A stretch of DNA of 44,843 bases, taken from Candidatus Cloacimonadota bacterium (GTDB taxonomy: Bacteria > Cloacimonadota > Cloacimonadia > Cloacimonadales > TCS61). The notes under the pieces are model-generated. The model was not told the origin of the DNA. It saw only the letters and a list, made by a program, of their open reading frames with translations, and searched no databases. Positions 1 to 44,843 of the stretch are shown here, in pieces. The stretch covers positions 1 to 44,843 of the forward strand of contig JAUXFF010000006.1 in the NCBI GenBank assembly GCA_030620155.1, written 5' to 3'. Made by a program: the position numbers and the translations under genes. The stretch's first letter is position 1. Every line of letters starts with the position of its first letter.

Positions 1-1
1 T

Positions 2-397
2 ATGCCTGATATGGGTGCTTATGAAAATCCGCTGGGAGAACCACAGACAGTTACAAATGATTATGAATTACCTTCTGCCAATCTTGAGCTAAGTAACTAT
101 CCTAATCCCTTTAATCCCGAAACAACGATTCAGTTCAACGCAGAGGACGTCGGGCTTCGTTCAACTTCGCCCGGACAGACAAAGGATGTAGAAATGATAA
201 TTTATAATATTAAAGGTCAGAAAGTTAAAATCATACCCGTCATCCTGAGCGGAGTCGAAGGATCAGGGCAGAAGTATTCAGTCACCTGGAACGGAACCAA
301 CGACAACAATCAACCGGTTTCAAGCGGAATATATTTTTATAAATTGAGAATTGATGGTTGTAACATTGCATCAAAAAAAATGTTATTAATGAAATAA
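2..397 (+). CDS. C-terminal end of a secreted protein with a type IX-like sorting domain (partial, 5' end outside window)
   Basis: Only the last ~131 codons are present; the frame enters from beyond the left edge, so codon 1 here is not a real start. The fragment opens with DMGAYE, the usual end of a parallel beta-helix/polymorphic-repeat region. It continues with YPNPFNPETTIQF and ends with a beta-sandwich pattern (IYNIKGQKV, VTWNGTN, SSGIYFYKL, KKMLLMK) typical of C-terminal sorting tails in the Bacteroidetes/Cloacimonadota sphere. Such tails direct export across the outer membrane and surface attachment. Two stretches, about residues 47-58 and 79-88, look like in-frame inserts of intergenic repeat DNA, because ordinary tails lack them. 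The next gene starts 16 bases downstream. Confidence 0.85.
   Translation: MPDMGAYENPLGEPQTVTNDYELPSANLELSNYPNPFNPETTIQFNAEDVGLRSTSPGQTKDVEMIIYNIKGQKVKIIPVILSGVEGSGQKYSVTWNGTNDNNQPVSSGIYFYKLRIDGCNIASKKMLLMK
151..173. repeat. Hairpin repeat inserted inside the sorting-domain coding sequence
   Basis: CGGGC (151-155) pairs with GCCCG (169-173) around a TTCG-rich loop, inside an otherwise AT-rich gene. The encoded residues (VGLRSTSPGQ) interrupt the conserved stretch between TTIQF and VEMIIYNIKGQ. It resembles the GGCTTCG hairpins at 30893-30966 in style. Confidence 0.45.
239..263. repeat. TCCTGAGCGGAGTCGAAGG-type repeat inside the same coding sequence
   Basis: This GC-richer 25-base stretch encodes VILSGVEGS between KGQKVKII and the YSVTWNG strand. 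From memory, sequences of the form CCTGAGCGnAGTCGAAGG recur between genes in many environmental genomes. That recollection was not checked. The insertion keeps the frame open. Confidence 0.4.
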
Positions 398-412
398 ATC
401 AGGAGAAAATTC

Positions 413-1600
413 ATGGCAAAAAGAACAATTGTAACGATGCCGGGAGATGGTATCGGAAAAGTGGTATTATCCGAAGCTATAAGAATTTTGGATGCTGTTG
501 GATTTGAAGCAGATTATGTTCATGCCGACATTGGTTGGGAATTCTGGTGTAAGGAAGGAAATCCGCTTCCTCAAAAAACTTTAGACCTTTTGGAAAAACA
601 CAAGATCAGCTTGTTTGGAGCCATTACTTCCAAACCGAAAAGCGAAGCCGCTTTGGAACTCGACCCGAAGCTTCAAGGAAAAGGATTTGTTTATTACAGT
701 CCGATAGTTGGCCTTCGTCAGCATTTCAAACTGGATATTTGTCAGCGTCCTTGTAAGACATTCAGTGGAAATCCGTTGAACTTTATCAGGAAGGGAAAAG
801 GTGATTCAATAGAAGAACCGGAAGTTGATGTTGTAGTTTTCCGGCAGAATACGGAAGGACTTTACGGCGGGGTGGAATGGACAAATCCACCGGACCAAGT
901 TTATGATGCTTTGATGACTCATCAGAAATTTAAGAAAAATTTCGGTTGGTCTGATAAAAAAGATATTGCAGTTTCAACACGAATTTTCACCAGGAAATAT
1001 TCAGAGAGAATCTGCCGGGCAGCTTTTGAATATGCAAAAAAATTCGGATACAAACGAGTTACTCTTTGTGAGAAACCGAATGTAATCAGGGAAACTTCCG
1101 GAATGCTGCTGGCAATATGCCGTAAGATGGAAAAAGAATACGAAGGTATCTGGTTCGACTACACAAACATAGATGCCCAAATGATGTGGCTTACCAAGAA
1201 TCCTGAAACTTACGGAATAATCATTGCCGGAAATATGTTCGGTGATATTGTTTCCGATGGATTTGCCGGATTGGTTGGTGGTCTAGGTTTTGCTTGCAGT
1301 GCTAACATTGGAGACAAAGTGGCAATTTTCGAGCCTACCCACGGCTCAGCTCCTAAATATGAAAACCTCGATCCTTCAATTGTAAATCCTATTGCCATGA
1401 TACTCTCCACCTGTATGATGCTTGATCATATCGGTGAAACTGAAAAAGCAATCCAGATCCGAAATGCAATCGCTACAGTCATCAAAGAAGGAAAGGTCAG
1501 AGCCTATGATATGCTGAAACTGCGCGGAAGTCAGGAAGTTTTACAACAAGGTGCTGCTTCTACCACAGAAATGACAGACGCAATTATTTCGTCATTGTAG
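413..1600 (+). CDS. Isocitrate/isopropylmalate dehydrogenase-family enzyme (probably isocitrate dehydrogenase)
   Basis: This 395-residue cytosolic decarboxylating dehydrogenase oxidises a 2-hydroxy acid at the expense of NAD(P). Family marks are PGDGIG near the N-terminus, the arginine-rich substrate segment GLRQHFKLDICQRP (100-113), FRQNTEGLYGGVEW (143-156), MFGDIVSD with its metal-binding aspartates, and EPTHGSAPKY. Relative to E. coli Icd, the phosphorylatable Ser113 is kept (S96) but Asn115 is Ile98. The NADP-specific Lys-Tyr after HGSAP and the Tyr near the end are kept, while the position of Arg395 is Lys. Isocitrate is the likeliest substrate because two aconitase-family genes follow, but homoisocitrate or another malate derivative is possible. 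The start follows AGGAGAAAATTC. Confidence 0.85.
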   Translation: MAKRTIVTMPGDGIGKVVLSEAIRILDAVGFEADYVHADIGWEFWCKEGNPLPQKTLDLLEKHKISLFGAITSKPKSEAALELDPKLQGKGFVYYSPIVGLRQHFKLDICQRPCKTFSGNPLNFIRKGKGDSIEEPEVDVVVFRQNTEGLYGGVEWTNPPDQVYDALMTHQKFKKNFGWSDKKDIAVSTRIFTRKYSERICRAAFEYAKKFGYKRVTLCEKPNVIRETSGMLLAICRKMEKEYEGIWFDYTNIDAQMMWLTKNPETYGIIIAGNMFGDIVSDGFAGLVGGLGFACSANIGDKVAIFEPTHGSAPKYENLDPSIVNPIAMILSTCMMLDHIGETEKAIQIRNAIATVIKEGKVRAYDMLKLRGSQEVLQQGAASTTEMTDAIISSL

Positions 1601-1614
1601 GAAACATTTTGAAT

Positions 1615-1643
1615 CTCGTATCCAAGCTGAGCTAGGATACGAG
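1615..1643. terminator. Type-A hairpin behind the dehydrogenase, probably acting as terminator
   Basis: CTCGTATCC (1615-1623) pairs perfectly with GGATACGAG (1635-1643) and is followed by an A/T-rich tract ending in eight T. It is a member of the GTATCCAAGC repeat family seen again at 2290 and 2989, so a repeat appears to double as a terminator. Confidence 0.6.
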
Positions 1644-1676
1644 AAAATTATTTATTTTTTTTGTGTGAAACTTCTT

Positions 1677-1723
1677 GTTTCCAAGCCTGTAAGGGTGATG
1701 TATATTACTCCCAGCTTGGAAAC
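1677..1723. repeat. Type-B REP-like hairpin, copy 1 (47 bases)
   Basis: Outer arms GTTTCCAAGC and GCTTGGAAAC are perfect inverse complements; the inner part (GGGTGAT/ATTACTCC) is also nearly palindromic. By eye it is identical to the copy at 3097-3143. It ends 16 bases before the HD-like gene, directly ahead of its AAGGAG ribosome-binding site. Confidence 0.85.
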
Positions 1724-1738
1724 AATAAGGAGAAAATA

Positions 1739-2284
1739 ATGAATATAAAAGAATTATGGCCCGAATTGGATTGGATAAAAGATGACAACCTTCGGGAAAA
1801 AACTACACAAACCTGGGAACTTGCTTTAAAGAGAAGTGTTCTTACCGCAGAAGACCTGCAAACCATTCCCTTTACACTTTTATGTGGTCCTGACCTGAAG
1901 GTCACAGTCATGGATCAAAAAAGAGCAGTAGTTCATATTGCCCGTGAAAGTGGCTTAAAAATGAAAGAATTCTTTAAAGATGAATTACCTGTTAATATGG
2001 ATGTAGTTATTGCCGGAGCAATACTTGCTGACGTTGCAAAACTTCTGGAATATGTTCTCGATGAGAATGGTAAAGCTGTTCAGGGAACTTATGGGAAACT
2101 CCTGAGACATCCTTTTTCAGGGGTGTCCATTGCAGAAGAATGCGGAATTCCTCCTGAAGTATGTCATATAATCGCCACTCATGCCGGCGAGGGTGACCTG
2201 GTGAAAAGAACAACAGAAGCTTATATCGTTCATCATGCTGACTTTATGACATACCTTCCGTTTAAAGAAAGATTGAAAGTGTAA
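1739..2284 (+). CDS. HD-superfamily-like protein with a degenerate metal-binding doublet
   Basis: This 181-residue soluble protein has the layout of a small HD phosphohydrolase: VVHIARE (H66), a hydrophobic helix leading to ILADVAK (A97-D98), H124 in RHPFSGVSIA, H148 in IATHAGEG and VHHADF (165-169). In a canonical HD domain the second motif is HD; here it is AD, so one metal ligand is missing while the other positions remain. It may be a weakened enzyme, a one-metal variant or a nucleotide-binding relative. The start was set at the ATG after AATAAGGAGAAAATA. Reading further upstream would run through the repeat hairpin. It lies between the dehydrogenase and the RAYT gene; its job is unknown. 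Confidence 0.7.
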   Translation: MNIKELWPELDWIKDDNLREKTTQTWELALKRSVLTAEDLQTIPFTLLCGPDLKVTVMDQKRAVVHIARESGLKMKEFFKDELPVNMDVVIAGAILADVAKLLEYVLDENGKAVQGTYGKLLRHPFSGVSIAEECGIPPEVCHIIATHAGEGDLVKRTTEAYIVHHADFMTYLPFKERLKV

Positions 2285-2289
2285 TTCAA

Positions 2290-2315
2290 CGTATCCAAGC
2301 TGGGGCTTGGATACG
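2290..2315. repeat. Type-A hairpin, copy 2
   Basis: A perfect 11-bp inverted repeat, CGTATCCAAGC/GCTTGGATACG, with a four-base loop lies six bases after the HD-like gene's stop. It is followed by GAGAAAGCTAGGG, the same tail found in the tandem array after the RAYT gene. Confidence 0.85.
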
Positions 2316-2336
2316 AGAAAGCTAGGGCTTAACTCT

Positions 2337-2362
2337 GGTTTCCAAGCCCCAGCTTGGAAACC
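2337..2362. repeat. Short type-C hairpin
   Basis: A perfect 11-bp inverted repeat, GGTTTCCAAGC/GCTTGGAAACC, with a four-base loop: the arms of type B without its middle. It is followed by ATATGGAG, a ribosome-binding-site-like sequence with no start codon behind it. Confidence 0.8.
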
Positions 2363-2384
2363 AATATGGAGTAACTGAGATTCT

Positions 2385-2432
2385 GTTGCCCAAGCCTGTA
2401 AGTGTGATGTATATCACTCCCAGCTTGGAAAC
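2385..2432. repeat. Type-B hairpin, copy 2 (diverged)
   Basis: Same plan as 1677-1723 but with a changed left arm (GTTGCCCAAGC) and a compensated centre (GTGTGAT/ATCACTCC). It ends 14 bases before the RAYT start and is followed by TATGGAG, the ribosome-binding site of that gene. Confidence 0.8.
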
Positions 2433-2446
2433 CTATATGGAGAAAT

Positions 2447-2983
2447 ATGAAAAGCAGATACAAGATTTTGCAGAATGATAACAGCTTATATTTTCTCACA
2501 CTTAATGTTTTAAAGAAAATACCAGTTTTCACAAATTCATCCTATATGAATATAATTATGGAGAATTTTACCTTTTACCGAGAAAATCAGCATCTGCATA
2601 TTTTCAGTTATGTTATTATGGATAACCATATTCACCTGATAGCATATCATCCAGATAATTTGTCACAAGTAGTGCAGAATTTAAAAAGCTTCACTGCAAA
2701 AGAACTAATAGAAAGACTTCATAAAGATGAAAGAGATTGGATACTAAAATTAATTTCAGAATATAAACCTGATTATAAACAAGAATCTACTTTTCAGTTC
2801 TGGGAAGAAGGGAATCACCCGAAACAAATACAGAATATTGAGATGTTTAACCAGAAAGTAGATTACATTCATTACAATCCTGTAAGAAGAGGATTGGTTG
2901 CGAATGAAGAAGATTGGGTATATTCCAGTGCAAAAGATTTTCTTGGATTAGATCCTGTTTTTCAGGTCGATAGATTAGATTAA
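2447..2983 (+). CDS. REP-associated tyrosine transposase (RAYT, Y1/HUH family)
   Basis: This 178-residue Y1-type single-strand DNA transposase relative has the HUH-like motif MDNHIHLIAYH (residues 58-68) and the C-terminal signature VDYIHYNPVRRGLV, which contains the candidate nucleophilic tyrosine. Its length and the GNHPKQI segment fit RAYTs rather than full IS200/IS605 elements, and there is no TnpB or IS end structure. It sits inside a cluster of eight hairpins built on CCAAGC/GCTTGG arms, the expected substrates of such an enzyme. Domesticated RAYTs are thought to mobilise or maintain REP/REPIN repeats. The start follows ATGGAGAAAT. The gene separates the dehydrogenase block from the first aconitase-family gene. 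Confidence 0.88.
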   Translation: MKSRYKILQNDNSLYFLTLNVLKKIPVFTNSSYMNIIMENFTFYRENQHLHIFSYVIMDNHIHLIAYHPDNLSQVVQNLKSFTAKELIERLHKDERDWILKLISEYKPDYKQESTFQFWEEGNHPKQIQNIEMFNQKVDYIHYNPVRRGLVANEEDWVYSSAKDFLGLDPVFQVDRLD

Positions 2984-2988
2984 TCATA

Positions 2989-3080
2989 CGTATCCAAGCT
3001 GGGGCTTGGATACGAGAAAGCTAGGGGCTGGGGCTTGGATACGAGAAAGCTAGGGGCTGGGGCTTGGATACGAGAAAACG
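2989..3080. repeat. Type-A hairpin followed by a 29-bp unit repeated three times
   Basis: CGTATCCAAGC (2989-2999) pairs with the first GCTTGGATACG. That right arm plus GAGAAAGCTAGGGGCTGG then recurs with an exact 29-base period (C of GCTTGG at 3005, 3034 and 3063). The left arm is not repeated, so copies 2 and 3 are right halves only. It lies six bases after the RAYT stop. Confidence 0.85.
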
Positions 3081-3096
3081 TGAATATAGAATTCTG

Positions 3097-3143
3097 GTTT
3101 CCAAGCCTGTAAGGGTGATGTATATTACTCCCAGCTTGGAAAC
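3097..3143. repeat. Type-B hairpin, copy 3 (same sequence as 1677-1723)
   Basis: The 47-base hairpin is identical by eye to copy 1, 1.4 kb away, and is followed by AAAAGGAGAAACTGTG. It supplies part of the leader of the downstream aconitase-family gene. Confidence 0.85.
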
Positions 3144-3166
3144 CCAAAAGGAGAAACTGTGATTCT

Positions 3167-3191
3167 AGTGTCCAAGCCCAGCTTGTACACT
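3167..3191. repeat. Short type-D hairpin
   Basis: AGTGTCCAAGC faces GCTTGTACACT across a three-base loop with one mismatch. It lies 25 bases before the first aconitase-family gene and keeps the CCAAGC/GCTTG core. Confidence 0.7.
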
Positions 3192-3216
3192 GATAAAAGA
3201 AATCTAGGAGAAAAAA

Positions 3217-5025
3217 ATGGCGTTAACATTAATAGAAAAGATCCTGGCAAATCACTCTGATAAAGAAGTGGTAAAGCCGGGAAAAATAATTGATATTAAG
3301 ATAGATGTGCGCGTTGCTCGTGATTTTGGGGGGGCAAATGTTGTGAAAAATCTCATCAATAATGGACTGGAACTCGACGATATTACCAAAACATTTTTTA
3401 CATTCGACTGCAACCCGACAGGTTCAGACCAAAAATATGCTGCAAATCAACAATATTGCAGGATGTTCGCTCGTGAAAAAGGGATAAAAGTTTACGATGT
3501 CAATTCCGGGATCGGGACACATCTTGTCATTGATAAAGGTCTGGCTTTACCAGGAAGTACAATCGTTTCAACAGATTCACACGCTAATATTCTGGGTGCA
3601 ATCGGAGCATTCGGACAAGGAATGGGAGACCGTGATATAGCTGCTGCCTGGGCAACCGGAAGATGCTGGTTCAAAGTACCTAAATCCATAAAACTAACCC
3701 TGAAAGGTAAACGCCCGATAAACATCTATGCCAAAGATATTGTTTTGAATCTTTTGAATAAATTCGGAGCAAACCAACTTCTAGGATATTCAATTGAACT
3801 CTATGGAGAAGAAGTGGAAAAACTCACTCTCGATGAAAGGATCACGATTTCTTCGATGGCAACGGAAATGGGTGCGATCATCATTTTGATTCCGCCTTCA
3901 GATGAGATCATCTCTTATTGTGAAGAACGTTCCAGCAAAAAGATAGATAAGATCGTTGCTAATCCTGATGCTGTTTATGATAAAGAATACGAACTCGATT
4001 TCAGCACTTTCGTACCAATGGTTTCGCTTCCCGGACATCCCGATGATTCAATAGATATCAATGAAGTGATGAAAACAAAGATTGATTCTGCATTTATTGG
4101 AAGCTGTACAAATGGAAGAATAGAGGATCTGCGGGAAACAGCAAAAATCTTAAAAAATAGAAAAATTGCTCCGGGTGTTGTTCTGAAAATTGTTCCATCT
4201 ACTGATGAAATCTGGAATAAATGCCTGGAAGAAGGATTGATAGGAATTTTCAAAAAAGCAGGGGCTCTGGTTGGAAATGCTGGTTGCGCAGGATGTGCTG
4301 CTGGTCAGATAGGTCAGAACGGACCTGGAGAAATTACAATCAGTACTGGAAATCGTAACTTTGCAGGAAAGCAGGGCAAAGGAAAAGTCTATCTCGGCTC
4401 ACCTGCAGAGGTCGCAGCATCAGCAGTTGCAGGATATATAACCACACCTGATAAAATTCCTGAAAAACCGGCAGAATTTAAAGCTACCGGTGAATTTGAA
4501 AAACCGTCAGCGCCTCAAAAGGAAGAATTTATCGAAAAACCTGTTGTAATCGAGGGGAAAGTCTGGTTAATAGGCAAAGACAATATCGATACTGACATGA
4601 TCTTCCACAACCGATATTTGACGATTACGGAAATTAATGAAATGGGACAATACACTTTTGATAATCTTGAAGGGTGGAAAGATTTCGCTGAAAAAGTAGA
4701 ACCGGGTGATATTGTGATAACCGGTAAGAATTTTGGAGCTGGAAGTTCCCGTCAGCAGGCTGTGGATTGTTTCAAATCTCTGGGAGTTCAGGTTATTCTT
4801 GCTGAGTCCTTTGGGGCAATCTATGAAAGGAACGCAATCAATGCAGCTTTTCCAATTCTCACTTATAAAGACATTTCCAGTCTTGAATTGAAACAAAGAG
4901 ATAAAATAAAAATAGATTTCGAGAAGGGAATTTTAACGAATCTTGAGAATAATAAATCCGTTGAGATTGATAAATTTTCGAGTGTTCAGATGGAGATTTT
5001 TAAGAAAGGTGGTCTTTTAAAATAG
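3217..5025 (+). CDS. Single-chain aconitase-family hydro-lyase 1 (fused LeuC-like and LeuD-like parts)
   Basis: This 602-residue enzyme joins the large subunit (about 1-420) and the small swivelling domain (about 447-600), which are separate proteins in classical isopropylmalate isomerase. Cluster ligands are C297 (GSCTNGR) and C357/C360 (GCAGC), predicting a [4Fe-4S] dehydratase in the cytosol. The substrate loop reads NRYLTI (465-470), not the YLRT of isopropylmalate isomerases. The active-site loop is GAGSSRQQA (R512), lacking the Cys and Glu-His of the usual GCGSSREHA. Isocitrate, homoisocitrate or another 2-hydroxy acid is possible; isopropylmalate is unlikely. The start follows CTAGGAGAAAAAA, downstream of the repeat nest. 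Confidence 0.88.
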   Translation: MALTLIEKILANHSDKEVVKPGKIIDIKIDVRVARDFGGANVVKNLINNGLELDDITKTFFTFDCNPTGSDQKYAANQQYCRMFAREKGIKVYDVNSGIGTHLVIDKGLALPGSTIVSTDSHANILGAIGAFGQGMGDRDIAAAWATGRCWFKVPKSIKLTLKGKRPINIYAKDIVLNLLNKFGANQLLGYSIELYGEEVEKLTLDERITISSMATEMGAIIILIPPSDEIISYCEERSSKKIDKIVANPDAVYDKEYELDFSTFVPMVSLPGHPDDSIDINEVMKTKIDSAFIGSCTNGRIEDLRETAKILKNRKIAPGVVLKIVPSTDEIWNKCLEEGLIGIFKKAGALVGNAGCAGCAAGQIGQNGPGEITISTGNRNFAGKQGKGKVYLGSPAEVAASAVAGYITTPDKIPEKPAEFKATGEFEKPSAPQKEEFIEKPVVIEGKVWLIGKDNIDTDMIFHNRYLTITEINEMGQYTFDNLEGWKDFAEKVEPGDIVITGKNFGAGSSRQQAVDCFKSLGVQVILAESFGAIYERNAINAAFPILTYKDISSLELKQRDKIKIDFEKGILTNLENNKSVEIDKFSSVQMEIFKKGGLLK

Positions 5026-5085
5026 TTTTGGAGTAAAACATTCGTGATGTTTTAGCAACGATTATTTCACTCCATAAGAGGAAAG

Positions 5086-6813
5086 ATGAAAAAAATTATT
5101 CTTATGCTTATTGTTTTGTATTTGAGTATGTCTTTATTTGCAGGCGTGCAAGATAACGATCAACAAAAATTGATCGATGAATACTATTTTTATAACAACT
5201 GGAAAAAATATGACAAAGCGATTTCTGCTATGGAACAATATCTACAGGAAAATTCATCTTCATTTTATGAATATCAGCTCGGCAAAACATATCTTTTTTC
5301 TGGAAAAAAACTTAAAAAAGCAGAGCAAATATACTTAAATTTTATTAAGAATTACAAGCATTTGGAAGATAAACAAGGACTTCCTCTTTATTCAGGATAC
5401 TGGCGTCTGGGAATGGTTTATGAAGCGATGGGTAATTTGGAGGAAGCAAAAAGTAATTATCAAAAAGGATTGGATATCGAGGAAAATGACAATTGCAGAA
5501 AAGCCTTGGAAAATCTTGGTGATAATACAAAATTTAATGAGCAATTAACCAAGAATGAAAAACTATGCTATTTCTTCAAAATCTGGCATTATGCTAACGA
5601 TTTCTTCGCCTTTTTTGATCAAATTGATCTGGATTGGGAAAAAGTGAAAATGGAGTATTTACCCAAAGTTCAGATAACAAAAAATAATGAAGAATTCTAC
5701 TGGCTGATTACAGAAATGATTGCGTTATTAAAGGATGGACACACAAAAGTTTATGTTCAGGGATTGTGGAAAACTGCTTTTATTCAAACAAAGATCATTG
5801 GAGATAATGTCTATTTTATTAATGATGAATCATACCGTAAACAAACGATGTTACCCGGAGATAAAATTCTAAAAATAAATAATCTTCCCGTAATGGATGT
5901 TGTCGAAGAAACAAAGAAATACATTCCCAGCTCTACTGAACAGTGGATAAAATCCAGATTGGAATTTGACTGGTCATTTATTAACTTCAATAATTGCGAT
6001 TCTGTTGTTGTGGAATATAGGCAAAAAGATAAAGTTTTTCAGGAAATAATATATCCGTCTCCTAAAAAATCCAATAAAAAATTACCTTATGTAGAATCAA
6101 AACTCCTAAAAGACAATATTGGTTATATTGCAGTAAACTCTATGAATCCAACACAAGAAATAATTCCTCTATTTGATTCCGCCTTAGATACGCTTTTCAA
6201 TACAAAGGCACTGATTATTGATATTAGAAATAATGGCGGAGGAAGTTCAAATACAGGATTTTATATAATTGTAAGAACTTCCAATAAACCCTTACAGGTA
6301 TTTAAAAGTAAGGTAAGAATTTATAGTGTTGATATGTTTGATAAATGGTTCTCAGATGAGGAAATGTTTGATGTTTTTTATTCAGTTTATCAAGGAATAT
6401 TTCCCGATACAACAGAGGCAAATAAAGAGGGATTACTAGGAAAATTCAAAAATTGTGAATATTTCGTATTGCAGCCAAGACCACCGATATATGATAAACC
6501 GATTGTAGTTTTAATTGGTCCGAAAACCTTCAGTGCAGCGGAGGATTTTCTGGCACCTTTACACGGCACGGATAGAGTTACTTTGATAGGAAAATCCACA
6601 GGAGGAAGTACAGGACAACCTCTTATGATTAATTTGAATAATGATCTTTCTGTAAGAATATGCTCTCGAAGATGCTGGTGCTCTGACGGTTATGAATTTG
6701 TAGGAAAAGGATTTGTACCGGATATCGAAGTTAAAGAAACTATCGAAGATATTCTATCAGGGAAAGATATAACTTTGGAGAAAGCAATTTTGTATTTAGA
6801 AGGAGATAAATAA
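5086..6813 (+). CDS. Exported S41 (tail-specific/tricorn-like) peptidase with N-terminal TPR-like region
   Basis: This 575-residue protein has a signal peptide (MKKIILMLIVLYLSMSLFAG). A helical, TPR-like stretch (about 25-150) is followed by an S41 protease domain. ALIIDIRNNGGG and GPKTFSAAEDF (nucleophile S483) are the hallmark motifs of periplasmic carboxy-terminal processing-type proteases. Residues about 240-300 (GDKILKINNLPVMDV) resemble a degenerate PDZ-like segment. Its stop shares one base with the start of the second aconitase-family gene, so translation is probably coupled. The combination with metabolic neighbours is odd, and no function in that pathway is implied. Confidence 0.85.
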   Translation: MKKIILMLIVLYLSMSLFAGVQDNDQQKLIDEYYFYNNWKKYDKAISAMEQYLQENSSSFYEYQLGKTYLFSGKKLKKAEQIYLNFIKNYKHLEDKQGLPLYSGYWRLGMVYEAMGNLEEAKSNYQKGLDIEENDNCRKALENLGDNTKFNEQLTKNEKLCYFFKIWHYANDFFAFFDQIDLDWEKVKMEYLPKVQITKNNEEFYWLITEMIALLKDGHTKVYVQGLWKTAFIQTKIIGDNVYFINDESYRKQTMLPGDKILKINNLPVMDVVEETKKYIPSSTEQWIKSRLEFDWSFINFNNCDSVVVEYRQKDKVFQEIIYPSPKKSNKKLPYVESKLLKDNIGYIAVNSMNPTQEIIPLFDSALDTLFNTKALIIDIRNNGGGSSNTGFYIIVRTSNKPLQVFKSKVRIYSVDMFDKWFSDEEMFDVFYSVYQGIFPDTTEANKEGLLGKFKNCEYFVLQPRPPIYDKPIVVLIGPKTFSAAEDFLAPLHGTDRVTLIGKSTGGSTGQPLMINLNNDLSVRICSRRCWCSDGYEFVGKGFVPDIEVKETIEDILSGKDITLEKAILYLEGDK

Positions 6814-8615
6814 TGCCGGGAAAAACCTTCGTAGAAAAAATCCTCAACGCAGAAAAAGGCGCTATAGTATTCCGAAAACCGGATATCGTGTTAACCCATG
6901 ATAACACAGCAAGTATTAAAAATACATTCAAGAAAATGGGGGGAGAAAAAGTTTCTGACCCAGATCAACTTTTAGTTGTTCTTGACCATAATGCTCCACC
7001 TACAAGCTCAAAATTAGCAAACCAGTATCAGACAATCCGTGATTTTGTGAATGAACAGGGAATAAAGAAATTCTATGATGTGGGAGAAGGTATCTGTCAC
7101 CAGATTATGAGCTATCATGCCAAACCCGGAATGATTATCGTGGGAAGCGATAGTCATACTTGCACAGCGGGAGCTTTTAATACACTTGCTGCAGGTATAG
7201 ATAGAACCGAATCCGCAGGAATCTGGAAAAGAGGAGAAACCTGGTTCCGCGTTCCGGAATCGATGAAAATCACCTTGAAAGGCAAGCTTAATAAAGGTGT
7301 TTACGCTAAAGATATTTCACTCTGGATCATAGGAAAAATCGGTTCTACCGGTGCGAACTATATGAGTATAGAATTTCACGGAGATGGCGTGAAAAATCTT
7401 TCCATTTCTGAACGAATGACTCTGGCTAATCTGGCTTCTGAAATGGGAGCAAAAAACGCAGTATTCCCTGCTGACGAAATCTTGAGAAATTTTTTAAATA
7501 AAGCTTCCGAATTTTCAAAAACTTCGGAATTTTTAAATGGAATCTGGGCTGATGAAGACGCAATTTATGAAAAAGAGATTGAAATAAATCTGGAAGAGAT
7601 ATTCCCACTTGTTGCAGCTCCTCATCACGTAGATAATGTAAAAGCTGTTTCAGAGGTTCAGGGAACAAAACTGAATCAGGGACTCATCGGAACCTGTACA
7701 AACGGAAGATTGGAAGACATCCGAATCGCTGCTGAAATTCTGGATGGGGAAAAAGTAGCAGACGGATTCCAGCTGCTTATAATTCCCGCATCCAAAGAAA
7801 TATATCTGAAAATGATCGAGGAAGGTCTAACTACTAAACTAATGAATGCCGGAGCAAGTGTTCTGGCAGTTTCCTGCGGACCCTGTCTGGGTACAGGTCA
7901 GGGAATTCCTGCAGATGGATATACCGTAATCTCCACAGCAAATCGTAATTTCAAAGGTAGAATGGGAAATAAGGAAGCAAGCATTTATCTTGCATCTCCG
8001 GCTTGCGTAGCACATTCTGCAATAAAAGGTGAAATTACAGATCCTCGCGGAATAGAAATGAACGATATATTTCCATACAAAAAAGAACAAAGCACTACTG
8101 TTGAAATAAAAAGCAGTGATAATAGAAGAATTAAAGCAACCTGGAATTATGCGGATGTTGACAATCTGAATACAGACCAGATGTTTGTCGGTAATCTTAC
8201 CTATCAAGTGCTCAGCTCTGATCCCGAAGCTATTATGCCGCACCTTTTCAAAGGTTTCGATGATAGTTTTTCTGAAAACGTCCAATCCGGTGATGTGATT
8301 GTTGCTGGTGAAAATTTCGGCTGCGGTAGCTCCCGCGAACATCCTGCTGTCGGGCTTTCTCACGCAGGTGTGAAAGCAGTTATCGTGAAATCAGTGAACA
8401 AGATTTTCTATCGTTCCTCAGTGAACCAGGGTCTTCCAATAATTGTAATGCCTGAAGTTGTGGATTATTACAAGGCAGGAGATAATGTGACAGTGGATTT
8501 AGAAAGCGGTATAATCAAAGTGAACGAAAAAGAGTTCAAATTCGCTCCACTACCAAAGGAACTGATGGCGATCTTTGCTGCTAAGGGTCTGGTGAATTGG
8601 ATAAAGGAGAATTAA
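6813..8615 (+). CDS. Single-chain aconitase-family hydro-lyase 2 (fused LeuC-like and LeuD-like parts)
   Basis: This 600-residue paralogue of the enzyme at 3217-5025 has the same fused architecture. Cluster ligands are C295 (GTCTNGR) and C355/C358 (SCGPC). The small-domain active-site loop is canonical, FGCGSSREHP (R508). The substrate loop reads VGNLTYQ (459-465), again without the YLRT arginine. VGSDSHTCTAGAFNTLA is the expected large-subunit motif. The low similarity to the first copy, and the different loops, suggest two different substrates rather than redundancy, for example a citrate/isocitrate enzyme and a second acid. The last 75 bases are duplicated at 9353-9427, behind the inserted toxin-antitoxin pair. 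Confidence 0.88.
   Translation: MPGKTFVEKILNAEKGAIVFRKPDIVLTHDNTASIKNTFKKMGGEKVSDPDQLLVVLDHNAPPTSSKLANQYQTIRDFVNEQGIKKFYDVGEGICHQIMSYHAKPGMIIVGSDSHTCTAGAFNTLAAGIDRTESAGIWKRGETWFRVPESMKITLKGKLNKGVYAKDISLWIIGKIGSTGANYMSIEFHGDGVKNLSISERMTLANLASEMGAKNAVFPADEILRNFLNKASEFSKTSEFLNGIWADEDAIYEKEIEINLEEIFPLVAAPHHVDNVKAVSEVQGTKLNQGLIGTCTNGRLEDIRIAAEILDGEKVADGFQLLIIPASKEIYLKMIEEGLTTKLMNAGASVLAVSCGPCLGTGQGIPADGYTVISTANRNFKGRMGNKEASIYLASPACVAHSAIKGEITDPRGIEMNDIFPYKKEQSTTVEIKSSDNRRIKATWNYADVDNLNTDQMFVGNLTYQVLSSDPEAIMPHLFKGFDDSFSENVQSGDVIVAGENFGCGSSREHPAVGLSHAGVKAVIVKSVNKIFYRSSVNQGLPIIVMPEVVDYYKAGDNVTVDLESGIIKVNEKEFKFAPLPKELMAIFAAKGLVNWIKEN
8541..8615 (+). repeat. Gene-end repeat, copy 1 (3' end of aconitase-family gene 2)
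   Basis: These 75 bases encode FAPLPKELMAIFAAKGLVNW plus IKEN and the stop. They match 9353-9427 with about seven differences counted by eye. The two copies bracket the MntA/HepT genes. Confidence 0.9.
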
Positions 8616-8719
8616 GCGATCACGGATTAACTCGGATCAAACAGATGAGAAAATTACTCAAAATAAGATTAAATTGACAAAATGGAAATAGCTTTTTTTT
8701 TCATTTGCAGGAGAGTATT

Positions 8720-9013
8720 ATGAAAGATATAAAAACAGTAAAGTTAATATTATCGAACAATAAAGCAGATTTAAGTAGAAAATATTTTGTTAGCAATTTG
8801 GGACTTTTTGGTTCATATGTAAGAGGAGATCAATCAGAAAATAGTGACATCGATGCATTGGTCGAATTCAGCAAACCTATCGGACTGTTTCATTTTCTCA
8901 GACTTCAGGAATATTTAGAAAAAATATTAGGAGAGAAAGTTGATCTTGTAAGTAAAAATGCTTTGAAAAAAAGAATTGCCGAACACATTCTAAAAGAAGT
9001 GGTTTATATATGA
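8720..9013 (+). CDS. mntA: MntA-like minimal nucleotidyltransferase (antitoxin)
   Basis: This 97-residue MNT-fold protein has the catalytic motif GSYVRGDQSENSDID (G31-S32, D43, D45). In characterised MNT/HEPN pairs the nucleotidyltransferase AMPylates a tyrosine of the HEPN toxin and silences it; all residues needed appear present. The ATG at 8720 was preferred over an in-frame TTG 15 bases upstream because GCAGGAGAG lies at the right distance. The stop overlaps the next start as ATGA. The pair sits in a segment bounded by two copies of the aconitase gene end, so it was almost certainly acquired. Confidence 0.88.
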   Translation: MKDIKTVKLILSNNKADLSRKYFVSNLGLFGSYVRGDQSENSDIDALVEFSKPIGLFHFLRLQEYLEKILGEKVDLVSKNALKKRIAEHILKEVVYI

Positions 9014-9345
9014 TTCAAAGAACTTATCAGGTTTATTTTGAAGATATTTTAGAAGCAATTAATGATATTTCTAACTTTATTAAGAACCTTTCTTTTAACG
9101 AGTTTACAGAAGATAAGAAAACCATAAATGCTGTGATCAGGTCTTTGGAAATAATTGGAGAGGCATCTAAAAAAGTATCACAGGAAATTAAAGAAAATAA
9201 TAAAAATATTCCCTGGAAAGAAATGGCTGGAATGAGAGATAAAATGATACATGGATACTTTGATTTAGATTTAGTCACAATCTGGGAAACAGTTAATAAA
9301 GATATTCCGCCTTTGAAACCATTGTTTGAAAATCTGTTGAAATAG
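9010..9345 (+). CDS. hepT: HepT-like HEPN ribonuclease (toxin)
   Basis: This 111-residue all-helical HEPN protein has the RX4HXY signature MRDKMIHGYF (R76, H81, Y83). The Arg and His form the RNase site, and Y83 is the residue modified by the partner in known systems. It is translationally coupled to the upstream MNT gene through ATGA. The duplicated gene end begins eight bases after its stop, so the insert boundary lies directly behind the toxin. Confidence 0.88.
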   Translation: MIQRTYQVYFEDILEAINDISNFIKNLSFNEFTEDKKTINAVIRSLEIIGEASKKVSQEIKENNKNIPWKEMAGMRDKMIHGYFDLDLVTIWETVNKDIPPLKPLFENLLK

Positions 9346-9352
9346 ATACACA

Positions 9353-9427
9353 TTTGCTCCGCTAACAAAGGAACTGATGGCGATCTTTGCTGCTAAGGGT
9401 TTGGTGAATTGGATTAAGAATAATTAA
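9353..9427 (+). repeat. Gene-end repeat, copy 2 (orphan 3' end of aconitase-family gene 2)
   Basis: The copy is still readable as FAPLTKELMAIFAAKGLVNW plus IKNN and a stop, but has no gene attached. The differences from 8541-8615 leave the encoded residues nearly unchanged (Pro to Thr, Glu to Asn). That suggests both copies were under coding selection before the insertion joined them. Confidence 0.9.
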
Positions 9428-9655
9428 CCATTCGACTTCACTCCGTTTCCGTCTTCGCTGCTCTTCGGTCTTCACTCTGTTTCAGTCTCCACTACGTTAC
9501 GCCCCGACAAGACGCCCCGACAAGACGCCGCGATAAATCGAAGGGACAAGTCGAAAACACTGAGGAACACCTGGCGAGGGTCGAGATACCGGAGAATTAA
9601 TAGCTCAACTGTCTTCTCCGACAACTGCCTGATATAAAAAGTAGGTGTGTAAATT
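9428..9655. repeat. GC-rich repeat debris between the toxin-antitoxin insert and the next gene
   Basis: Unlike its surroundings this stretch is GC-rich and repetitive. It has runs of CTTCACTCCGTTTC/CTTCACTCTGTTTC and a 13-base unit (GCCCCGACAAGAC) repeated in tandem at about 9501-9526, then a degenerate third unit. No credible gene is seen in it on either strand. Confidence 0.6.
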
Positions 9656-10243
9656 ATGAAAGAGAAATTTGAATTTAATCGTTTTTCATTTACTGTTTTT
9701 TTTCTGAATTCTGCAATCCTTGGAATTGGCTTTACCTTTGTTATTTTTTTTATCATGTTTGGAATTTCTGTTATTATGTGGCAGTTTTACGGCAAAAATA
9801 TCGAACAAAGCGGAGCACTTGCAATGGGTCTTTCTGCCATCGTGATATTTATTATTTTCCTGATTCTAAGAATAATTATAAGCCGTGTTAAAAAAAATTA
9901 TCAGAATTTTAAATCTGCCTGGCTCTTTTTGGATGACAACAGTCTTTCTTACATTAACAGGAAACAACAGGAATATTCATTCCAATGGAAAGAAATTACA
10001 GAATTCAAGATTTCTCTCCTTAAAAACGGGTTAAGAGCAAAAGTTAAAACTTCATCTTTCAGCTTTATTTTCTCTAATTATGAGATCGATCCAATGCCTA
10101 TTGAATTTAAAAATGCAATCAAGTCAAACAATTTCAATTGCCCGAATTTTTATAAAATTTGTGATATCTTCCATGATAAAGCAACAAGTGCAATAATTAA
10201 AGACAAAGTTATGAATAGATTTAAAAAATATGCAGCAAAATAA
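9656..10243 (+). CDS. Membrane protein with two N-terminal helices and a PH-like cytosolic domain
   Basis: This 195-residue protein is not assigned to a named family. Two long hydrophobic helices (about 13-42 and 54-76) are followed by a basic stretch and a domain (about 85-140) in which WLFLDDNSLSY and QWKEITEFKI recall bacterial PH-like/YcxB-type membrane modules. The C-terminus is lysine-rich. There is a weak ribosome-binding site (GTAGGTG). It probably stands alone. Confidence 0.6.
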   Translation: MKEKFEFNRFSFTVFFLNSAILGIGFTFVIFFIMFGISVIMWQFYGKNIEQSGALAMGLSAIVIFIIFLILRIIISRVKKNYQNFKSAWLFLDDNSLSYINRKQQEYSFQWKEITEFKISLLKNGLRAKVKTSSFSFIFSNYEIDPMPIEFKNAIKSNNFNCPNFYKICDIFHDKATSAIIKDKVMNRFKKYAAK

Positions 10244-10279
10244 TTATTTATGTTTTCCATATCTAAATATAATAAAAAA

Positions 10280-10333
10280 TTACGTATTTTTCTTATCAGT
10301 AATTTCAAGGAAGCTGAATTCCGACCGGACAGA
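10280..10333 (+). pseudogene. Remnant of a second DUF4143-type ATPase gene
   Basis: In one frame this stretch encodes LRIFLISNFKEAEFRPDR, nearly the same as LRNFLISNFNEAEFRPDR inside the intact ATPase gene 1.1 kb downstream (11367-11420). DNA identity is about 85 percent by eye. No start or flanking homologous sequence is left. It is either the scar of a tandem duplication or part of a displaced allele. Confidence 0.75.
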
Positions 10334-10394
10334 AGAATAAAGACTATTTCGCTGAGTATCTGCCATAAATATTGAACCATTTTTATAATATGGA

Positions 10395-10419
10395 GTAAAA
10401 ATAGTTTGACTATTTTTAC
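10395..10419. promoter_or_regulatory. Perfect 10-bp inverted repeat upstream of the ATPase gene
   Basis: GTAAAAATAG and CTATTTTTAC flank the five-base spacer TTTGA, 33 bases before the ATPase start. It contains a TTGACT that could act as a -35 box. It could be an operator or a weak terminator; no protein partner can be named. Confidence 0.5.
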
Positions 10420-10451
10420 GGTTATCTATTTTTTGTTTCGAGGTATTAACT

Positions 10452-11696
10452 ATGAAATACTATCCAAGAATAATAGAAAAAACATTACTTGAATATTTAA
10501 ATCGACCGGAAGCTATTTTCATTCTAGGAGCACGTCAAGTTGGAAAGACCTCTTTAATGAAACACATAATGGCAGAAATTGATAATAACCGCTATCTTTA
10601 TATTGATCTTGAAAATTCAATAAATCTCTCAATTTTCACCAAAGGAGTAAATGAATTTCTTAATTATCTTAAATATCAGAAGTTATCTAAATCGGAACTG
10701 AATTACATTTTTATAGATGAAATTCAATACGCTCCAGATTTTTCCAGCCTGATAAAATATATAGTTGATCATTATTCAGATAGATATAAGTTAATTCTCA
10801 GTGGTTCTTCATCTTTGCAAATTCGAAATAAATTTAAAGAATCTTTAGTTGGGCGTAAAATTGTTTTTGAACTTTATCCGTTAAACTTTACAGAATTTTG
10901 TTTATTCAGGAACGAATCAAAAATAGCTGATATTCTTCAGCAACATAATCCTTTAAAACTAAATGAAGACCATTTACGATTTGAAAAAGATAAAACATTA
11001 CATTTACTTAAAGAGTATTTAGTTTACGGAGGATTTCCAAAAGTTGTTCTGCAAGAAAATAAAACTAGTAAAGTTAGGATTCTGCAGGATATTGTCCAAT
11101 CTTATGTAATGAAGGATATTAGGTATCTTTTTCACCTGGAAAAGATATCACAATTCAATCATCTAATAAAATTATTGGCAGTTTTTATAGGAAAAGAAAT
11201 CAATATTTCACAATTAGCTACAGAAACGAAATTACATAAACAGACACTGAAACATTACATAAGTGCTCTGGAATCGAGCTATATTATCAAAATGATTCAA
11301 CCTTTTCACAAAAACCTTTCTTCAGAATTAAGAAAAACACCAAAATGCTATTTTATAGATAACGGATTGCGAAATTTTCTTATCAGTAATTTCAACGAAG
11401 CTGAATTCAGACCTGACAGGGGTGAATTGCTGGAAAACTTCATATTCACACAGCTTCTGATTAAATCCGATCCACTCACAAAAATAAATTACTGGCGAAC
11501 AAAATCAAAACAGGAAATAGATTTTATCTTGCAAAAGGAAAATCAATTATTTGCTTTAGAAGTAAAATGGAGCGATGGCTCATTTCAAAATTTAAGGAAA
11601 TTTGTTCAGATATATCCTGATTCTTCAACTTTTATGATCAGCATGTTGCGAAACTTTGAGAAGGAAAAAAATTATTTACCTGTGTATTGGATTTAA
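10452..11696 (+). CDS. AAA_14/DUF4143-type ATPase
   Basis: This 414-residue P-loop ATPase has Walker A GARQVGKTS near residue 30 and Walker B YIFIDEIQ near 95. The sensor-like LILSGSSSLQI and the ELYPLNFTEF segment are typical of the family, followed by a DUF4143 C-terminal part with a PD-(D/E)XK-like pattern (EIDFILQKENQLFALEVKW, about 355-375). Members are common, often transferred, and of unknown cellular role. A fragment of a second copy lies just upstream. The start follows TTTCGAGGTATTAACT. It is transcribed alone behind the inverted repeat at 10395. Confidence 0.88.
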   Translation: MKYYPRIIEKTLLEYLNRPEAIFILGARQVGKTSLMKHIMAEIDNNRYLYIDLENSINLSIFTKGVNEFLNYLKYQKLSKSELNYIFIDEIQYAPDFSSLIKYIVDHYSDRYKLILSGSSSLQIRNKFKESLVGRKIVFELYPLNFTEFCLFRNESKIADILQQHNPLKLNEDHLRFEKDKTLHLLKEYLVYGGFPKVVLQENKTSKVRILQDIVQSYVMKDIRYLFHLEKISQFNHLIKLLAVFIGKEINISQLATETKLHKQTLKHYISALESSYIIKMIQPFHKNLSSELRKTPKCYFIDNGLRNFLISNFNEAEFRPDRGELLENFIFTQLLIKSDPLTKINYWRTKSKQEIDFILQKENQLFALEVKWSDGSFQNLRKFVQIYPDSSTFMISMLRNFEKEKNYLPVYWI

Positions 11697-11899
11697 AATA
11701 TTATATATAGGAAATTCTTTTTTCTCTAACATCAATACATTGTAATATTGTTCTCGTTCTGTCCTGCAGAAAAAAAATTAATAAATTCATAAAAGGAAAA
11801 AATAAAAAAAGGAATAAAATCAGAATGACAAAAGTAGTTGTCCTGGGTGCAGTTATAGTGGAAAGCTATCCGGTGATATAATATAGGAGAATATAATTA

Positions 11900-12112
11900 A
11901 TGGTTGGAATTATCGGAGGTTTTGCAGGAATATTGATAATAATTCTTTTCTGGATGAATCGGCAGATCGATATTAAATGGAAGATCATTCTAACAGTAAT
12001 TGCGATTATTTTTCGATTTGCGCTTCCCGGAATTTGGTCAATTATTGGAGCGGTTTTAGTTTTGATAATTATGTTTTTAATGCTAAGATGGTACGGTGTC
12101 AAAATACGGTGA
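11900..12112 (+). CDS. Small two-helix membrane protein
   Basis: This 70-residue protein is almost entirely hydrophobic. Helix 1 covers about residues 3-18 (IIGGFAGILIIILFW), a short polar loop RQIDIKW follows, and a second hydrophobic region covers about 28-64. A TAGGAG site at proper distance supports translation. It resembles small inner-membrane proteins of the superinfection-immunity/YqaE style only loosely. It is not assigned to a family. Confidence 0.55.
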   Translation: MVGIIGGFAGILIIILFWMNRQIDIKWKIILTVIAIIFRFALPGIWSIIGAVLVLIIMFLMLRWYGVKIR

Positions 12113-12165
12113 AATTAAACTGAAGCATTGTTAGGATTGATTATAATACTGAATAAGGAGAAAAA

Positions 12166-13419
12166 ATGAAGCGAATAGTTTTGTTTATCATTCTGCTTTG
12201 TGTTACACGGGTCTATTCAGATACAACGATTGAAAATTCAGAAGAAAAACTTAAAATTTTTATCGATTATCCTGCCGGTGATTTGAATTATTTCCGTGAA
12301 GAGATATCTAGTGTGGATTTTGTCCGTTTTATGCAGGAAGCAGATGTTTACATTCTATTTTCAAAGCAGAGTACCGGAAGTGGAGGGCAAAAATACACAG
12401 TTGATTTTACTGGACAGAAACGTTTCGAGGGAATCAACGAATCGTTAACATTTATTATGGGAAAAGATGATACCGATGATGATGAAAGACGAAAAAGCGT
12501 GCACACGATCAAACTCGGGCTAATAAGATATTTTTCTCGAACAAACTTTGCCGATAAAATTATGATAACTTTTCCAATAGAACAAAAAAAGGAAGAGATC
12601 ATAGATAGATGGAACAACTGGGTATTCGAGTTCAATGTAAATTGCTTCCTGAATGGACAGAAAAGTTCGAACTCATTAAATCTCTGGGGTTCTATCTTGG
12701 CTAAAAGAGTAACGAAGGAAATTAAAACCGAATTTGGTTTTTTTGGTAGCTATAATCAAGATAAATTCGATTATGGTGACGAGGTTATTGAAAGTTCTTC
12801 TGACAGTAAAAGTTTCAACGCTTCTGTGATAAAATCTATTAATGCTCACTGGTCTTATGGGCTTTGGTCATATATTTATGATTCCTCTTATAGTAATATA
12901 GATTTAGGCGTAGGAATTTCACCGGGAATAGAATATAATATTTTTCCATATTCGGAATCGAACAGAAAGCAATTACGTTTTCAGTACAAACTTCATCCGG
13001 GATTTGCAGACTACAGCGAAGAGACCATTTATGAAAAATTATCTGAAAAAACCCTGAAACATTCCTTCACCACCGAGATCGAATATATCCAATCCTGGGG
13101 ATCTGTGAGTGCAAGCATTATTGCTTCTCAATATCTAATCATCGATGACATGATTTTGGATAGTTATGAAAAAAACAAATTAACTTTGCACAGTAATGTT
13201 TCATGGAGGATATTTAAAGGACTTTCTTTTGATTTATGGGGATATGTATCACGGATACATGACCAATTATCAATTCCAGCTGGGGTTGTTTCCACACAAG
13301 ATCTGCTTTTGAAGAGAAAAGAACTTGAAACTCAATATTCTTATTTTGCTTCTATCGGACTCAGCTATTCGTTTGGCTCCATTTATAATAATATTGTAAA
13401 TCCAAGATTTGGTGATTAG
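12166..13419 (+). CDS. Predicted outer-membrane beta-barrel protein
   Basis: This 417-residue protein has a signal peptide (MKRIVLFIILLCVTRVYS). An N-terminal periplasmic domain of about 100 residues contains DLNYFREEISSVDFVRF and ADVYILFSKQSTGSGGQ, a pattern I recall from uncharacterised Bacteroidetes/Chlorobi outer-membrane proteins. The rest is alternating amphipathic strands with many aromatic residues and ends YSYFASIGLSYSFGSIYNN, as expected for a barrel. The start follows AAGGAGAAAAA. Function is unknown. It has no operon partner other than the small membrane gene 53 bases upstream. Confidence 0.75.
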   Translation: MKRIVLFIILLCVTRVYSDTTIENSEEKLKIFIDYPAGDLNYFREEISSVDFVRFMQEADVYILFSKQSTGSGGQKYTVDFTGQKRFEGINESLTFIMGKDDTDDDERRKSVHTIKLGLIRYFSRTNFADKIMITFPIEQKKEEIIDRWNNWVFEFNVNCFLNGQKSSNSLNLWGSILAKRVTKEIKTEFGFFGSYNQDKFDYGDEVIESSSDSKSFNASVIKSINAHWSYGLWSYIYDSSYSNIDLGVGISPGIEYNIFPYSESNRKQLRFQYKLHPGFADYSEETIYEKLSEKTLKHSFTTEIEYIQSWGSVSASIIASQYLIIDDMILDSYEKNKLTLHSNVSWRIFKGLSFDLWGYVSRIHDQLSIPAGVVSTQDLLLKRKELETQYSYFASIGLSYSFGSIYNNIVNPRFGD

Positions 13420-13902
13420 CAGGACTTAATATTAGAGTGAATTTTATTCCCAAAATGGCTTTATTCTTTCCTTAAACTGCGCCATAAGCCAAGCCTGAAA
13501 CCAAGCATCGGGGTAAGCCGAGAACACCGAGATTCACCAAGCTAATTTAAATAATGTAAATATGAAGCACTACTTAATCCTCAACTAATGAGTTCTGCAA
13601 AATTTAGGAAAATTAACCTCTGCCAACAATGAATTTCATGGGGTTAAAGGGGAAGCTAAAAGAAACACTGAAACCCAATATTATTTATCTGTTATATCCC
13701 AATGTCCCTTTATTATTAAAGATAAACGAAAGAAAAAAGCTATTTTATCTACATTATATGAATTATTCTTCCTAATTTCAGCAATAATATTTGACTATTT
13801 AATCAATAAACAAACTTTATCACTTGCCTAATAGATATGATATGTTATTATGATATAGCAATATTAAAAAGTAAGCATGAATAAAAAATTGGGAAGGTAA
13901 AA
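13420..13902. other. 483-base intergenic stretch with an unexplained open frame
   Basis: No gene with a start codon is seen. A 79-codon frame (13592-13828, stop at 13829) is open on the plus strand without ATG, GTG or TTG near its beginning. Its translation (for example NEFHGVKGEAKRNTETQYYL) looks protein-like, so it may be a decayed gene. A short GC-richer patch at 13480-13530 looks like repeat debris. Confidence 0.35.
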
Positions 13903-14526
13903 ATGAAAAAATATTTTTTATTAATCTGTTTGTTAACGCTGATCGGTCTTAATATTTCTGCTGAAGAATTTTCTGAATCACCCGATACAGTTAAGACCGA
14001 CAGTTTAATATCCATGAAGATCCAGAGAGTATTTGAAGATATTGAAGATGAATATAAGTTGGCTAAAATATTTTTTACATCAAAACAAAGGAAACAATAT
14101 AAATCTCAGGAAAAAGATGCAGATAAAAGATTATTTTTAGATACTTTCTGGGCAGTAAATGACCCTAATCCCGTAACTCCTGAAAATGAATTTATACTGA
14201 TTTTAAGAAATAGAATTGAATATTGTAATAATCATTTCAGTCATTTTAAGGACGGATGGAAAACTGATATGGGTAGAATATATCTTAAGCACGGTCAACC
14301 TTATGAAGTAACAAAAGATAGAACCGATATTCTTGGTAAACACGGAGAAAAGGAATATCAGATATGGAAGTATCGGGTTTATGAAAATATGACCTTTATT
14401 TTTATTGATTTACAAACTCACGGAGATTTCAGACTGATCTACAGTGATAATGACGACCGAGAAACATCTTATCCTAATTGGCTCGAATATATGGGTAGAA
14501 ATTTTGACCCAGGCATTTTATACTAA
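13903..14526 (+). CDS. GWxTD-domain protein
   Basis: This 207-residue exported protein has a signal peptide (about 1-20) and the family motif KDGWKTDMGRIYLKHGQPYE near residues 118-137. Upstream of it is the conserved FLDTFWAVNDPNPVTPENEF. GWxTD proteins are found in the FCB group and Acidobacteria-like phyla as secreted or periplasmic proteins of unknown function, often longer than this. It is 54 bases upstream of lemA, so the four genes to 16728 may form one transcription unit. The start follows GGGAAGGTAAAA. Confidence 0.85.
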   Translation: MKKYFLLICLLTLIGLNISAEEFSESPDTVKTDSLISMKIQRVFEDIEDEYKLAKIFFTSKQRKQYKSQEKDADKRLFLDTFWAVNDPNPVTPENEFILILRNRIEYCNNHFSHFKDGWKTDMGRIYLKHGQPYEVTKDRTDILGKHGEKEYQIWKYRVYENMTFIFIDLQTHGDFRLIYSDNDDRETSYPNWLEYMGRNFDPGILY

Positions 14527-14580
14527 AGAAAATAAAAAAACAGAGAACTTTTAAAAAAAATATTTATTGGAGGATTAAAA

Positions 14581-15192
14581 ATGAATAAAAAATTCCTGAT
14601 CGGATGCTCACTTTTTGTTGGAATAATTATCATTATTGCAATAATTTTATATTTATATGGAATTGGAATCTACAACAAAATGGTTTTTCTGGAGGAAGGT
14701 GTTAAAGAGAAATGGAGTCAGGTAGAAAATGTTTATCAAAGAAGATATGACCTGATTCCCAACCTGGTGGAAACTGTAAAAGGTTATGCAGAACATGAAA
14801 AGGAAACTTTTACACAGGTTACTGAAGCCCGGGCAAAAGCAGGAGGAACATTCAATATTTCAGAACAGGTTTTGAACGATCCGGCGATGTTTGAGAAATT
14901 TCAACAGGCTCAAAATACCCTGGGTGGTGCATTGCAAAGATTACTGGTGGTAATGGAAAAATATCCTGAACTTAAAGCTAATCAGAATTTCCTGGTTTTA
15001 CAGAACCAGCTGGAAGGTACTGAAAACAGAATTGCTGTAGAAAGGAAAAGATTCAATGTCGCAGCCCGGGGATACAATACATACATAAAACAGTTTCCTA
15101 AAGTTATCTTAGCTAATATGTTCGGATTCAAAGAAAAAATCTATTTCAAATCAACCGAAGGAGCCGAAACTGCTCCTAAAGTAGAATTCTAA
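14581..15192 (+). CDS. lemA: LemA-family membrane protein
   Basis: This 203-residue protein has one N-terminal transmembrane helix (about 5-28) and a long helical bundle. The family segment VYQRRYDLIPNLVETVKGYA is followed by HEKETFTQVTEARAKA. LemA proteins place an alpha-helical domain outside the inner membrane; their role is unsettled. The strong association with TPM-domain proteins directly downstream is the usual gene order and suggests a shared envelope function. The start follows TTGGAGGATTAAAA. Confidence 0.92.
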   Translation: MNKKFLIGCSLFVGIIIIIAIILYLYGIGIYNKMVFLEEGVKEKWSQVENVYQRRYDLIPNLVETVKGYAEHEKETFTQVTEARAKAGGTFNISEQVLNDPAMFEKFQQAQNTLGGALQRLLVVMEKYPELKANQNFLVLQNQLEGTENRIAVERKRFNVAARGYNTYIKQFPKVILANMFGFKEKIYFKSTEGAETAPKVEF

Positions 15193-15310
15193 TTTCACTG
15201 AGGTTCCAGGGTAAGCTGATTTTACTAAACCAAAAGAGGAATAACAGAACCTGGATCCTGTTCTTTATATTATCCTCATTTTGGGAAAATTAAAGGAGTT
15301 AGTAAATCTT

Positions 15311-15985
15311 ATGCCAAGAATAAAATTTTCTAAAAAAGATAATGAAAAAATAAAAAAAGCTGTAATTCAATCTGAAAAAAATACTTCCGGAGAAATCGCT
15401 ACTGCCATAACTAAAGAGAGTTATGACTATGCTGTTTATGAATTAGTATTTGCAATTATTTGCGGATTTATCTATTTTTTTATTATGCTGTTTTTTGTTG
15501 GAGCTGTCGAAACAAAGCTGCAAAGTATGTTCTGGGATTATTCTGTTCATTACTTATTGATCTTTTATGGATTCTCCACTTTTGTGATTATAACCATTTT
15601 CTATTTCCTGGCAAATGTAGCTGCAATCGACAGGTTAATTGTTCCGCGGAAAGTCATGATAAAAAAAGTTAATGAGCGTGCAGTTAGACATTTTATGGAC
15701 TCCGGAGTTTATAAAACAAGAGACCGAACCGGTATATTAATTTTCATTTCTCTTTTTGAAAGAAGAGTTGAGCTTCTGGCAGATACTGGTATCAGTGCAA
15801 AAATCCCTGAAGAAAACTGGGAAAATATTGTTGAGGGAATTATTTCCGGAATTCGTAAAGGTAAGATAATAGAAAATCTGTCAAAAGCGATTCTCGAATG
15901 CGGCAAAATGCTGTCTGAACATTTCCCTATAGGACCTGATGATGCGAATGAACTTGAAGACAATATTGAAATACTGGAGAAATAG
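15311..15985 (+). CDS. TPM-domain membrane protein 1
   Basis: This roughly 224-residue protein is a short soluble N-terminus, two or three transmembrane helices (about 40-110) and a TPM-type domain. SEKNTSGEIATAI near the N-terminus and RTGILIFISLFERRVELLADTGI later are the domain's characteristic halves, split around the membrane part. The ATG at 15311 follows AAAGGAG with a slightly long spacing; an in-frame TTG at 15281 would add ten residues. It is three bases from the next TPM gene. Confidence 0.82.
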   Translation: MPRIKFSKKDNEKIKKAVIQSEKNTSGEIATAITKESYDYAVYELVFAIICGFIYFFIMLFFVGAVETKLQSMFWDYSVHYLLIFYGFSTFVIITIFYFLANVAAIDRLIVPRKVMIKKVNERAVRHFMDSGVYKTRDRTGILIFISLFERRVELLADTGISAKIPEENWENIVEGIISGIRKGKIIENLSKAILECGKMLSEHFPIGPDDANELEDNIEILEK

Positions 15986-15987
15986 TT

Positions 15988-16728
15988 ATGAGAAAAATTA
16001 CATTTTTATTGCTCATCCTATTTTTTTCCCAGACTGTCTTTGCGTTAAATGTTCCTAAATTGAAAGGCAGGATCAATGATTATGCAGGGGTTCTAATTAA
16101 TACTGAAGAAGCTAAATTAGAACAAATACTTGCAGAAGCAGAGTCAAAAACATCTTCCCAGGTTGTTTTATTAACAATCCCATCATTAGAAGGAGAGAAT
16201 TTAGAAGATTTTTCCATGCGCGTAGTAGAAGCCTGGCAAATCGGACAGAAAGAATTTGACAACGGGGTATTATTGCTTATTGCAATGAAAGAGAAAGAAA
16301 TACGTATTGAGGTTGGTTATGGCCTTGAATCCATTCTTACAGATGCAAAAAGTGGTTATATTATAAGAAACTTTATAGTCCCTGAATTTAAAAAGAACAA
16401 TTTTTTTCAGGGTATTACTTCAGGATTGGCTGCCATTACAGGTATAATTTCAGAGGAATTTGTAATAACTGATGAGGAATTGGCAAAATATAATAAACAG
16501 GAGAAACAGGGTAGAAAAGCTCAAATTCCCGTTGGTTTAATTGTATTCATTTTTATGATGTTATTCGGAGGTTTGGGAAGAAGACGTCGAGGAGGATTAT
16601 TACCACTGATATTCCTTGGTAGTGCTTTAGGGGGACGCAGTAGTAGAAGTGGTTTTGGTGGTGGCTTCGGTGGGTTCTCCGGTGGTGGTGGGAGTTTCGG
16701 CGGAGGTGGAGCGTCCGGGGGATGGTAA
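15988..16728 (+). CDS. TPM-domain protein 2 with glycine-rich tail (YgcG-like)
   Basis: This 246-residue protein has a signal peptide (MRKITFLLLILFFSQTVFA). The TPM domain (about 25-150) contains LKGRINDYAGVL, TSSQVVLLTIPSLEG, NGVLLLIAMKEKEIRIEVGY and a gap-free core. One transmembrane helix (about 178-193) and a strongly glycine/serine-rich end follow. This is the classical architecture of TPM proteins next to LemA. It is probably anchored in the inner membrane with the domain in the periplasm. Confidence 0.9.
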   Translation: MRKITFLLLILFFSQTVFALNVPKLKGRINDYAGVLINTEEAKLEQILAEAESKTSSQVVLLTIPSLEGENLEDFSMRVVEAWQIGQKEFDNGVLLLIAMKEKEIRIEVGYGLESILTDAKSGYIIRNFIVPEFKKNNFFQGITSGLAAITGIISEEFVITDEELAKYNKQEKQGRKAQIPVGLIVFIFMMLFGGLGRRRRGGLLPLIFLGSALGGRSSRSGFGGGFGGFSGGGGSFGGGGASGGW

Positions 16729-16835
16729 ACTGCCCATCCTTAATATAAAACCACAAACCTGAAATTAAAAATAAAATAAGAAAATTATTTATAATATGTC
16801 TTTATTATTATATCTTCTTGTAAAAAATGAAAAAT

Positions 16836-17102
16836 TTAAGCTATTTCAAAATTTTCGATATTTTCTCCTTCTATATAAAGGTATTTTGGTTTTTCCGGCG
16901 ATCCATTCTTTTTGATTTTATCACTGTCACTATCTTCAACTAATCTCCATATCTCCCATGATTCACCTTCACCATCAATACAGAAAGTTATTCTCTTCTT
17001 AACAAAATCATCAATGATGAATTGAATTGAATTTAACGGTTCCGCTTTAGTAACCGGCACACAGAACTTCTTCCTCTCATAGAAGTACTTCTCTTTTTTC
17101 AT
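16836..17102 (-). CDS. Small hypothetical protein
   Basis: This 88-residue soluble protein is not recognised. It starts MKKEKYFYERKKFCVPV and contains a beta-rich stretch (QFIIDDFVKKRITFCIDG) and acidic patches near the end. A perfect GGAGGA four bases before the ATG supports expression and fixes the start. An ATG 15 bases further upstream lacks such a site. It stands alone on the minus strand between the TPM cluster and rodA. Confidence 0.6.
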   Translation of the reverse strand: MKKEKYFYERKKFCVPVTKAEPLNSIQFIIDDFVKKRITFCIDGEGESWEIWRLVEDSDSDKIKKNGSPEKPKYLYIEGENIENFEIA

Positions 17103-17239
17103 TTTTCCTCCAGTCATTTTGTTAATCTATAAATATTATAACATTCAACATTATCAATCCAGTATTTTCCCTGACTATCGTTTGAAAAAAACATTCCCAG
17201 GAAAAAACAAAAATCATAAGTAATCCCTTTTTCATTTTC

Positions 17240-18457
17240 CTAAAATGTTCTTCTTTCATTTAGATATTTCAAAACAAGACTAACAGCAAAAATATTAACC
17301 AGCAAGTTAGAGCCACCATAACTAATAAATGGTAGGGGAATTCCAGTTGTAGGAACAACACCCAGATTCATTCCAATATTTACAAATACTTGAAATGATA
17401 AATATGATAAAATCCCAACAATCGTGTACCTCATTTCTTTAATTTTAATTTTATTAATACTTCTTGCAATTTTATATAAAAACAAAAAAAACATAATTAA
17501 AATAAAAATGCAACCTAAAAATCCAAATTCTTCACCTATAACCGAAAAAATAAAGTCTGTATGGTGTTCAGGAAGAAAATTTAAATTCTTTTGAGTACCT
17601 AATAAAAAACCCTTTCCAAGAATACCGCCCGATCCTATAGCAATCTTTGCTTGAATAATTTGATAACCTGCCCCAAATGGATCTCGCATTGGATCTATAA
17701 ACGATAATATCCTGTTTTGTTGATAAATTTTTAAGCTATTCCATAAGATAGGAGTAATTATAAATATAAATATATTTACAATAGCTGCAGACCCTACAAT
17801 AATAAGAGATAACCTCATTCTATAAAGTAAATAACATAACAAAACCATATATATGATAAAAAGGAATAAATTAAAAGAAGTAATTATACTAATAAGTGGA
17901 CTTATAATCAAAATTAAATAAAATACTGGTAATCTGGAAAAGGCTAATAATGAGAAAAGAATAACCCAGAAAACCAGAGATGTACCTAAATCCGGTTCTA
18001 ATAAAATTAAAAATACAGGTAAAATTACTATCGGAAAAGAACGAATTAAAATTTGTCCTTCACGAATATGAGGTTTGGAGAGGATTTTGGAAAGCAGGAG
18101 TAACGTTGTTATTTTTGCTAGTTCTGAAGGTTGAATATTAAAAAGACCCAGGGTAATCCAGCGATGTGAACCTTTAATTTCTGGGAAAAACAAAACAACA
18201 ATCAACAGGAGAATGGAAAAAATATATAATGGAATAGTAAAGAAATCAATAATAGGATAAGGAATTTTCAATACTATTAAAAATATCAAGATTGAAATAG
18301 CAATCCATAAAATTTGTTTTAAATAATAATTCTCGGTTTGGAATTCATTACCTATTTTAGTTGTTGAAGCTGAATATATAGCAATTACACCACACAACAA
18401 AATGCATATCAAAAAAATAAGTAATGCCCAATCAAACTTATGAACATGAATCAACAT
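17240..18457 (-). CDS. rodA: RodA, SEDS-family peptidoglycan glycosyltransferase
   Basis: This 405-residue polytopic membrane protein has about ten helices. GSHRWITLGLFNIQPSELAK, LLEPDLGTSLVF, EHHTDFIFSVIGEEFGFLG (with the catalytic-site aspartate of SEDS enzymes) and IPLPFISYGGSNLL are all present. RodA polymerises glycan strands during lateral growth, working with the class B PBP encoded three bases upstream. Last gene of the mreB operon. Confidence 0.96.
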   Translation of the reverse strand: MLIHVHKFDWALLIFLICILLCGVIAIYSASTTKIGNEFQTENYYLKQILWIAISILIFLIVLKIPYPIIDFFTIPLYIFSILLLIVVLFFPEIKGSHRWITLGLFNIQPSELAKITTLLLLSKILSKPHIREGQILIRSFPIVILPVFLILLEPDLGTSLVFWVILFSLLAFSRLPVFYLILIISPLISIITSFNLFLFIIYMVLLCYLLYRMRLSLIIVGSAAIVNIFIFIITPILWNSLKIYQQNRILSFIDPMRDPFGAGYQIIQAKIAIGSGGILGKGFLLGTQKNLNFLPEHHTDFIFSVIGEEFGFLGCIFILIMFFLFLYKIARSINKIKIKEMRYTIVGILSYLSFQVFVNIGMNLGVVPTTGIPLPFISYGGSNLLVNIFAVSLVLKYLNERRTF

Positions 18458-18460
18458 CTG

Positions 18461-20215
18461 CTATTCAATCCTCATCTTATCATAATATTTAATAAATTTT
18501 GCTGCCAGAGGAGCTGCAACTGATCCTCCATGACCGGCATTCTCCATAAAGACCACAAATGCAATTTCAGGTTTATCCCATTTGACATAACCGGCAAACC
18601 ATGCATGAGTTTTTTTTCCCATGTGATTTTCTGCTGAACCTGTCTTACCATAAACTTCAATATCCGGGAAACTGGCTGCTACTCCTGTACCATACCTTTC
18701 ATTTACAGCTTTATATAAACTTTCCTGGATCATTTCCAGGTTCTTGGTTGAAATCGGTAGGTTTTTAGTAATCCCGGAATAGAGAATTGTTCTCTTTTCA
18801 CCAATCTCTTTCTCTAAAATGTGGGGTTGGATCCATTTCCCATTATTAGCAATAGCATTGAAATAAAAACACATTTGTAACGGTGTAACCAGTATCTCTC
18901 CTTGTCCTATGGAAATATTTACTTTAGGACCTATTATCCCAACATATTTACCGTAATTTTCAACATACCATTTATATGTAGGGAAAAAACCACTTCTTTC
19001 ACCAATTAAATCAATTCCCGTTTTTACCGTTAAAAAACTCCGCTTTGTATAATCATTCATCTGCTCTAAAGAACATTTGGTTGATAAATCATAAAAAAAC
19101 ACATCACATGAATATTTAATGGCATTTACAACATTGAGTTTCCCATGCCCCTTATCGAGCCAACACTTAAAAAACCTATTACCGATATTTAATCCACCTT
19201 TGCATTGCGCCAGCTTTGTATCCCTCGTTATAATTTCACTCTCCAGACCTAAACTGGCAATAATTGGTTTATAGGAAGATCCTGGAGGATAGGTGCCATG
19301 AATTACCCTATCCAACATCGGTTTGTTCGGATTCTGAATCATTTCATTCCAGGCAACTGAACTTAACTTATTAACAAAGATATTCTGATCAAAATCCGGC
19401 TTGCTTATATAAGCCAGTATTCCACCGGTTTCTACTTCGCTTATAACTACTGTCCCATTAATATCCTCAGGAAAAATAGAACTAATGTATTCCTGAAGAT
19501 TATTATCAATTGTAAGAATTAAATCAGAACCATTTTGGGGTGATTTCGTCAGGTTGTGCTTAAAAAATTTCAAACTCCTGCCACTTGCATCAACCTGGAT
19601 AATTTCATATCCATTTATACCGTTAAGGTTAGATTCATAATATTTCTCTAAACCGGTTTTCCCAATCATACTGTTTATCGAATAACCTTGGTCTTTTAAT
19701 TTATGATGCTCTTCCTCATTTATCCTGCCGACATAACCGGTAAAATGATTTTTATACAGATAATTTCTTACAGTCCCCGTCCTGTAGCTCAATGAAGGAT
19801 AGAAATTCATTAGTTCAGAAGTTTCTACCATGATTTTGTATGGAACATCTTGGGCTAAAAGGATCTCTTGATACAATCTAAATCTATTTTTCTGAAATAT
19901 TTCTTTAACATCAGCTAATTCAATATTAAAATTTTGAACGATAAATTTAATTACATTCTCTTTATTCTCAATTTTCCCCAGAGTTATATATAAATTAAAA
20001 GAAGGTCTGTTTTCAACTATCGAACAATAATTGCGATCGTAAATTTCACCTCTTATGGGAAAAATAGTTTTAATCCTGACATAATTATTTTCTGCAATAT
20101 GAGAATAATTTTGACCCTGGATAACCTGGAGATTGAATAAACAAATTCCTAATATTATAAAAATTAATGCAGTGATATTAACTTGAAGGTTTGGTTTATA
20201 TTTAGAATTAAACAT
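18461..20215 (-). CDS. mrdA: Penicillin-binding protein 2 (class B transpeptidase)
   Basis: This 584-residue protein has one N-terminal membrane helix (about 10-33) and a PBP dimerisation domain with RGEIYDRN. The transpeptidase domain carries PPGSSYKP (SxxK, nucleophile), YSCDVFFYD (SxD) and YGKTGSAEN (KTG). It cross-links peptidoglycan in the elongasome, the natural partner of RodA. Its start overlaps the mreD stop by eight bases. Confidence 0.96.
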   Translation of the reverse strand: MFNSKYKPNLQVNITALIFIILGICLFNLQVIQGQNYSHIAENNYVRIKTIFPIRGEIYDRNYCSIVENRPSFNLYITLGKIENKENVIKFIVQNFNIELADVKEIFQKNRFRLYQEILLAQDVPYKIMVETSELMNFYPSLSYRTGTVRNYLYKNHFTGYVGRINEEEHHKLKDQGYSINSMIGKTGLEKYYESNLNGINGYEIIQVDASGRSLKFFKHNLTKSPQNGSDLILTIDNNLQEYISSIFPEDINGTVVISEVETGGILAYISKPDFDQNIFVNKLSSVAWNEMIQNPNKPMLDRVIHGTYPPGSSYKPIIASLGLESEIITRDTKLAQCKGGLNIGNRFFKCWLDKGHGKLNVVNAIKYSCDVFFYDLSTKCSLEQMNDYTKRSFLTVKTGIDLIGERSGFFPTYKWYVENYGKYVGIIGPKVNISIGQGEILVTPLQMCFYFNAIANNGKWIQPHILEKEIGEKRTILYSGITKNLPISTKNLEMIQESLYKAVNERYGTGVAASFPDIEVYGKTGSAENHMGKKTHAWFAGYVKWDKPEIAFVVFMENAGHGGSVAAPLAAKFIKYYDKMRIE

Positions 20216-20693
20216 TTATTGTAACTTTAATTTTACTAACTGATATAAAAAAATACACCCCTAATACTGATATCACAGAATTATATAAAAAAGCAAACAA
20301 AATATTTGAAAATGAAGAAAAGATAACCTGATTTGAAAATAAATAATATAAGAAAAATATAAAATAATGAATGAAATTAAGGATAAGTATACAAAAAAAC
20401 ACAACTGAAAGCCGCTCTTTATTAATCGTGTGATGAAATCTGTAAACCAAATAAGACATAATAATAAATGAAATAGTATTCAAACCCAGAAGTGTAGGAT
20501 AAGTTATATCAAAGGCAAGTCCTAAAAAGAAAATTATTGGTAAGGAAACACCTGTATTAGTTTTTAGGCTCAGAAAAATAACGTACGGAATTAAAAAGTT
20601 TGGTAATACCCCGTATATCGTAAACTTGTAAGCTATTAACAATTGCCAATAAATTAAAAAAATTGCCACAATCACGTACTTGATAGATCTCAT
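20208..20693 (-). CDS. mreD: MreD, rod-shape membrane protein
   Basis: This roughly 161-residue protein of four to five hydrophobic helices begins MRSIKYVIVAIFLIYW. The ATG at 20693 was chosen because it overlaps the previous stop as ATGA, the usual coupled arrangement. An ATG 21 bases upstream is also in frame. YGVLPNFLIPYVIFLSLKT matches the MreD pattern. It is identified as much by position as by sequence. Confidence 0.85.
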   Translation of the reverse strand: MRSIKYVIVAIFLIYWQLLIAYKFTIYGVLPNFLIPYVIFLSLKTNTGVSLPIIFFLGLAFDITYPTLLGLNTISFIIMSYLVYRFHHTINKERLSVVFFCILILNFIHYFIFFLYYLFSNQVIFSSFSNILFAFLYNSVISVLGVYFFISVSKIKVTINV

Positions 20694-21367
20694 TTTAATT
20701 CTCTGATTAAACATACAGGTGTGAGTTCATCGCCCTGCCCTTGGGGATTGTCCTTCATTACCAGTTCCATGAATTTTTTATCTATCCCTGTACTTCCACC
20801 AATCATCCAGCATCCGCCAATATCATTTATATCCATTACAGCAGTTTCATTCCCCAAAAAATCTTTTATTCTCTGAGCTTCCTTTTCCGGTTTTTTCGGT
20901 CCCTTTATAACACAATTTTCATAGGGGGGAACAGGTGAAGTTGTGGCAGCATCAATCAGGGCAGATTGTTTACCCGCAATTCTATAAAAATCACCTTTTC
21001 TGCCAAACAGTTTCCCTAAACCACCTACAAAAGCAGCAAATAAAATTCGGAACCTCCCTACTTCATCAATTGCACACTGCATACTCGTAGGAGAACGTAG
21101 TCCGATACCATATTTAACATTAGAAACAAATCGCCAGAGGAATTTTGCGAGAAATCCAACTTTTATTTTTTCAACAGGGATGGCTCTTCCTTGAGTAATA
21201 GCAAGAGGACTTTCACTTATAGTAATAATATCATCTTTCTTTATGATACTTTTTGTATACTTTTTTACAATTTCTAACATATCATCTTCCGGAGTTAGAA
21301 TTTTTGTCTTTACCGGAATCCTTGTGTACAATTTTCCCTTAATCTCTATCACCGAATTCTTTCTCAT
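20690..21367 (-). CDS. CofE-like (F420-0:gamma-glutamyl ligase-related) domain protein within the mre operon
   Basis: This roughly 225-residue protein contains ISESPLAITQGRAIP, FYRIAGKQSALIDAATTSP, PPYENCVIKGP and DNPQGQGDELTPVCLIRE. I associate these with the coenzyme F420 gamma-glutamyl ligase superfamily found in many bacteria that do not make F420. It overlaps mreC by 29 bases and mreD by four, so it belongs to the shape operon. An F420 role is unlikely without other F420 genes. A glutamyl-ligase activity on a cell-wall or cofactor substrate would be an inference. A GTG at codon 6 is an alternative start. Confidence 0.72.
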   Translation of the reverse strand: MRKNSVIEIKGKLYTRIPVKTKILTPEDDMLEIVKKYTKSIIKKDDIITISESPLAITQGRAIPVEKIKVGFLAKFLWRFVSNVKYGIGLRSPTSMQCAIDEVGRFRILFAAFVGGLGKLFGRKGDFYRIAGKQSALIDAATTSPVPPYENCVIKGPKKPEKEAQRIKDFLGNETAVMDINDIGGCWMIGGSTGIDKKFMELVMKDNPQGQGDELTPVCLIRELK

Positions 21368-22127
21368 AGTTTTTATCTTTTTCGTATTTTAAAACAATAA
21401 CGTGGTCTAAACATGCAGGATTAGTAAATCCGGATATCTTTGCATCCATATGAATTTTATCTGAAGATTCTATAAGCCTGGTAACTACACCCACAGGAAA
21501 ATCTCTTGGAAATATCGTTGAAATATTAGAAGTAACAACAACATCTCCCAGGTTAATATCTGAGCCCAGTTTAATTAGTGTCATATAGGTATTACCATAA
21601 ATATCGGATTCCAGCATACCCTGTAGATTATTCTTCTCCAACATTACACCTAATTTAAATTTCGCATGAGTATATGGTAAAACAACAGCATAATTGGGAG
21701 ATACCGACAGTATCTTTCCAATGATTCCTTCAGTAGAAATTACCGGATAATTTATTTTGATATCATCTATGCTACCCTTATTTAAAATTAAATTCCTTTC
21801 TTCAAAATTTCCACTGTATCCTATTATATCAGCCAGACAAAAGTCATAGTGCCCAAAAATATAATCTACCTGAATTTTTTCAAACATATCCAACTGATTT
21901 TCTAATTTATTGATATATATGGTTTTGTTTGCTATTTCTTTCACTAATAGTTGATTTTCCTCTTTAATCTTAAATAAGTTTTCAATAATGTTAATAGAAG
22001 AAATAAGAGGTAAGTATAATGTTTTACTTAAAAATCGTGCTTTTTGTAATCTTTGTTCAGTATTCCCTAAATATAGTATTAATGCAAGAGTCAAAAATAC
22101 CGCATAGAGAATATTTTGTCTCGACAT
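21339..22127 (-). CDS. mreC: MreC, rod-shape-determining scaffold protein
   Basis: This 262-residue protein has one N-terminal membrane helix (about 7-22) and a coiled coil (about 50-85, ENQLLVKEIANKTIYINKLE). A C-terminal double beta-barrel follows, with GIIGKILSVSPNYAVVLPYT and GDVVVTSNISTIFPRDFPVG. It links MreB to the periplasmic synthases. Its start overlaps the mreB stop (TAATG). Confidence 0.95.
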   Translation of the reverse strand: MSRQNILYAVFLTLALILYLGNTEQRLQKARFLSKTLYLPLISSINIIENLFKIKEENQLLVKEIANKTIYINKLENQLDMFEKIQVDYIFGHYDFCLADIIGYSGNFEERNLILNKGSIDDIKINYPVISTEGIIGKILSVSPNYAVVLPYTHAKFKLGVMLEKNNLQGMLESDIYGNTYMTLIKLGSDINLGDVVVTSNISTIFPRDFPVGVVTRLIESSDKIHMDAKISGFTNPACLDHVIVLKYEKDKNYEKEFGDRD

Positions 22128-23164
22128 TAATCTTCAATTTTCTTTATTAATACTTTCTTGAATTGTTCCAGATTATCCAGAACATGACCACTACCTTTTA
22201 AAACGCAAATAAGTGGATCTGGCATAAGATGAACAGGCAGATCTACTGCTTCCTGAATTTTTTTATCCAATCTCTTCAATTGAGCGGCACCACCTGTAAG
22301 AATAATTCCCCTTTCAGCAATATCAGCCGCCAGCTCAGGTGCAGTCTTTTCAAATAATCTCTTTATAGCATCGATCATTGTGCTGACAGTTTCGGAAAGT
22401 GCTTCCCTTATTTCTTCAGATGTAACTTCAACCGTTATAGGATAACCGGTGATAATATCGCGACCTCGAACTTCCATCGTTAATTCATTTTCCAATGGAT
22501 ACGCAGAACCTATCTCTATTTTTATCTTTTCTGCAGTAAGTGTTCCAATAAAAATATTATTCCTTTTCCTTAAATAATTTATAATTGCTTCATCCATCTT
22601 GTCTCCACCAACACGAATGGAAGTGTGCACAACTATATGAAACAAAGAAATTATAGCAATTTCAGTTGTTCCCCCTCCAATATCCATAACCAGATTCCCC
22701 TGAGGTTTATGAATAGGGAGATCAGCTCCAATAGCAGCAGCAATTGGTTCAGAAACGAGGTGTACTTCACGAGCTCCAGCATGTAAGGCGCTATCCCTGA
22801 CCGCACGTTTTTCAACTTCAGTAATTCCAGAGGGTACGCAAACCAAAACTCTTGGTTTTATAAGAAGTCGCTTTTTTTGAGCTCTGAAAATTAAATTTCT
22901 CAGCATTAGTTCAGTAACCTGGAAATCAGCAATTACTCCATCTTTAAGTGGTTTTATTATTCTTACTTCGTCTGGGTTTTTCCCTAACATTTCTTTAGCG
23001 TCTTCTCCTATAGCAATAATCTTCTTACTGTCATTAGATAATGCCACTACTGACGGTTCGTCAATAACAATACCGACACCCTTTTTATACACCAAGGTAT
23101 TTGCTGTGCCTAAATCTATTGCAATATCATTGGAAAATAAATCTGCTAATCCCTTTAAAAACAT
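22127..23164 (-). CDS. mreB: MreB, actin-like cytoskeletal protein
   Basis: This 345-residue ATPase has IAIDLGTANTLVY (phosphate 1), DIGGGTTEIAIISL (phosphate 2) and ILTGGAAQLKRLD (adenosine motif). The N-terminal FLKGLADLFSND is the amphipathic membrane-binding start. Translation begins at the ATG four bases behind GGAGGAT; a longer frame starting 21 bases upstream lacks a site. First gene of the operon mreB-mreC-cofE-like-mreD-mrdA-rodA. Confidence 0.97.
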   Translation of the reverse strand: MFLKGLADLFSNDIAIDLGTANTLVYKKGVGIVIDEPSVVALSNDSKKIIAIGEDAKEMLGKNPDEVRIIKPLKDGVIADFQVTELMLRNLIFRAQKKRLLIKPRVLVCVPSGITEVEKRAVRDSALHAGAREVHLVSEPIAAAIGADLPIHKPQGNLVMDIGGGTTEIAIISLFHIVVHTSIRVGGDKMDEAIINYLRKRNNIFIGTLTAEKIKIEIGSAYPLENELTMEVRGRDIITGYPITVEVTSEEIREALSETVSTMIDAIKRLFEKTAPELAADIAERGIILTGGAAQLKRLDKKIQEAVDLPVHLMPDPLICVLKGSGHVLDNLEQFKKVLIKKIED

Positions 23165-23612
23165 ATATCCTCCGAATATGGGCAATTCATTACTAAATGA
23201 TTCATACTAATTCAAAAGAAGCTTTCATCTGTCAAGAGGTTTATGGCATTATTTTCAAAGCAAAAAACAAATAGACATAAAACTGAGAAAAATAAATTTA
23301 TACAATAATAAATCCATAACATAAAATATGATTTAATAATAATATTTGATGAGAAATTACATTAACATTATCATCTACTAACATAAATAAGGGATAAGTA
23401 ATTTTAAAAAGCATGTGCATACAAGTTGGCATAAGAGATGAAAAAAATCCTAGATTTGTTTTCTAATAATCAGATTATCTGTAGAAAAAGTCCTTCTACA
23501 ATAGTAAGTAAATCTCCATAAAGAAAAATTTCTTGCAAGAAAACCTGTATATGTTAGGAAAGACTGAGAATATTTAAATATAAAATAAATTTAAAAAATA
23601 AGGGTGTATTTT
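23165..23612. promoter_or_regulatory. Divergent intergenic region between mreB and ruvB
   Basis: No gene is seen in these 448 AT-rich bases. On the minus strand TTGACA (23235 to 23230) is a candidate -35 for mreB, but no good -10 follows at 17 bases. No repeat of the families seen elsewhere is present. It presumably holds both promoters. Confidence 0.4.
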
Positions 23613-24653
23613 ATGTTAGAAAGAATATCAGATCCTGAAAAAATGCCTGAAGAAAAAGAATTTGATCGTGCCTTAAGACCCAAGACACTGGATGATTTTG
23701 TTGGACAGGAACAAATTAAAGAGATTCTCGATATTTCCATAAAAGCTGCAAAATTAAGGAATGAGCCTTTAGATCATATTTTGTTTTATGGACCACCCGG
23801 TCTGGGTAAAACAACATTGGCTTATATTATTGCAAATGAACTGAATACAGCAATAAAGGTTAGCTCAGGACCGGTTCTGGAAAAAGCTCCGGAACTGGCT
23901 GGGATACTTACTAACCTGCAAAGAACAGATGTGTTTTTCATTGATGAAATACATCGTTTGAATCATGTCGTAGAAGAATATATGTATCCAGCAATAGAAG
24001 TTTTCGAGATGGAGATAATTATTGATAGTGGTCCCAGTGCACGTTCCTTAAAAATAGACATTGAACCTTTTACATTAATTGGAGCCACTACCAGAGCCGG
24101 ATTACTTACATCTCCTTTAAGATCCAGATTCGGTCTTATGCTTCGTCTTGATTACTATGATGTTAATAGCATTAAAAAGATTGTTAACCGTTCAGCAGGA
24201 TTATTAAAAATACCTATAGAATCTAAAGGAACCGATGAAATTGCTCGTAGAAGCCGGGGAACTCCCAGGGTGGCAAACCGTCTTTTACGTCGTGTTCGAG
24301 ATTATGCCCAAATAAAAGGTGATGGCGTCATCACAAAAGAAATTGCTGTTAAAGCTCTCAAAATGCTCAACGTGGATTTTGCCGGTTTGGATGAAATGGA
24401 TAAAAGAATCTTGAAAACCATTATGGAAAATTATAATGGCGGTCCCGTTGGACTTAAAACACTTTCTGTAGCTGTAGGGGAAGATCCAGGTACAGTTGAA
24501 GAAATTTATGAACCCTATTTAATCCAGCAGGGGTTTTTAGATAGAACATCTCAGGGAAGAAAGGTTACTTTGAAATCCTATAAACACTTCGGTATTACAC
24601 CTGTTAAAGAACAAATGGGTATTTTTGAATACGATATGGATGATACAAATTAA
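23613..24653 (+). CDS. ruvB: RuvB, Holliday-junction branch-migration helicase
   Basis: This 346-residue AAA+ ATPase has [19 protein letters not shown], Walker [10 protein letters not shown], Walker [10 protein letters not shown], the sensor GATTRAG and a C-terminal winged helix ([12 protein letters not shown]). It forms the motor that drives RuvA-bound junctions. The ATG at 23613 was chosen over an in-frame GTG nine bases upstream, which overlaps the AAGGG site. It is followed after nine bases by rarA; ruvA and ruvC are not in the window. Confidence 0.96.
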
Positions 24654-24662
24654 GAATATAAA

Positions 24663-25985
24663 ATGACTAATCAATTGTCTCTATTTGATAAAAAAATAAA
24701 ACCAACTAACATACCTTTAGCTGAGAAAATAAGACCTAAATCCTTAGATGAAATCAGGGGTCAGGAGAAATTATTGAAAGAAGGTTCTCAGCTCAGGACT
24801 ATGATAAAAAAAGACAATTATAGTTCTTTTATCTTATGGGGTCCTCCGGGTACTGGTAAAACCACCATCGCTCGTATTATCAAAAGAAAATCCCTAAACA
24901 GGTTTATTGCCTTCAGTGCTGTTCTGGCCAGTATTAAAGATGTAAAAAACATAATGAAAGAAGCTGAATTCACCCTGGAAACACAGAATAAAAGTACGAT
25001 TTTATTTATTGATGAAATTCACCGTTTTAACAAATCTCAACAGGATGCCTTCCTTCCATACGTGGAATCAGGAGCAATTATCCTAATCGGGGCAACTACT
25101 GAAAATCCGTCTTTTGAAATAATTCCCCCACTTCTTTCTCGCTGCCATGTCTTCGTATTGGAACAACTTTCAAATAAAAATTTAGAAAAAATATTAAAAC
25201 AAGCTGTTGAAAAAACAGGTAAAAATCACAATTTTGATAAAGACTGTATTTCTTACCTGGCTGCACAAAGTGGTGGTGATGCCAGGAAAGCTTTAAATTA
25301 CCTGGAAAGCATTTTTAATAATATCTCCGAATCCCAAAAAGTTGATGTGAAAACTGTCTCCAAAATACTTTCAAAAAAAGCAATGTTCTATGACAAAGAC
25401 AGGGAAGAACATTACAATGTAATCTCAGCTCTCCATAAATCTTTGAGAGGAAGTGATCCTCAAGCAGGTCTCTATTGGCTGGCAAGGATGTTGGAAGCAG
25501 GAGAGAATCCTCTTTATATTGCCCGAAGGCTTGTTCGTTTTGCTTCCGAAGATGTGGGACTTGCAGACCCCAATGCTTTAGTTCAAGCTGTTGCAGCCAG
25601 AGATGCAGTTCACTTTCTGGGAATGCTTGAAGCAAATGTTCATCTTGCTCAATTAGTAGTTTACCTGGCAACTGCACCAAAAAGTAATTCCCTGGAAACA
25701 GCATACAATAAAGCCTCAAAAGACGCACAAAAAACCAGCCATCTCGGTGTTCCAATGCATATTCGAAATGCACCTACAAAACTTATGAAAGACCTGGATT
25801 ACGGAAAAGATTATAAATATTCCCATGATTATGAAAATGCTTATTCTTTTCAGAAATATTTTCCCAACAAAATGAAAGAAAAAATTTATTACAAACCTTC
25901 AAGATTCGGATTTGAAAAAGAAATTAAGAAACGTCTGGATTGGTGGAATAAACTGAAGGAAAAGCAGGAGAAGAGCGATAAATGA
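24663..25985 (+). CDS. rarA: RarA (MgsA), replication-associated AAA+ recombination protein
   Basis: This 440-residue protein has [20 protein letters not shown], Walker [10 protein letters not shown], Walker [20 protein letters not shown] and [10 protein letters not shown]. The C-terminal tetramerisation part ([40 protein letters not shown]) is present. RarA acts at stalled forks. The first residues, [11 protein letters not shown], contain a textbook sliding-clamp-binding pentapeptide (QLSLF). The last 128 bases before the final codons recur at 27476-27603, behind a two-gene insert. Confidence 0.95.
25843..25970 (+). repeat. Gene-end repeat of rarA, copy 1
   Basis: This part of the rarA 3' end ([20 protein letters not shown] onward) matches 27476-27603 with about five differences by eye. 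The two copies flank the genes at 26110-27372. Confidence 0.9.
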
Positions 25986-26109
25986 CAAATCTCTTGCCAA
26001 AATCTAGGTAAATTTAAAATATTGATCGTAATAAAATCAAACTAAAATATATTTTTTTATCTTCTACTTATAATTATTATGAAAATTGTGATTTAACAAA
26101 GGAGAAGGA

Positions 26110-26610
26110 ATGAAAAAATGTTATTTGCAGGTTATCTTTATATTTACCCTGTTGTTTGTTTCCATTCTGAATTTATCATCAGAAAAATCCATACCAACAG
26201 TAAAAATCACATTTGAATTGTTACCTTTGGCAATACAGGAAGAATTTCAAAAAGTCGCTGATGTTAACTCAATCACTGAAATTGAACTGGAAAAAGAGTA
26301 TGAGGGTATATCAGTTTATGAACTTGAAACTCAAAAAAATGGTACACAGGTGGTTTACATTTATTCCAATGATGGAACACTACTGGAAATTGAGAGAACA
26401 ATTCAATATGAAGAACTTCCTGAAATCTCCCGGAAAATGCTCGAAGAAAAATATCCAAATTTAGATATCAAAATGGTAGAATCTATACAGATCAACTTTT
26501 TTGAAGTTAAAGGTAAATTGGATGGTAAAACAATAGAGCTTAAAATTTTTAACGATGGTAACATCGAATTGGAAGAAGAAGATGAGGAAGAGGAAGAAGA
26601 AATTGATTAA
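26110..26610 (+). CDS. Exported PepSY-like protein with acidic tail
   Basis: This 166-residue protein has a signal peptide (MKKCYLQVIFIFTLLFVSILNLSS). It is followed by two PepSY-like units: LPLAIQEEFQKVADVNSITE with YIYSNDGTLLEIE, and LPEISRKMLEEKYPNLDIKM with KIFNDGNIELE. It ends in a strongly acidic run. Such modules are thought to bind or inhibit proteases or carry calcium; nothing specific can be said here. Twelve bases separate it from the lipoprotein gene downstream. Both lie inside the rarA gene-end repeats. Confidence 0.75.
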   Translation: MKKCYLQVIFIFTLLFVSILNLSSEKSIPTVKITFELLPLAIQEEFQKVADVNSITEIELEKEYEGISVYELETQKNGTQVVYIYSNDGTLLEIERTIQYEELPEISRKMLEEKYPNLDIKMVESIQINFFEVKGKLDGKTIELKIFNDGNIELEEEDEEEEEEID

Positions 26611-26622
26611 AAGGAGGAAGTT

Positions 26623-27372
26623 ATGAAATGCATAATAATATCAATAACTCTAATCGTCGGGTTCTTATTTATTATGGGTTGTTGTGAAGATAAAAAATGC
26701 CCGACCAGCCCTACAAATCCAAATGATCAGCCCTACAATATTACAATAGATCCTGCTGACTTTGAAGATACAAATATCACTGGTAATACATTCATGCCCT
26801 TAGTGCCTGGAACCACTTTTTTCTATGAAGGTGAAGATGAAGATGGCATTTTGGTTGAAGTAGAAGAACATATTACAGACTCGACTATAATAATTATGGG
26901 AGTAACCTGTATTGTGGTGGAAGCTAAAGAATATGAAGAAGGAGAATTAGTTGAAGATACAGACGATTGGTATGCCCAGGATCTGGATGGAAATATCTGG
27001 TACTTTGGAGAATATTCTGAGGAATTTGAAGATGGACAGGTCGTAAGTACGGAAGGCTCCTGGGAAGCAGGAGTTGATGGTGCTCTTCCCGGAATTATAA
27101 TGCTTGCTGATCCGATAGTAGGTATGTGGTACAGGCAGGAATATTATGAAGGTGAAGCTGAAGACTGTGCCCAGGTTTTAAGCTTGGATGAGACTGTTAC
27201 AGTTCCCTACGGAACTTATGATAATTGTCTTCAAACTGCTGAATGGAATCCTCTGGAACCTGGCATTGTTGAACATAAGTTTTATGCTGCAGGTGTTGGG
27301 CTTTTAAGAGCAGTTGCAGTAGAAGGAGAAACAGGGTTCGAAGATCTGGTTGCTATAACCACCGGTCCTTAA
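26623..27372 (+). CDS. Lipoprotein of unknown function
   Basis: This 249-residue protein has a lipoprotein signal (FLIVGFLFIMGCC-like lipobox, cysteine near residue 20). A proline/threonine linker leads into an acidic beta-rich domain containing NTFMPLVPGTTFFYEGED, WYAQDLDGNIWYFGEYSEE, GALPGIIMLADP and VPYGTYDNCLQT. I recall similar single-domain secreted proteins in several phyla, some next to PepSY genes, but no function. It probably forms an operon with the PepSY-like gene. It is the second cargo gene of the rarA-end insert. Confidence 0.7.
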   Translation: MKCIIISITLIVGFLFIMGCCEDKKCPTSPTNPNDQPYNITIDPADFEDTNITGNTFMPLVPGTTFFYEGEDEDGILVEVEEHITDSTIIIMGVTCIVVEAKEYEEGELVEDTDDWYAQDLDGNIWYFGEYSEEFEDGQVVSTEGSWEAGVDGALPGIIMLADPIVGMWYRQEYYEGEAEDCAQVLSLDETVTVPYGTYDNCLQTAEWNPLEPGIVEHKFYAAGVGLLRAVAVEGETGFEDLVAITTGP

Positions 27373-27397
27373 TAAATTACCACAAAACAAAATATGG

Positions 27398-27440
27398 GGA
27401 TGCAAGGTTCTGGATAATTTTCTTCCAAAACTTTGCATCC
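27398..27440 (+). terminator. Strong hairpin after the lipoprotein gene, probable terminator
   Basis: GGATGCAA (27398-27405) pairs with TTGCATCC (27433-27440). The stem extends inward through GTT.TGGA/TCCA.AAC. A T-rich tract follows at a short distance. Confidence 0.55.
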
Positions 27441-27475
27441 GATTCATTATTTACTCTTTTTAAAAAGAATATTTA

Positions 27476-27615
27476 ATTCTTTTCAGAAATATTTTCCCAA
27501 CAAAATGAAAGAAAAAATTTATTACAAACCTTCAAAATCCGGATTTGAAAAAGAAATCAAGAAACGTCTGGATTGGTGGAAGAAACTGAAGGAAGAGCAG
27601 GAAAACTCGTCCTAA
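27476..27615 (+). pseudogene. Orphan duplicate of the rarA 3' end
   Basis: It reads [20 protein letters not shown], then [20 protein letters not shown], then ENSS and a stop. It is collinear with the rarA C-terminus up to 27603 and then has its own ending. There is no start codon or upstream part. DNA identity to 25843-25970 is about 96 percent by eye, and most differences are silent or conservative. Confidence 0.88.
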
Positions 27616-27791
27616 ACTCTCAGTCAAATTTTAATTCGTCAATTTAGAGAAGCCTGACAAGTCTCTTCAAATCAAGAGATAGACTTAATGGAAATTGGGA
27701 ATTAACTTGTTTGATATAATCATTCCTTTAAAATCTCCATTAAAAAGCTAGAACTAAAGAGTATTTTTAAAATTCAACGCTCTTTTTTTGA

Positions 27792-27820
27792 TTGACAATG
27801 AAGAAATAGATCGATTATAA
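27792..27820 (+). promoter_or_regulatory. Sigma70-type promoter for the PAP2 gene
   Basis: TTGACA (27792-27797) and TTATAA (27815-27820) are spaced 17 bases apart. Transcription would begin near 27827, almost at the first ATG. The true start may therefore be leaderless at 27829 or the ATG at 27847. Confidence 0.6.
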
Positions 27821-27828
27821 AATAACTT

Positions 27829-28653
27829 ATGAAAATTTATTTTTTTATGGAGAGTTATAAACATAGTCAAAAAACTATAATCTTTCTAATTATATCTGTT
27901 ACAATAATTTCAAGTTGCGCGCATGTCAACAATCCTTGGGGAAAAGATGCTTTATATCCCATAAATAAAAATAGGATTTTTCATGCTGCCCGGACCTCTA
28001 TTTTAGATTATCAAACTATTGTTCCGGCTTTTAGTTGTGCATTTTTCTATTATTTTAAGCTTGATAACAAAACATCTAAATGGTTGTCTTCGGAAACTCC
28101 GGTTTTCGGTTCAAATAAAAATGCTCAAGAAGCGAGTGATATTTTAAATGACCTGCTAAAATATGAAACTTTTCTCACTACTTTAATTGTCCCAAGTGGA
28201 GACAAATTGGGTGATTGGATATTCTACAAGACAAAAGGAATTTGTGTAGAATACAGTGCTTTTTGTATTTCTAAGGGAGCAACAGCATTCTTAAAAGATA
28301 AAACAAATCGAAAAAGACCGGATAGTAGTGATGACAGAAGCTTTCCTTCAGGTCATACCAGCAATGCGATATCATATTCCACGCTTTCCAATCGTAATCT
28401 TGAATATTTAGAAAATCATTATGTCGTTAAATACATACAAACCTTTAATATCTTATTGGCTGCATCAGTTGGTTATGCCAGAATAGAAGGGAAAAGACAC
28501 TATCCTTCAGATGTTTTTGCTGCTTTTTCCTTAAGTTATTTCATAAACTCTTTCATTTATGATGCTTTTCTCGGAAGATCAAAATCGAATATAAGCCTTA
28601 AGTTTTATAGTTTTGGTCATTCCAAATCATTTTATTTCTCAATAGGCTTTTAA
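27829..28653 (+). CDS. PAP2-family phosphatase, probable lipoprotein
   Basis: This 274-residue (or 268 from the second ATG) protein has a lipobox ISSC ending the hydrophobic leader. Its phosphatase core shows all three motifs: KDKTNRKRP, SFPSGHTS, and ARIEGKRHYPSD with the catalytic histidine and aspartate. PAP2 enzymes dephosphorylate lipid phosphates such as undecaprenyl pyrophosphate or phosphatidic acid; the substrate here is unknown. It is monocistronic, with its own promoter. Confidence 0.82.
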   Translation: MKIYFFMESYKHSQKTIIFLIISVTIISSCAHVNNPWGKDALYPINKNRIFHAARTSILDYQTIVPAFSCAFFYYFKLDNKTSKWLSSETPVFGSNKNAQEASDILNDLLKYETFLTTLIVPSGDKLGDWIFYKTKGICVEYSAFCISKGATAFLKDKTNRKRPDSSDDRSFPSGHTSNAISYSTLSNRNLEYLENHYVVKYIQTFNILLAASVGYARIEGKRHYPSDVFAAFSLSYFINSFIYDAFLGRSKSNISLKFYSFGHSKSFYFSIGF

Positions 28654-29078
28654 AATCTTGTGTTATCAATTTACTCAAGTTTCGCAGGAGTGTGAATTAT
28701 CATCACGACTGCTTTCATGCATTTTACAATATTCTATAACGAATTGTTTCATACAAAAAGATGTTTCCAAACAATTAGAAATATTTTAACCACATCATAA
28801 AAAAGCAAGACTTGACTCCCAATGATCCGGCAGCTGCTGGAGAATGTGAATCGAGGATTGCAACTATTTCAAACAGGTTGTTCTTCCCGATTCATCGGGA
28901 CACTTCATCACGAGTCAAATTCAACCTCTGAATTTAGATTATTTTCAACTTAAATTATTTATCAACTTGCCGATATAGGAGAGTTTAACACAAGTTTTCA
29001 TTAACCAGTTTGACTATTATTTTTTTCTTCGCGTTTATTAGTGTATATTTGTGGCTGAATAAGTCTCAATTAAAAAAA

Positions 29079-29105
29079 TTAGCACTCTAAGATTTAGTTT
29101 GACAA
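29079..29105 (+). promoter_or_regulatory. Upstream CIRCE-like operator
   Basis: The left half TTAGCACTC (29079-29087) matches the HrcA consensus exactly. After nine bases the right half GTTTGACAA (29097-29105) matches GAGTGCTAA at five of nine positions and overlaps the -35 box. Confidence 0.6.
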
Positions 29106-29126
29106 TTTTAAGAAAATAATTAAATT
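29099..29126 (+). promoter_or_regulatory. Promoter of the hrcA-grpE-dnaK operon
   Basis: TTGACA (29099-29104) and TAAATT (29121-29126) are separated by 16 bases. An inverted repeat GACAATTT (29101-29108) / AAATTGTC (29122-29129) covers most of the promoter. Confidence 0.6.
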
Positions 29127-29134
29127 GTCGTAAA

Positions 29135-29161
29135 TTAGCAGTTTTTTGGAAAGAGTGCTAA
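29135..29161 (+). promoter_or_regulatory. Downstream CIRCE operator
   Basis: TTAGCAGTT, nine bases, then GAGTGCTAA: the exact 9-9-9 CIRCE layout with a perfect right half and six of nine matches kept on the left. It lies in the leader of hrcA, the gene for its own repressor. Confidence 0.85.
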
Positions 29162-29179
29162 AAAAAGCAGGGAATGATT

Positions 29180-30235
29180 ATGAAAAAAAGAGAGATAAGG
29201 CAAGAAAAGATTTTAACTTATCTAATAGAGGAATATATCCAATTTAAAGAACCTGTCTCCTCTAAATTATTATATGACAAGTATATAAAAACAGCCAGTC
29301 CTGCGACTATCAGGATTGATTTGAACCACCTGGAAAAAATCAACCTCGTCTATCAACCCCATACATCTGCTGGCAGGCTTCCAACAATACAGGGTTACAG
29401 GAGATATATTTCCAACATATCAAATAAAATAAAGAAAGAAATGTATAAGGATGCCAAATTATTAAGAGACATTTTGATAAAGCATTACAAAGACACACCT
29501 ATTGCTCTTCATTATATTATGCAGCTTTTAGCCAAGGAAACAGACCAATTGAGTTTTGTGGCTGAACCTGAGGTCTCAAGCGGTTACCTCGAAAAACTGG
29601 ATGTTTTCAAAATAGCTAAAGATAAACTTCTTTTTGTGGTGAGTCTTGATTCAGGATTAGACAAAACTGTCATTCTAAGATGTGATCATGATATCACTGA
29701 ACAGCAGCTTCGGGCAATTGTAAGATATATAAATGAAGAATTTGTGGGACACCGGATTTATGATATTCAAAATAAATATATCGAGGAAACTACGGAAAAA
29801 TTAAGCCAGGAAAACAAACTTTTAAAGCTTTTTCTGGATGAGTTACACAATGCATTTTCTGAAATTAGCAGTTATTATATACATTTCGACGGCAATATAA
29901 GTTTCCTGGAGCAACCTGAATTTGATAATAAAAGTTCGATTCTGACTTTTCTTGGTTTCATTCAAAGGCAGGATTATCTAATCAATCTTATGAAGAGTTT
30001 TGACTCCCAAAAACCTTATCATGTACTTCTAGGAGAAGATTTAGGTCAACCCGAACTGATAAGTTATTCTTTAATTTTTTCCAGATATGAGATTTTCGGC
30101 ATCCCTGGTTATCTTGGAATATTAGGTCCAAATAGAATGAATTATAAGAAAAATATACCAATAATAAGAGACATCGCTAAGATCATTACAAATACAACAA
30201 AGAAAGGAATGATGGTAGTAAAAAATGGTAACTAA
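29180..30235 (+). CDS. hrcA: HrcA, heat-inducible transcription repressor
   Basis: This 351-residue regulator has an N-terminal winged helix (EKILTYLIEEYIQFKEPVSS, SPATIRIDLNHLE, TSAGRLPTIQGYRRYI). Its C-terminal GAF-like domain ends GYLGILGPNRMNYKKNIPII. It binds CIRCE elements and releases them when chaperones are occupied. The start is the second ATG, six bases behind AGGGA; an ATG two codons earlier has no spacing. First gene of hrcA-grpE-dnaK, followed after a gap by dnaJ. Confidence 0.95.
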   Translation: MKKREIRQEKILTYLIEEYIQFKEPVSSKLLYDKYIKTASPATIRIDLNHLEKINLVYQPHTSAGRLPTIQGYRRYISNISNKIKKEMYKDAKLLRDILIKHYKDTPIALHYIMQLLAKETDQLSFVAEPEVSSGYLEKLDVFKIAKDKLLFVVSLDSGLDKTVILRCDHDITEQQLRAIVRYINEEFVGHRIYDIQNKYIEETTEKLSQENKLLKLFLDELHNAFSEISSYYIHFDGNISFLEQPEFDNKSSILTFLGFIQRQDYLINLMKSFDSQKPYHVLLGEDLGQPELISYSLIFSRYEIFGIPGYLGILGPNRMNYKKNIPIIRDIAKIITNTTKKGMMVVKNGN

Positions 30236-30791
30236 TAAAAATTCAAAAGAAGAAAAGTCAAAAGTAAAAACTGAACCTGAAGTTGATTCAGCATCTACGG
30301 AAGTTACAAAAAAGACACTAACTTTGAAGGAACAGGTTAATCTTTGTAAACAGGAAATTGAGGATTTGAAAGATAAAAAATTAAGGATTGCAGCGGAATT
30401 TGAAAATTTCAGAAGACGCTCATTCCATGAAAAAGCGGATTGGATAAAAAATGCCACCGAGCGTCTTATCCTGGAATTATGTGATGTTCGCGATAATTTC
30501 GAACGTGCTCTTGACCCCGAGAATAAACAGGATGGTGATTCATTTAAAAAGGGAATTGAAATGATTTTTCAACAGCTCGATAATGTTCTGAAAAAAGAAG
30601 GAGTTTCCAAAATAGAAGCTTTGGAAGAAAATTTTGATCCAATTTTCCATGAAGCTCTTGCGCATATTCCTTCTCAACTTGAAGAAAATAAAATTGCTGC
30701 TGTTATTCAAAACGGTTATCTAATGAATGATAAAGTTATTAGACCTGCTCGTGTTGCAGTTTCCAATGGAGAAAAACCAAAGAAGAAATAA
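30225..30791 (+). CDS. grpE: GrpE, nucleotide-exchange factor of DnaK
   Basis: This 188-residue protein has a charged N-terminal tail, a coiled coil (about 40-75, LRIAAEFENFRRRSFHEK), the helical domain (LCDVRDNFERAL) and a C-terminal beta domain (DPIFHEALAHIPS, GYLMNDKVIRPARVAVS). It overlaps hrcA by 11 bases. Confidence 0.96.
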   Translation: MVTNKNSKEEKSKVKTEPEVDSASTEVTKKTLTLKEQVNLCKQEIEDLKDKKLRIAAEFENFRRRSFHEKADWIKNATERLILELCDVRDNFERALDPENKQDGDSFKKGIEMIFQQLDNVLKKEGVSKIEALEENFDPIFHEALAHIPSQLEENKIAAVIQNGYLMNDKVIRPARVAVSNGEKPKKK

Positions 30792-30892
30792 AATGAGCAA
30801 TGAACACGCCCAAGGCATGCCAGTAAAAACGAACACTAAAAAATACTTGATTCTTGTTAATTGCGAAAAAAAATAAAAATAAATAAAATGTT

Positions 30893-30966
30893 AGGCTTCG
30901 TTCCGATAAATCGGGGCTATGCTGTGACAATCCGGCTTCGTCCCGAATAATTTCGGGGCTACGCCG
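30893..30966. repeat. Two related hairpin repeats between grpE and dnaK
   Basis: Two imperfect copies of a GGCTTCG-CCGA-TCGGGGCTA unit (about 30893-30924 and 30933-30966) interrupt the operon. The second folds with CGGC/GCCG and CCCGA/TCGGG stems. They end 18 bases before dnaK. They are GC-richer than the rest of the spacer. Confidence 0.75.
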
Positions 30967-30983
30967 AGATAAAGGAGGAAAAA

Positions 30984-32969
30984 ATGGGAAAAATAATAGG
31001 AATAGATCTGGGAACAACAAATTCTTGTGTAAGTGTAATGGAAGGTGGAAAACCTGTAGTTATTCAGAACGCAGAAGGCTCAAGAACAACCCCTTCGGTG
31101 GTTGCATTCACAAAGGATAAGGAAAGATTGGTAGGTCAATTAGCTAAACGTCAAGCTGTAACTAATCCCAGAAATACGATATCATCTATAAAACGATTTA
31201 TGGGTAGACAGCTCAATGAAGTTGGCACTGAAATTAAAAATGTAAATTACCAGTTAAAAGGTGGAAAATTTGGCGAGGCTACTGTTCATGTAGATATTGA
31301 GAACAAAGATTATACACCCCAAGAGATATCGGCAATGATTTTAACTAAAATGAAAGAAACTGCTGAAGCACATCTCGGTTCAAAAGTTACTGAAGCAGTT
31401 GTCACTATTCCAGCTTATTTTAATGATGCACAAAGGCAAGCTACAAAAGATGCAGGAAAAATTGCCGGATTAGATGTAAAAAGAATTATCAACGAGCCTA
31501 CTGCAGCAGCTCTTGCTTATGGCTTGGAAAGTAAAAAGGAAGAAAAAATTGCAGTTTACGACTTGGGTGGTGGAACTTTTGATATTTCCATATTGGAAGT
31601 TGCTGAAGGTGTTGTAGAAGTCCTTTCTACAAATGGTGATACACATCTTGGCGGAGATGATTTTGATAAAAAGATCATGGATTGGATCGTGTCGAGTTTC
31701 AAAAAACAGGAAGGGATCGATATATCGAATGACCCAATGGCAATGCAGAGGATCAAAGAAGCAGCGGAAAAAGCCAAAATAGAACTTTCCGGGACTCAAA
31801 CTACCAATATAAATCTGCCCTTTATCACTGCTGATGCTTCAGGTCCCAAACATCTTAGTCTGGACCTTTCACGTTCTGAATTTAATCGTATGACAAGTGA
31901 TTTGGTTGACCGTTCTATTGAACCATGCAAGTTAGCATTAAAGGATGCCAAACTTACAGCGAACGATATCGATGAGATACTTCTTGTTGGTGGTAGTACA
32001 CGTACTCCAGCTGTTCAGGATGCTGTAGAGAAATTTTTCGGCAAGAAGCCCAATAAGGGTGTAAATCCTGATGAAGTTGTAGCTGTGGGTGCTGCAATCC
32101 AGGGAGGAATTCTTTCAGGAGATGAAAATCTTAGTGATATTTTACTTCTTGATGTTACACCTTTATCGCTTGGTATTGAAACTTTGGGCGGAGTTATGAC
32201 AACGCTTATTGAGAGAAATACGACCATTCCAACCAAGAAAAGCCAGATATTCTCAACTGCTGCCGATAATCAAACAGCAGTATCCATTCATGTGCTTCAG
32301 GGAGAACGGTCTATGGCACATGATAATAGAACGTTAGGAAAATTCGACCTTATCGGTATACCTGCAGCTCCACGAGGAATTCCTCAAATTGAAGTAACCT
32401 TTGATATTGATGCTAACGGAATTATACATGTTCATGCCCAGGATAAAGGCACCGGTAAAGAACAATCCATCAAGATTGAAAGAACAGGCACCCTGGATGA
32501 AGCAGAGATAGATAGAATGGTAAAAGATGCAGAAGCTCATGCTGAAGACGACAAAAAACAGAAAGAAGCTATAGGTGCTAGAAATGAACTTGATACTTTA
32601 ATCTTTTCAACAGAGAAAAGTCTTGATGAACACGGAAGTAAACTTTCCGAAGAAGAAAGGAAGAATGTTGAAGAAGCAATTAAAGAAGCTAAATCTAAAA
32701 TGGAAGAGTTGACCAAACAAAACGGAACTAAAGAAGACTACGAAAAAGTCCGTGATGAACTGGCTAAAAAAGCTCAAAAAATAGGTGAGATCATATACGC
32801 TGAAATGCAGAAACAACAAGCTGCACAAGGTGGTGCCGGTCCGGACATGAAAGATGCCGGTTTTGATCCGAGTAAAATGGGTGGTCAGCAACAAGAACCC
32901 CCAAAAGAAGAACCAAAATCAGATGGTCCTGTAGATGCTGACTTTGAAGTTGTTGATGACGATAAATAA
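30984..32969 (+). CDS. dnaK: DnaK, Hsp70 chaperone
   Basis: This 661-residue chaperone contains [64 protein letters not shown] and the substrate-binding domain [14 protein letters not shown]. It ends in a Gln/Gly-rich linker and the acidic tail FEVVDDDK. Its length is slightly above the E. coli form (638), mostly in the tail. A strong AAAGGAGG site precedes the start. Confidence 0.98.
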
Positions 32970-33167
32970 ACCTTCCGAATGGTTAAAATAAACTCCTCCA
33001 GGAGATTCAACATCGGAGTAGTTGATATTGTGAATTAGTTAAATTTGTTAATTCGGATTGTCTTTGCTGGGAATCTTTCAATATTTTCTATCGAAGCAAT
33101 CTCAAATCATAGTTGGATATAATAACCATTTCCAACCATTCGCAAGGTTATTATTTAAAGGAAAATA

Positions 33168-34325
33168 ATGGCAAAAAGGGATTATTACGAAGTTCTTGGA
33201 GTCGAAAAGAACGCTTCGGAATCAGAGATCAAAAAAGCATATCGCAGACTTGCAATGAAATATCATCCTGATAAAAATAAGGATGATAAAATTGCTGAGG
33301 AAAAATTTAAAGAATCCTCGGAAGCCTACGAAGTACTAAGTGATCAGAATAAACGCAGTAAATATGACCAATTCGGACACGCTGGACTGGAGGGTGCTTT
33401 TGGTAGAGGAGGATTTTCCTGGGGTGATTTTACTCATGCTGCTGATTTCTCAGATATTTTTGGTAGTGGCGGACTGGGCAGTATTTTCGAATCTCTTTTT
33501 GGTGGAAGTCCTTTTGGAGGTAGATCTCGCTCAGCAAGAAGCAATCGCGGTGAAGACCTGCAGATCTCTCTTTCACTTACATTAGAGGAAATTTCAAAAG
33601 GAATCGATAAAAAAATCAAGATAACAGTAAAAGACACTTGCGAAAAATGTAATGGCACCGGCTCAGAAGATGGGCAAACATCAACCTGCCAGCAATGCCA
33701 TGGCAGCGGTCAGATTATGAGAACAACCCGCTCCCTATTTGGTCAAATGCAAACAGTTGTCACCTGTCCTTCATGTCATGGGGAAGGTAAAATCGTAAAA
33801 AACAGGTGCTCAAAATGCGGTGGTGACGGCAGAATAAACAAATCCAAAACCATCAATGTGCATATACCTGCTGGAGTTTCGGAAGGACAATACATTCGGT
33901 TACGTGGACAGGGTAATACTGGAAAAAGAGGTGGAACTAAAGGAGATATCCTGGTTCTTATCCGTGAAAAAGAACATAAAATATTTGAAAGAAATGATGC
34001 AGACCTGATTTGCGAATTTCCCATCAGCTTTTCTCAAGCTACTTTAGGAGCTGATATCTATGTGCCTGTTCTCTCAGGAAAAATAAAAATGAAGATTCCT
34101 CCAGGTACACAATCGGGCAAGGTTTTTCGCTTAAAATCTCAAGGGCTACCACATGTAAATAGTGTCTACCATGGTGACCTTTACGTCAAAATAATAGTCA
34201 TTACTCCCACAAAATTGAACTCGGAAGAAAAAGAGTTGTTTAAGGAACTCAGAAAATTCGACTCAGAAAAGAAACTTCAACCCGGGAAAAGTTTCTTTAA
34301 TAAATTCAGAGAGTTTTTTGTGTAA
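33168..34325 (+). CDS. dnaJ: DnaJ, Hsp40 co-chaperone
   Basis: This 385-residue protein has a J domain with the HPD motif (KYHPDKNK) and a Gly/Phe-rich segment (about 73-115). Four zinc-binding repeats follow ([32 protein letters not shown]), then the C-terminal substrate-binding domains. It lies 198 bases after dnaK, so it could have its own promoter or be co-transcribed. A clear terminator follows. Confidence 0.97.
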
Positions 34326-34343
34326 ATTTTAAATTAATAATTT

Positions 34344-34376
34344 AAGCCATTCACTTTTCGTGGGTGGCTTTTTTTT
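34344..34376 (+). terminator. Rho-independent terminator of the chaperone operon
   Basis: AAGCCA-T-CAC and GTGGGTGGCTT form a stem over a TTTTC loop, followed at once by a run of T. It marks the right border of the core heat-shock region and the left border of the defence-type island. Confidence 0.85.
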
Positions 34377-34405
34377 GTAGAAATAAACAGTTGGGATAAA
34401 TCAAG

Positions 34406-34434
34406 TTGACAGATAAAGATTGCAGTATTTATTA
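34406..34434 (+). promoter_or_regulatory. Candidate promoter of the restriction-modification genes
   Basis: TTGACA (34406-34411) is followed after 17 bases by TTATTA (34429-34434), 30 bases before the nuclease gene. Confidence 0.5.
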
Positions 34435-34463
34435 ATCCTTCTAAATTATTTGTAGAGGATGAA

Positions 34464-35369
34464 ATGGAGTTGAAACAAAAATTAAGAGAATATTGGAGAA
34501 AAATTAAAGAAGAGCATAAATCATCAGAAAATATTTCTGGTTTTGAAAAAAATGATAGAAACATTTTTATAAAATATTTTTTATCTTCAATAGGATATGA
34601 ACTAAAAAATTTGTTAGATGATGTTTCCCAGAAATCAATTATTGGAAGTAAAACTCCAGATATTAGAATATTTGGGAATAACGAATTCAAATCCAAAAAC
34701 ACTCATAGTCAGTTAATAATTGAAACAAAGAATTTCAAACTATTGGATAGAAATATTGATAAAATAGATTTTCTTCAACTAAAAAAATATATTATCGCAA
34801 ACAAAAGTAAAATTCGAGTTATTTGCACGACTGATTATTTGACTTTGTTTGCCTTTAATGCAACTAAATTGAGAAAGGATAATCAGCTTAATTTTAATAA
34901 TTACGACAATATATCTGATTGGGAAATAAATATTATTAAAGCAAGTTTACTTTTCAATATAAACTTTGATAATCTTAATGATAAAAATTTAAAAAACATC
35001 AGAAGTCTTTCACATAATGCAATATTTAATAATTATGTTTTCTATGATCCGGATAACTTTTTATATACTGGTGATATTTCAGATTCTTCTGTAAGAAAAG
35101 GTTTTATAATATCTCTTTATGAAATGATGATGAAAATTAAAAGTGATGTACAACCTGATTTCAATAGTAAAATAAAGATAATGAAAATTTTCATAGAAGA
35201 ACATAAAGAAACGAAAGAATTTCTTCATATTTTCATTGAAGAAATATCTAATAATTATTATACTATTTTAAGAAATTTCTTCTTCTGGGGTTCTGAAATG
35301 AATTATATCGAAAATTTCATATCCGAACCAAAATCAAAGGTAAAAAAAAAGATATTATTAGTTTTTTGA
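34464..35369 (+). CDS. Restriction nuclease part (0-frame product) of a nuclease-methylase fusion
   Basis: This 301-residue protein has a PD-(D/E)XK-like site: TPDIRIF (P65-D66) and LIIETKNF (E87-T88-K89). In a single-chain type IIG or type I-like enzyme this nuclease domain would be joined to the methylase, which is encoded here in the -1 frame. The last codons run into nine A residues, and the stop lies 15 bases beyond. The start follows GTAGAGGATGAA. Translation without slipping yields nuclease alone; with slipping it yields a fusion of about 1,262 residues. A plain frameshift mutation or sequencing error in the A run cannot be excluded. Confidence 0.78.
   Translation: MELKQKLREYWRKIKEEHKSSENISGFEKNDRNIFIKYFLSSIGYELKNLLDDVSQKSIIGSKTPDIRIFGNNEFKSKNTHSQLIIETKNFKLLDRNIDKIDFLQLKKYIIANKSKIRVICTTDYLTLFAFNATKLRKDNQLNFNNYDNISDWEINIIKASLLFNINFDNLNDKNLKNIRSLSHNAIFNNYVFYDPDNFLYTGDISDSSVRKGFIISLYEMMMKIKSDVQPDFNSKIKIMKIFIEEHKETKEFLHIFIEEISNNYYTILRNFFFWGSEMNYIENFISEPKSKVKKKILLVF
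35345..35351 (+). promoter_or_regulatory. A-AAA-AAG slippery heptamer (candidate programmed -1 frameshift)
   Basis: Within a nine-A run (35342-35350) followed by G, the zero-frame codons are AAA AAA AAG. The heptamer is therefore in the phase needed for -1 slippage, as in dnaX and several IS elements. The -1 frame is open from 35297 through the whole methylase gene. No stimulatory stem-loop or well-placed upstream Shine-Dalgarno is obvious. Confidence 0.6.
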
Positions 35370-38251
35370 ATAGTGAAAATAAGCAAGAAGCTTTTATTTT
35401 AACATCAGTTTATAATCTGATAAATAAAACATTTTTTTTGAGGATGTTAGAGGATATAGCAACAGATAGGACAAAATTTATTGAAGGTGCGATTAATTTT
35501 CGCTATCTATCAAATGGAATTTTAAATGAAAAACTTAAAGAAAGTAATGAAGCATTAATCGAGTATGTAAAAAGTGTTTATGAATTTAAAAAACCTGATC
35601 TGAAATATTATTTTTTCTTGTTAAAGAAAGATATATATTCTTGGGTTTTGGAATATATTTCAACATATAATTTATTAGAATTTATTCGTCTATTTAATGA
35701 CATTAACTTTAAACATCTTAATCAAGATATTTTGGGAGATATTTACGAACACTATTTAGAGCAGGAAAAAGTGACTGATAAAAAATCATATCGAAAATTA
35801 TTAGGTCAATATTATACACCAAAACCTATTGTTAGATTAATGTGGTTATTGGTTCGAAATGTCTTAAAAAAAGAAAAAAATAGAGATTTATACGAAAAAA
35901 ATAAGCCTTGTTTAAATATACTCGATCCTGCCTATGGTAGCGGAACATTCTTGGTTGAAGCTATCCTTCAATCAAATCAATCCGCTTTAAAAAAAACAAT
36001 AAATGAAAAGGGAAAAATCTTTGGATTTATTAATGACAGAGGAGGTGATAAAAAAATTGAGGAAAATTTATTTGGTTTTGAACTTAATCCATTAAGTAAA
36101 AGTATTGCAGATATTAACCTCTTTTTTGGTTTAACTGAAGCCTATGGAGCTGATAGATTAAAACCATTTCCTATTAAAACAATAAAACTATACAGAACTG
36201 ATAGCTATGATCTTGATTATGATGACATAACTGAAGATAAAGAATCAGAACAGATGTCGGTTATGCACCTTTTTTCAGAAGAAATAAAAAATACAATTGA
36301 AGAACATTCTGAAATAATAAAAGCTAAACAACAGAAATATGATATTATCATTGCAAATCCTCCTTATGGTCATACAAAACCTAACAAATTTATGAAAGAA
36401 CAATTAATTCCATTTGCTTATGCAGAAAATAATTTTAATAAAAAAGGTGAAGAAATATCTTTCAACTGGAAAACTCAATTAAGAAAAGGAGAAGTTCCGA
36501 AATTTGAAAAAAATAGAGGTAAATTATATGATAATTATGGATTTTTCTTTGGTGTTGCTGATAAGCTATTAAAAGAAAACGGTATTATTTGTTTTATCAC
36601 TTCAAATACATATTTGAGTTTACCAACATATAAATGGACTAGAAAATATTGGTTAGATAATTATACTATTCATTATATAATCAATTTTAATAAGGTTGGT
36701 GAATTACATAATTCTGTTTTCATCCCTGAAGCTGATATATCAACAGCCATTATTTTATTAGAAAAGAAAAAAAATATTCAAAAAAAAACAATTAAGTTTT
36801 TAAGTTTAGAAAAATTACCATTAACAGAGAAATACAATTATATTTGTGATTCTATAAAATGGGTAAAACCAGCAAAAAATAAAAACCATATCAAACGTTT
36901 TACAATTAAAAATATAACTGAATTTCAGTTTGAAAAGTTATTAATTGAAGATATCCTAAATGATTTAGATTATGTTTTTTTAATAAAAGATGAAATAATT
37001 AAAAAGATTGAAACGGATAGTTTTATTTTAGGCGATTTATTAAAGACAAAACTCGGCAATAAAACCGGAAAAAATACATTATTTATAAATCCAGATGAAA
37101 AAGTTTTGAAAAAACAAATATCAAAGTTTCTTGAAACACATAGCTACAAATTAAGAAATTATAACAAAGAAATAAAAAAATATAATAATAAATTAATGGA
37201 AAATTCTTCTCATCAATTTGCTAAAAATATAGAAGAAAAAATCGACAAATACTTAACAATCAAAGGTGATAAAAAAGAGTTAAAAAAAGAAGTTGATTTA
37301 GAATATAATGAAAAAAATGTTAAAGACATAATTGTTGATATAGAACCTTTTGTCGCTACAAAAAATGCTAAAATGTATTATGATTTTGGTATATCTTTAT
37401 CTTGTCTTGATTCTTCAGGTCCTAGAGAATTTATATTTAAAGAATTTTTTGAAGAAACTGAAATTAAATTGATTTTACGATTAGATAGATATAAAGGTAT
37501 AAAAGCTTTTGTAGACTCAAATAATAATTTTTGTATTAATAGTTTTAGGGTAGGGTTGAAATTAGTAAATGAAAATATTAATTTTTTAAAATCCAGAGAA
37601 GATTTTCTTTACTATATCTGTTGTATTTTAAATTCCAAAATATTAAAATATTATATAGCTAAAAGAGGAATACCTGTCTATAGTGATTATATTTTACCAA
37701 TTAAGAAAATATCTGAGAAAAATGTATTAGTAGTTAAAAAGGTTATTTCAAAAACGAAATTAATACATAAATTAAAGTCTGACCAAAACAAGTTTTTCAA
37801 CAATAAAATTGATTTTGTAAGTGATTGGTTTAGAAATGAAATTTTTTCAAAAATTGAAATAGTAAATATTCTTGAAAATAGTAAAGAAAGAGAAGTTCTT
37901 TTTTCAAATGAAATGACAACCAATTATTATGTAGAGAAAGCAAGTTGCATTTTAGAAGAAATAATTTTGAACGATGATATTAAAATTGTATGTAAAACAA
38001 AAGAGATGGCTAAAGCAATATTTAACAAATATCTAAAAAATTATGAGGGGAATTTGCAGGAAAAGGAGATATTAATCAATAAATTAGAATTATTTGAACA
38101 CGAAAGCTATCTTAATCTACTACAACAAATTAATGATAAATGTAATCAGGTTGAAAATGAAATTAATGATTTGGTTTTAGATATTTATGGAATTTCAAAG
38201 GAAGAAAAAGAGAAAATTAATCAGGAAATATATCAAACTGATATGATCTAA
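35366..38251 (+). CDS. Adenine-specific DNA methylase and specificity part of the same system
   Basis: This 961-residue product is counted from a TTG that overlaps the nuclease stop; natural translation may come by frameshift from upstream. It contains LGQYYTPKPIVRLMW, motif I LDPAYGSGTFL (D187) and motif IV IIANPPYGH (N331-P-P-Y), which mark an N6-adenine methylase of the Eco57I/type IIG kind. The C-terminal ~500 residues resemble a target-recognition plus coiled-coil region (GIPVYSDYILPIKKI, YVEKASCILEEIILN). No separate restriction gene is seen, in line with a single-chain enzyme. The lysine/isoleucine-rich, AT-rich composition differs from the core genes and suggests transfer. Confidence 0.82.
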   Translation: MNSENKQEAFILTSVYNLINKTFFLRMLEDIATDRTKFIEGAINFRYLSNGILNEKLKESNEALIEYVKSVYEFKKPDLKYYFFLLKKDIYSWVLEYISTYNLLEFIRLFNDINFKHLNQDILGDIYEHYLEQEKVTDKKSYRKLLGQYYTPKPIVRLMWLLVRNVLKKEKNRDLYEKNKPCLNILDPAYGSGTFLVEAILQSNQSALKKTINEKGKIFGFINDRGGDKKIEENLFGFELNPLSKSIADINLFFGLTEAYGADRLKPFPIKTIKLYRTDSYDLDYDDITEDKESEQMSVMHLFSEEIKNTIEEHSEIIKAKQQKYDIIIANPPYGHTKPNKFMKEQLIPFAYAENNFNKKGEEISFNWKTQLRKGEVPKFEKNRGKLYDNYGFFFGVADKLLKENGIICFITSNTYLSLPTYKWTRKYWLDNYTIHYIINFNKVGELHNSVFIPEADISTAIILLEKKKNIQKKTIKFLSLEKLPLTEKYNYICDSIKWVKPAKNKNHIKRFTIKNITEFQFEKLLIEDILNDLDYVFLIKDEIIKKIETDSFILGDLLKTKLGNKTGKNTLFINPDEKVLKKQISKFLETHSYKLRNYNKEIKKYNNKLMENSSHQFAKNIEEKIDKYLTIKGDKKELKKEVDLEYNEKNVKDIIVDIEPFVATKNAKMYYDFGISLSCLDSSGPREFIFKEFFEETEIKLILRLDRYKGIKAFVDSNNNFCINSFRVGLKLVNENINFLKSREDFLYYICCILNSKILKYYIAKRGIPVYSDYILPIKKISEKNVLVVKKVISKTKLIHKLKSDQNKFFNNKIDFVSDWFRNEIFSKIEIVNILENSKEREVLFSNEMTTNYYVEKASCILEEIILNDDIKIVCKTKEMAKAIFNKYLKNYEGNLQEKEILINKLELFEHESYLNLLQQINDKCNQVENEINDLVLDIYGISKEEKEKINQEIYQTDMI

Positions 38252-38380
38252 AACTAAAATAAAAACCTGAAAACGAGTTTTTGAATAAGCAATTCGAGGT
38301 GAGAATTAAATTATTAAATTTTATTATCAATTATGATATAAAATATCGAATGGGTAAGTATTGGCTCAAGAGGTGAGGGG

Positions 38381-38461
38381 ATGAAAGCCGGCTTATATAA
38401 TTATTATCTGGATCAACTTAATAATAATGTTGTATTTTTATTAATATCAAGAAGTTGCTAA
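38381..38461 (+). CDS. Possible 26-residue peptide upstream of the AlbA_2 gene
   Basis: MKAGLYNYYLDQLNNNVVFL plus six residues, preceded by AAGAGGTGAGGGG. It has a good ribosome-binding site but is too short to judge, and it could be chance. It lies in the 241-base spacer that otherwise holds no gene. Confidence 0.22.
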   Translation: MKAGLYNYYLDQLNNNVVFLLISRSC

Positions 38462-38492
38462 TGTAACTGTTATGTAACTGGGGGTAAGAAAA

Positions 38493-39944
38493 ATGAAAAT
38501 TTGGGAAAAGAAATGTTTGGAATATTTAAATAAAAGTTTAGGGAAAATAGCCACAGAATTAAATGAAATAGATTGGAAAGAACATTTATCTGACAAAACA
38601 GAAAGACTTGCTGAACATATCTCTGCTTTTGCAAATTTGGATTATGGAGGATTTATTGTTTTTGGTTTTAATAATTCCGGAAAGTATGTCGGAATTTCTA
38701 AAAACGATTGTGATGAAATAATAAAAAAAATCGGCAATATTGCTCGTCATTCCCTAAATCCTCCGGTAGTTATTAAACATTCAATTTTAGAGTATAACAA
38801 ACACCCGTTTCTGGCAATACATATTTTATGCAATCGCTTCCGTCCAGTTCATTTACGAAATAAAGATATCTATCATAGCTATATCAGATCAGCAGGACAA
38901 ACCCAAAAAATGACTAGACAAGAAGTTGCAATGTTAATATCTAAAACAGCAAATGTAAATTTTGAAGATGGAATAGCAAGACATAATTGCTCGAAAGATG
39001 AAGTTCTTTCATTACTAGAGTATGACAGTTATTTTCAGTTTATGAATTTAAATTTACCTGAATCTAAAGACAACATCTTAAGTAAACTGGAAGAAGAAAA
39101 ATTTATAATTCAAAATTCAGATAACTATTATTCAATAACAAATTTAGGAGCAGTACTATTTGCTCGGAATATTAATAATTTTAGCAATATCAAAAGGAAA
39201 GCAGTAAGAGTCATCGTTTATGATGAAATCAACAGACTAAACGCCAAGAGAGAACAAGTCGGTATTAAAGGTTATGCTGTAGCATTTGAAGGTTTGATCC
39301 AATATATTTTTGACCAATTACCAACCAATGAAATTATTACAAAAGTTTTCCGAAAAGAAACAAAAATATATCCAGAGGTAGCTATCAGAGAACTTGTTGC
39401 AAATGCCATAATCCATCAGGATTTTACCATATCCGGTTCAAGTGTAATGGTTGAAATATTCAGCGATAGAATCGAAATTACAAATCCTGGAATACCGCTT
39501 ATCGATATCAATCGCTTTATCGATGCTTCTCCGCGATCACGGAACGAATCCTTTGCATCTTTTATGAGAAGGATCAATATTTGTGAAGAACGAGGTTCAG
39601 GAATCGATCGTGTAATTTTTAATGTAGAAGTCTATCAACTACCGGCCCCTGAATTTATCAGGGAAGAAAATTCGACAAAAGTTATTTTATATTCTTATAA
39701 AAGGTTATCAAAAATGTCTAAAGAGGATAAAATCAGAGCTTGTTATCAACACGCTTGTTTAAAATATGTTCAAAGAGAAAAGATGACAAATCAATCAATC
39801 AGAGAAAGGTTTAATATTTCTGATAAAAATTATCCTATGGCTTCAAGAATTATTAATGAAGCACTCAAATCAGGTATAATAAAAGATGCAGATCCAGAAA
39901 GTAAATCCAGAAAATATGCTTCATATCTACCATTTTGGGCATAA
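38493..39944 (+). CDS. AlbA_2 (Schlafen-like) and HATPase_c_4 domain protein with C-terminal winged helix
   Basis: This 483-residue protein has an N-terminal AlbA_2/divergent AAA domain (LAEHISAFANLDYGGFIVFG, HSYIRSAGQTQKMTRQEV). A middle GHKL-type ATPase-like part follows (RELVANAIIHQDF, IEITNPGIP, CEERGSGIDRVIF), then a helix-turn-helix end (TNQSIRERFNISDKNYPMAS). Proteins with this layout are often annotated as RecG-related or transcriptional regulators and are common in mobile and defence regions. Substrates are unknown. TATGTAAC-type repeats lie on both sides of the gene. Confidence 0.82.
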   Translation: MKIWEKKCLEYLNKSLGKIATELNEIDWKEHLSDKTERLAEHISAFANLDYGGFIVFGFNNSGKYVGISKNDCDEIIKKIGNIARHSLNPPVVIKHSILEYNKHPFLAIHILCNRFRPVHLRNKDIYHSYIRSAGQTQKMTRQEVAMLISKTANVNFEDGIARHNCSKDEVLSLLEYDSYFQFMNLNLPESKDNILSKLEEEKFIIQNSDNYYSITNLGAVLFARNINNFSNIKRKAVRVIVYDEINRLNAKREQVGIKGYAVAFEGLIQYIFDQLPTNEIITKVFRKETKIYPEVAIRELVANAIIHQDFTISGSSVMVEIFSDRIEITNPGIPLIDINRFIDASPRSRNESFASFMRRINICEERGSGIDRVIFNVEVYQLPAPEFIREENSTKVILYSYKRLSKMSKEDKIRACYQHACLKYVQREKMTNQSIRERFNISDKNYPMASRIINEALKSGIIKDADPESKSRKYASYLPFWA

Positions 39945-40193
39945 AACGAATCACCCGGTTTATGTAACAACTATCCGGATAAAAATTGTCAGCGTGTCTT
40001 AATTCTCTTCATTACAAGAAATTACTTATGTAACTGATATAATTGGAGTGACAATTTATGAATAAATTTGTAATTCATTTTTATTTCCAACCTTTCTATC
40101 GGAATAAACGGAGAATATTTTACAAATGAATTCTTTTACGACAAAAATAGTAACGTTTTTCGTGAAAAATATAATCTTATTATATGGGATAAT

Positions 40194-40745
40194 ATGATTT
40201 ACAAAACAATCGGAAATAAAGAAATCCTAAACGATTTCAAATTAGTAATTTTCTGCTCAAAGAAATGTCAACCGGAAATAATTATAAAATCATTGGATCT
40301 TACTGTTGAAATCAGAAAAGCAGGAATAACTTTTATTGGTGGTTTTCAAACAATTGTAGAGAAAGAATTTCTAGATATACTCCTGAAAGGAAAGCAGAAT
40401 ATAATCTGGTGCCCGGCTCGAAATATAGAAAATTATCAATATCCAAAGAAATATAAGAAAACATTAAAAGAGAATCGATGCCTGATACTTTCTAATTTCC
40501 CGCAGGAAGATGATAGAATTTCCCAACAAAGAGGAATGATACAAAATCATTTTGTAGCTGAAATAGCAGATGCAATATTAATCTTGTATGCAGCACCGGA
40601 TAACAATACAGAAAAGCTTGCTTATAGTTTTAATAATTCCGATAAGAAACTTTATACTATAAAATGCGAGATTAATTCTAATTTATTGAAGTTAGGACTT
40701 GAGAATATTCAAATTTCCGCAGTTCTTGATACTTTGGAAGTTTAA
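40194..40745 (+). CDS. DprA/SMF-like Rossmann protein
   Basis: This 183-residue protein resembles the single-domain relatives of the DNA-processing protein DprA. YKTIGNKEIL opens the core, FCSKKCQPEII is the nucleotide-fold glycine/serine region in variant form, and GITFIGGF and IIWCPARNIENYQYP follow. QQRGMIQNHFVAEIADAILI corresponds to the RNRLIAGLSDAVLV segment of DprA. It lacks the C-terminal winged helix. Such short forms are found in defence-type loci; DNA uptake need not be involved. The frame stays open about 40 codons upstream of the ATG, while a better ribosome-binding site serves a different frame at 40058. A truncated or shifted N-terminus is possible. Confidence 0.65.
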   Translation: MIYKTIGNKEILNDFKLVIFCSKKCQPEIIIKSLDLTVEIRKAGITFIGGFQTIVEKEFLDILLKGKQNIIWCPARNIENYQYPKKYKKTLKENRCLILSNFPQEDDRISQQRGMIQNHFVAEIADAILILYAAPDNNTEKLAYSFNNSDKKLYTIKCEINSNLLKLGLENIQISAVLDTLEV

Positions 40746-40781
40746 AAAATCACCCTAAAACTTTCAAAATGTAATTTGCAC

Positions 40782-40810
40782 TTGACATTATTATAATGAT
40801 TCTTTTAAAT
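40782..40810 (+). promoter_or_regulatory. Promoter with internal palindrome ahead of the XRE-ImmA gene
   Basis: TTGACA (40782-40787) and TTAAAT (40805-40810) are 17 bases apart. A palindrome CATTA-TTA-TAATG (40786-40798) sits between them and could be an autoregulatory operator. CTTTCAAAATGTAA (40761) and CTTTTAAATGTAAA (40802) form an imperfect direct repeat around it. Confidence 0.6.
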
Positions 40811-40839
40811 GTAAAGCACAAAATTCAAGAGGAGGTGCA

Positions 40840-41952
40840 ATGAATAATTTGGTCTTGGGGCAAAATATTAAACGAATGCGAAAAGTTCGCGGATTTAATC
40901 AAAAAGCCGTCTATCAATCTATACCATTGAGCAGGCAGGCTTATTCCAATATAGAAAATGGAAAATCCGAACCCAAAACGAGCACTCTTATAAAAATTGC
41001 TCAAGTTTTGAATAAAGATATTCAAGATTTTCTTGTTGAACCGATCAATTTTAGAACAATGCGATTCAGGACAAATAAGATCATCACAGAAAAAGAAAAA
41101 ATGAAAAAAGAAGAAATCTTGCTAAATCTTTCTTTCTGGTTACAAAATTATAATTTCCTGGAAAAATTATTGAACGAGAAAATTGATTTTATTTTCGATA
41201 AAAATAATATTACAGATCCGTTAGTTTTGGCAAAAAAAGTTAGAGAGAAACTAAAACTCGATAATATCGAACCGATCTTCGATATCTGTGGTTTGGCTGA
41301 TAATATCAGTGTTAAGATTTTTTTATTCAAATATGAACTTGTTAAGTTTTTTGGATTTTCTCTCGGTAAGCAGGATAACGGTCCTGTCATAGCTGTAAAT
41401 ACAAATGAGAAGATAAGTATCGAAAGACAGATTTTTACAATCGCACACGAATTAGGTCATTTGCTGATGCACAAAGATTCTTATAATTCCGAACTGTTTG
41501 AAGAGAATCAGAAAGAAGAAATTGAAGCTGATCAATTTGCTGCTCATTTTCTTCTTCCTAATGATGGATTTCTGAAAGAATTAAAAAAAGTCTCCGGACT
41601 TCATTGGATAGATCAGATCCTACATATTAAGAGAATTTATAAAATAAGCTATAAAACTGTTCTTCGTAGATTAATCGAGTTAAATTATGCTGATAAAGAT
41701 ATCTATAAAGAATTCGCAATTGCTTATCAAAAGAAGTATTATCAAAATCTAAAGGACCATTTTGAACCGAATTCTATCGAACCGGATAAACTTTTAAAAT
41801 CTGATTTTATGAGCGAGAGATTAAACAGACTTGTAAGAAAAACTTACGAAAATGGGCTGATAACGATAAACAGAGCTTCTGAAATATTGAATATTTCTTT
41901 GAATGAAATGAAAGAACTAACATCTTCCTGGAACGAAATAAAATATGCTTGA
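40840..41952 (+). CDS. XRE-type HTH and ImmA/IrrE metallopeptidase fusion (predicted antitoxin/regulator)
   Basis: This 370-residue protein has an N-terminal Cro/CI helix-turn-helix (IKRMRKVRGFNQKAVYQSIP, RQAYSNIENGKSEPKTSTLI). A zinc peptidase domain follows, with IAHELGHLLMH (H203-E-x-x-H207) and the third-ligand segment EEIEADQFAAHFLLP. Members repress their own operon and may be switched by proteolysis; in many loci they pair with a toxin. Here a PIN-domain gene overlaps the 3' end by eight bases, fitting the COG2856-PIN toxin-antitoxin class. A strong AGGAGGTG site precedes the start. Confidence 0.88.
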   Translation: MNNLVLGQNIKRMRKVRGFNQKAVYQSIPLSRQAYSNIENGKSEPKTSTLIKIAQVLNKDIQDFLVEPINFRTMRFRTNKIITEKEKMKKEEILLNLSFWLQNYNFLEKLLNEKIDFIFDKNNITDPLVLAKKVREKLKLDNIEPIFDICGLADNISVKIFLFKYELVKFFGFSLGKQDNGPVIAVNTNEKISIERQIFTIAHELGHLLMHKDSYNSELFEENQKEEIEADQFAAHFLLPNDGFLKELKKVSGLHWIDQILHIKRIYKISYKTVLRRLIELNYADKDIYKEFAIAYQKKYYQNLKDHFEPNSIEPDKLLKSDFMSERLNRLVRKTYENGLITINRASEILNISLNEMKELTSSWNEIKYA

Positions 41953-42442
41953 AATAGATAGAGCAATAATTTTCGATGCCAATATTTTGATAGATTTTCA
42001 AACAATATCGAAAGAAATATTTCAGTATATCAACGAACTTTCAATTGATATGTTTGTTTCAGATGTTACTTTGACAAAAGTTGAACAAATCGGTATTCAG
42101 GAAGCGAACAATCTTAATATTAAGATTTTAGAAACTCCGATTTCAATGTTGATAGAATCTAGAAACAGGAAAGTTTTGAGTTTATCGTTTGATGATTATG
42201 TTAGTTTTTTACAAGCAGAAGAAAACGATCTGATCCTGATAACAAATGATAAAGCAATGAAAAATTATGCTGAAAGAAAGAATATTAAAGCTTTATGGGA
42301 AATTGAAATTATTCTATTTTTGTTGAGGAAAGATAAATTATCAAAAATTCAAGCGAAACGGTTATTTTATAAAATAAAAGATATTAATAATAGGATAACT
42401 GATAAAATTGAAAAAGAATTTATAAAGTTACTTAATGAATAA
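41945..42442 (+). CDS. PIN-like domain protein (predicted toxin/ribonuclease)
   Basis: This 165-residue protein has a PIN-like acidic site: IIFDANILIDF (D11), VEQIG (E47), AEENDLILITNDKAM (D95, D102). The N-terminal strand, the central helices and the LITND step are typical. PIN nucleases cleave RNA, and the translational coupling to the XRE-ImmA gene suggests a toxin under its control. The C-terminal lysine-rich helices (about 128-165) are beyond the usual PIN core. Confidence 0.78.
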   Translation: MLEIDRAIIFDANILIDFQTISKEIFQYINELSIDMFVSDVTLTKVEQIGIQEANNLNIKILETPISMLIESRNRKVLSLSFDDYVSFLQAEENDLILITNDKAMKNYAERKNIKALWEIEIILFLLRKDKLSKIQAKRLFYKIKDINNRITDKIEKEFIKLLNE

Positions 42443-42451
42443 GGAGTTACT

Positions 42452-43180
42452 ATGCCCTGTTTCTATGCACCTAATTTAAATAAAGATAGCGTGAAATTAA
42501 CCATTTCGGGTGATGAAAACCATCACATTATCCATGTTTTCAGAAAATCACAAAACGATGAAATTTTGTTAACTAACGGCTCAGGATTAATAGCAAAAGC
42601 AATAATCAAAACTATCTCAAGGAGAAACTTAACTGTCTTAATACAATCAATACAGGAGGTAACAACCTCTAACCCAAAAATCGCTGTTGCTTTCTCACTT
42701 TTAAAAAATAAACACGATGCTGTAATTATAGAAAAATTAACAGAACTGGGTGTTAAAGAATTTTTTCCCATTATAACTCAAAGGTCAGTAAGAAAAACAT
42801 CTTCAAATACGGTTGAGAAGTTTAAAAAGATCGCAATTTCTGCCATTAAACAATGTGATAATGCTTTTTTACCCAAAATACATCAGGTGTTGTCTTTAAA
42901 AACTTTTCTTGATTCCCGGAAATATTATCAGCTGGTAGTTGCCCTTGAAACCGGTAAACACAAAACAATAACCAAACTGCTCCCGAAAATAGATAAACCT
43001 ATATGTGTAGTAATCGGACCAGAGGGAGGATTTGACAAATCTGAGATCGAGATGTTCAAACAAAAAGAAATACCAACTTTCACCCTGGGAAATCATATTT
43101 TAAGGGCTGAAACATCAGCAATTGCTGCAGCATCGCAGGTTTTAGGATATTTTCTGTCAAAGGATCCTGAGTATTATTAA
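42452..43180 (+). CDS. rsmE: RsmE, 16S rRNA m3U1498 methyltransferase
   Basis: This 242-residue SPOUT methyltransferase has an N-terminal PUA-like domain (DENHHIIHVFRKSQNDEILL). The AdoMet-binding knot is marked by VVIGPEGGFDKSEIEMF and TLGNHILRAETSAIAAAS. It modifies U1498 in the decoding region of 16S rRNA. It lies nine bases after the PIN gene and one base before the tRNA nucleotidyltransferase gene. Translation of the core genes resumes here after the island. Confidence 0.94.
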   Translation: MPCFYAPNLNKDSVKLTISGDENHHIIHVFRKSQNDEILLTNGSGLIAKAIIKTISRRNLTVLIQSIQEVTTSNPKIAVAFSLLKNKHDAVIIEKLTELGVKEFFPIITQRSVRKTSSNTVEKFKKIAISAIKQCDNAFLPKIHQVLSLKTFLDSRKYYQLVVALETGKHKTITKLLPKIDKPICVVIGPEGGFDKSEIEMFKQKEIPTFTLGNHILRAETSAIAAASQVLGYFLSKDPEYY

Positions 43181-43181
43181 T

Positions 43182-44549
43182 ATGAACAAAATCAGAAAGA
43201 AAATTGCAGAAGCAATCAAAGGAACCCGTTTCGAAAATAAGACTTTCATCGTCGGAGGATATGTTCGGGATAAAGTAATGGGAATACAAAGCGAAGATAT
43301 GGATATTGTGGTTGAATTGAAAAATGGCGGGAAAGACCTGGCAAATTTTCTTTTTGATAAGGGTATAAGTTCCCGTCCTGTAATATTCCCAAATTTTGGA
43401 ACTGCATTCGTAATGATCAAAAATCACAAAATCGAATTTGTAATGACACGAAAGGAATCATACAGGGAAAAAGACAGGAAACCGGATGTTGAACAAGGTA
43501 CTATAGAAGAAGACATTTTCCGTCGTGATTTCACAATAAATTCTCTTATCATGAATATAGTCACAGAAGAGATTCAGGATGTTACAGGCAAAGGATTTCC
43601 TGATATAAAAAATAAGATCATTCGCTCCACATCCGTACCGGAAATTATTTTTTCAGAAGACCCGTTAAGAATGTTAAGAGCAGTTCGCTTTGCAGTTCAA
43701 TTAGGATTTTTTATCGAAGAAAATACAAGAAAAGGAATTCTCAATAAAACTAATAAATTAAAATATATTTCATGGGAAAGAAGGCGAGATGAACTGATAA
43801 AAATAATGGTTTCTAATGATCCTGTTGCTGGAATTAGATTACTGATTAAATTTGATCTTATGAAAAATCTTATTCCTGAAATCTATGACATTAAGGATTT
43901 GGAGCAAAACCGGTATCACGATTTAGATGTTTTGGAACATTCATTAGAAGTTGTCAGCAAAACTTCCCCTGATCCGGTTTTAAGAATTGCAGCATTACTA
44001 CATGACATTGGTAAAGCAGGTACAATAACAAAGGATGAAAAGGGAATTCATTTTTACGGACATGAAAATACAGGTGCTGATATAACAAAGAAAATTCTTA
44101 AAAATTTGAAATTCCCAAGAGACACAATTACAAAAATATATGTTCTTATCAAACATCATATGCGTTTAAAAAATGCAGGGGAAAATGCAGAAAAATTCAG
44201 TGATAAGGCAATTAGAAAAATGATATTTGATCTGGGTGATAATCTTGATAAAATCCTGGATTTAATCCATGCAGACAACCTGTGTCATGCACTCGATTAT
44301 TGTATGCCGAAACAGATTCCTGAACTAAAAAAAAGGATATCAGAAATCAAAAATAGATTGACAGACAGGAAATCACCTGTTAAAGGTAAAGATGTTATTG
44401 AATATTTCAAGATAAAATCAGGGAAAAAAGTTGGGATACTTTTAAAACAGGCGGAAGAGATCTGGCTTGAACATCCTGAATGGGATAAAACAAAAATTTT
44501 AAAAGCAATAAATTTTAAGGAGGAAACAAATGGAAGACAAAGAAAGTAA
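43182..44549 (+). CDS. cca: tRNA nucleotidyltransferase/poly(A) polymerase-family protein with HD domain
   Basis: This 455-residue class II nucleotidyltransferase has IVGGYVRDKVMG, the catalytic pair SEDMDIVVE, DIFRRDFTINSLIMN, SEDPLRMLRAVRFA and the neck helices. A C-terminal HD domain follows (EHSLEVV, ALLHDIGKAGT, YGHENTGADI, IKHHM). The most likely role is CCA addition or repair at tRNA 3' ends; A-adding or poly(A) polymerase activity cannot be separated by eye. It overlaps the next gene by 20 bases. Confidence 0.9.
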   Translation: MNKIRKKIAEAIKGTRFENKTFIVGGYVRDKVMGIQSEDMDIVVELKNGGKDLANFLFDKGISSRPVIFPNFGTAFVMIKNHKIEFVMTRKESYREKDRKPDVEQGTIEEDIFRRDFTINSLIMNIVTEEIQDVTGKGFPDIKNKIIRSTSVPEIIFSEDPLRMLRAVRFAVQLGFFIEENTRKGILNKTNKLKYISWERRRDELIKIMVSNDPVAGIRLLIKFDLMKNLIPEIYDIKDLEQNRYHDLDVLEHSLEVVSKTSPDPVLRIAALLHDIGKAGTITKDEKGIHFYGHENTGADITKKILKNLKFPRDTITKIYVLIKHHMRLKNAGENAEKFSDKAIRKMIFDLGDNLDKILDLIHADNLCHALDYCMPKQIPELKKRISEIKNRLTDRKSPVKGKDVIEYFKIKSGKKVGILLKQAEEIWLEHPEWDKTKILKAINFKEETNGRQRK

Positions 44550-44843
44550 GGTTACAAAAGCAGTAAGAGAGGGAGTTGTAAAAGCTTTTGACATAGGTGA
44601 AGATATAGTTCAAGCAATTGGTAGAATCACAAAAGAAGTTATAAGAACAGCTAAGGATGAAGACCTTTCAAATAAAGAAAAAGTTCAGAAGCTTGCTCAA
44701 GAAGCACTCGAAGGTGCAAAACAGGGTGCAAAAACAGTTCAACCGCCTACTGAAGAATTCGTTAAAAAAGCAAGTAAAACTATAATTGAAACCATTAAAG
44801 TTGCTGTGCCTAAAGTTGCTCATTTTACCGGTGAAGCCTTTAA
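44530..44843 (+). CDS. Helical, lysine/alanine-rich protein (3' end outside window)
   Basis: The first ~104 codons of a protein begin MEDKESKVTKAVREGVVKAF, with the repeated amphipathic pattern DIGEDIVQAIGRITKEVI. It looks like a soluble helical protein of phasin-like style, but no family is assigned. An AAGGAGGAAACAA site lies before the ATG. The start overlaps the upstream gene's end, so the two are probably coupled. Confidence 0.65.
   Translation, partial: MEDKESKVTKAVREGVVKAFDIGEDIVQAIGRITKEVIRTAKDEDLSNKEKVQKLAQEALEGAKQGAKTVQPPTEEFVKKASKTIIETIKVAVPKVAHFTGEAF

Follow-up and report, generated by a model that had tools for sequence, protein, structure and literature searches.

The window (the whole 44,843-nt stretch analysed) contains two loci built on a common plan, in which an intact host gene is followed by two accessory genes and then by a diverged direct copy of the gene end. 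Genomes of relatives are denoted below by G numbers. Locus A, in which the host gene encodes an aconitase-family protein, comprises the following features:

6813..8615, + strand: host gene A, intact, 600-aa aconitase-family protein (PF00330, 5.6e-96; PF00694, 2.1e-16)
8526..8615, + strand: repeat unit A, intact copy, the 3′ end of gene A including the stop (90 bp, 88% identical to 9339–9427)
8616..8719, + strand: left flank of cassette A; the stretch from GATTAAATTGACAAAATGG onward is common to G021
8720..9013, + strand: cargo A gene 1, MNT nucleotidyltransferase, antitoxin-type (PF01909, 7.6e-15; PDC-S09, 1.3e-29)
9010..9345, + strand: cargo A gene 2, HepT-like HEPN RNase, toxin-type (PF01934, 9.4e-30)
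9339..9427, + strand: repeat unit A, displaced copy, beginning at the HepT stop; identical junction in G021 and G034
14581..15192, + strand: LemA-like gene; relatives carry it closer downstream of gene A (distance to the aconitase gene ~0.7 kb in G027)

The host gene has full-length orthologues in relatives, with 69–88% identity. The two cargo genes overlap by 4 bp and, being adjacent with both families over the Pfam cut-off, are predicted to constitute an MNT-HEPN (HepT/MntA) toxin–antitoxin module. Locus B is built on rarA:

24663..25985, + strand: host gene B, intact, rarA/mgsA AAA+ ATPase (PF12002, 9.3e-69)
25843..25972, + strand: repeat unit B, intact copy, near the rarA end (130 bp, 95% identical to 27476–27605)
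26110..26610, + strand: cargo B gene 1, 166-aa secreted protein with a weak, sub-threshold PepSY_like match; G059 has it with 91% identity away from rarA
26623..27372, + strand: cargo B gene 2, 249-aa secreted protein without a Pfam match; relatives found at other loci
27476..27605, + strand: repeat unit B, displaced copy; its frame is open and ends in a stop of its own (130 bp, 95% identical to 25843–25972)
29174..30235, + strand: hrcA, the ancestral downstream neighbour of rarA (rarA–hrcA distance 164 bp in G003, 185 bp in G011 and 384 bp in G009)

The architecture described in the original prediction, i.e., gene, cargo and gene-end copy at two loci, was confirmed, with repeats of 88% identity at locus A (or 79 bp at 90% when aligned without gaps) and 95% at locus B. 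Their E-values, 1e-24 and 1e-54, respectively, show that the repeats are not due to chance. The copy had been described as the last codons of the host gene with their own stop. This holds for the aconitase end, and both displaced copies remain open in frame, but the rarA unit ends ~13 bp short of the intact stop codon, the displaced rarA copy having a tail of its own (...KEEQENSS*). As had been claimed, neither locus shows signs of a transposable element, since integrase and transposase families gave no match in the four cargo proteins and no inverted repeats were found at the cargo ends. The native copy cannot be told from the incoming one at the window loci, both copies being about equally far from all relatives compared; for rarA, this comparison involved 12 relatives, with no close relative in the set.

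Empty sites, repeat scans and cargo

Comparison with relatives revealed inserts flanked by a direct target duplication opposite an empty target at four sites, namely rarA–hrcA (empty in G003, G011 and G009), aconitase–lemA (empty in G027), thiolase–rpiB (a 9-bp gap in G009) and up448–GGDEF, where the gap is 22–23 bp in G003/G008 and G000 has a 192-aa cargo with a 74-bp, 96% duplication. Since the inserts are missing in relatives, loci A and B are insertions. In the relatives carrying it, cargo B occupies sites other than rarA, with no flanking repeats within 1.5 kb.

A raw gene-end scan, which yielded 29 genes with downstream copies, proved mostly false, since many hits came from tandem paralogues or from the C-terminal sorting domains that secreted proteins carry; therefore, only low-copy units were kept, excluding those inside two genes. 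The scan of the window's genome covered fetched stretches amounting to 968 kb, or 39% of the genome, in which all 21 local repeats that were low-copy and non-paralogous are direct and 0 inverted; paralogue duplications make up 18 of the 39 low-copy pairs. Thus, loci A and B are not alone, the possibility of only two cases having been raised in the original prediction. A Cloacimonadota locus set (344 kb) gave 18 direct versus 0 inverted repeats, ~10 of the direct ones lying outside the aconitase site, and a bacteroidote-labelled set (755 kb) gave 4 versus 1. The duplications vary in length from 41 to 247 bp across the scanned sets and also in age, the fresh ones being nearly identical (71 bp at 100% and 127 bp at 99%) and the old ones diverged. 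Gene ends had been proposed as the target; however, units occur with about the same frequency at the starts of genes, at junctions between genes and in intergenic DNA. Three fragments (G007:C31, G030:C278 and G026:C13) were dropped because they are host genes truncated at a contig end.

The inserted pairs are mostly toxin–antitoxin or defence genes, found repeatedly next to ordinary genes in these uncultured bacteria. Among the 89 small genes in the scan, repeats flank 6 of the 6 MNT/HEPN genes, compared with 0 of the 83 others. More repeat-enclosed MNT/HEPN pairs were found in G021 (at the end of a histidine-kinase-like gene, 108 bp), G036 (71 bp at 100%) and G013 (136 bp). Two HepT modules of the window's own genome (C79 and C159) are without flanking repeats, and three HepT loci (L264, L268 and L269) were discounted for low-complexity or dispersed repeats.

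The aconitase gene end and the origin of the insertions

Toxin–antitoxin cassettes are recurrent and nested at the aconitase gene end in several genera. The left boundary of the displaced end lies at −160 (G034, G009), −96 (G031), −90/−87 (G000, G021, G034) or −56 (G006), and the array of G034 runs from the gene through an HTH protein with a 192-aa ORF, a 159-bp end copy and MNT-HepT to an 86-bp end copy. Between the aconitase genes of G034 and its sister G032, mismatches number 11 of 400 at −600 to −200 versus 28 of 200 in the last 200 bases (p = 5e-7), and the displaced end of G034 is 97% identical to the intact end of G032 (informative sites 18 versus 2). This comparison identifies the last ~200 bases of the intact G034 gene as foreign, with the native end lying beyond the cargo. 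G009 versus G021 shows the same direction more weakly (20 versus 6 sites, p = 0.05). G032 and G034 have 590 bp of cargo in common at 100% identity, and in G032 the same cargo starts after the native end, the contig stopping before the far side; a later conversion or exchange in G032 or G034 could mimic end replacement. The foreign tract of G034 begins ~40–60 bp upstream of the start of the displaced copy, which a plain circle with a single crossover would not give by itself.

These observations probably reflect two steps, i.e., a primary insertion with direct target duplication, followed by a secondary spread by homologous recombination via the displaced copy. In the first step, a compact accessory module without its own recombinase, often an MNT-HEPN toxin–antitoxin or other defence-type gene, would enter, e.g., a gene edge and leave a direct target duplication of roughly 40–250 bp; where this duplication reaches the gene edge, the host gene would be kept intact and an orphan end or start left. 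The architecture, the empty sites, the direct-only orientation, the variable unit length and the cargo bias belonging to this step were all observed. As for its chemistry, a fragment with one-sided homology would be the best documented route, either as a circle taken in through one crossover or with homology on one side and illegitimate joining on the other. In the second step, the gene body would serve as the left homology arm and the displaced gene-end copy as the right arm, and the cassette could enter any strain having the gene by ordinary homologous recombination, regardless of the downstream DNA; the newcomer would adjoin the gene and the native end would move outward, leading to nested arrays. 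We infer that the displaced copy acted in this way in the spread of cassettes between species. A wider proposal is possible but doubtful, namely that MNT-HEPN and similar pairs are mobile units of a transposase-free class, which reach new sites with 50–150 bp target duplications, use the duplicated gene edge as a homology arm of their own and, at a conserved gene, spread across genera by ordinary recombination and stack into arrays. How small toxin–antitoxin and defence genes move between chromosomes without a recombinase is a long-standing question, and with examples of differing age the initial insertion can be studied separately from the spread that follows. If the displaced copy is a homology arm, a conserved gene with a cassette would be a landing pad common to several genera. 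For annotation, orphan gene ends and starts are marks of insertions.

Pure homology-assisted capture, as suggested in the original prediction, would have a donor fragment with the same gene and the cargo recombine in the shared gene, its far side joining illegitimately inside the recipient's gene. In G034 the intact end is foreign and the native one displaced, as such capture predicts, with G009 as a weaker case. The architecture, also proposed for V. cholerae effector–immunity arrays (PMC5361080), has been reproduced in E. coli with 109–950 bp duplications (PMC3240628), and ComEC is widespread, occurring in 30 of 40 family genomes (the MAG of the window gave no ComEC hit). However, cargo B does not lie beside rarA in the relatives carrying it, similar modules occur at many unrelated targets, and the donor would still need a primary insertion. 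The suggestion is partly supported, by the empty sites, the recurrence, the lack of a visible recombinase and G034; it is unproven at rarA, and is unlikely as the whole explanation.

Prophage e14 at icd in E. coli uses a gene 3′ end as its attachment site and displaces the native end. Remnants of integrase-driven islands of this type, having lost the integrase, would likewise have an incoming copy restore the gene end, with the native end displaced as in G034, and could be nested at one gene end. Here, however, the left boundaries at the aconitase gene vary, in contrast to a fixed attachment core or crossover point, starts and junctions are used equally, and the cargos, mostly 0.7–2 kb, gave no integrase match among the proteins searched, which makes this origin very improbable. 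The original prediction had named ordinary tandem duplication as a competing account, and in its favour all pairs are direct, some of the low-copy scan pairs (18 of 39) being plain paralogue duplications. A duplication of gene end plus cargo with later deletion of the redundant part is nevertheless disfavoured, and hardly probable, given the relatives without cargo, the foreign intact end of G034, the MNT/HEPN association and no second cargo copy being seen. Capture by end joining, where a break leaves long staggered ends that are filled in on either side, would give a duplication without homology and account both for cargo B at unrelated sites and for direct duplications that vary in length and lie at arbitrary positions. 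Yet Ku (PF02735) was detected in none of the 40 family genomes, so that another end-joining route would be needed, and the foreign ends of G034 would be left unexplained; little probability attaches to this route.

Relation to known systems

In E. coli, single-crossover integration of a circularised molecule duplicated 109–950 bp of the lacZ end next to the insert (PMC3240628). One-sided homology would be a feature common to that system, homology-facilitated illegitimate recombination and the two-step reading, and the gene-end duplication one shared with the single-crossover event; in contrast, the classical illegitimate event is an insertion with deletion, and donor homology is not seen here at the rarA site. 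The T6SS effector–immunity arrays of V. cholerae, with rhs C-terminal displacement, also contain displaced 3′ ends (PMC5361080). They resemble the aconitase arrays in serial insertion by a conserved anchor, in older parts lying outward and in orphan 3′ ends, but their anchor is a toxin gene whose own 3′ end is exchanged, whereas here a housekeeping gene is kept intact.

The route had been thought undescribed; however, the pattern is a match to insertion with long target duplication, known from restriction-modification genes in H. pylori with variable ~100 bp target duplications (PMC3874152, PMC3031569 and PMC1643837, describing Nobusato et al. 2000 Gene 259:99 and Furuta et al. 2010 NAR 38:2428). 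According to these accounts, the two systems share the lack of a visible transposase, long variable direct duplications, addiction-type cargo and discovery by comparison of related genomes. They differ in cargo and host, which are restriction-modification genes in H. pylori there and, in Cloacimonadota here, MNT-HEPN pairs, further genes of defence type and some secreted ones that are unclassified. The copies here are diverged, and what is new is that toxin–antitoxin cassettes recur and are nested at a single gene end across several genera, together with the end replacement in G034.

Duplicated gene ends and empty sites at two loci

The window corresponds to contig C208 of a MAG with 243 contigs and a total of 2.5 Mb, and the main label of its closest relatives in a named collection is Candidatus Cloacimonadota. 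The original prediction described two loci at which the end of a host gene is duplicated beyond a two-gene cargo, and both were confirmed by direct repeats.

8526-8615 and 9339-9427: locus A direct repeat, end of the aconitase-family gene, 90 bp, 88% identity
25843-25972 and 27476-27605: locus B direct repeat, close to the end of rarA, 130 bp, 95% identity

Cargo A is a toxin–antitoxin pair of overlapping genes, encoding a nucleotidyltransferase (MNT) and a HepT RNase, and cargo B comprises two secreted proteins, neither with a firm family. The claim that both loci lack a transposase, integrase or inverted ends also held, as recombinase families had no match in cargo A or cargo B and terminal inverted repeats were not found at the two window loci. 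By comparison of gene order, cargo A and cargo B are insertions, because relatives have the same neighbours with short gaps: rarA and hrcA are 164-384 bp apart in G003, G011 and G009 vs. 3.2 kb in the window, and the aconitase gene and a LemA-like gene are ~0.7 kb apart in G027. A PAP2 phosphatase gene (27829-28653) also lies between the displaced (second) rarA end and hrcA, so that more than one event parted these genes in the window. The cargo B pair is also present at sites without rarA, both in G059, where the match (88% DNA identity) stops no more than ~13 bp from the gene boundaries, and in G006; G009 has the second gene alone. The cleanest target duplication is at L239, a stretch of the window's own genome (G000). 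There, a GGDEF gene and its upstream gene, up448, are parted by a 192-aa gene, and their junction is duplicated on either side of it (74 bp, 96%); in G003 and G008 the two neighbours are separated by 22-23 bp.

Other repeats are present in the window. A 54-bp copy (10279-10332; 89%) of the middle (11366-11419) of an AAA/DUF4143 ATPase gene (10452-11696) lies upstream of that gene; this orphan piece comes from the gene's interior rather than from its end. Palindromic intergenic elements of the CCAAGCTGGGGCTTGG type are repeated between and around 207-aa and 178-aa genes (1671-3178), and 9418-9500, past the displaced aconitase end, is a dispersed intergenic repeat, of which six further contigs of the genome carry partial copies.

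Repeat scan and cargo bias

The proposed genome-wide scan was run on 968 kb (39% of one MAG; 102 stretches, 699 genes) and found 39 low-copy local direct repeats (18 paralogous coding pairs and 21 others) and, by the same procedure, no inverted pairs. The pattern therefore extends beyond two cases, but not as one of gene ends specifically: in position classes assigned by eye, the 21 include units at the ends of genes (aconitase, rarA, a CDP-alcohol-phosphatidyltransferase-like gene and rpiB), but also at gene starts (among others, the GGDEF gene of L239, a 396-aa gene in L095 and a 580-aa gene in L211), spanning a gene junction (L238) or intergenic (L240, L092), so gene ends are a subset. In L206 (G000:C45), a run of neighbouring genes has similar, repeated 3′ ends, which dominate naive gene-end repeat scans. 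Among relatives, all MAGs with loci picked around one gene rather than sampled randomly, Cloacimonadota loci gave 18 direct and 0 inverted repeats in 344 kb (~10 away from the aconitase site), and bacteroidote-labelled loci gave 4 direct and 1 inverted in 755 kb.

The scanned 968 kb contain 89 small genes (100-140 aa). Six are bracketed by such repeats, and these are the same six genes, making four modules, that Pfam assigns to MNT/HEPN (three MNT, two HepT-like, one HEPN), with 0/83 among the other small genes. Without the window module, from which the search started, three modules vs. 0/83 gives ~1e-5 by our own calculation, the underlying observations being not fully independent. Two further HepT modules of G000 are without flanking repeats. 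Of 28 HepT loci surveyed in G000 and relatives, 8 passed and 5 were left after removal of low-complexity or dispersed repeats, including one at a histidine-kinase-like gene end of G021, where the pair is oppositely oriented. Other cargo includes a 343-aa protein with no Pfam match, read as SIR2-like on the basis of its sequence.

Recurrent and stacked insertion sites

Insertion recurs at the aconitase gene end. In G000 and G021, MNT-HepT precedes an end copy of 86-90 bp. G034 and G009 carry, between the aconitase gene and MNT-HepT, a second cassette with a 159-bp end copy, consisting of an HTH protein (weakly RmrA-like) and a second ORF; G034 also retains the outer 86-bp copy. At the same end, a 191-aa ORF in G031 is accompanied by a copy extending beyond the stop codon (247 bp, 75%), and ~7 kb of cargo in G006 by one of 54 bp. 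Relative to the stop codon, the displaced copies begin at -160, -96, -87/-90 and -56, so there is no fixed attachment core. Downstream of the aconitase gene in G020 (L114 12354-15390, C45), an apparently recent insertion, bounded by a 127-bp direct repeat (99%), encodes a Fic protein, an HNH nuclease and a HamC-like protein.

The thiolase-rpiB interval is a second site with stacked insertions. The spacing is 9 bp in G009 and 137 bp in G032 and G034. A single MNT-HEPN pair occupies the interval in G021, and G000 (L238 3258-6565, C210) has two pairs and a further gene within nested direct repeats with units of 53, 73 and 77 bp.

A foreign gene end in G034, published patterns and a proposed two-step route

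In G034, the aconitase gene differs from that of its sister G032 by 2.75% at -600 to -200, rising to 14% over the final 200 bp (p = 5e-7). The displaced copy is 97% identical to the G032 intact end (informative sites 18 vs. 2), so the end on the intact gene of G034 is foreign and the native one is on the far side of the cargo. G009 vs. G021 points weakly in the same direction (p = 0.05). The test was without power on the window copies, and the foreign-end reading applies to G034. G032 and G034 are 100% identical over the first 590 bp of cargo, with gene bodies mostly at 93%, which points to a recent exchange.

The original prediction of an undescribed integration route is not sustained, as related patterns have been published. 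Long and variable target duplications like those here are described for restriction-modification genes (PMC3874152, PMC3031569, PMC1643837); in E. coli, one-sided homology with circularisation yields the same architecture (PMC3240628); and T6SS arrays are a source of displaced 3′ ends, as here (PMC5361080). The cassette pattern is a variation on these and no separate category.

A two-step route is favoured, in which a primary insertion would leave a long target duplication and homologous recombination would then spread the cassette, the gene body serving as one arm and the displaced end as the other. Such homologous spread would explain why, in G034, the newest cassette adjoins the gene and the native end lies beyond it. 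Ku is absent from the 40 family genomes. ComEC, though not found in the window's MAG, is present in 30 of the 40, making DNA uptake plausible in the family.

Follow-up and report, generated by a model that had tools for sequence, protein, structure and literature searches.

Results

A rarA gene end is repeated downstream of two small genes

The window analysed here, 44,843 nucleotides long, is one whole contig (G000:C208) of a Candidatus Cloacimonadota genome of 2.5 Mb in 243 contigs, 93% complete, referred to below as the host genome (G000). Its rarA gene, which encodes an AAA+ ATPase, is intact and is followed by a gene for a secreted PepSY-like protein, a lipoprotein gene with a probable terminator, a second copy of the rarA 3′ end, a PAP2 phosphatase gene and hrcA (Table 1). 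The nearest of the genomes used for comparison belong to the same family as the host, in other genera.

Table 1. Features of the rarA-hrcA region and of the aconitase region, in window coordinates
Feature	Position	Strand	Basis
Aconitase-family gene (6813-8615), intact, 3′ end	8526..8615	+	88% over 90 nt to 9339-9427
Cargo: MNT nucleotidyltransferase and HepT pair	8705..9345	+	PF01909 E 9e-15, PF01934 E 9.4e-30
Orphan aconitase 3′ end with stop, directly after hepT stop	9339..9427	+	last 80-90 nt of the gene
rarA (AAA+ ATPase, 440 aa), intact, with probably incoming 3′ end	24663..25985	+	Pfam MgsA_C E 9.3e-69
Gene-end repeat, copy on intact rarA	25843..25972	+	124/130 identical to 27476-27605
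Spacer 3′ of intact rarA	25986..26109	+	no match to the G009 native rarA-hrcA spacer
Cargo gene 1, secreted PepSY-like protein, 166 aa	26110..26610	+	PF11396 E 6.6e-05, below Pfam cut-off
Cargo gene 2, lipoprotein, 249 aa	26623..27372	+	no Pfam match; relatives in family
Stem-loop after lipoprotein gene, probable terminator	27398..27440	+	folding energy against shuffles
Orphan rarA 3′ end, probably native end, own stop	27476..27615	+	repeat match; native spacer after orphan
Native rarA-hrcA spacer remnant, first block	27716..27820	+	aligns from base 2 of G009 spacer; 2/1000 shuffles as good
PAP2 phosphatase gene, separate insertion in native spacer	27829..28653	+	PF01569 E 7.7e-14
Native spacer, second block	28735..28803	+	0/1000 shuffles; 88% over 50 nt at 28754-28803
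Native hrcA upstream region, CIRCE-like element	29064..29173	+	0/1000 shuffles in each of five relatives
hrcA, native neighbour of rarA	29174..30235	+	HrcA E 1.1e-39; adjoins rarA in five relatives

The first-pass annotation had described 128 bases of the rarA end recurring 1.6 kb downstream at about 96% identity. Alignment of the two copies gave a direct repeat of 130 nt with six mismatches (95.4% identity) and a spacing of 1633 nt, which is far beyond chance. The first 60 nt are identical, all six mismatches fall in the 3′ 70 nt, and the repeat stops 13 nt short of the rarA gene end. The downstream copy, hereafter the orphan, keeps the rarA reading frame through to its own stop and is covered by no open reading frame of at least 80 residues. 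As the annotation had stated, the open reading frame list and Pfam place the PepSY-like gene and the lipoprotein gene, and no others, between the two ends. A second full rarA, which it had named as evidence against an insertion, is not found in the host genome, where rarA matches one full rarA, the orphan and, as a distant AAA+ relative, ruvB.

Strain mixtures in a bin of 243 contigs can be mis-joined at repeats, and a chimera of two metagenome strains could in principle produce such a locus. However, the two copies differ at six sites, and the left edge of the orphan (27475/27476), where it meets the lipoprotein side, is a joint without shared sequence on which a mis-joining could occur. Repeat-driven misassembly is therefore unlikely, and we regard a chimera as barely credible.

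The orphan adjoins the native rarA-hrcA spacer

Five relatives share the order ruvB-rarA-hrcA-grpE-dnaK, as far as their contigs extend, with a rarA-hrcA gap of 139-281 nt versus 3188 nt in the window. The insert-free rarA end, which the annotation had proposed to seek among strains, was thus found in relatives at the level of the family, five of which carry rarA directly before hrcA. The 281-nt spacer of one of them (G009) aligns with the window as three blocks in colinear order. Its first ~100 bases match DNA beyond the orphan, bases 90-154 lie past the PAP2 gene, and bases 173-279 fall just before hrcA (29064-29167). The significance of each block was assessed with 1000 dinucleotide shuffles. 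Support is weakest for the first block, whose score was reached in 2 of the 1000 shuffles, in one relative and among 20 segment-genome comparisons. For the DNA that follows the intact rarA, 499 of 1000 shuffles align with the G009 spacer as well as the real sequence does. Since the native flank follows the orphan and does not follow the intact gene, the orphan probably represents the old native end, and the new rarA end probably came with the cargo.

A tandem duplication of the rarA end together with the PepSY-like and lipoprotein genes, whose second cargo copy was then lost, would give the same final order with no second homologous donor end. This scenario, also named by the annotation as evidence against its reading, appears very unlikely. 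No direct support for it was found, the orphan is followed by native spacer with no PepSY- or lipoprotein-like remnant, and the deletion would have had to stop near a gene end twice, at rarA and at the aconitase gene described below.

The PAP2 gene separates two spacer blocks that adjoin each other in G009, and is a second, separate insertion in the spacer. The annotation's proposal of an insertion that duplicated a gene end around a two-gene cargo, like a second case in the window, is thus supported by relatives without the insert. It is refined in two respects: the downstream copy is probably the native end while the intact rarA carries the incoming one, and the PAP2 gene does not belong to the same insertion. 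The rarA-hrcA spot accepts insertions repeatedly, since in two further genomes (G006, L240; G020, L241) it is occupied by other genes spanning about 9 kb, with no orphan of rarA there.

The bases at the six differing sites were compared with those of 25 relatives. The intact copy carries the rarer base at 25903 (R for K) and 25949 (N for K), the orphan carries it at 25906 (S for F), and the three remaining sites are undecided. Rarer bases in both copies indicate that the differences are not just decay of the orphan; if an orphan drifted next to a gene under constraint, almost every change would be expected on its side. Of the six differences, four alter an amino acid, which fits drift too.

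Elsewhere in this region, a non-coding segment before hrcA (28806-28861) has relatives of 77-84% identity at other places in the genome (L122, L171) and is a small dispersed repeat. An orphan-like rarA fragment in G026 and a split rarA in G010 and G029 were rejected as contig ends.

The cargo is patchily distributed and has relatives at other loci

The region after the lipoprotein gene (27373-27475) folds at -25.2 kcal/mol (z -4.8), with none of 200 shuffles as good. Relatives of the lipoprotein, 60-89% identical at the amino acid level, were found in six family genomes, all at other loci. In G102 the gene adjoins a close relative of the PepSY-like gene (91% at the amino acid level), and the pair is 87.9% identical in DNA over 1260 nt; the pair is also present in G006, with a more distant PepSY protein (40%). 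The insert is thus patchy, missing from the relatives' rarA loci while the cargo lies elsewhere in their genomes. DNA identity to G009 and G030 reaches 87% for the lipoprotein gene versus 75-76% for rarA. Since cargo DNA is 87-88% identical to that of relatives whose rarA is only ~76% identical, the comparison points to horizontal exchange of the PepSY/lipoprotein cargo. The gene-end repeat is absent at all other loci of the lipoprotein in family genomes, so that the repeat belongs to the rarA event and not to the cargo.

The open reading frame list and Pfam revealed no recombinase in either insert of the window, at rarA or at the aconitase gene. Pfam revealed no transposase in the rarA insert, and the window holds no inverted repeats of at least 40 nt, so the marks of a transposon insertion with target duplication are not seen at this size. 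Searches of plasmid, phage and viral collections with the lipoprotein returned distant plasmid matches only, and none in phages or viral contigs. Among 125 genomes, neither a donor carrying the intact rarA end with its following spacer nor a genome with the order rarA-PepSY-lipoprotein was found. The closest sequence in the phylum to the intact rarA end is the orphan itself (95%), followed by one at 83%.

A second gene end, that of aconitase, is a recurrent insertion site

The same architecture is present in the window at an aconitase-family gene, whose cargo is an MNT-HepT pair (Table 1). A protein search of the family detected orphan aconitase ends in G034 (two orphans), G009, G031 and G021, at distances of 0.7-3 kb downstream of the gene. 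Counting the host, the architecture is found in five genomes, with stacked inserts in two, and insertion at the aconitase 3′ end is recurrent within the family. In G021 the gene is followed by MNT-HepT and an orphan. In G009, of the same genus, it is followed by an HTH protein with a second small protein, an orphan and then MNT-HepT, after which an older orphan is largely decayed. G034 has the same stack as G009 plus a second orphan. In G021 and the host a conserved MNT leader lies after the intact stop, in G009 and G034 after the orphan; it makes filled and empty sites comparable and indicates that the orphan again lies on the native side.

The sequence of G034 shows the same direction. The body of its aconitase gene is 91-98% identical to that of its congener G032, the last 300 nt are 88-90% identical, and the DNA after the stop is 98-100% identical. 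At 18 of 24 discriminating sites the G034 orphan matches the intact end of G032, and at three it matches its own gene (two-sided binomial 0.0015). Between G009 and G021 the tendency was the same but not significant (19 versus 12). Genomes whose aconitases share 77-85% identity have MNT-HepT pairs that are 86-93% identical, so this cargo was exchanged too.

The aconitase cargoes (L290, L291, L292, L293) comprise MNT/HepT, a pair with an HTH protein (weak PADLOC RmrA match) and a 191-residue protein, and an orphan aconitase end comes after each of them. G034 (L290, reverse-complement 6372-6571) and G009 (L291) share 95-96% identity over the end of the second cargo gene and a 45-nt non-coding spacer, and 60-79% over the rest of that cargo, which would correspond to a recombination patch or a conserved element. 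Candidate aconitase orphans in G007 and G030 were rejected, as they lie at contig edges where the intact genes are truncated. In G007:C558 (L268) the aconitase 3′ end is identical to that of G027, from another genus, and G007 also has a second, split copy; judged from this identity, its full copy may be a contaminant in the bin.

Prophages and integrative elements of the e14/icd type replace the 3′ end of a gene and leave the old end orphaned on the far side. The inserts described here have the same architecture, with an intact gene supplied with a new end, the cargo and the displaced old end, and the recurrence and stacking at aconitase also suit a remnant of, or satellite to, such a site-specific element, with its attachment site in the gene end and its integrase lost or acting in trans. 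Unlike those elements, the inserts lack an integrase: no recombinase was detected in the two window inserts or in the inspected aconitase cargoes. The cargo measures only about 0.6-2 kb and the repeat length is not fixed, the orphans being about 80, 100, 130 and 160 nt long and spanning about 80 to 160 nt at aconitase alone, although a short attachment core may lie inside them. Moreover, two unrelated genes would require two integrases. Variable repeat lengths, two unrelated target genes and inserts without recombinases make one site-specific integrase less likely, and we consider an origin of this kind unlikely.

Gene-end orphans are not pervasive in the host genome

In a sample of 866 kb of the host genome (528 genes of at least 150 residues), the search that the annotation had suggested for other genes followed by an orphan of their own end returned the aconitase gene of the same window and two weaker cases (58-63% amino acid identity), which look like shared C-terminal domains. 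The remaining orphan-like matches in the 866 kb came from contig edges or from families with shared C-terminal domains. With 14 orphan-like matches upstream of genes and 4 downstream, the pattern is not pervasive. Across 899 kb of relatives, no orphan ends other than those of aconitase, for which these loci had been fetched, were detected.

Two further features of the window involve repeats. Several copies of a AAGCTGGG-rich palindromic repeat surround an IS200-like open reading frame (2447-2983; Y1_Tnp, just below cut-off) at 1671-3178, possibly a REP/RAYT arrangement. A 61-nt internal piece (11359-11419) of an AAA/DUF4143 gene (10452-11696) also occurs upstream of the gene (10272-10332); the upstream piece is probably a fragment of a lost relative.

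Discussion

A single crossover with a circular molecule probably accounts for the rarA locus

The rarA locus has a repeat on both sides, a foreign or patchily distributed insert between them, and a native flank that resumes after the second repeat. Recipient DNA shows no apparent loss, with the blocks of the G009 spacer lying after the orphan (the first of them of moderate strength). A displaced native end, a whole gene and an intact recipient are what a circle leaves behind when it enters by a single homologous crossover. On the sequence evidence, we give a probability of roughly two in three to Campbell integration, in which a DNA circle with a gene end and cargo enters by a RecA-type single crossover and no dedicated recombinase is involved.

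The entering DNA would have carried the rarA 3′ end of a close relative followed by the PepSY-like and lipoprotein genes, and was most likely circular or became so as it entered. A single homologous crossover in the final 130 nt of rarA would have kept the gene whole while giving it the incoming end and placing the cargo after it. The recipient's own end would thereby have been displaced 1.6 kb downstream, still attached to the native rarA-hrcA spacer. Such an event presumably depends on RecA and would make a dedicated recombinase unnecessary. The flanking repeats could release the cassette again as a circle with one gene end, and the inserts that recur at the end of aconitase would have arisen by the same process. 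A search of the host genome (93% complete) found DprA but no ComEC, which 29 of 39 family genomes have. No circle or vector was seen, and the collections searched contained no phage or plasmid vector.

In Escherichia coli, most products of incoming DNA with homology on one side were gene-end duplications of 109-950 bp. These were attributed to single crossovers of molecules that had recircularised, and single crossovers depended on RecA (PMC3240628). In these lacZ-end experiments, as here with 130 nt, a repeat of the target gene end flanks the foreign DNA. Unlike them, the present case is a natural event in an uncultured bacterium, with recurrence at the aconitase end across genera and toxin-antitoxin-like cargo. 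Our literature search found no report on gene-end cassettes in Cloacimonadota, and the E. coli paper (PMC3240628) was the only close parallel.

Homology-facilitated illegitimate recombination of a linear fragment, with a homologous crossover in rarA at one end and a non-homologous join at the other, would also explain why one side is homologous and the other joint shares no sequence. It is RecA-dependent and known in competent bacteria (PMC3240628), and in Streptococcus pneumoniae, Acinetobacter baylyi and Pseudomonas stutzeri one-sided homology likewise anchors foreign DNA. However, in this process the recipient usually loses a stretch of DNA about as long as the one it gains, and 3-10 bp of microhomology usually remain at the joint (PMC3240628). 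Here a duplication was made, nothing native was apparently lost, and no microhomology is visible at the joint left of 27476, although comparison with the donor sequence might reveal some. We judge this route improbable, and retain the single crossover of a circle as the preferred reading.

Meaning for the family

Taken by itself, the rarA locus is a clear case in nature of a recombination product already known. The mechanism is known; what is unusual is that it recurs across genera at the end of aconitase, where inserts are stacked and toxin-antitoxin-like cargo is exchanged. A wider and distinctly tentative idea, which we find doubtful as it stands, is that Cloacimonadota carry recombinase-free mobile cassettes, in which a small cargo, often a toxin-antitoxin-like pair, travels with an 80-160 nt conserved gene 3′ end as homing address. 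Such cassettes would exit as a circle through the flanking gene ends and re-enter at the same gene in another species, the newest being stacked next to the gene.

In wild genomes, small cargo can settle beside housekeeping genes with no integrase or transposase in the insert. The orphan gene end is a readable scar that marks the native flank: it gives the direction (the native end), the order (the newest insert lies beside the gene) and a search criterion applicable to any genome. If the aconitase cassettes cycle by homologous recombination alone, they would offer a testable route by which small defence or toxin-antitoxin pairs spread without mobility genes.
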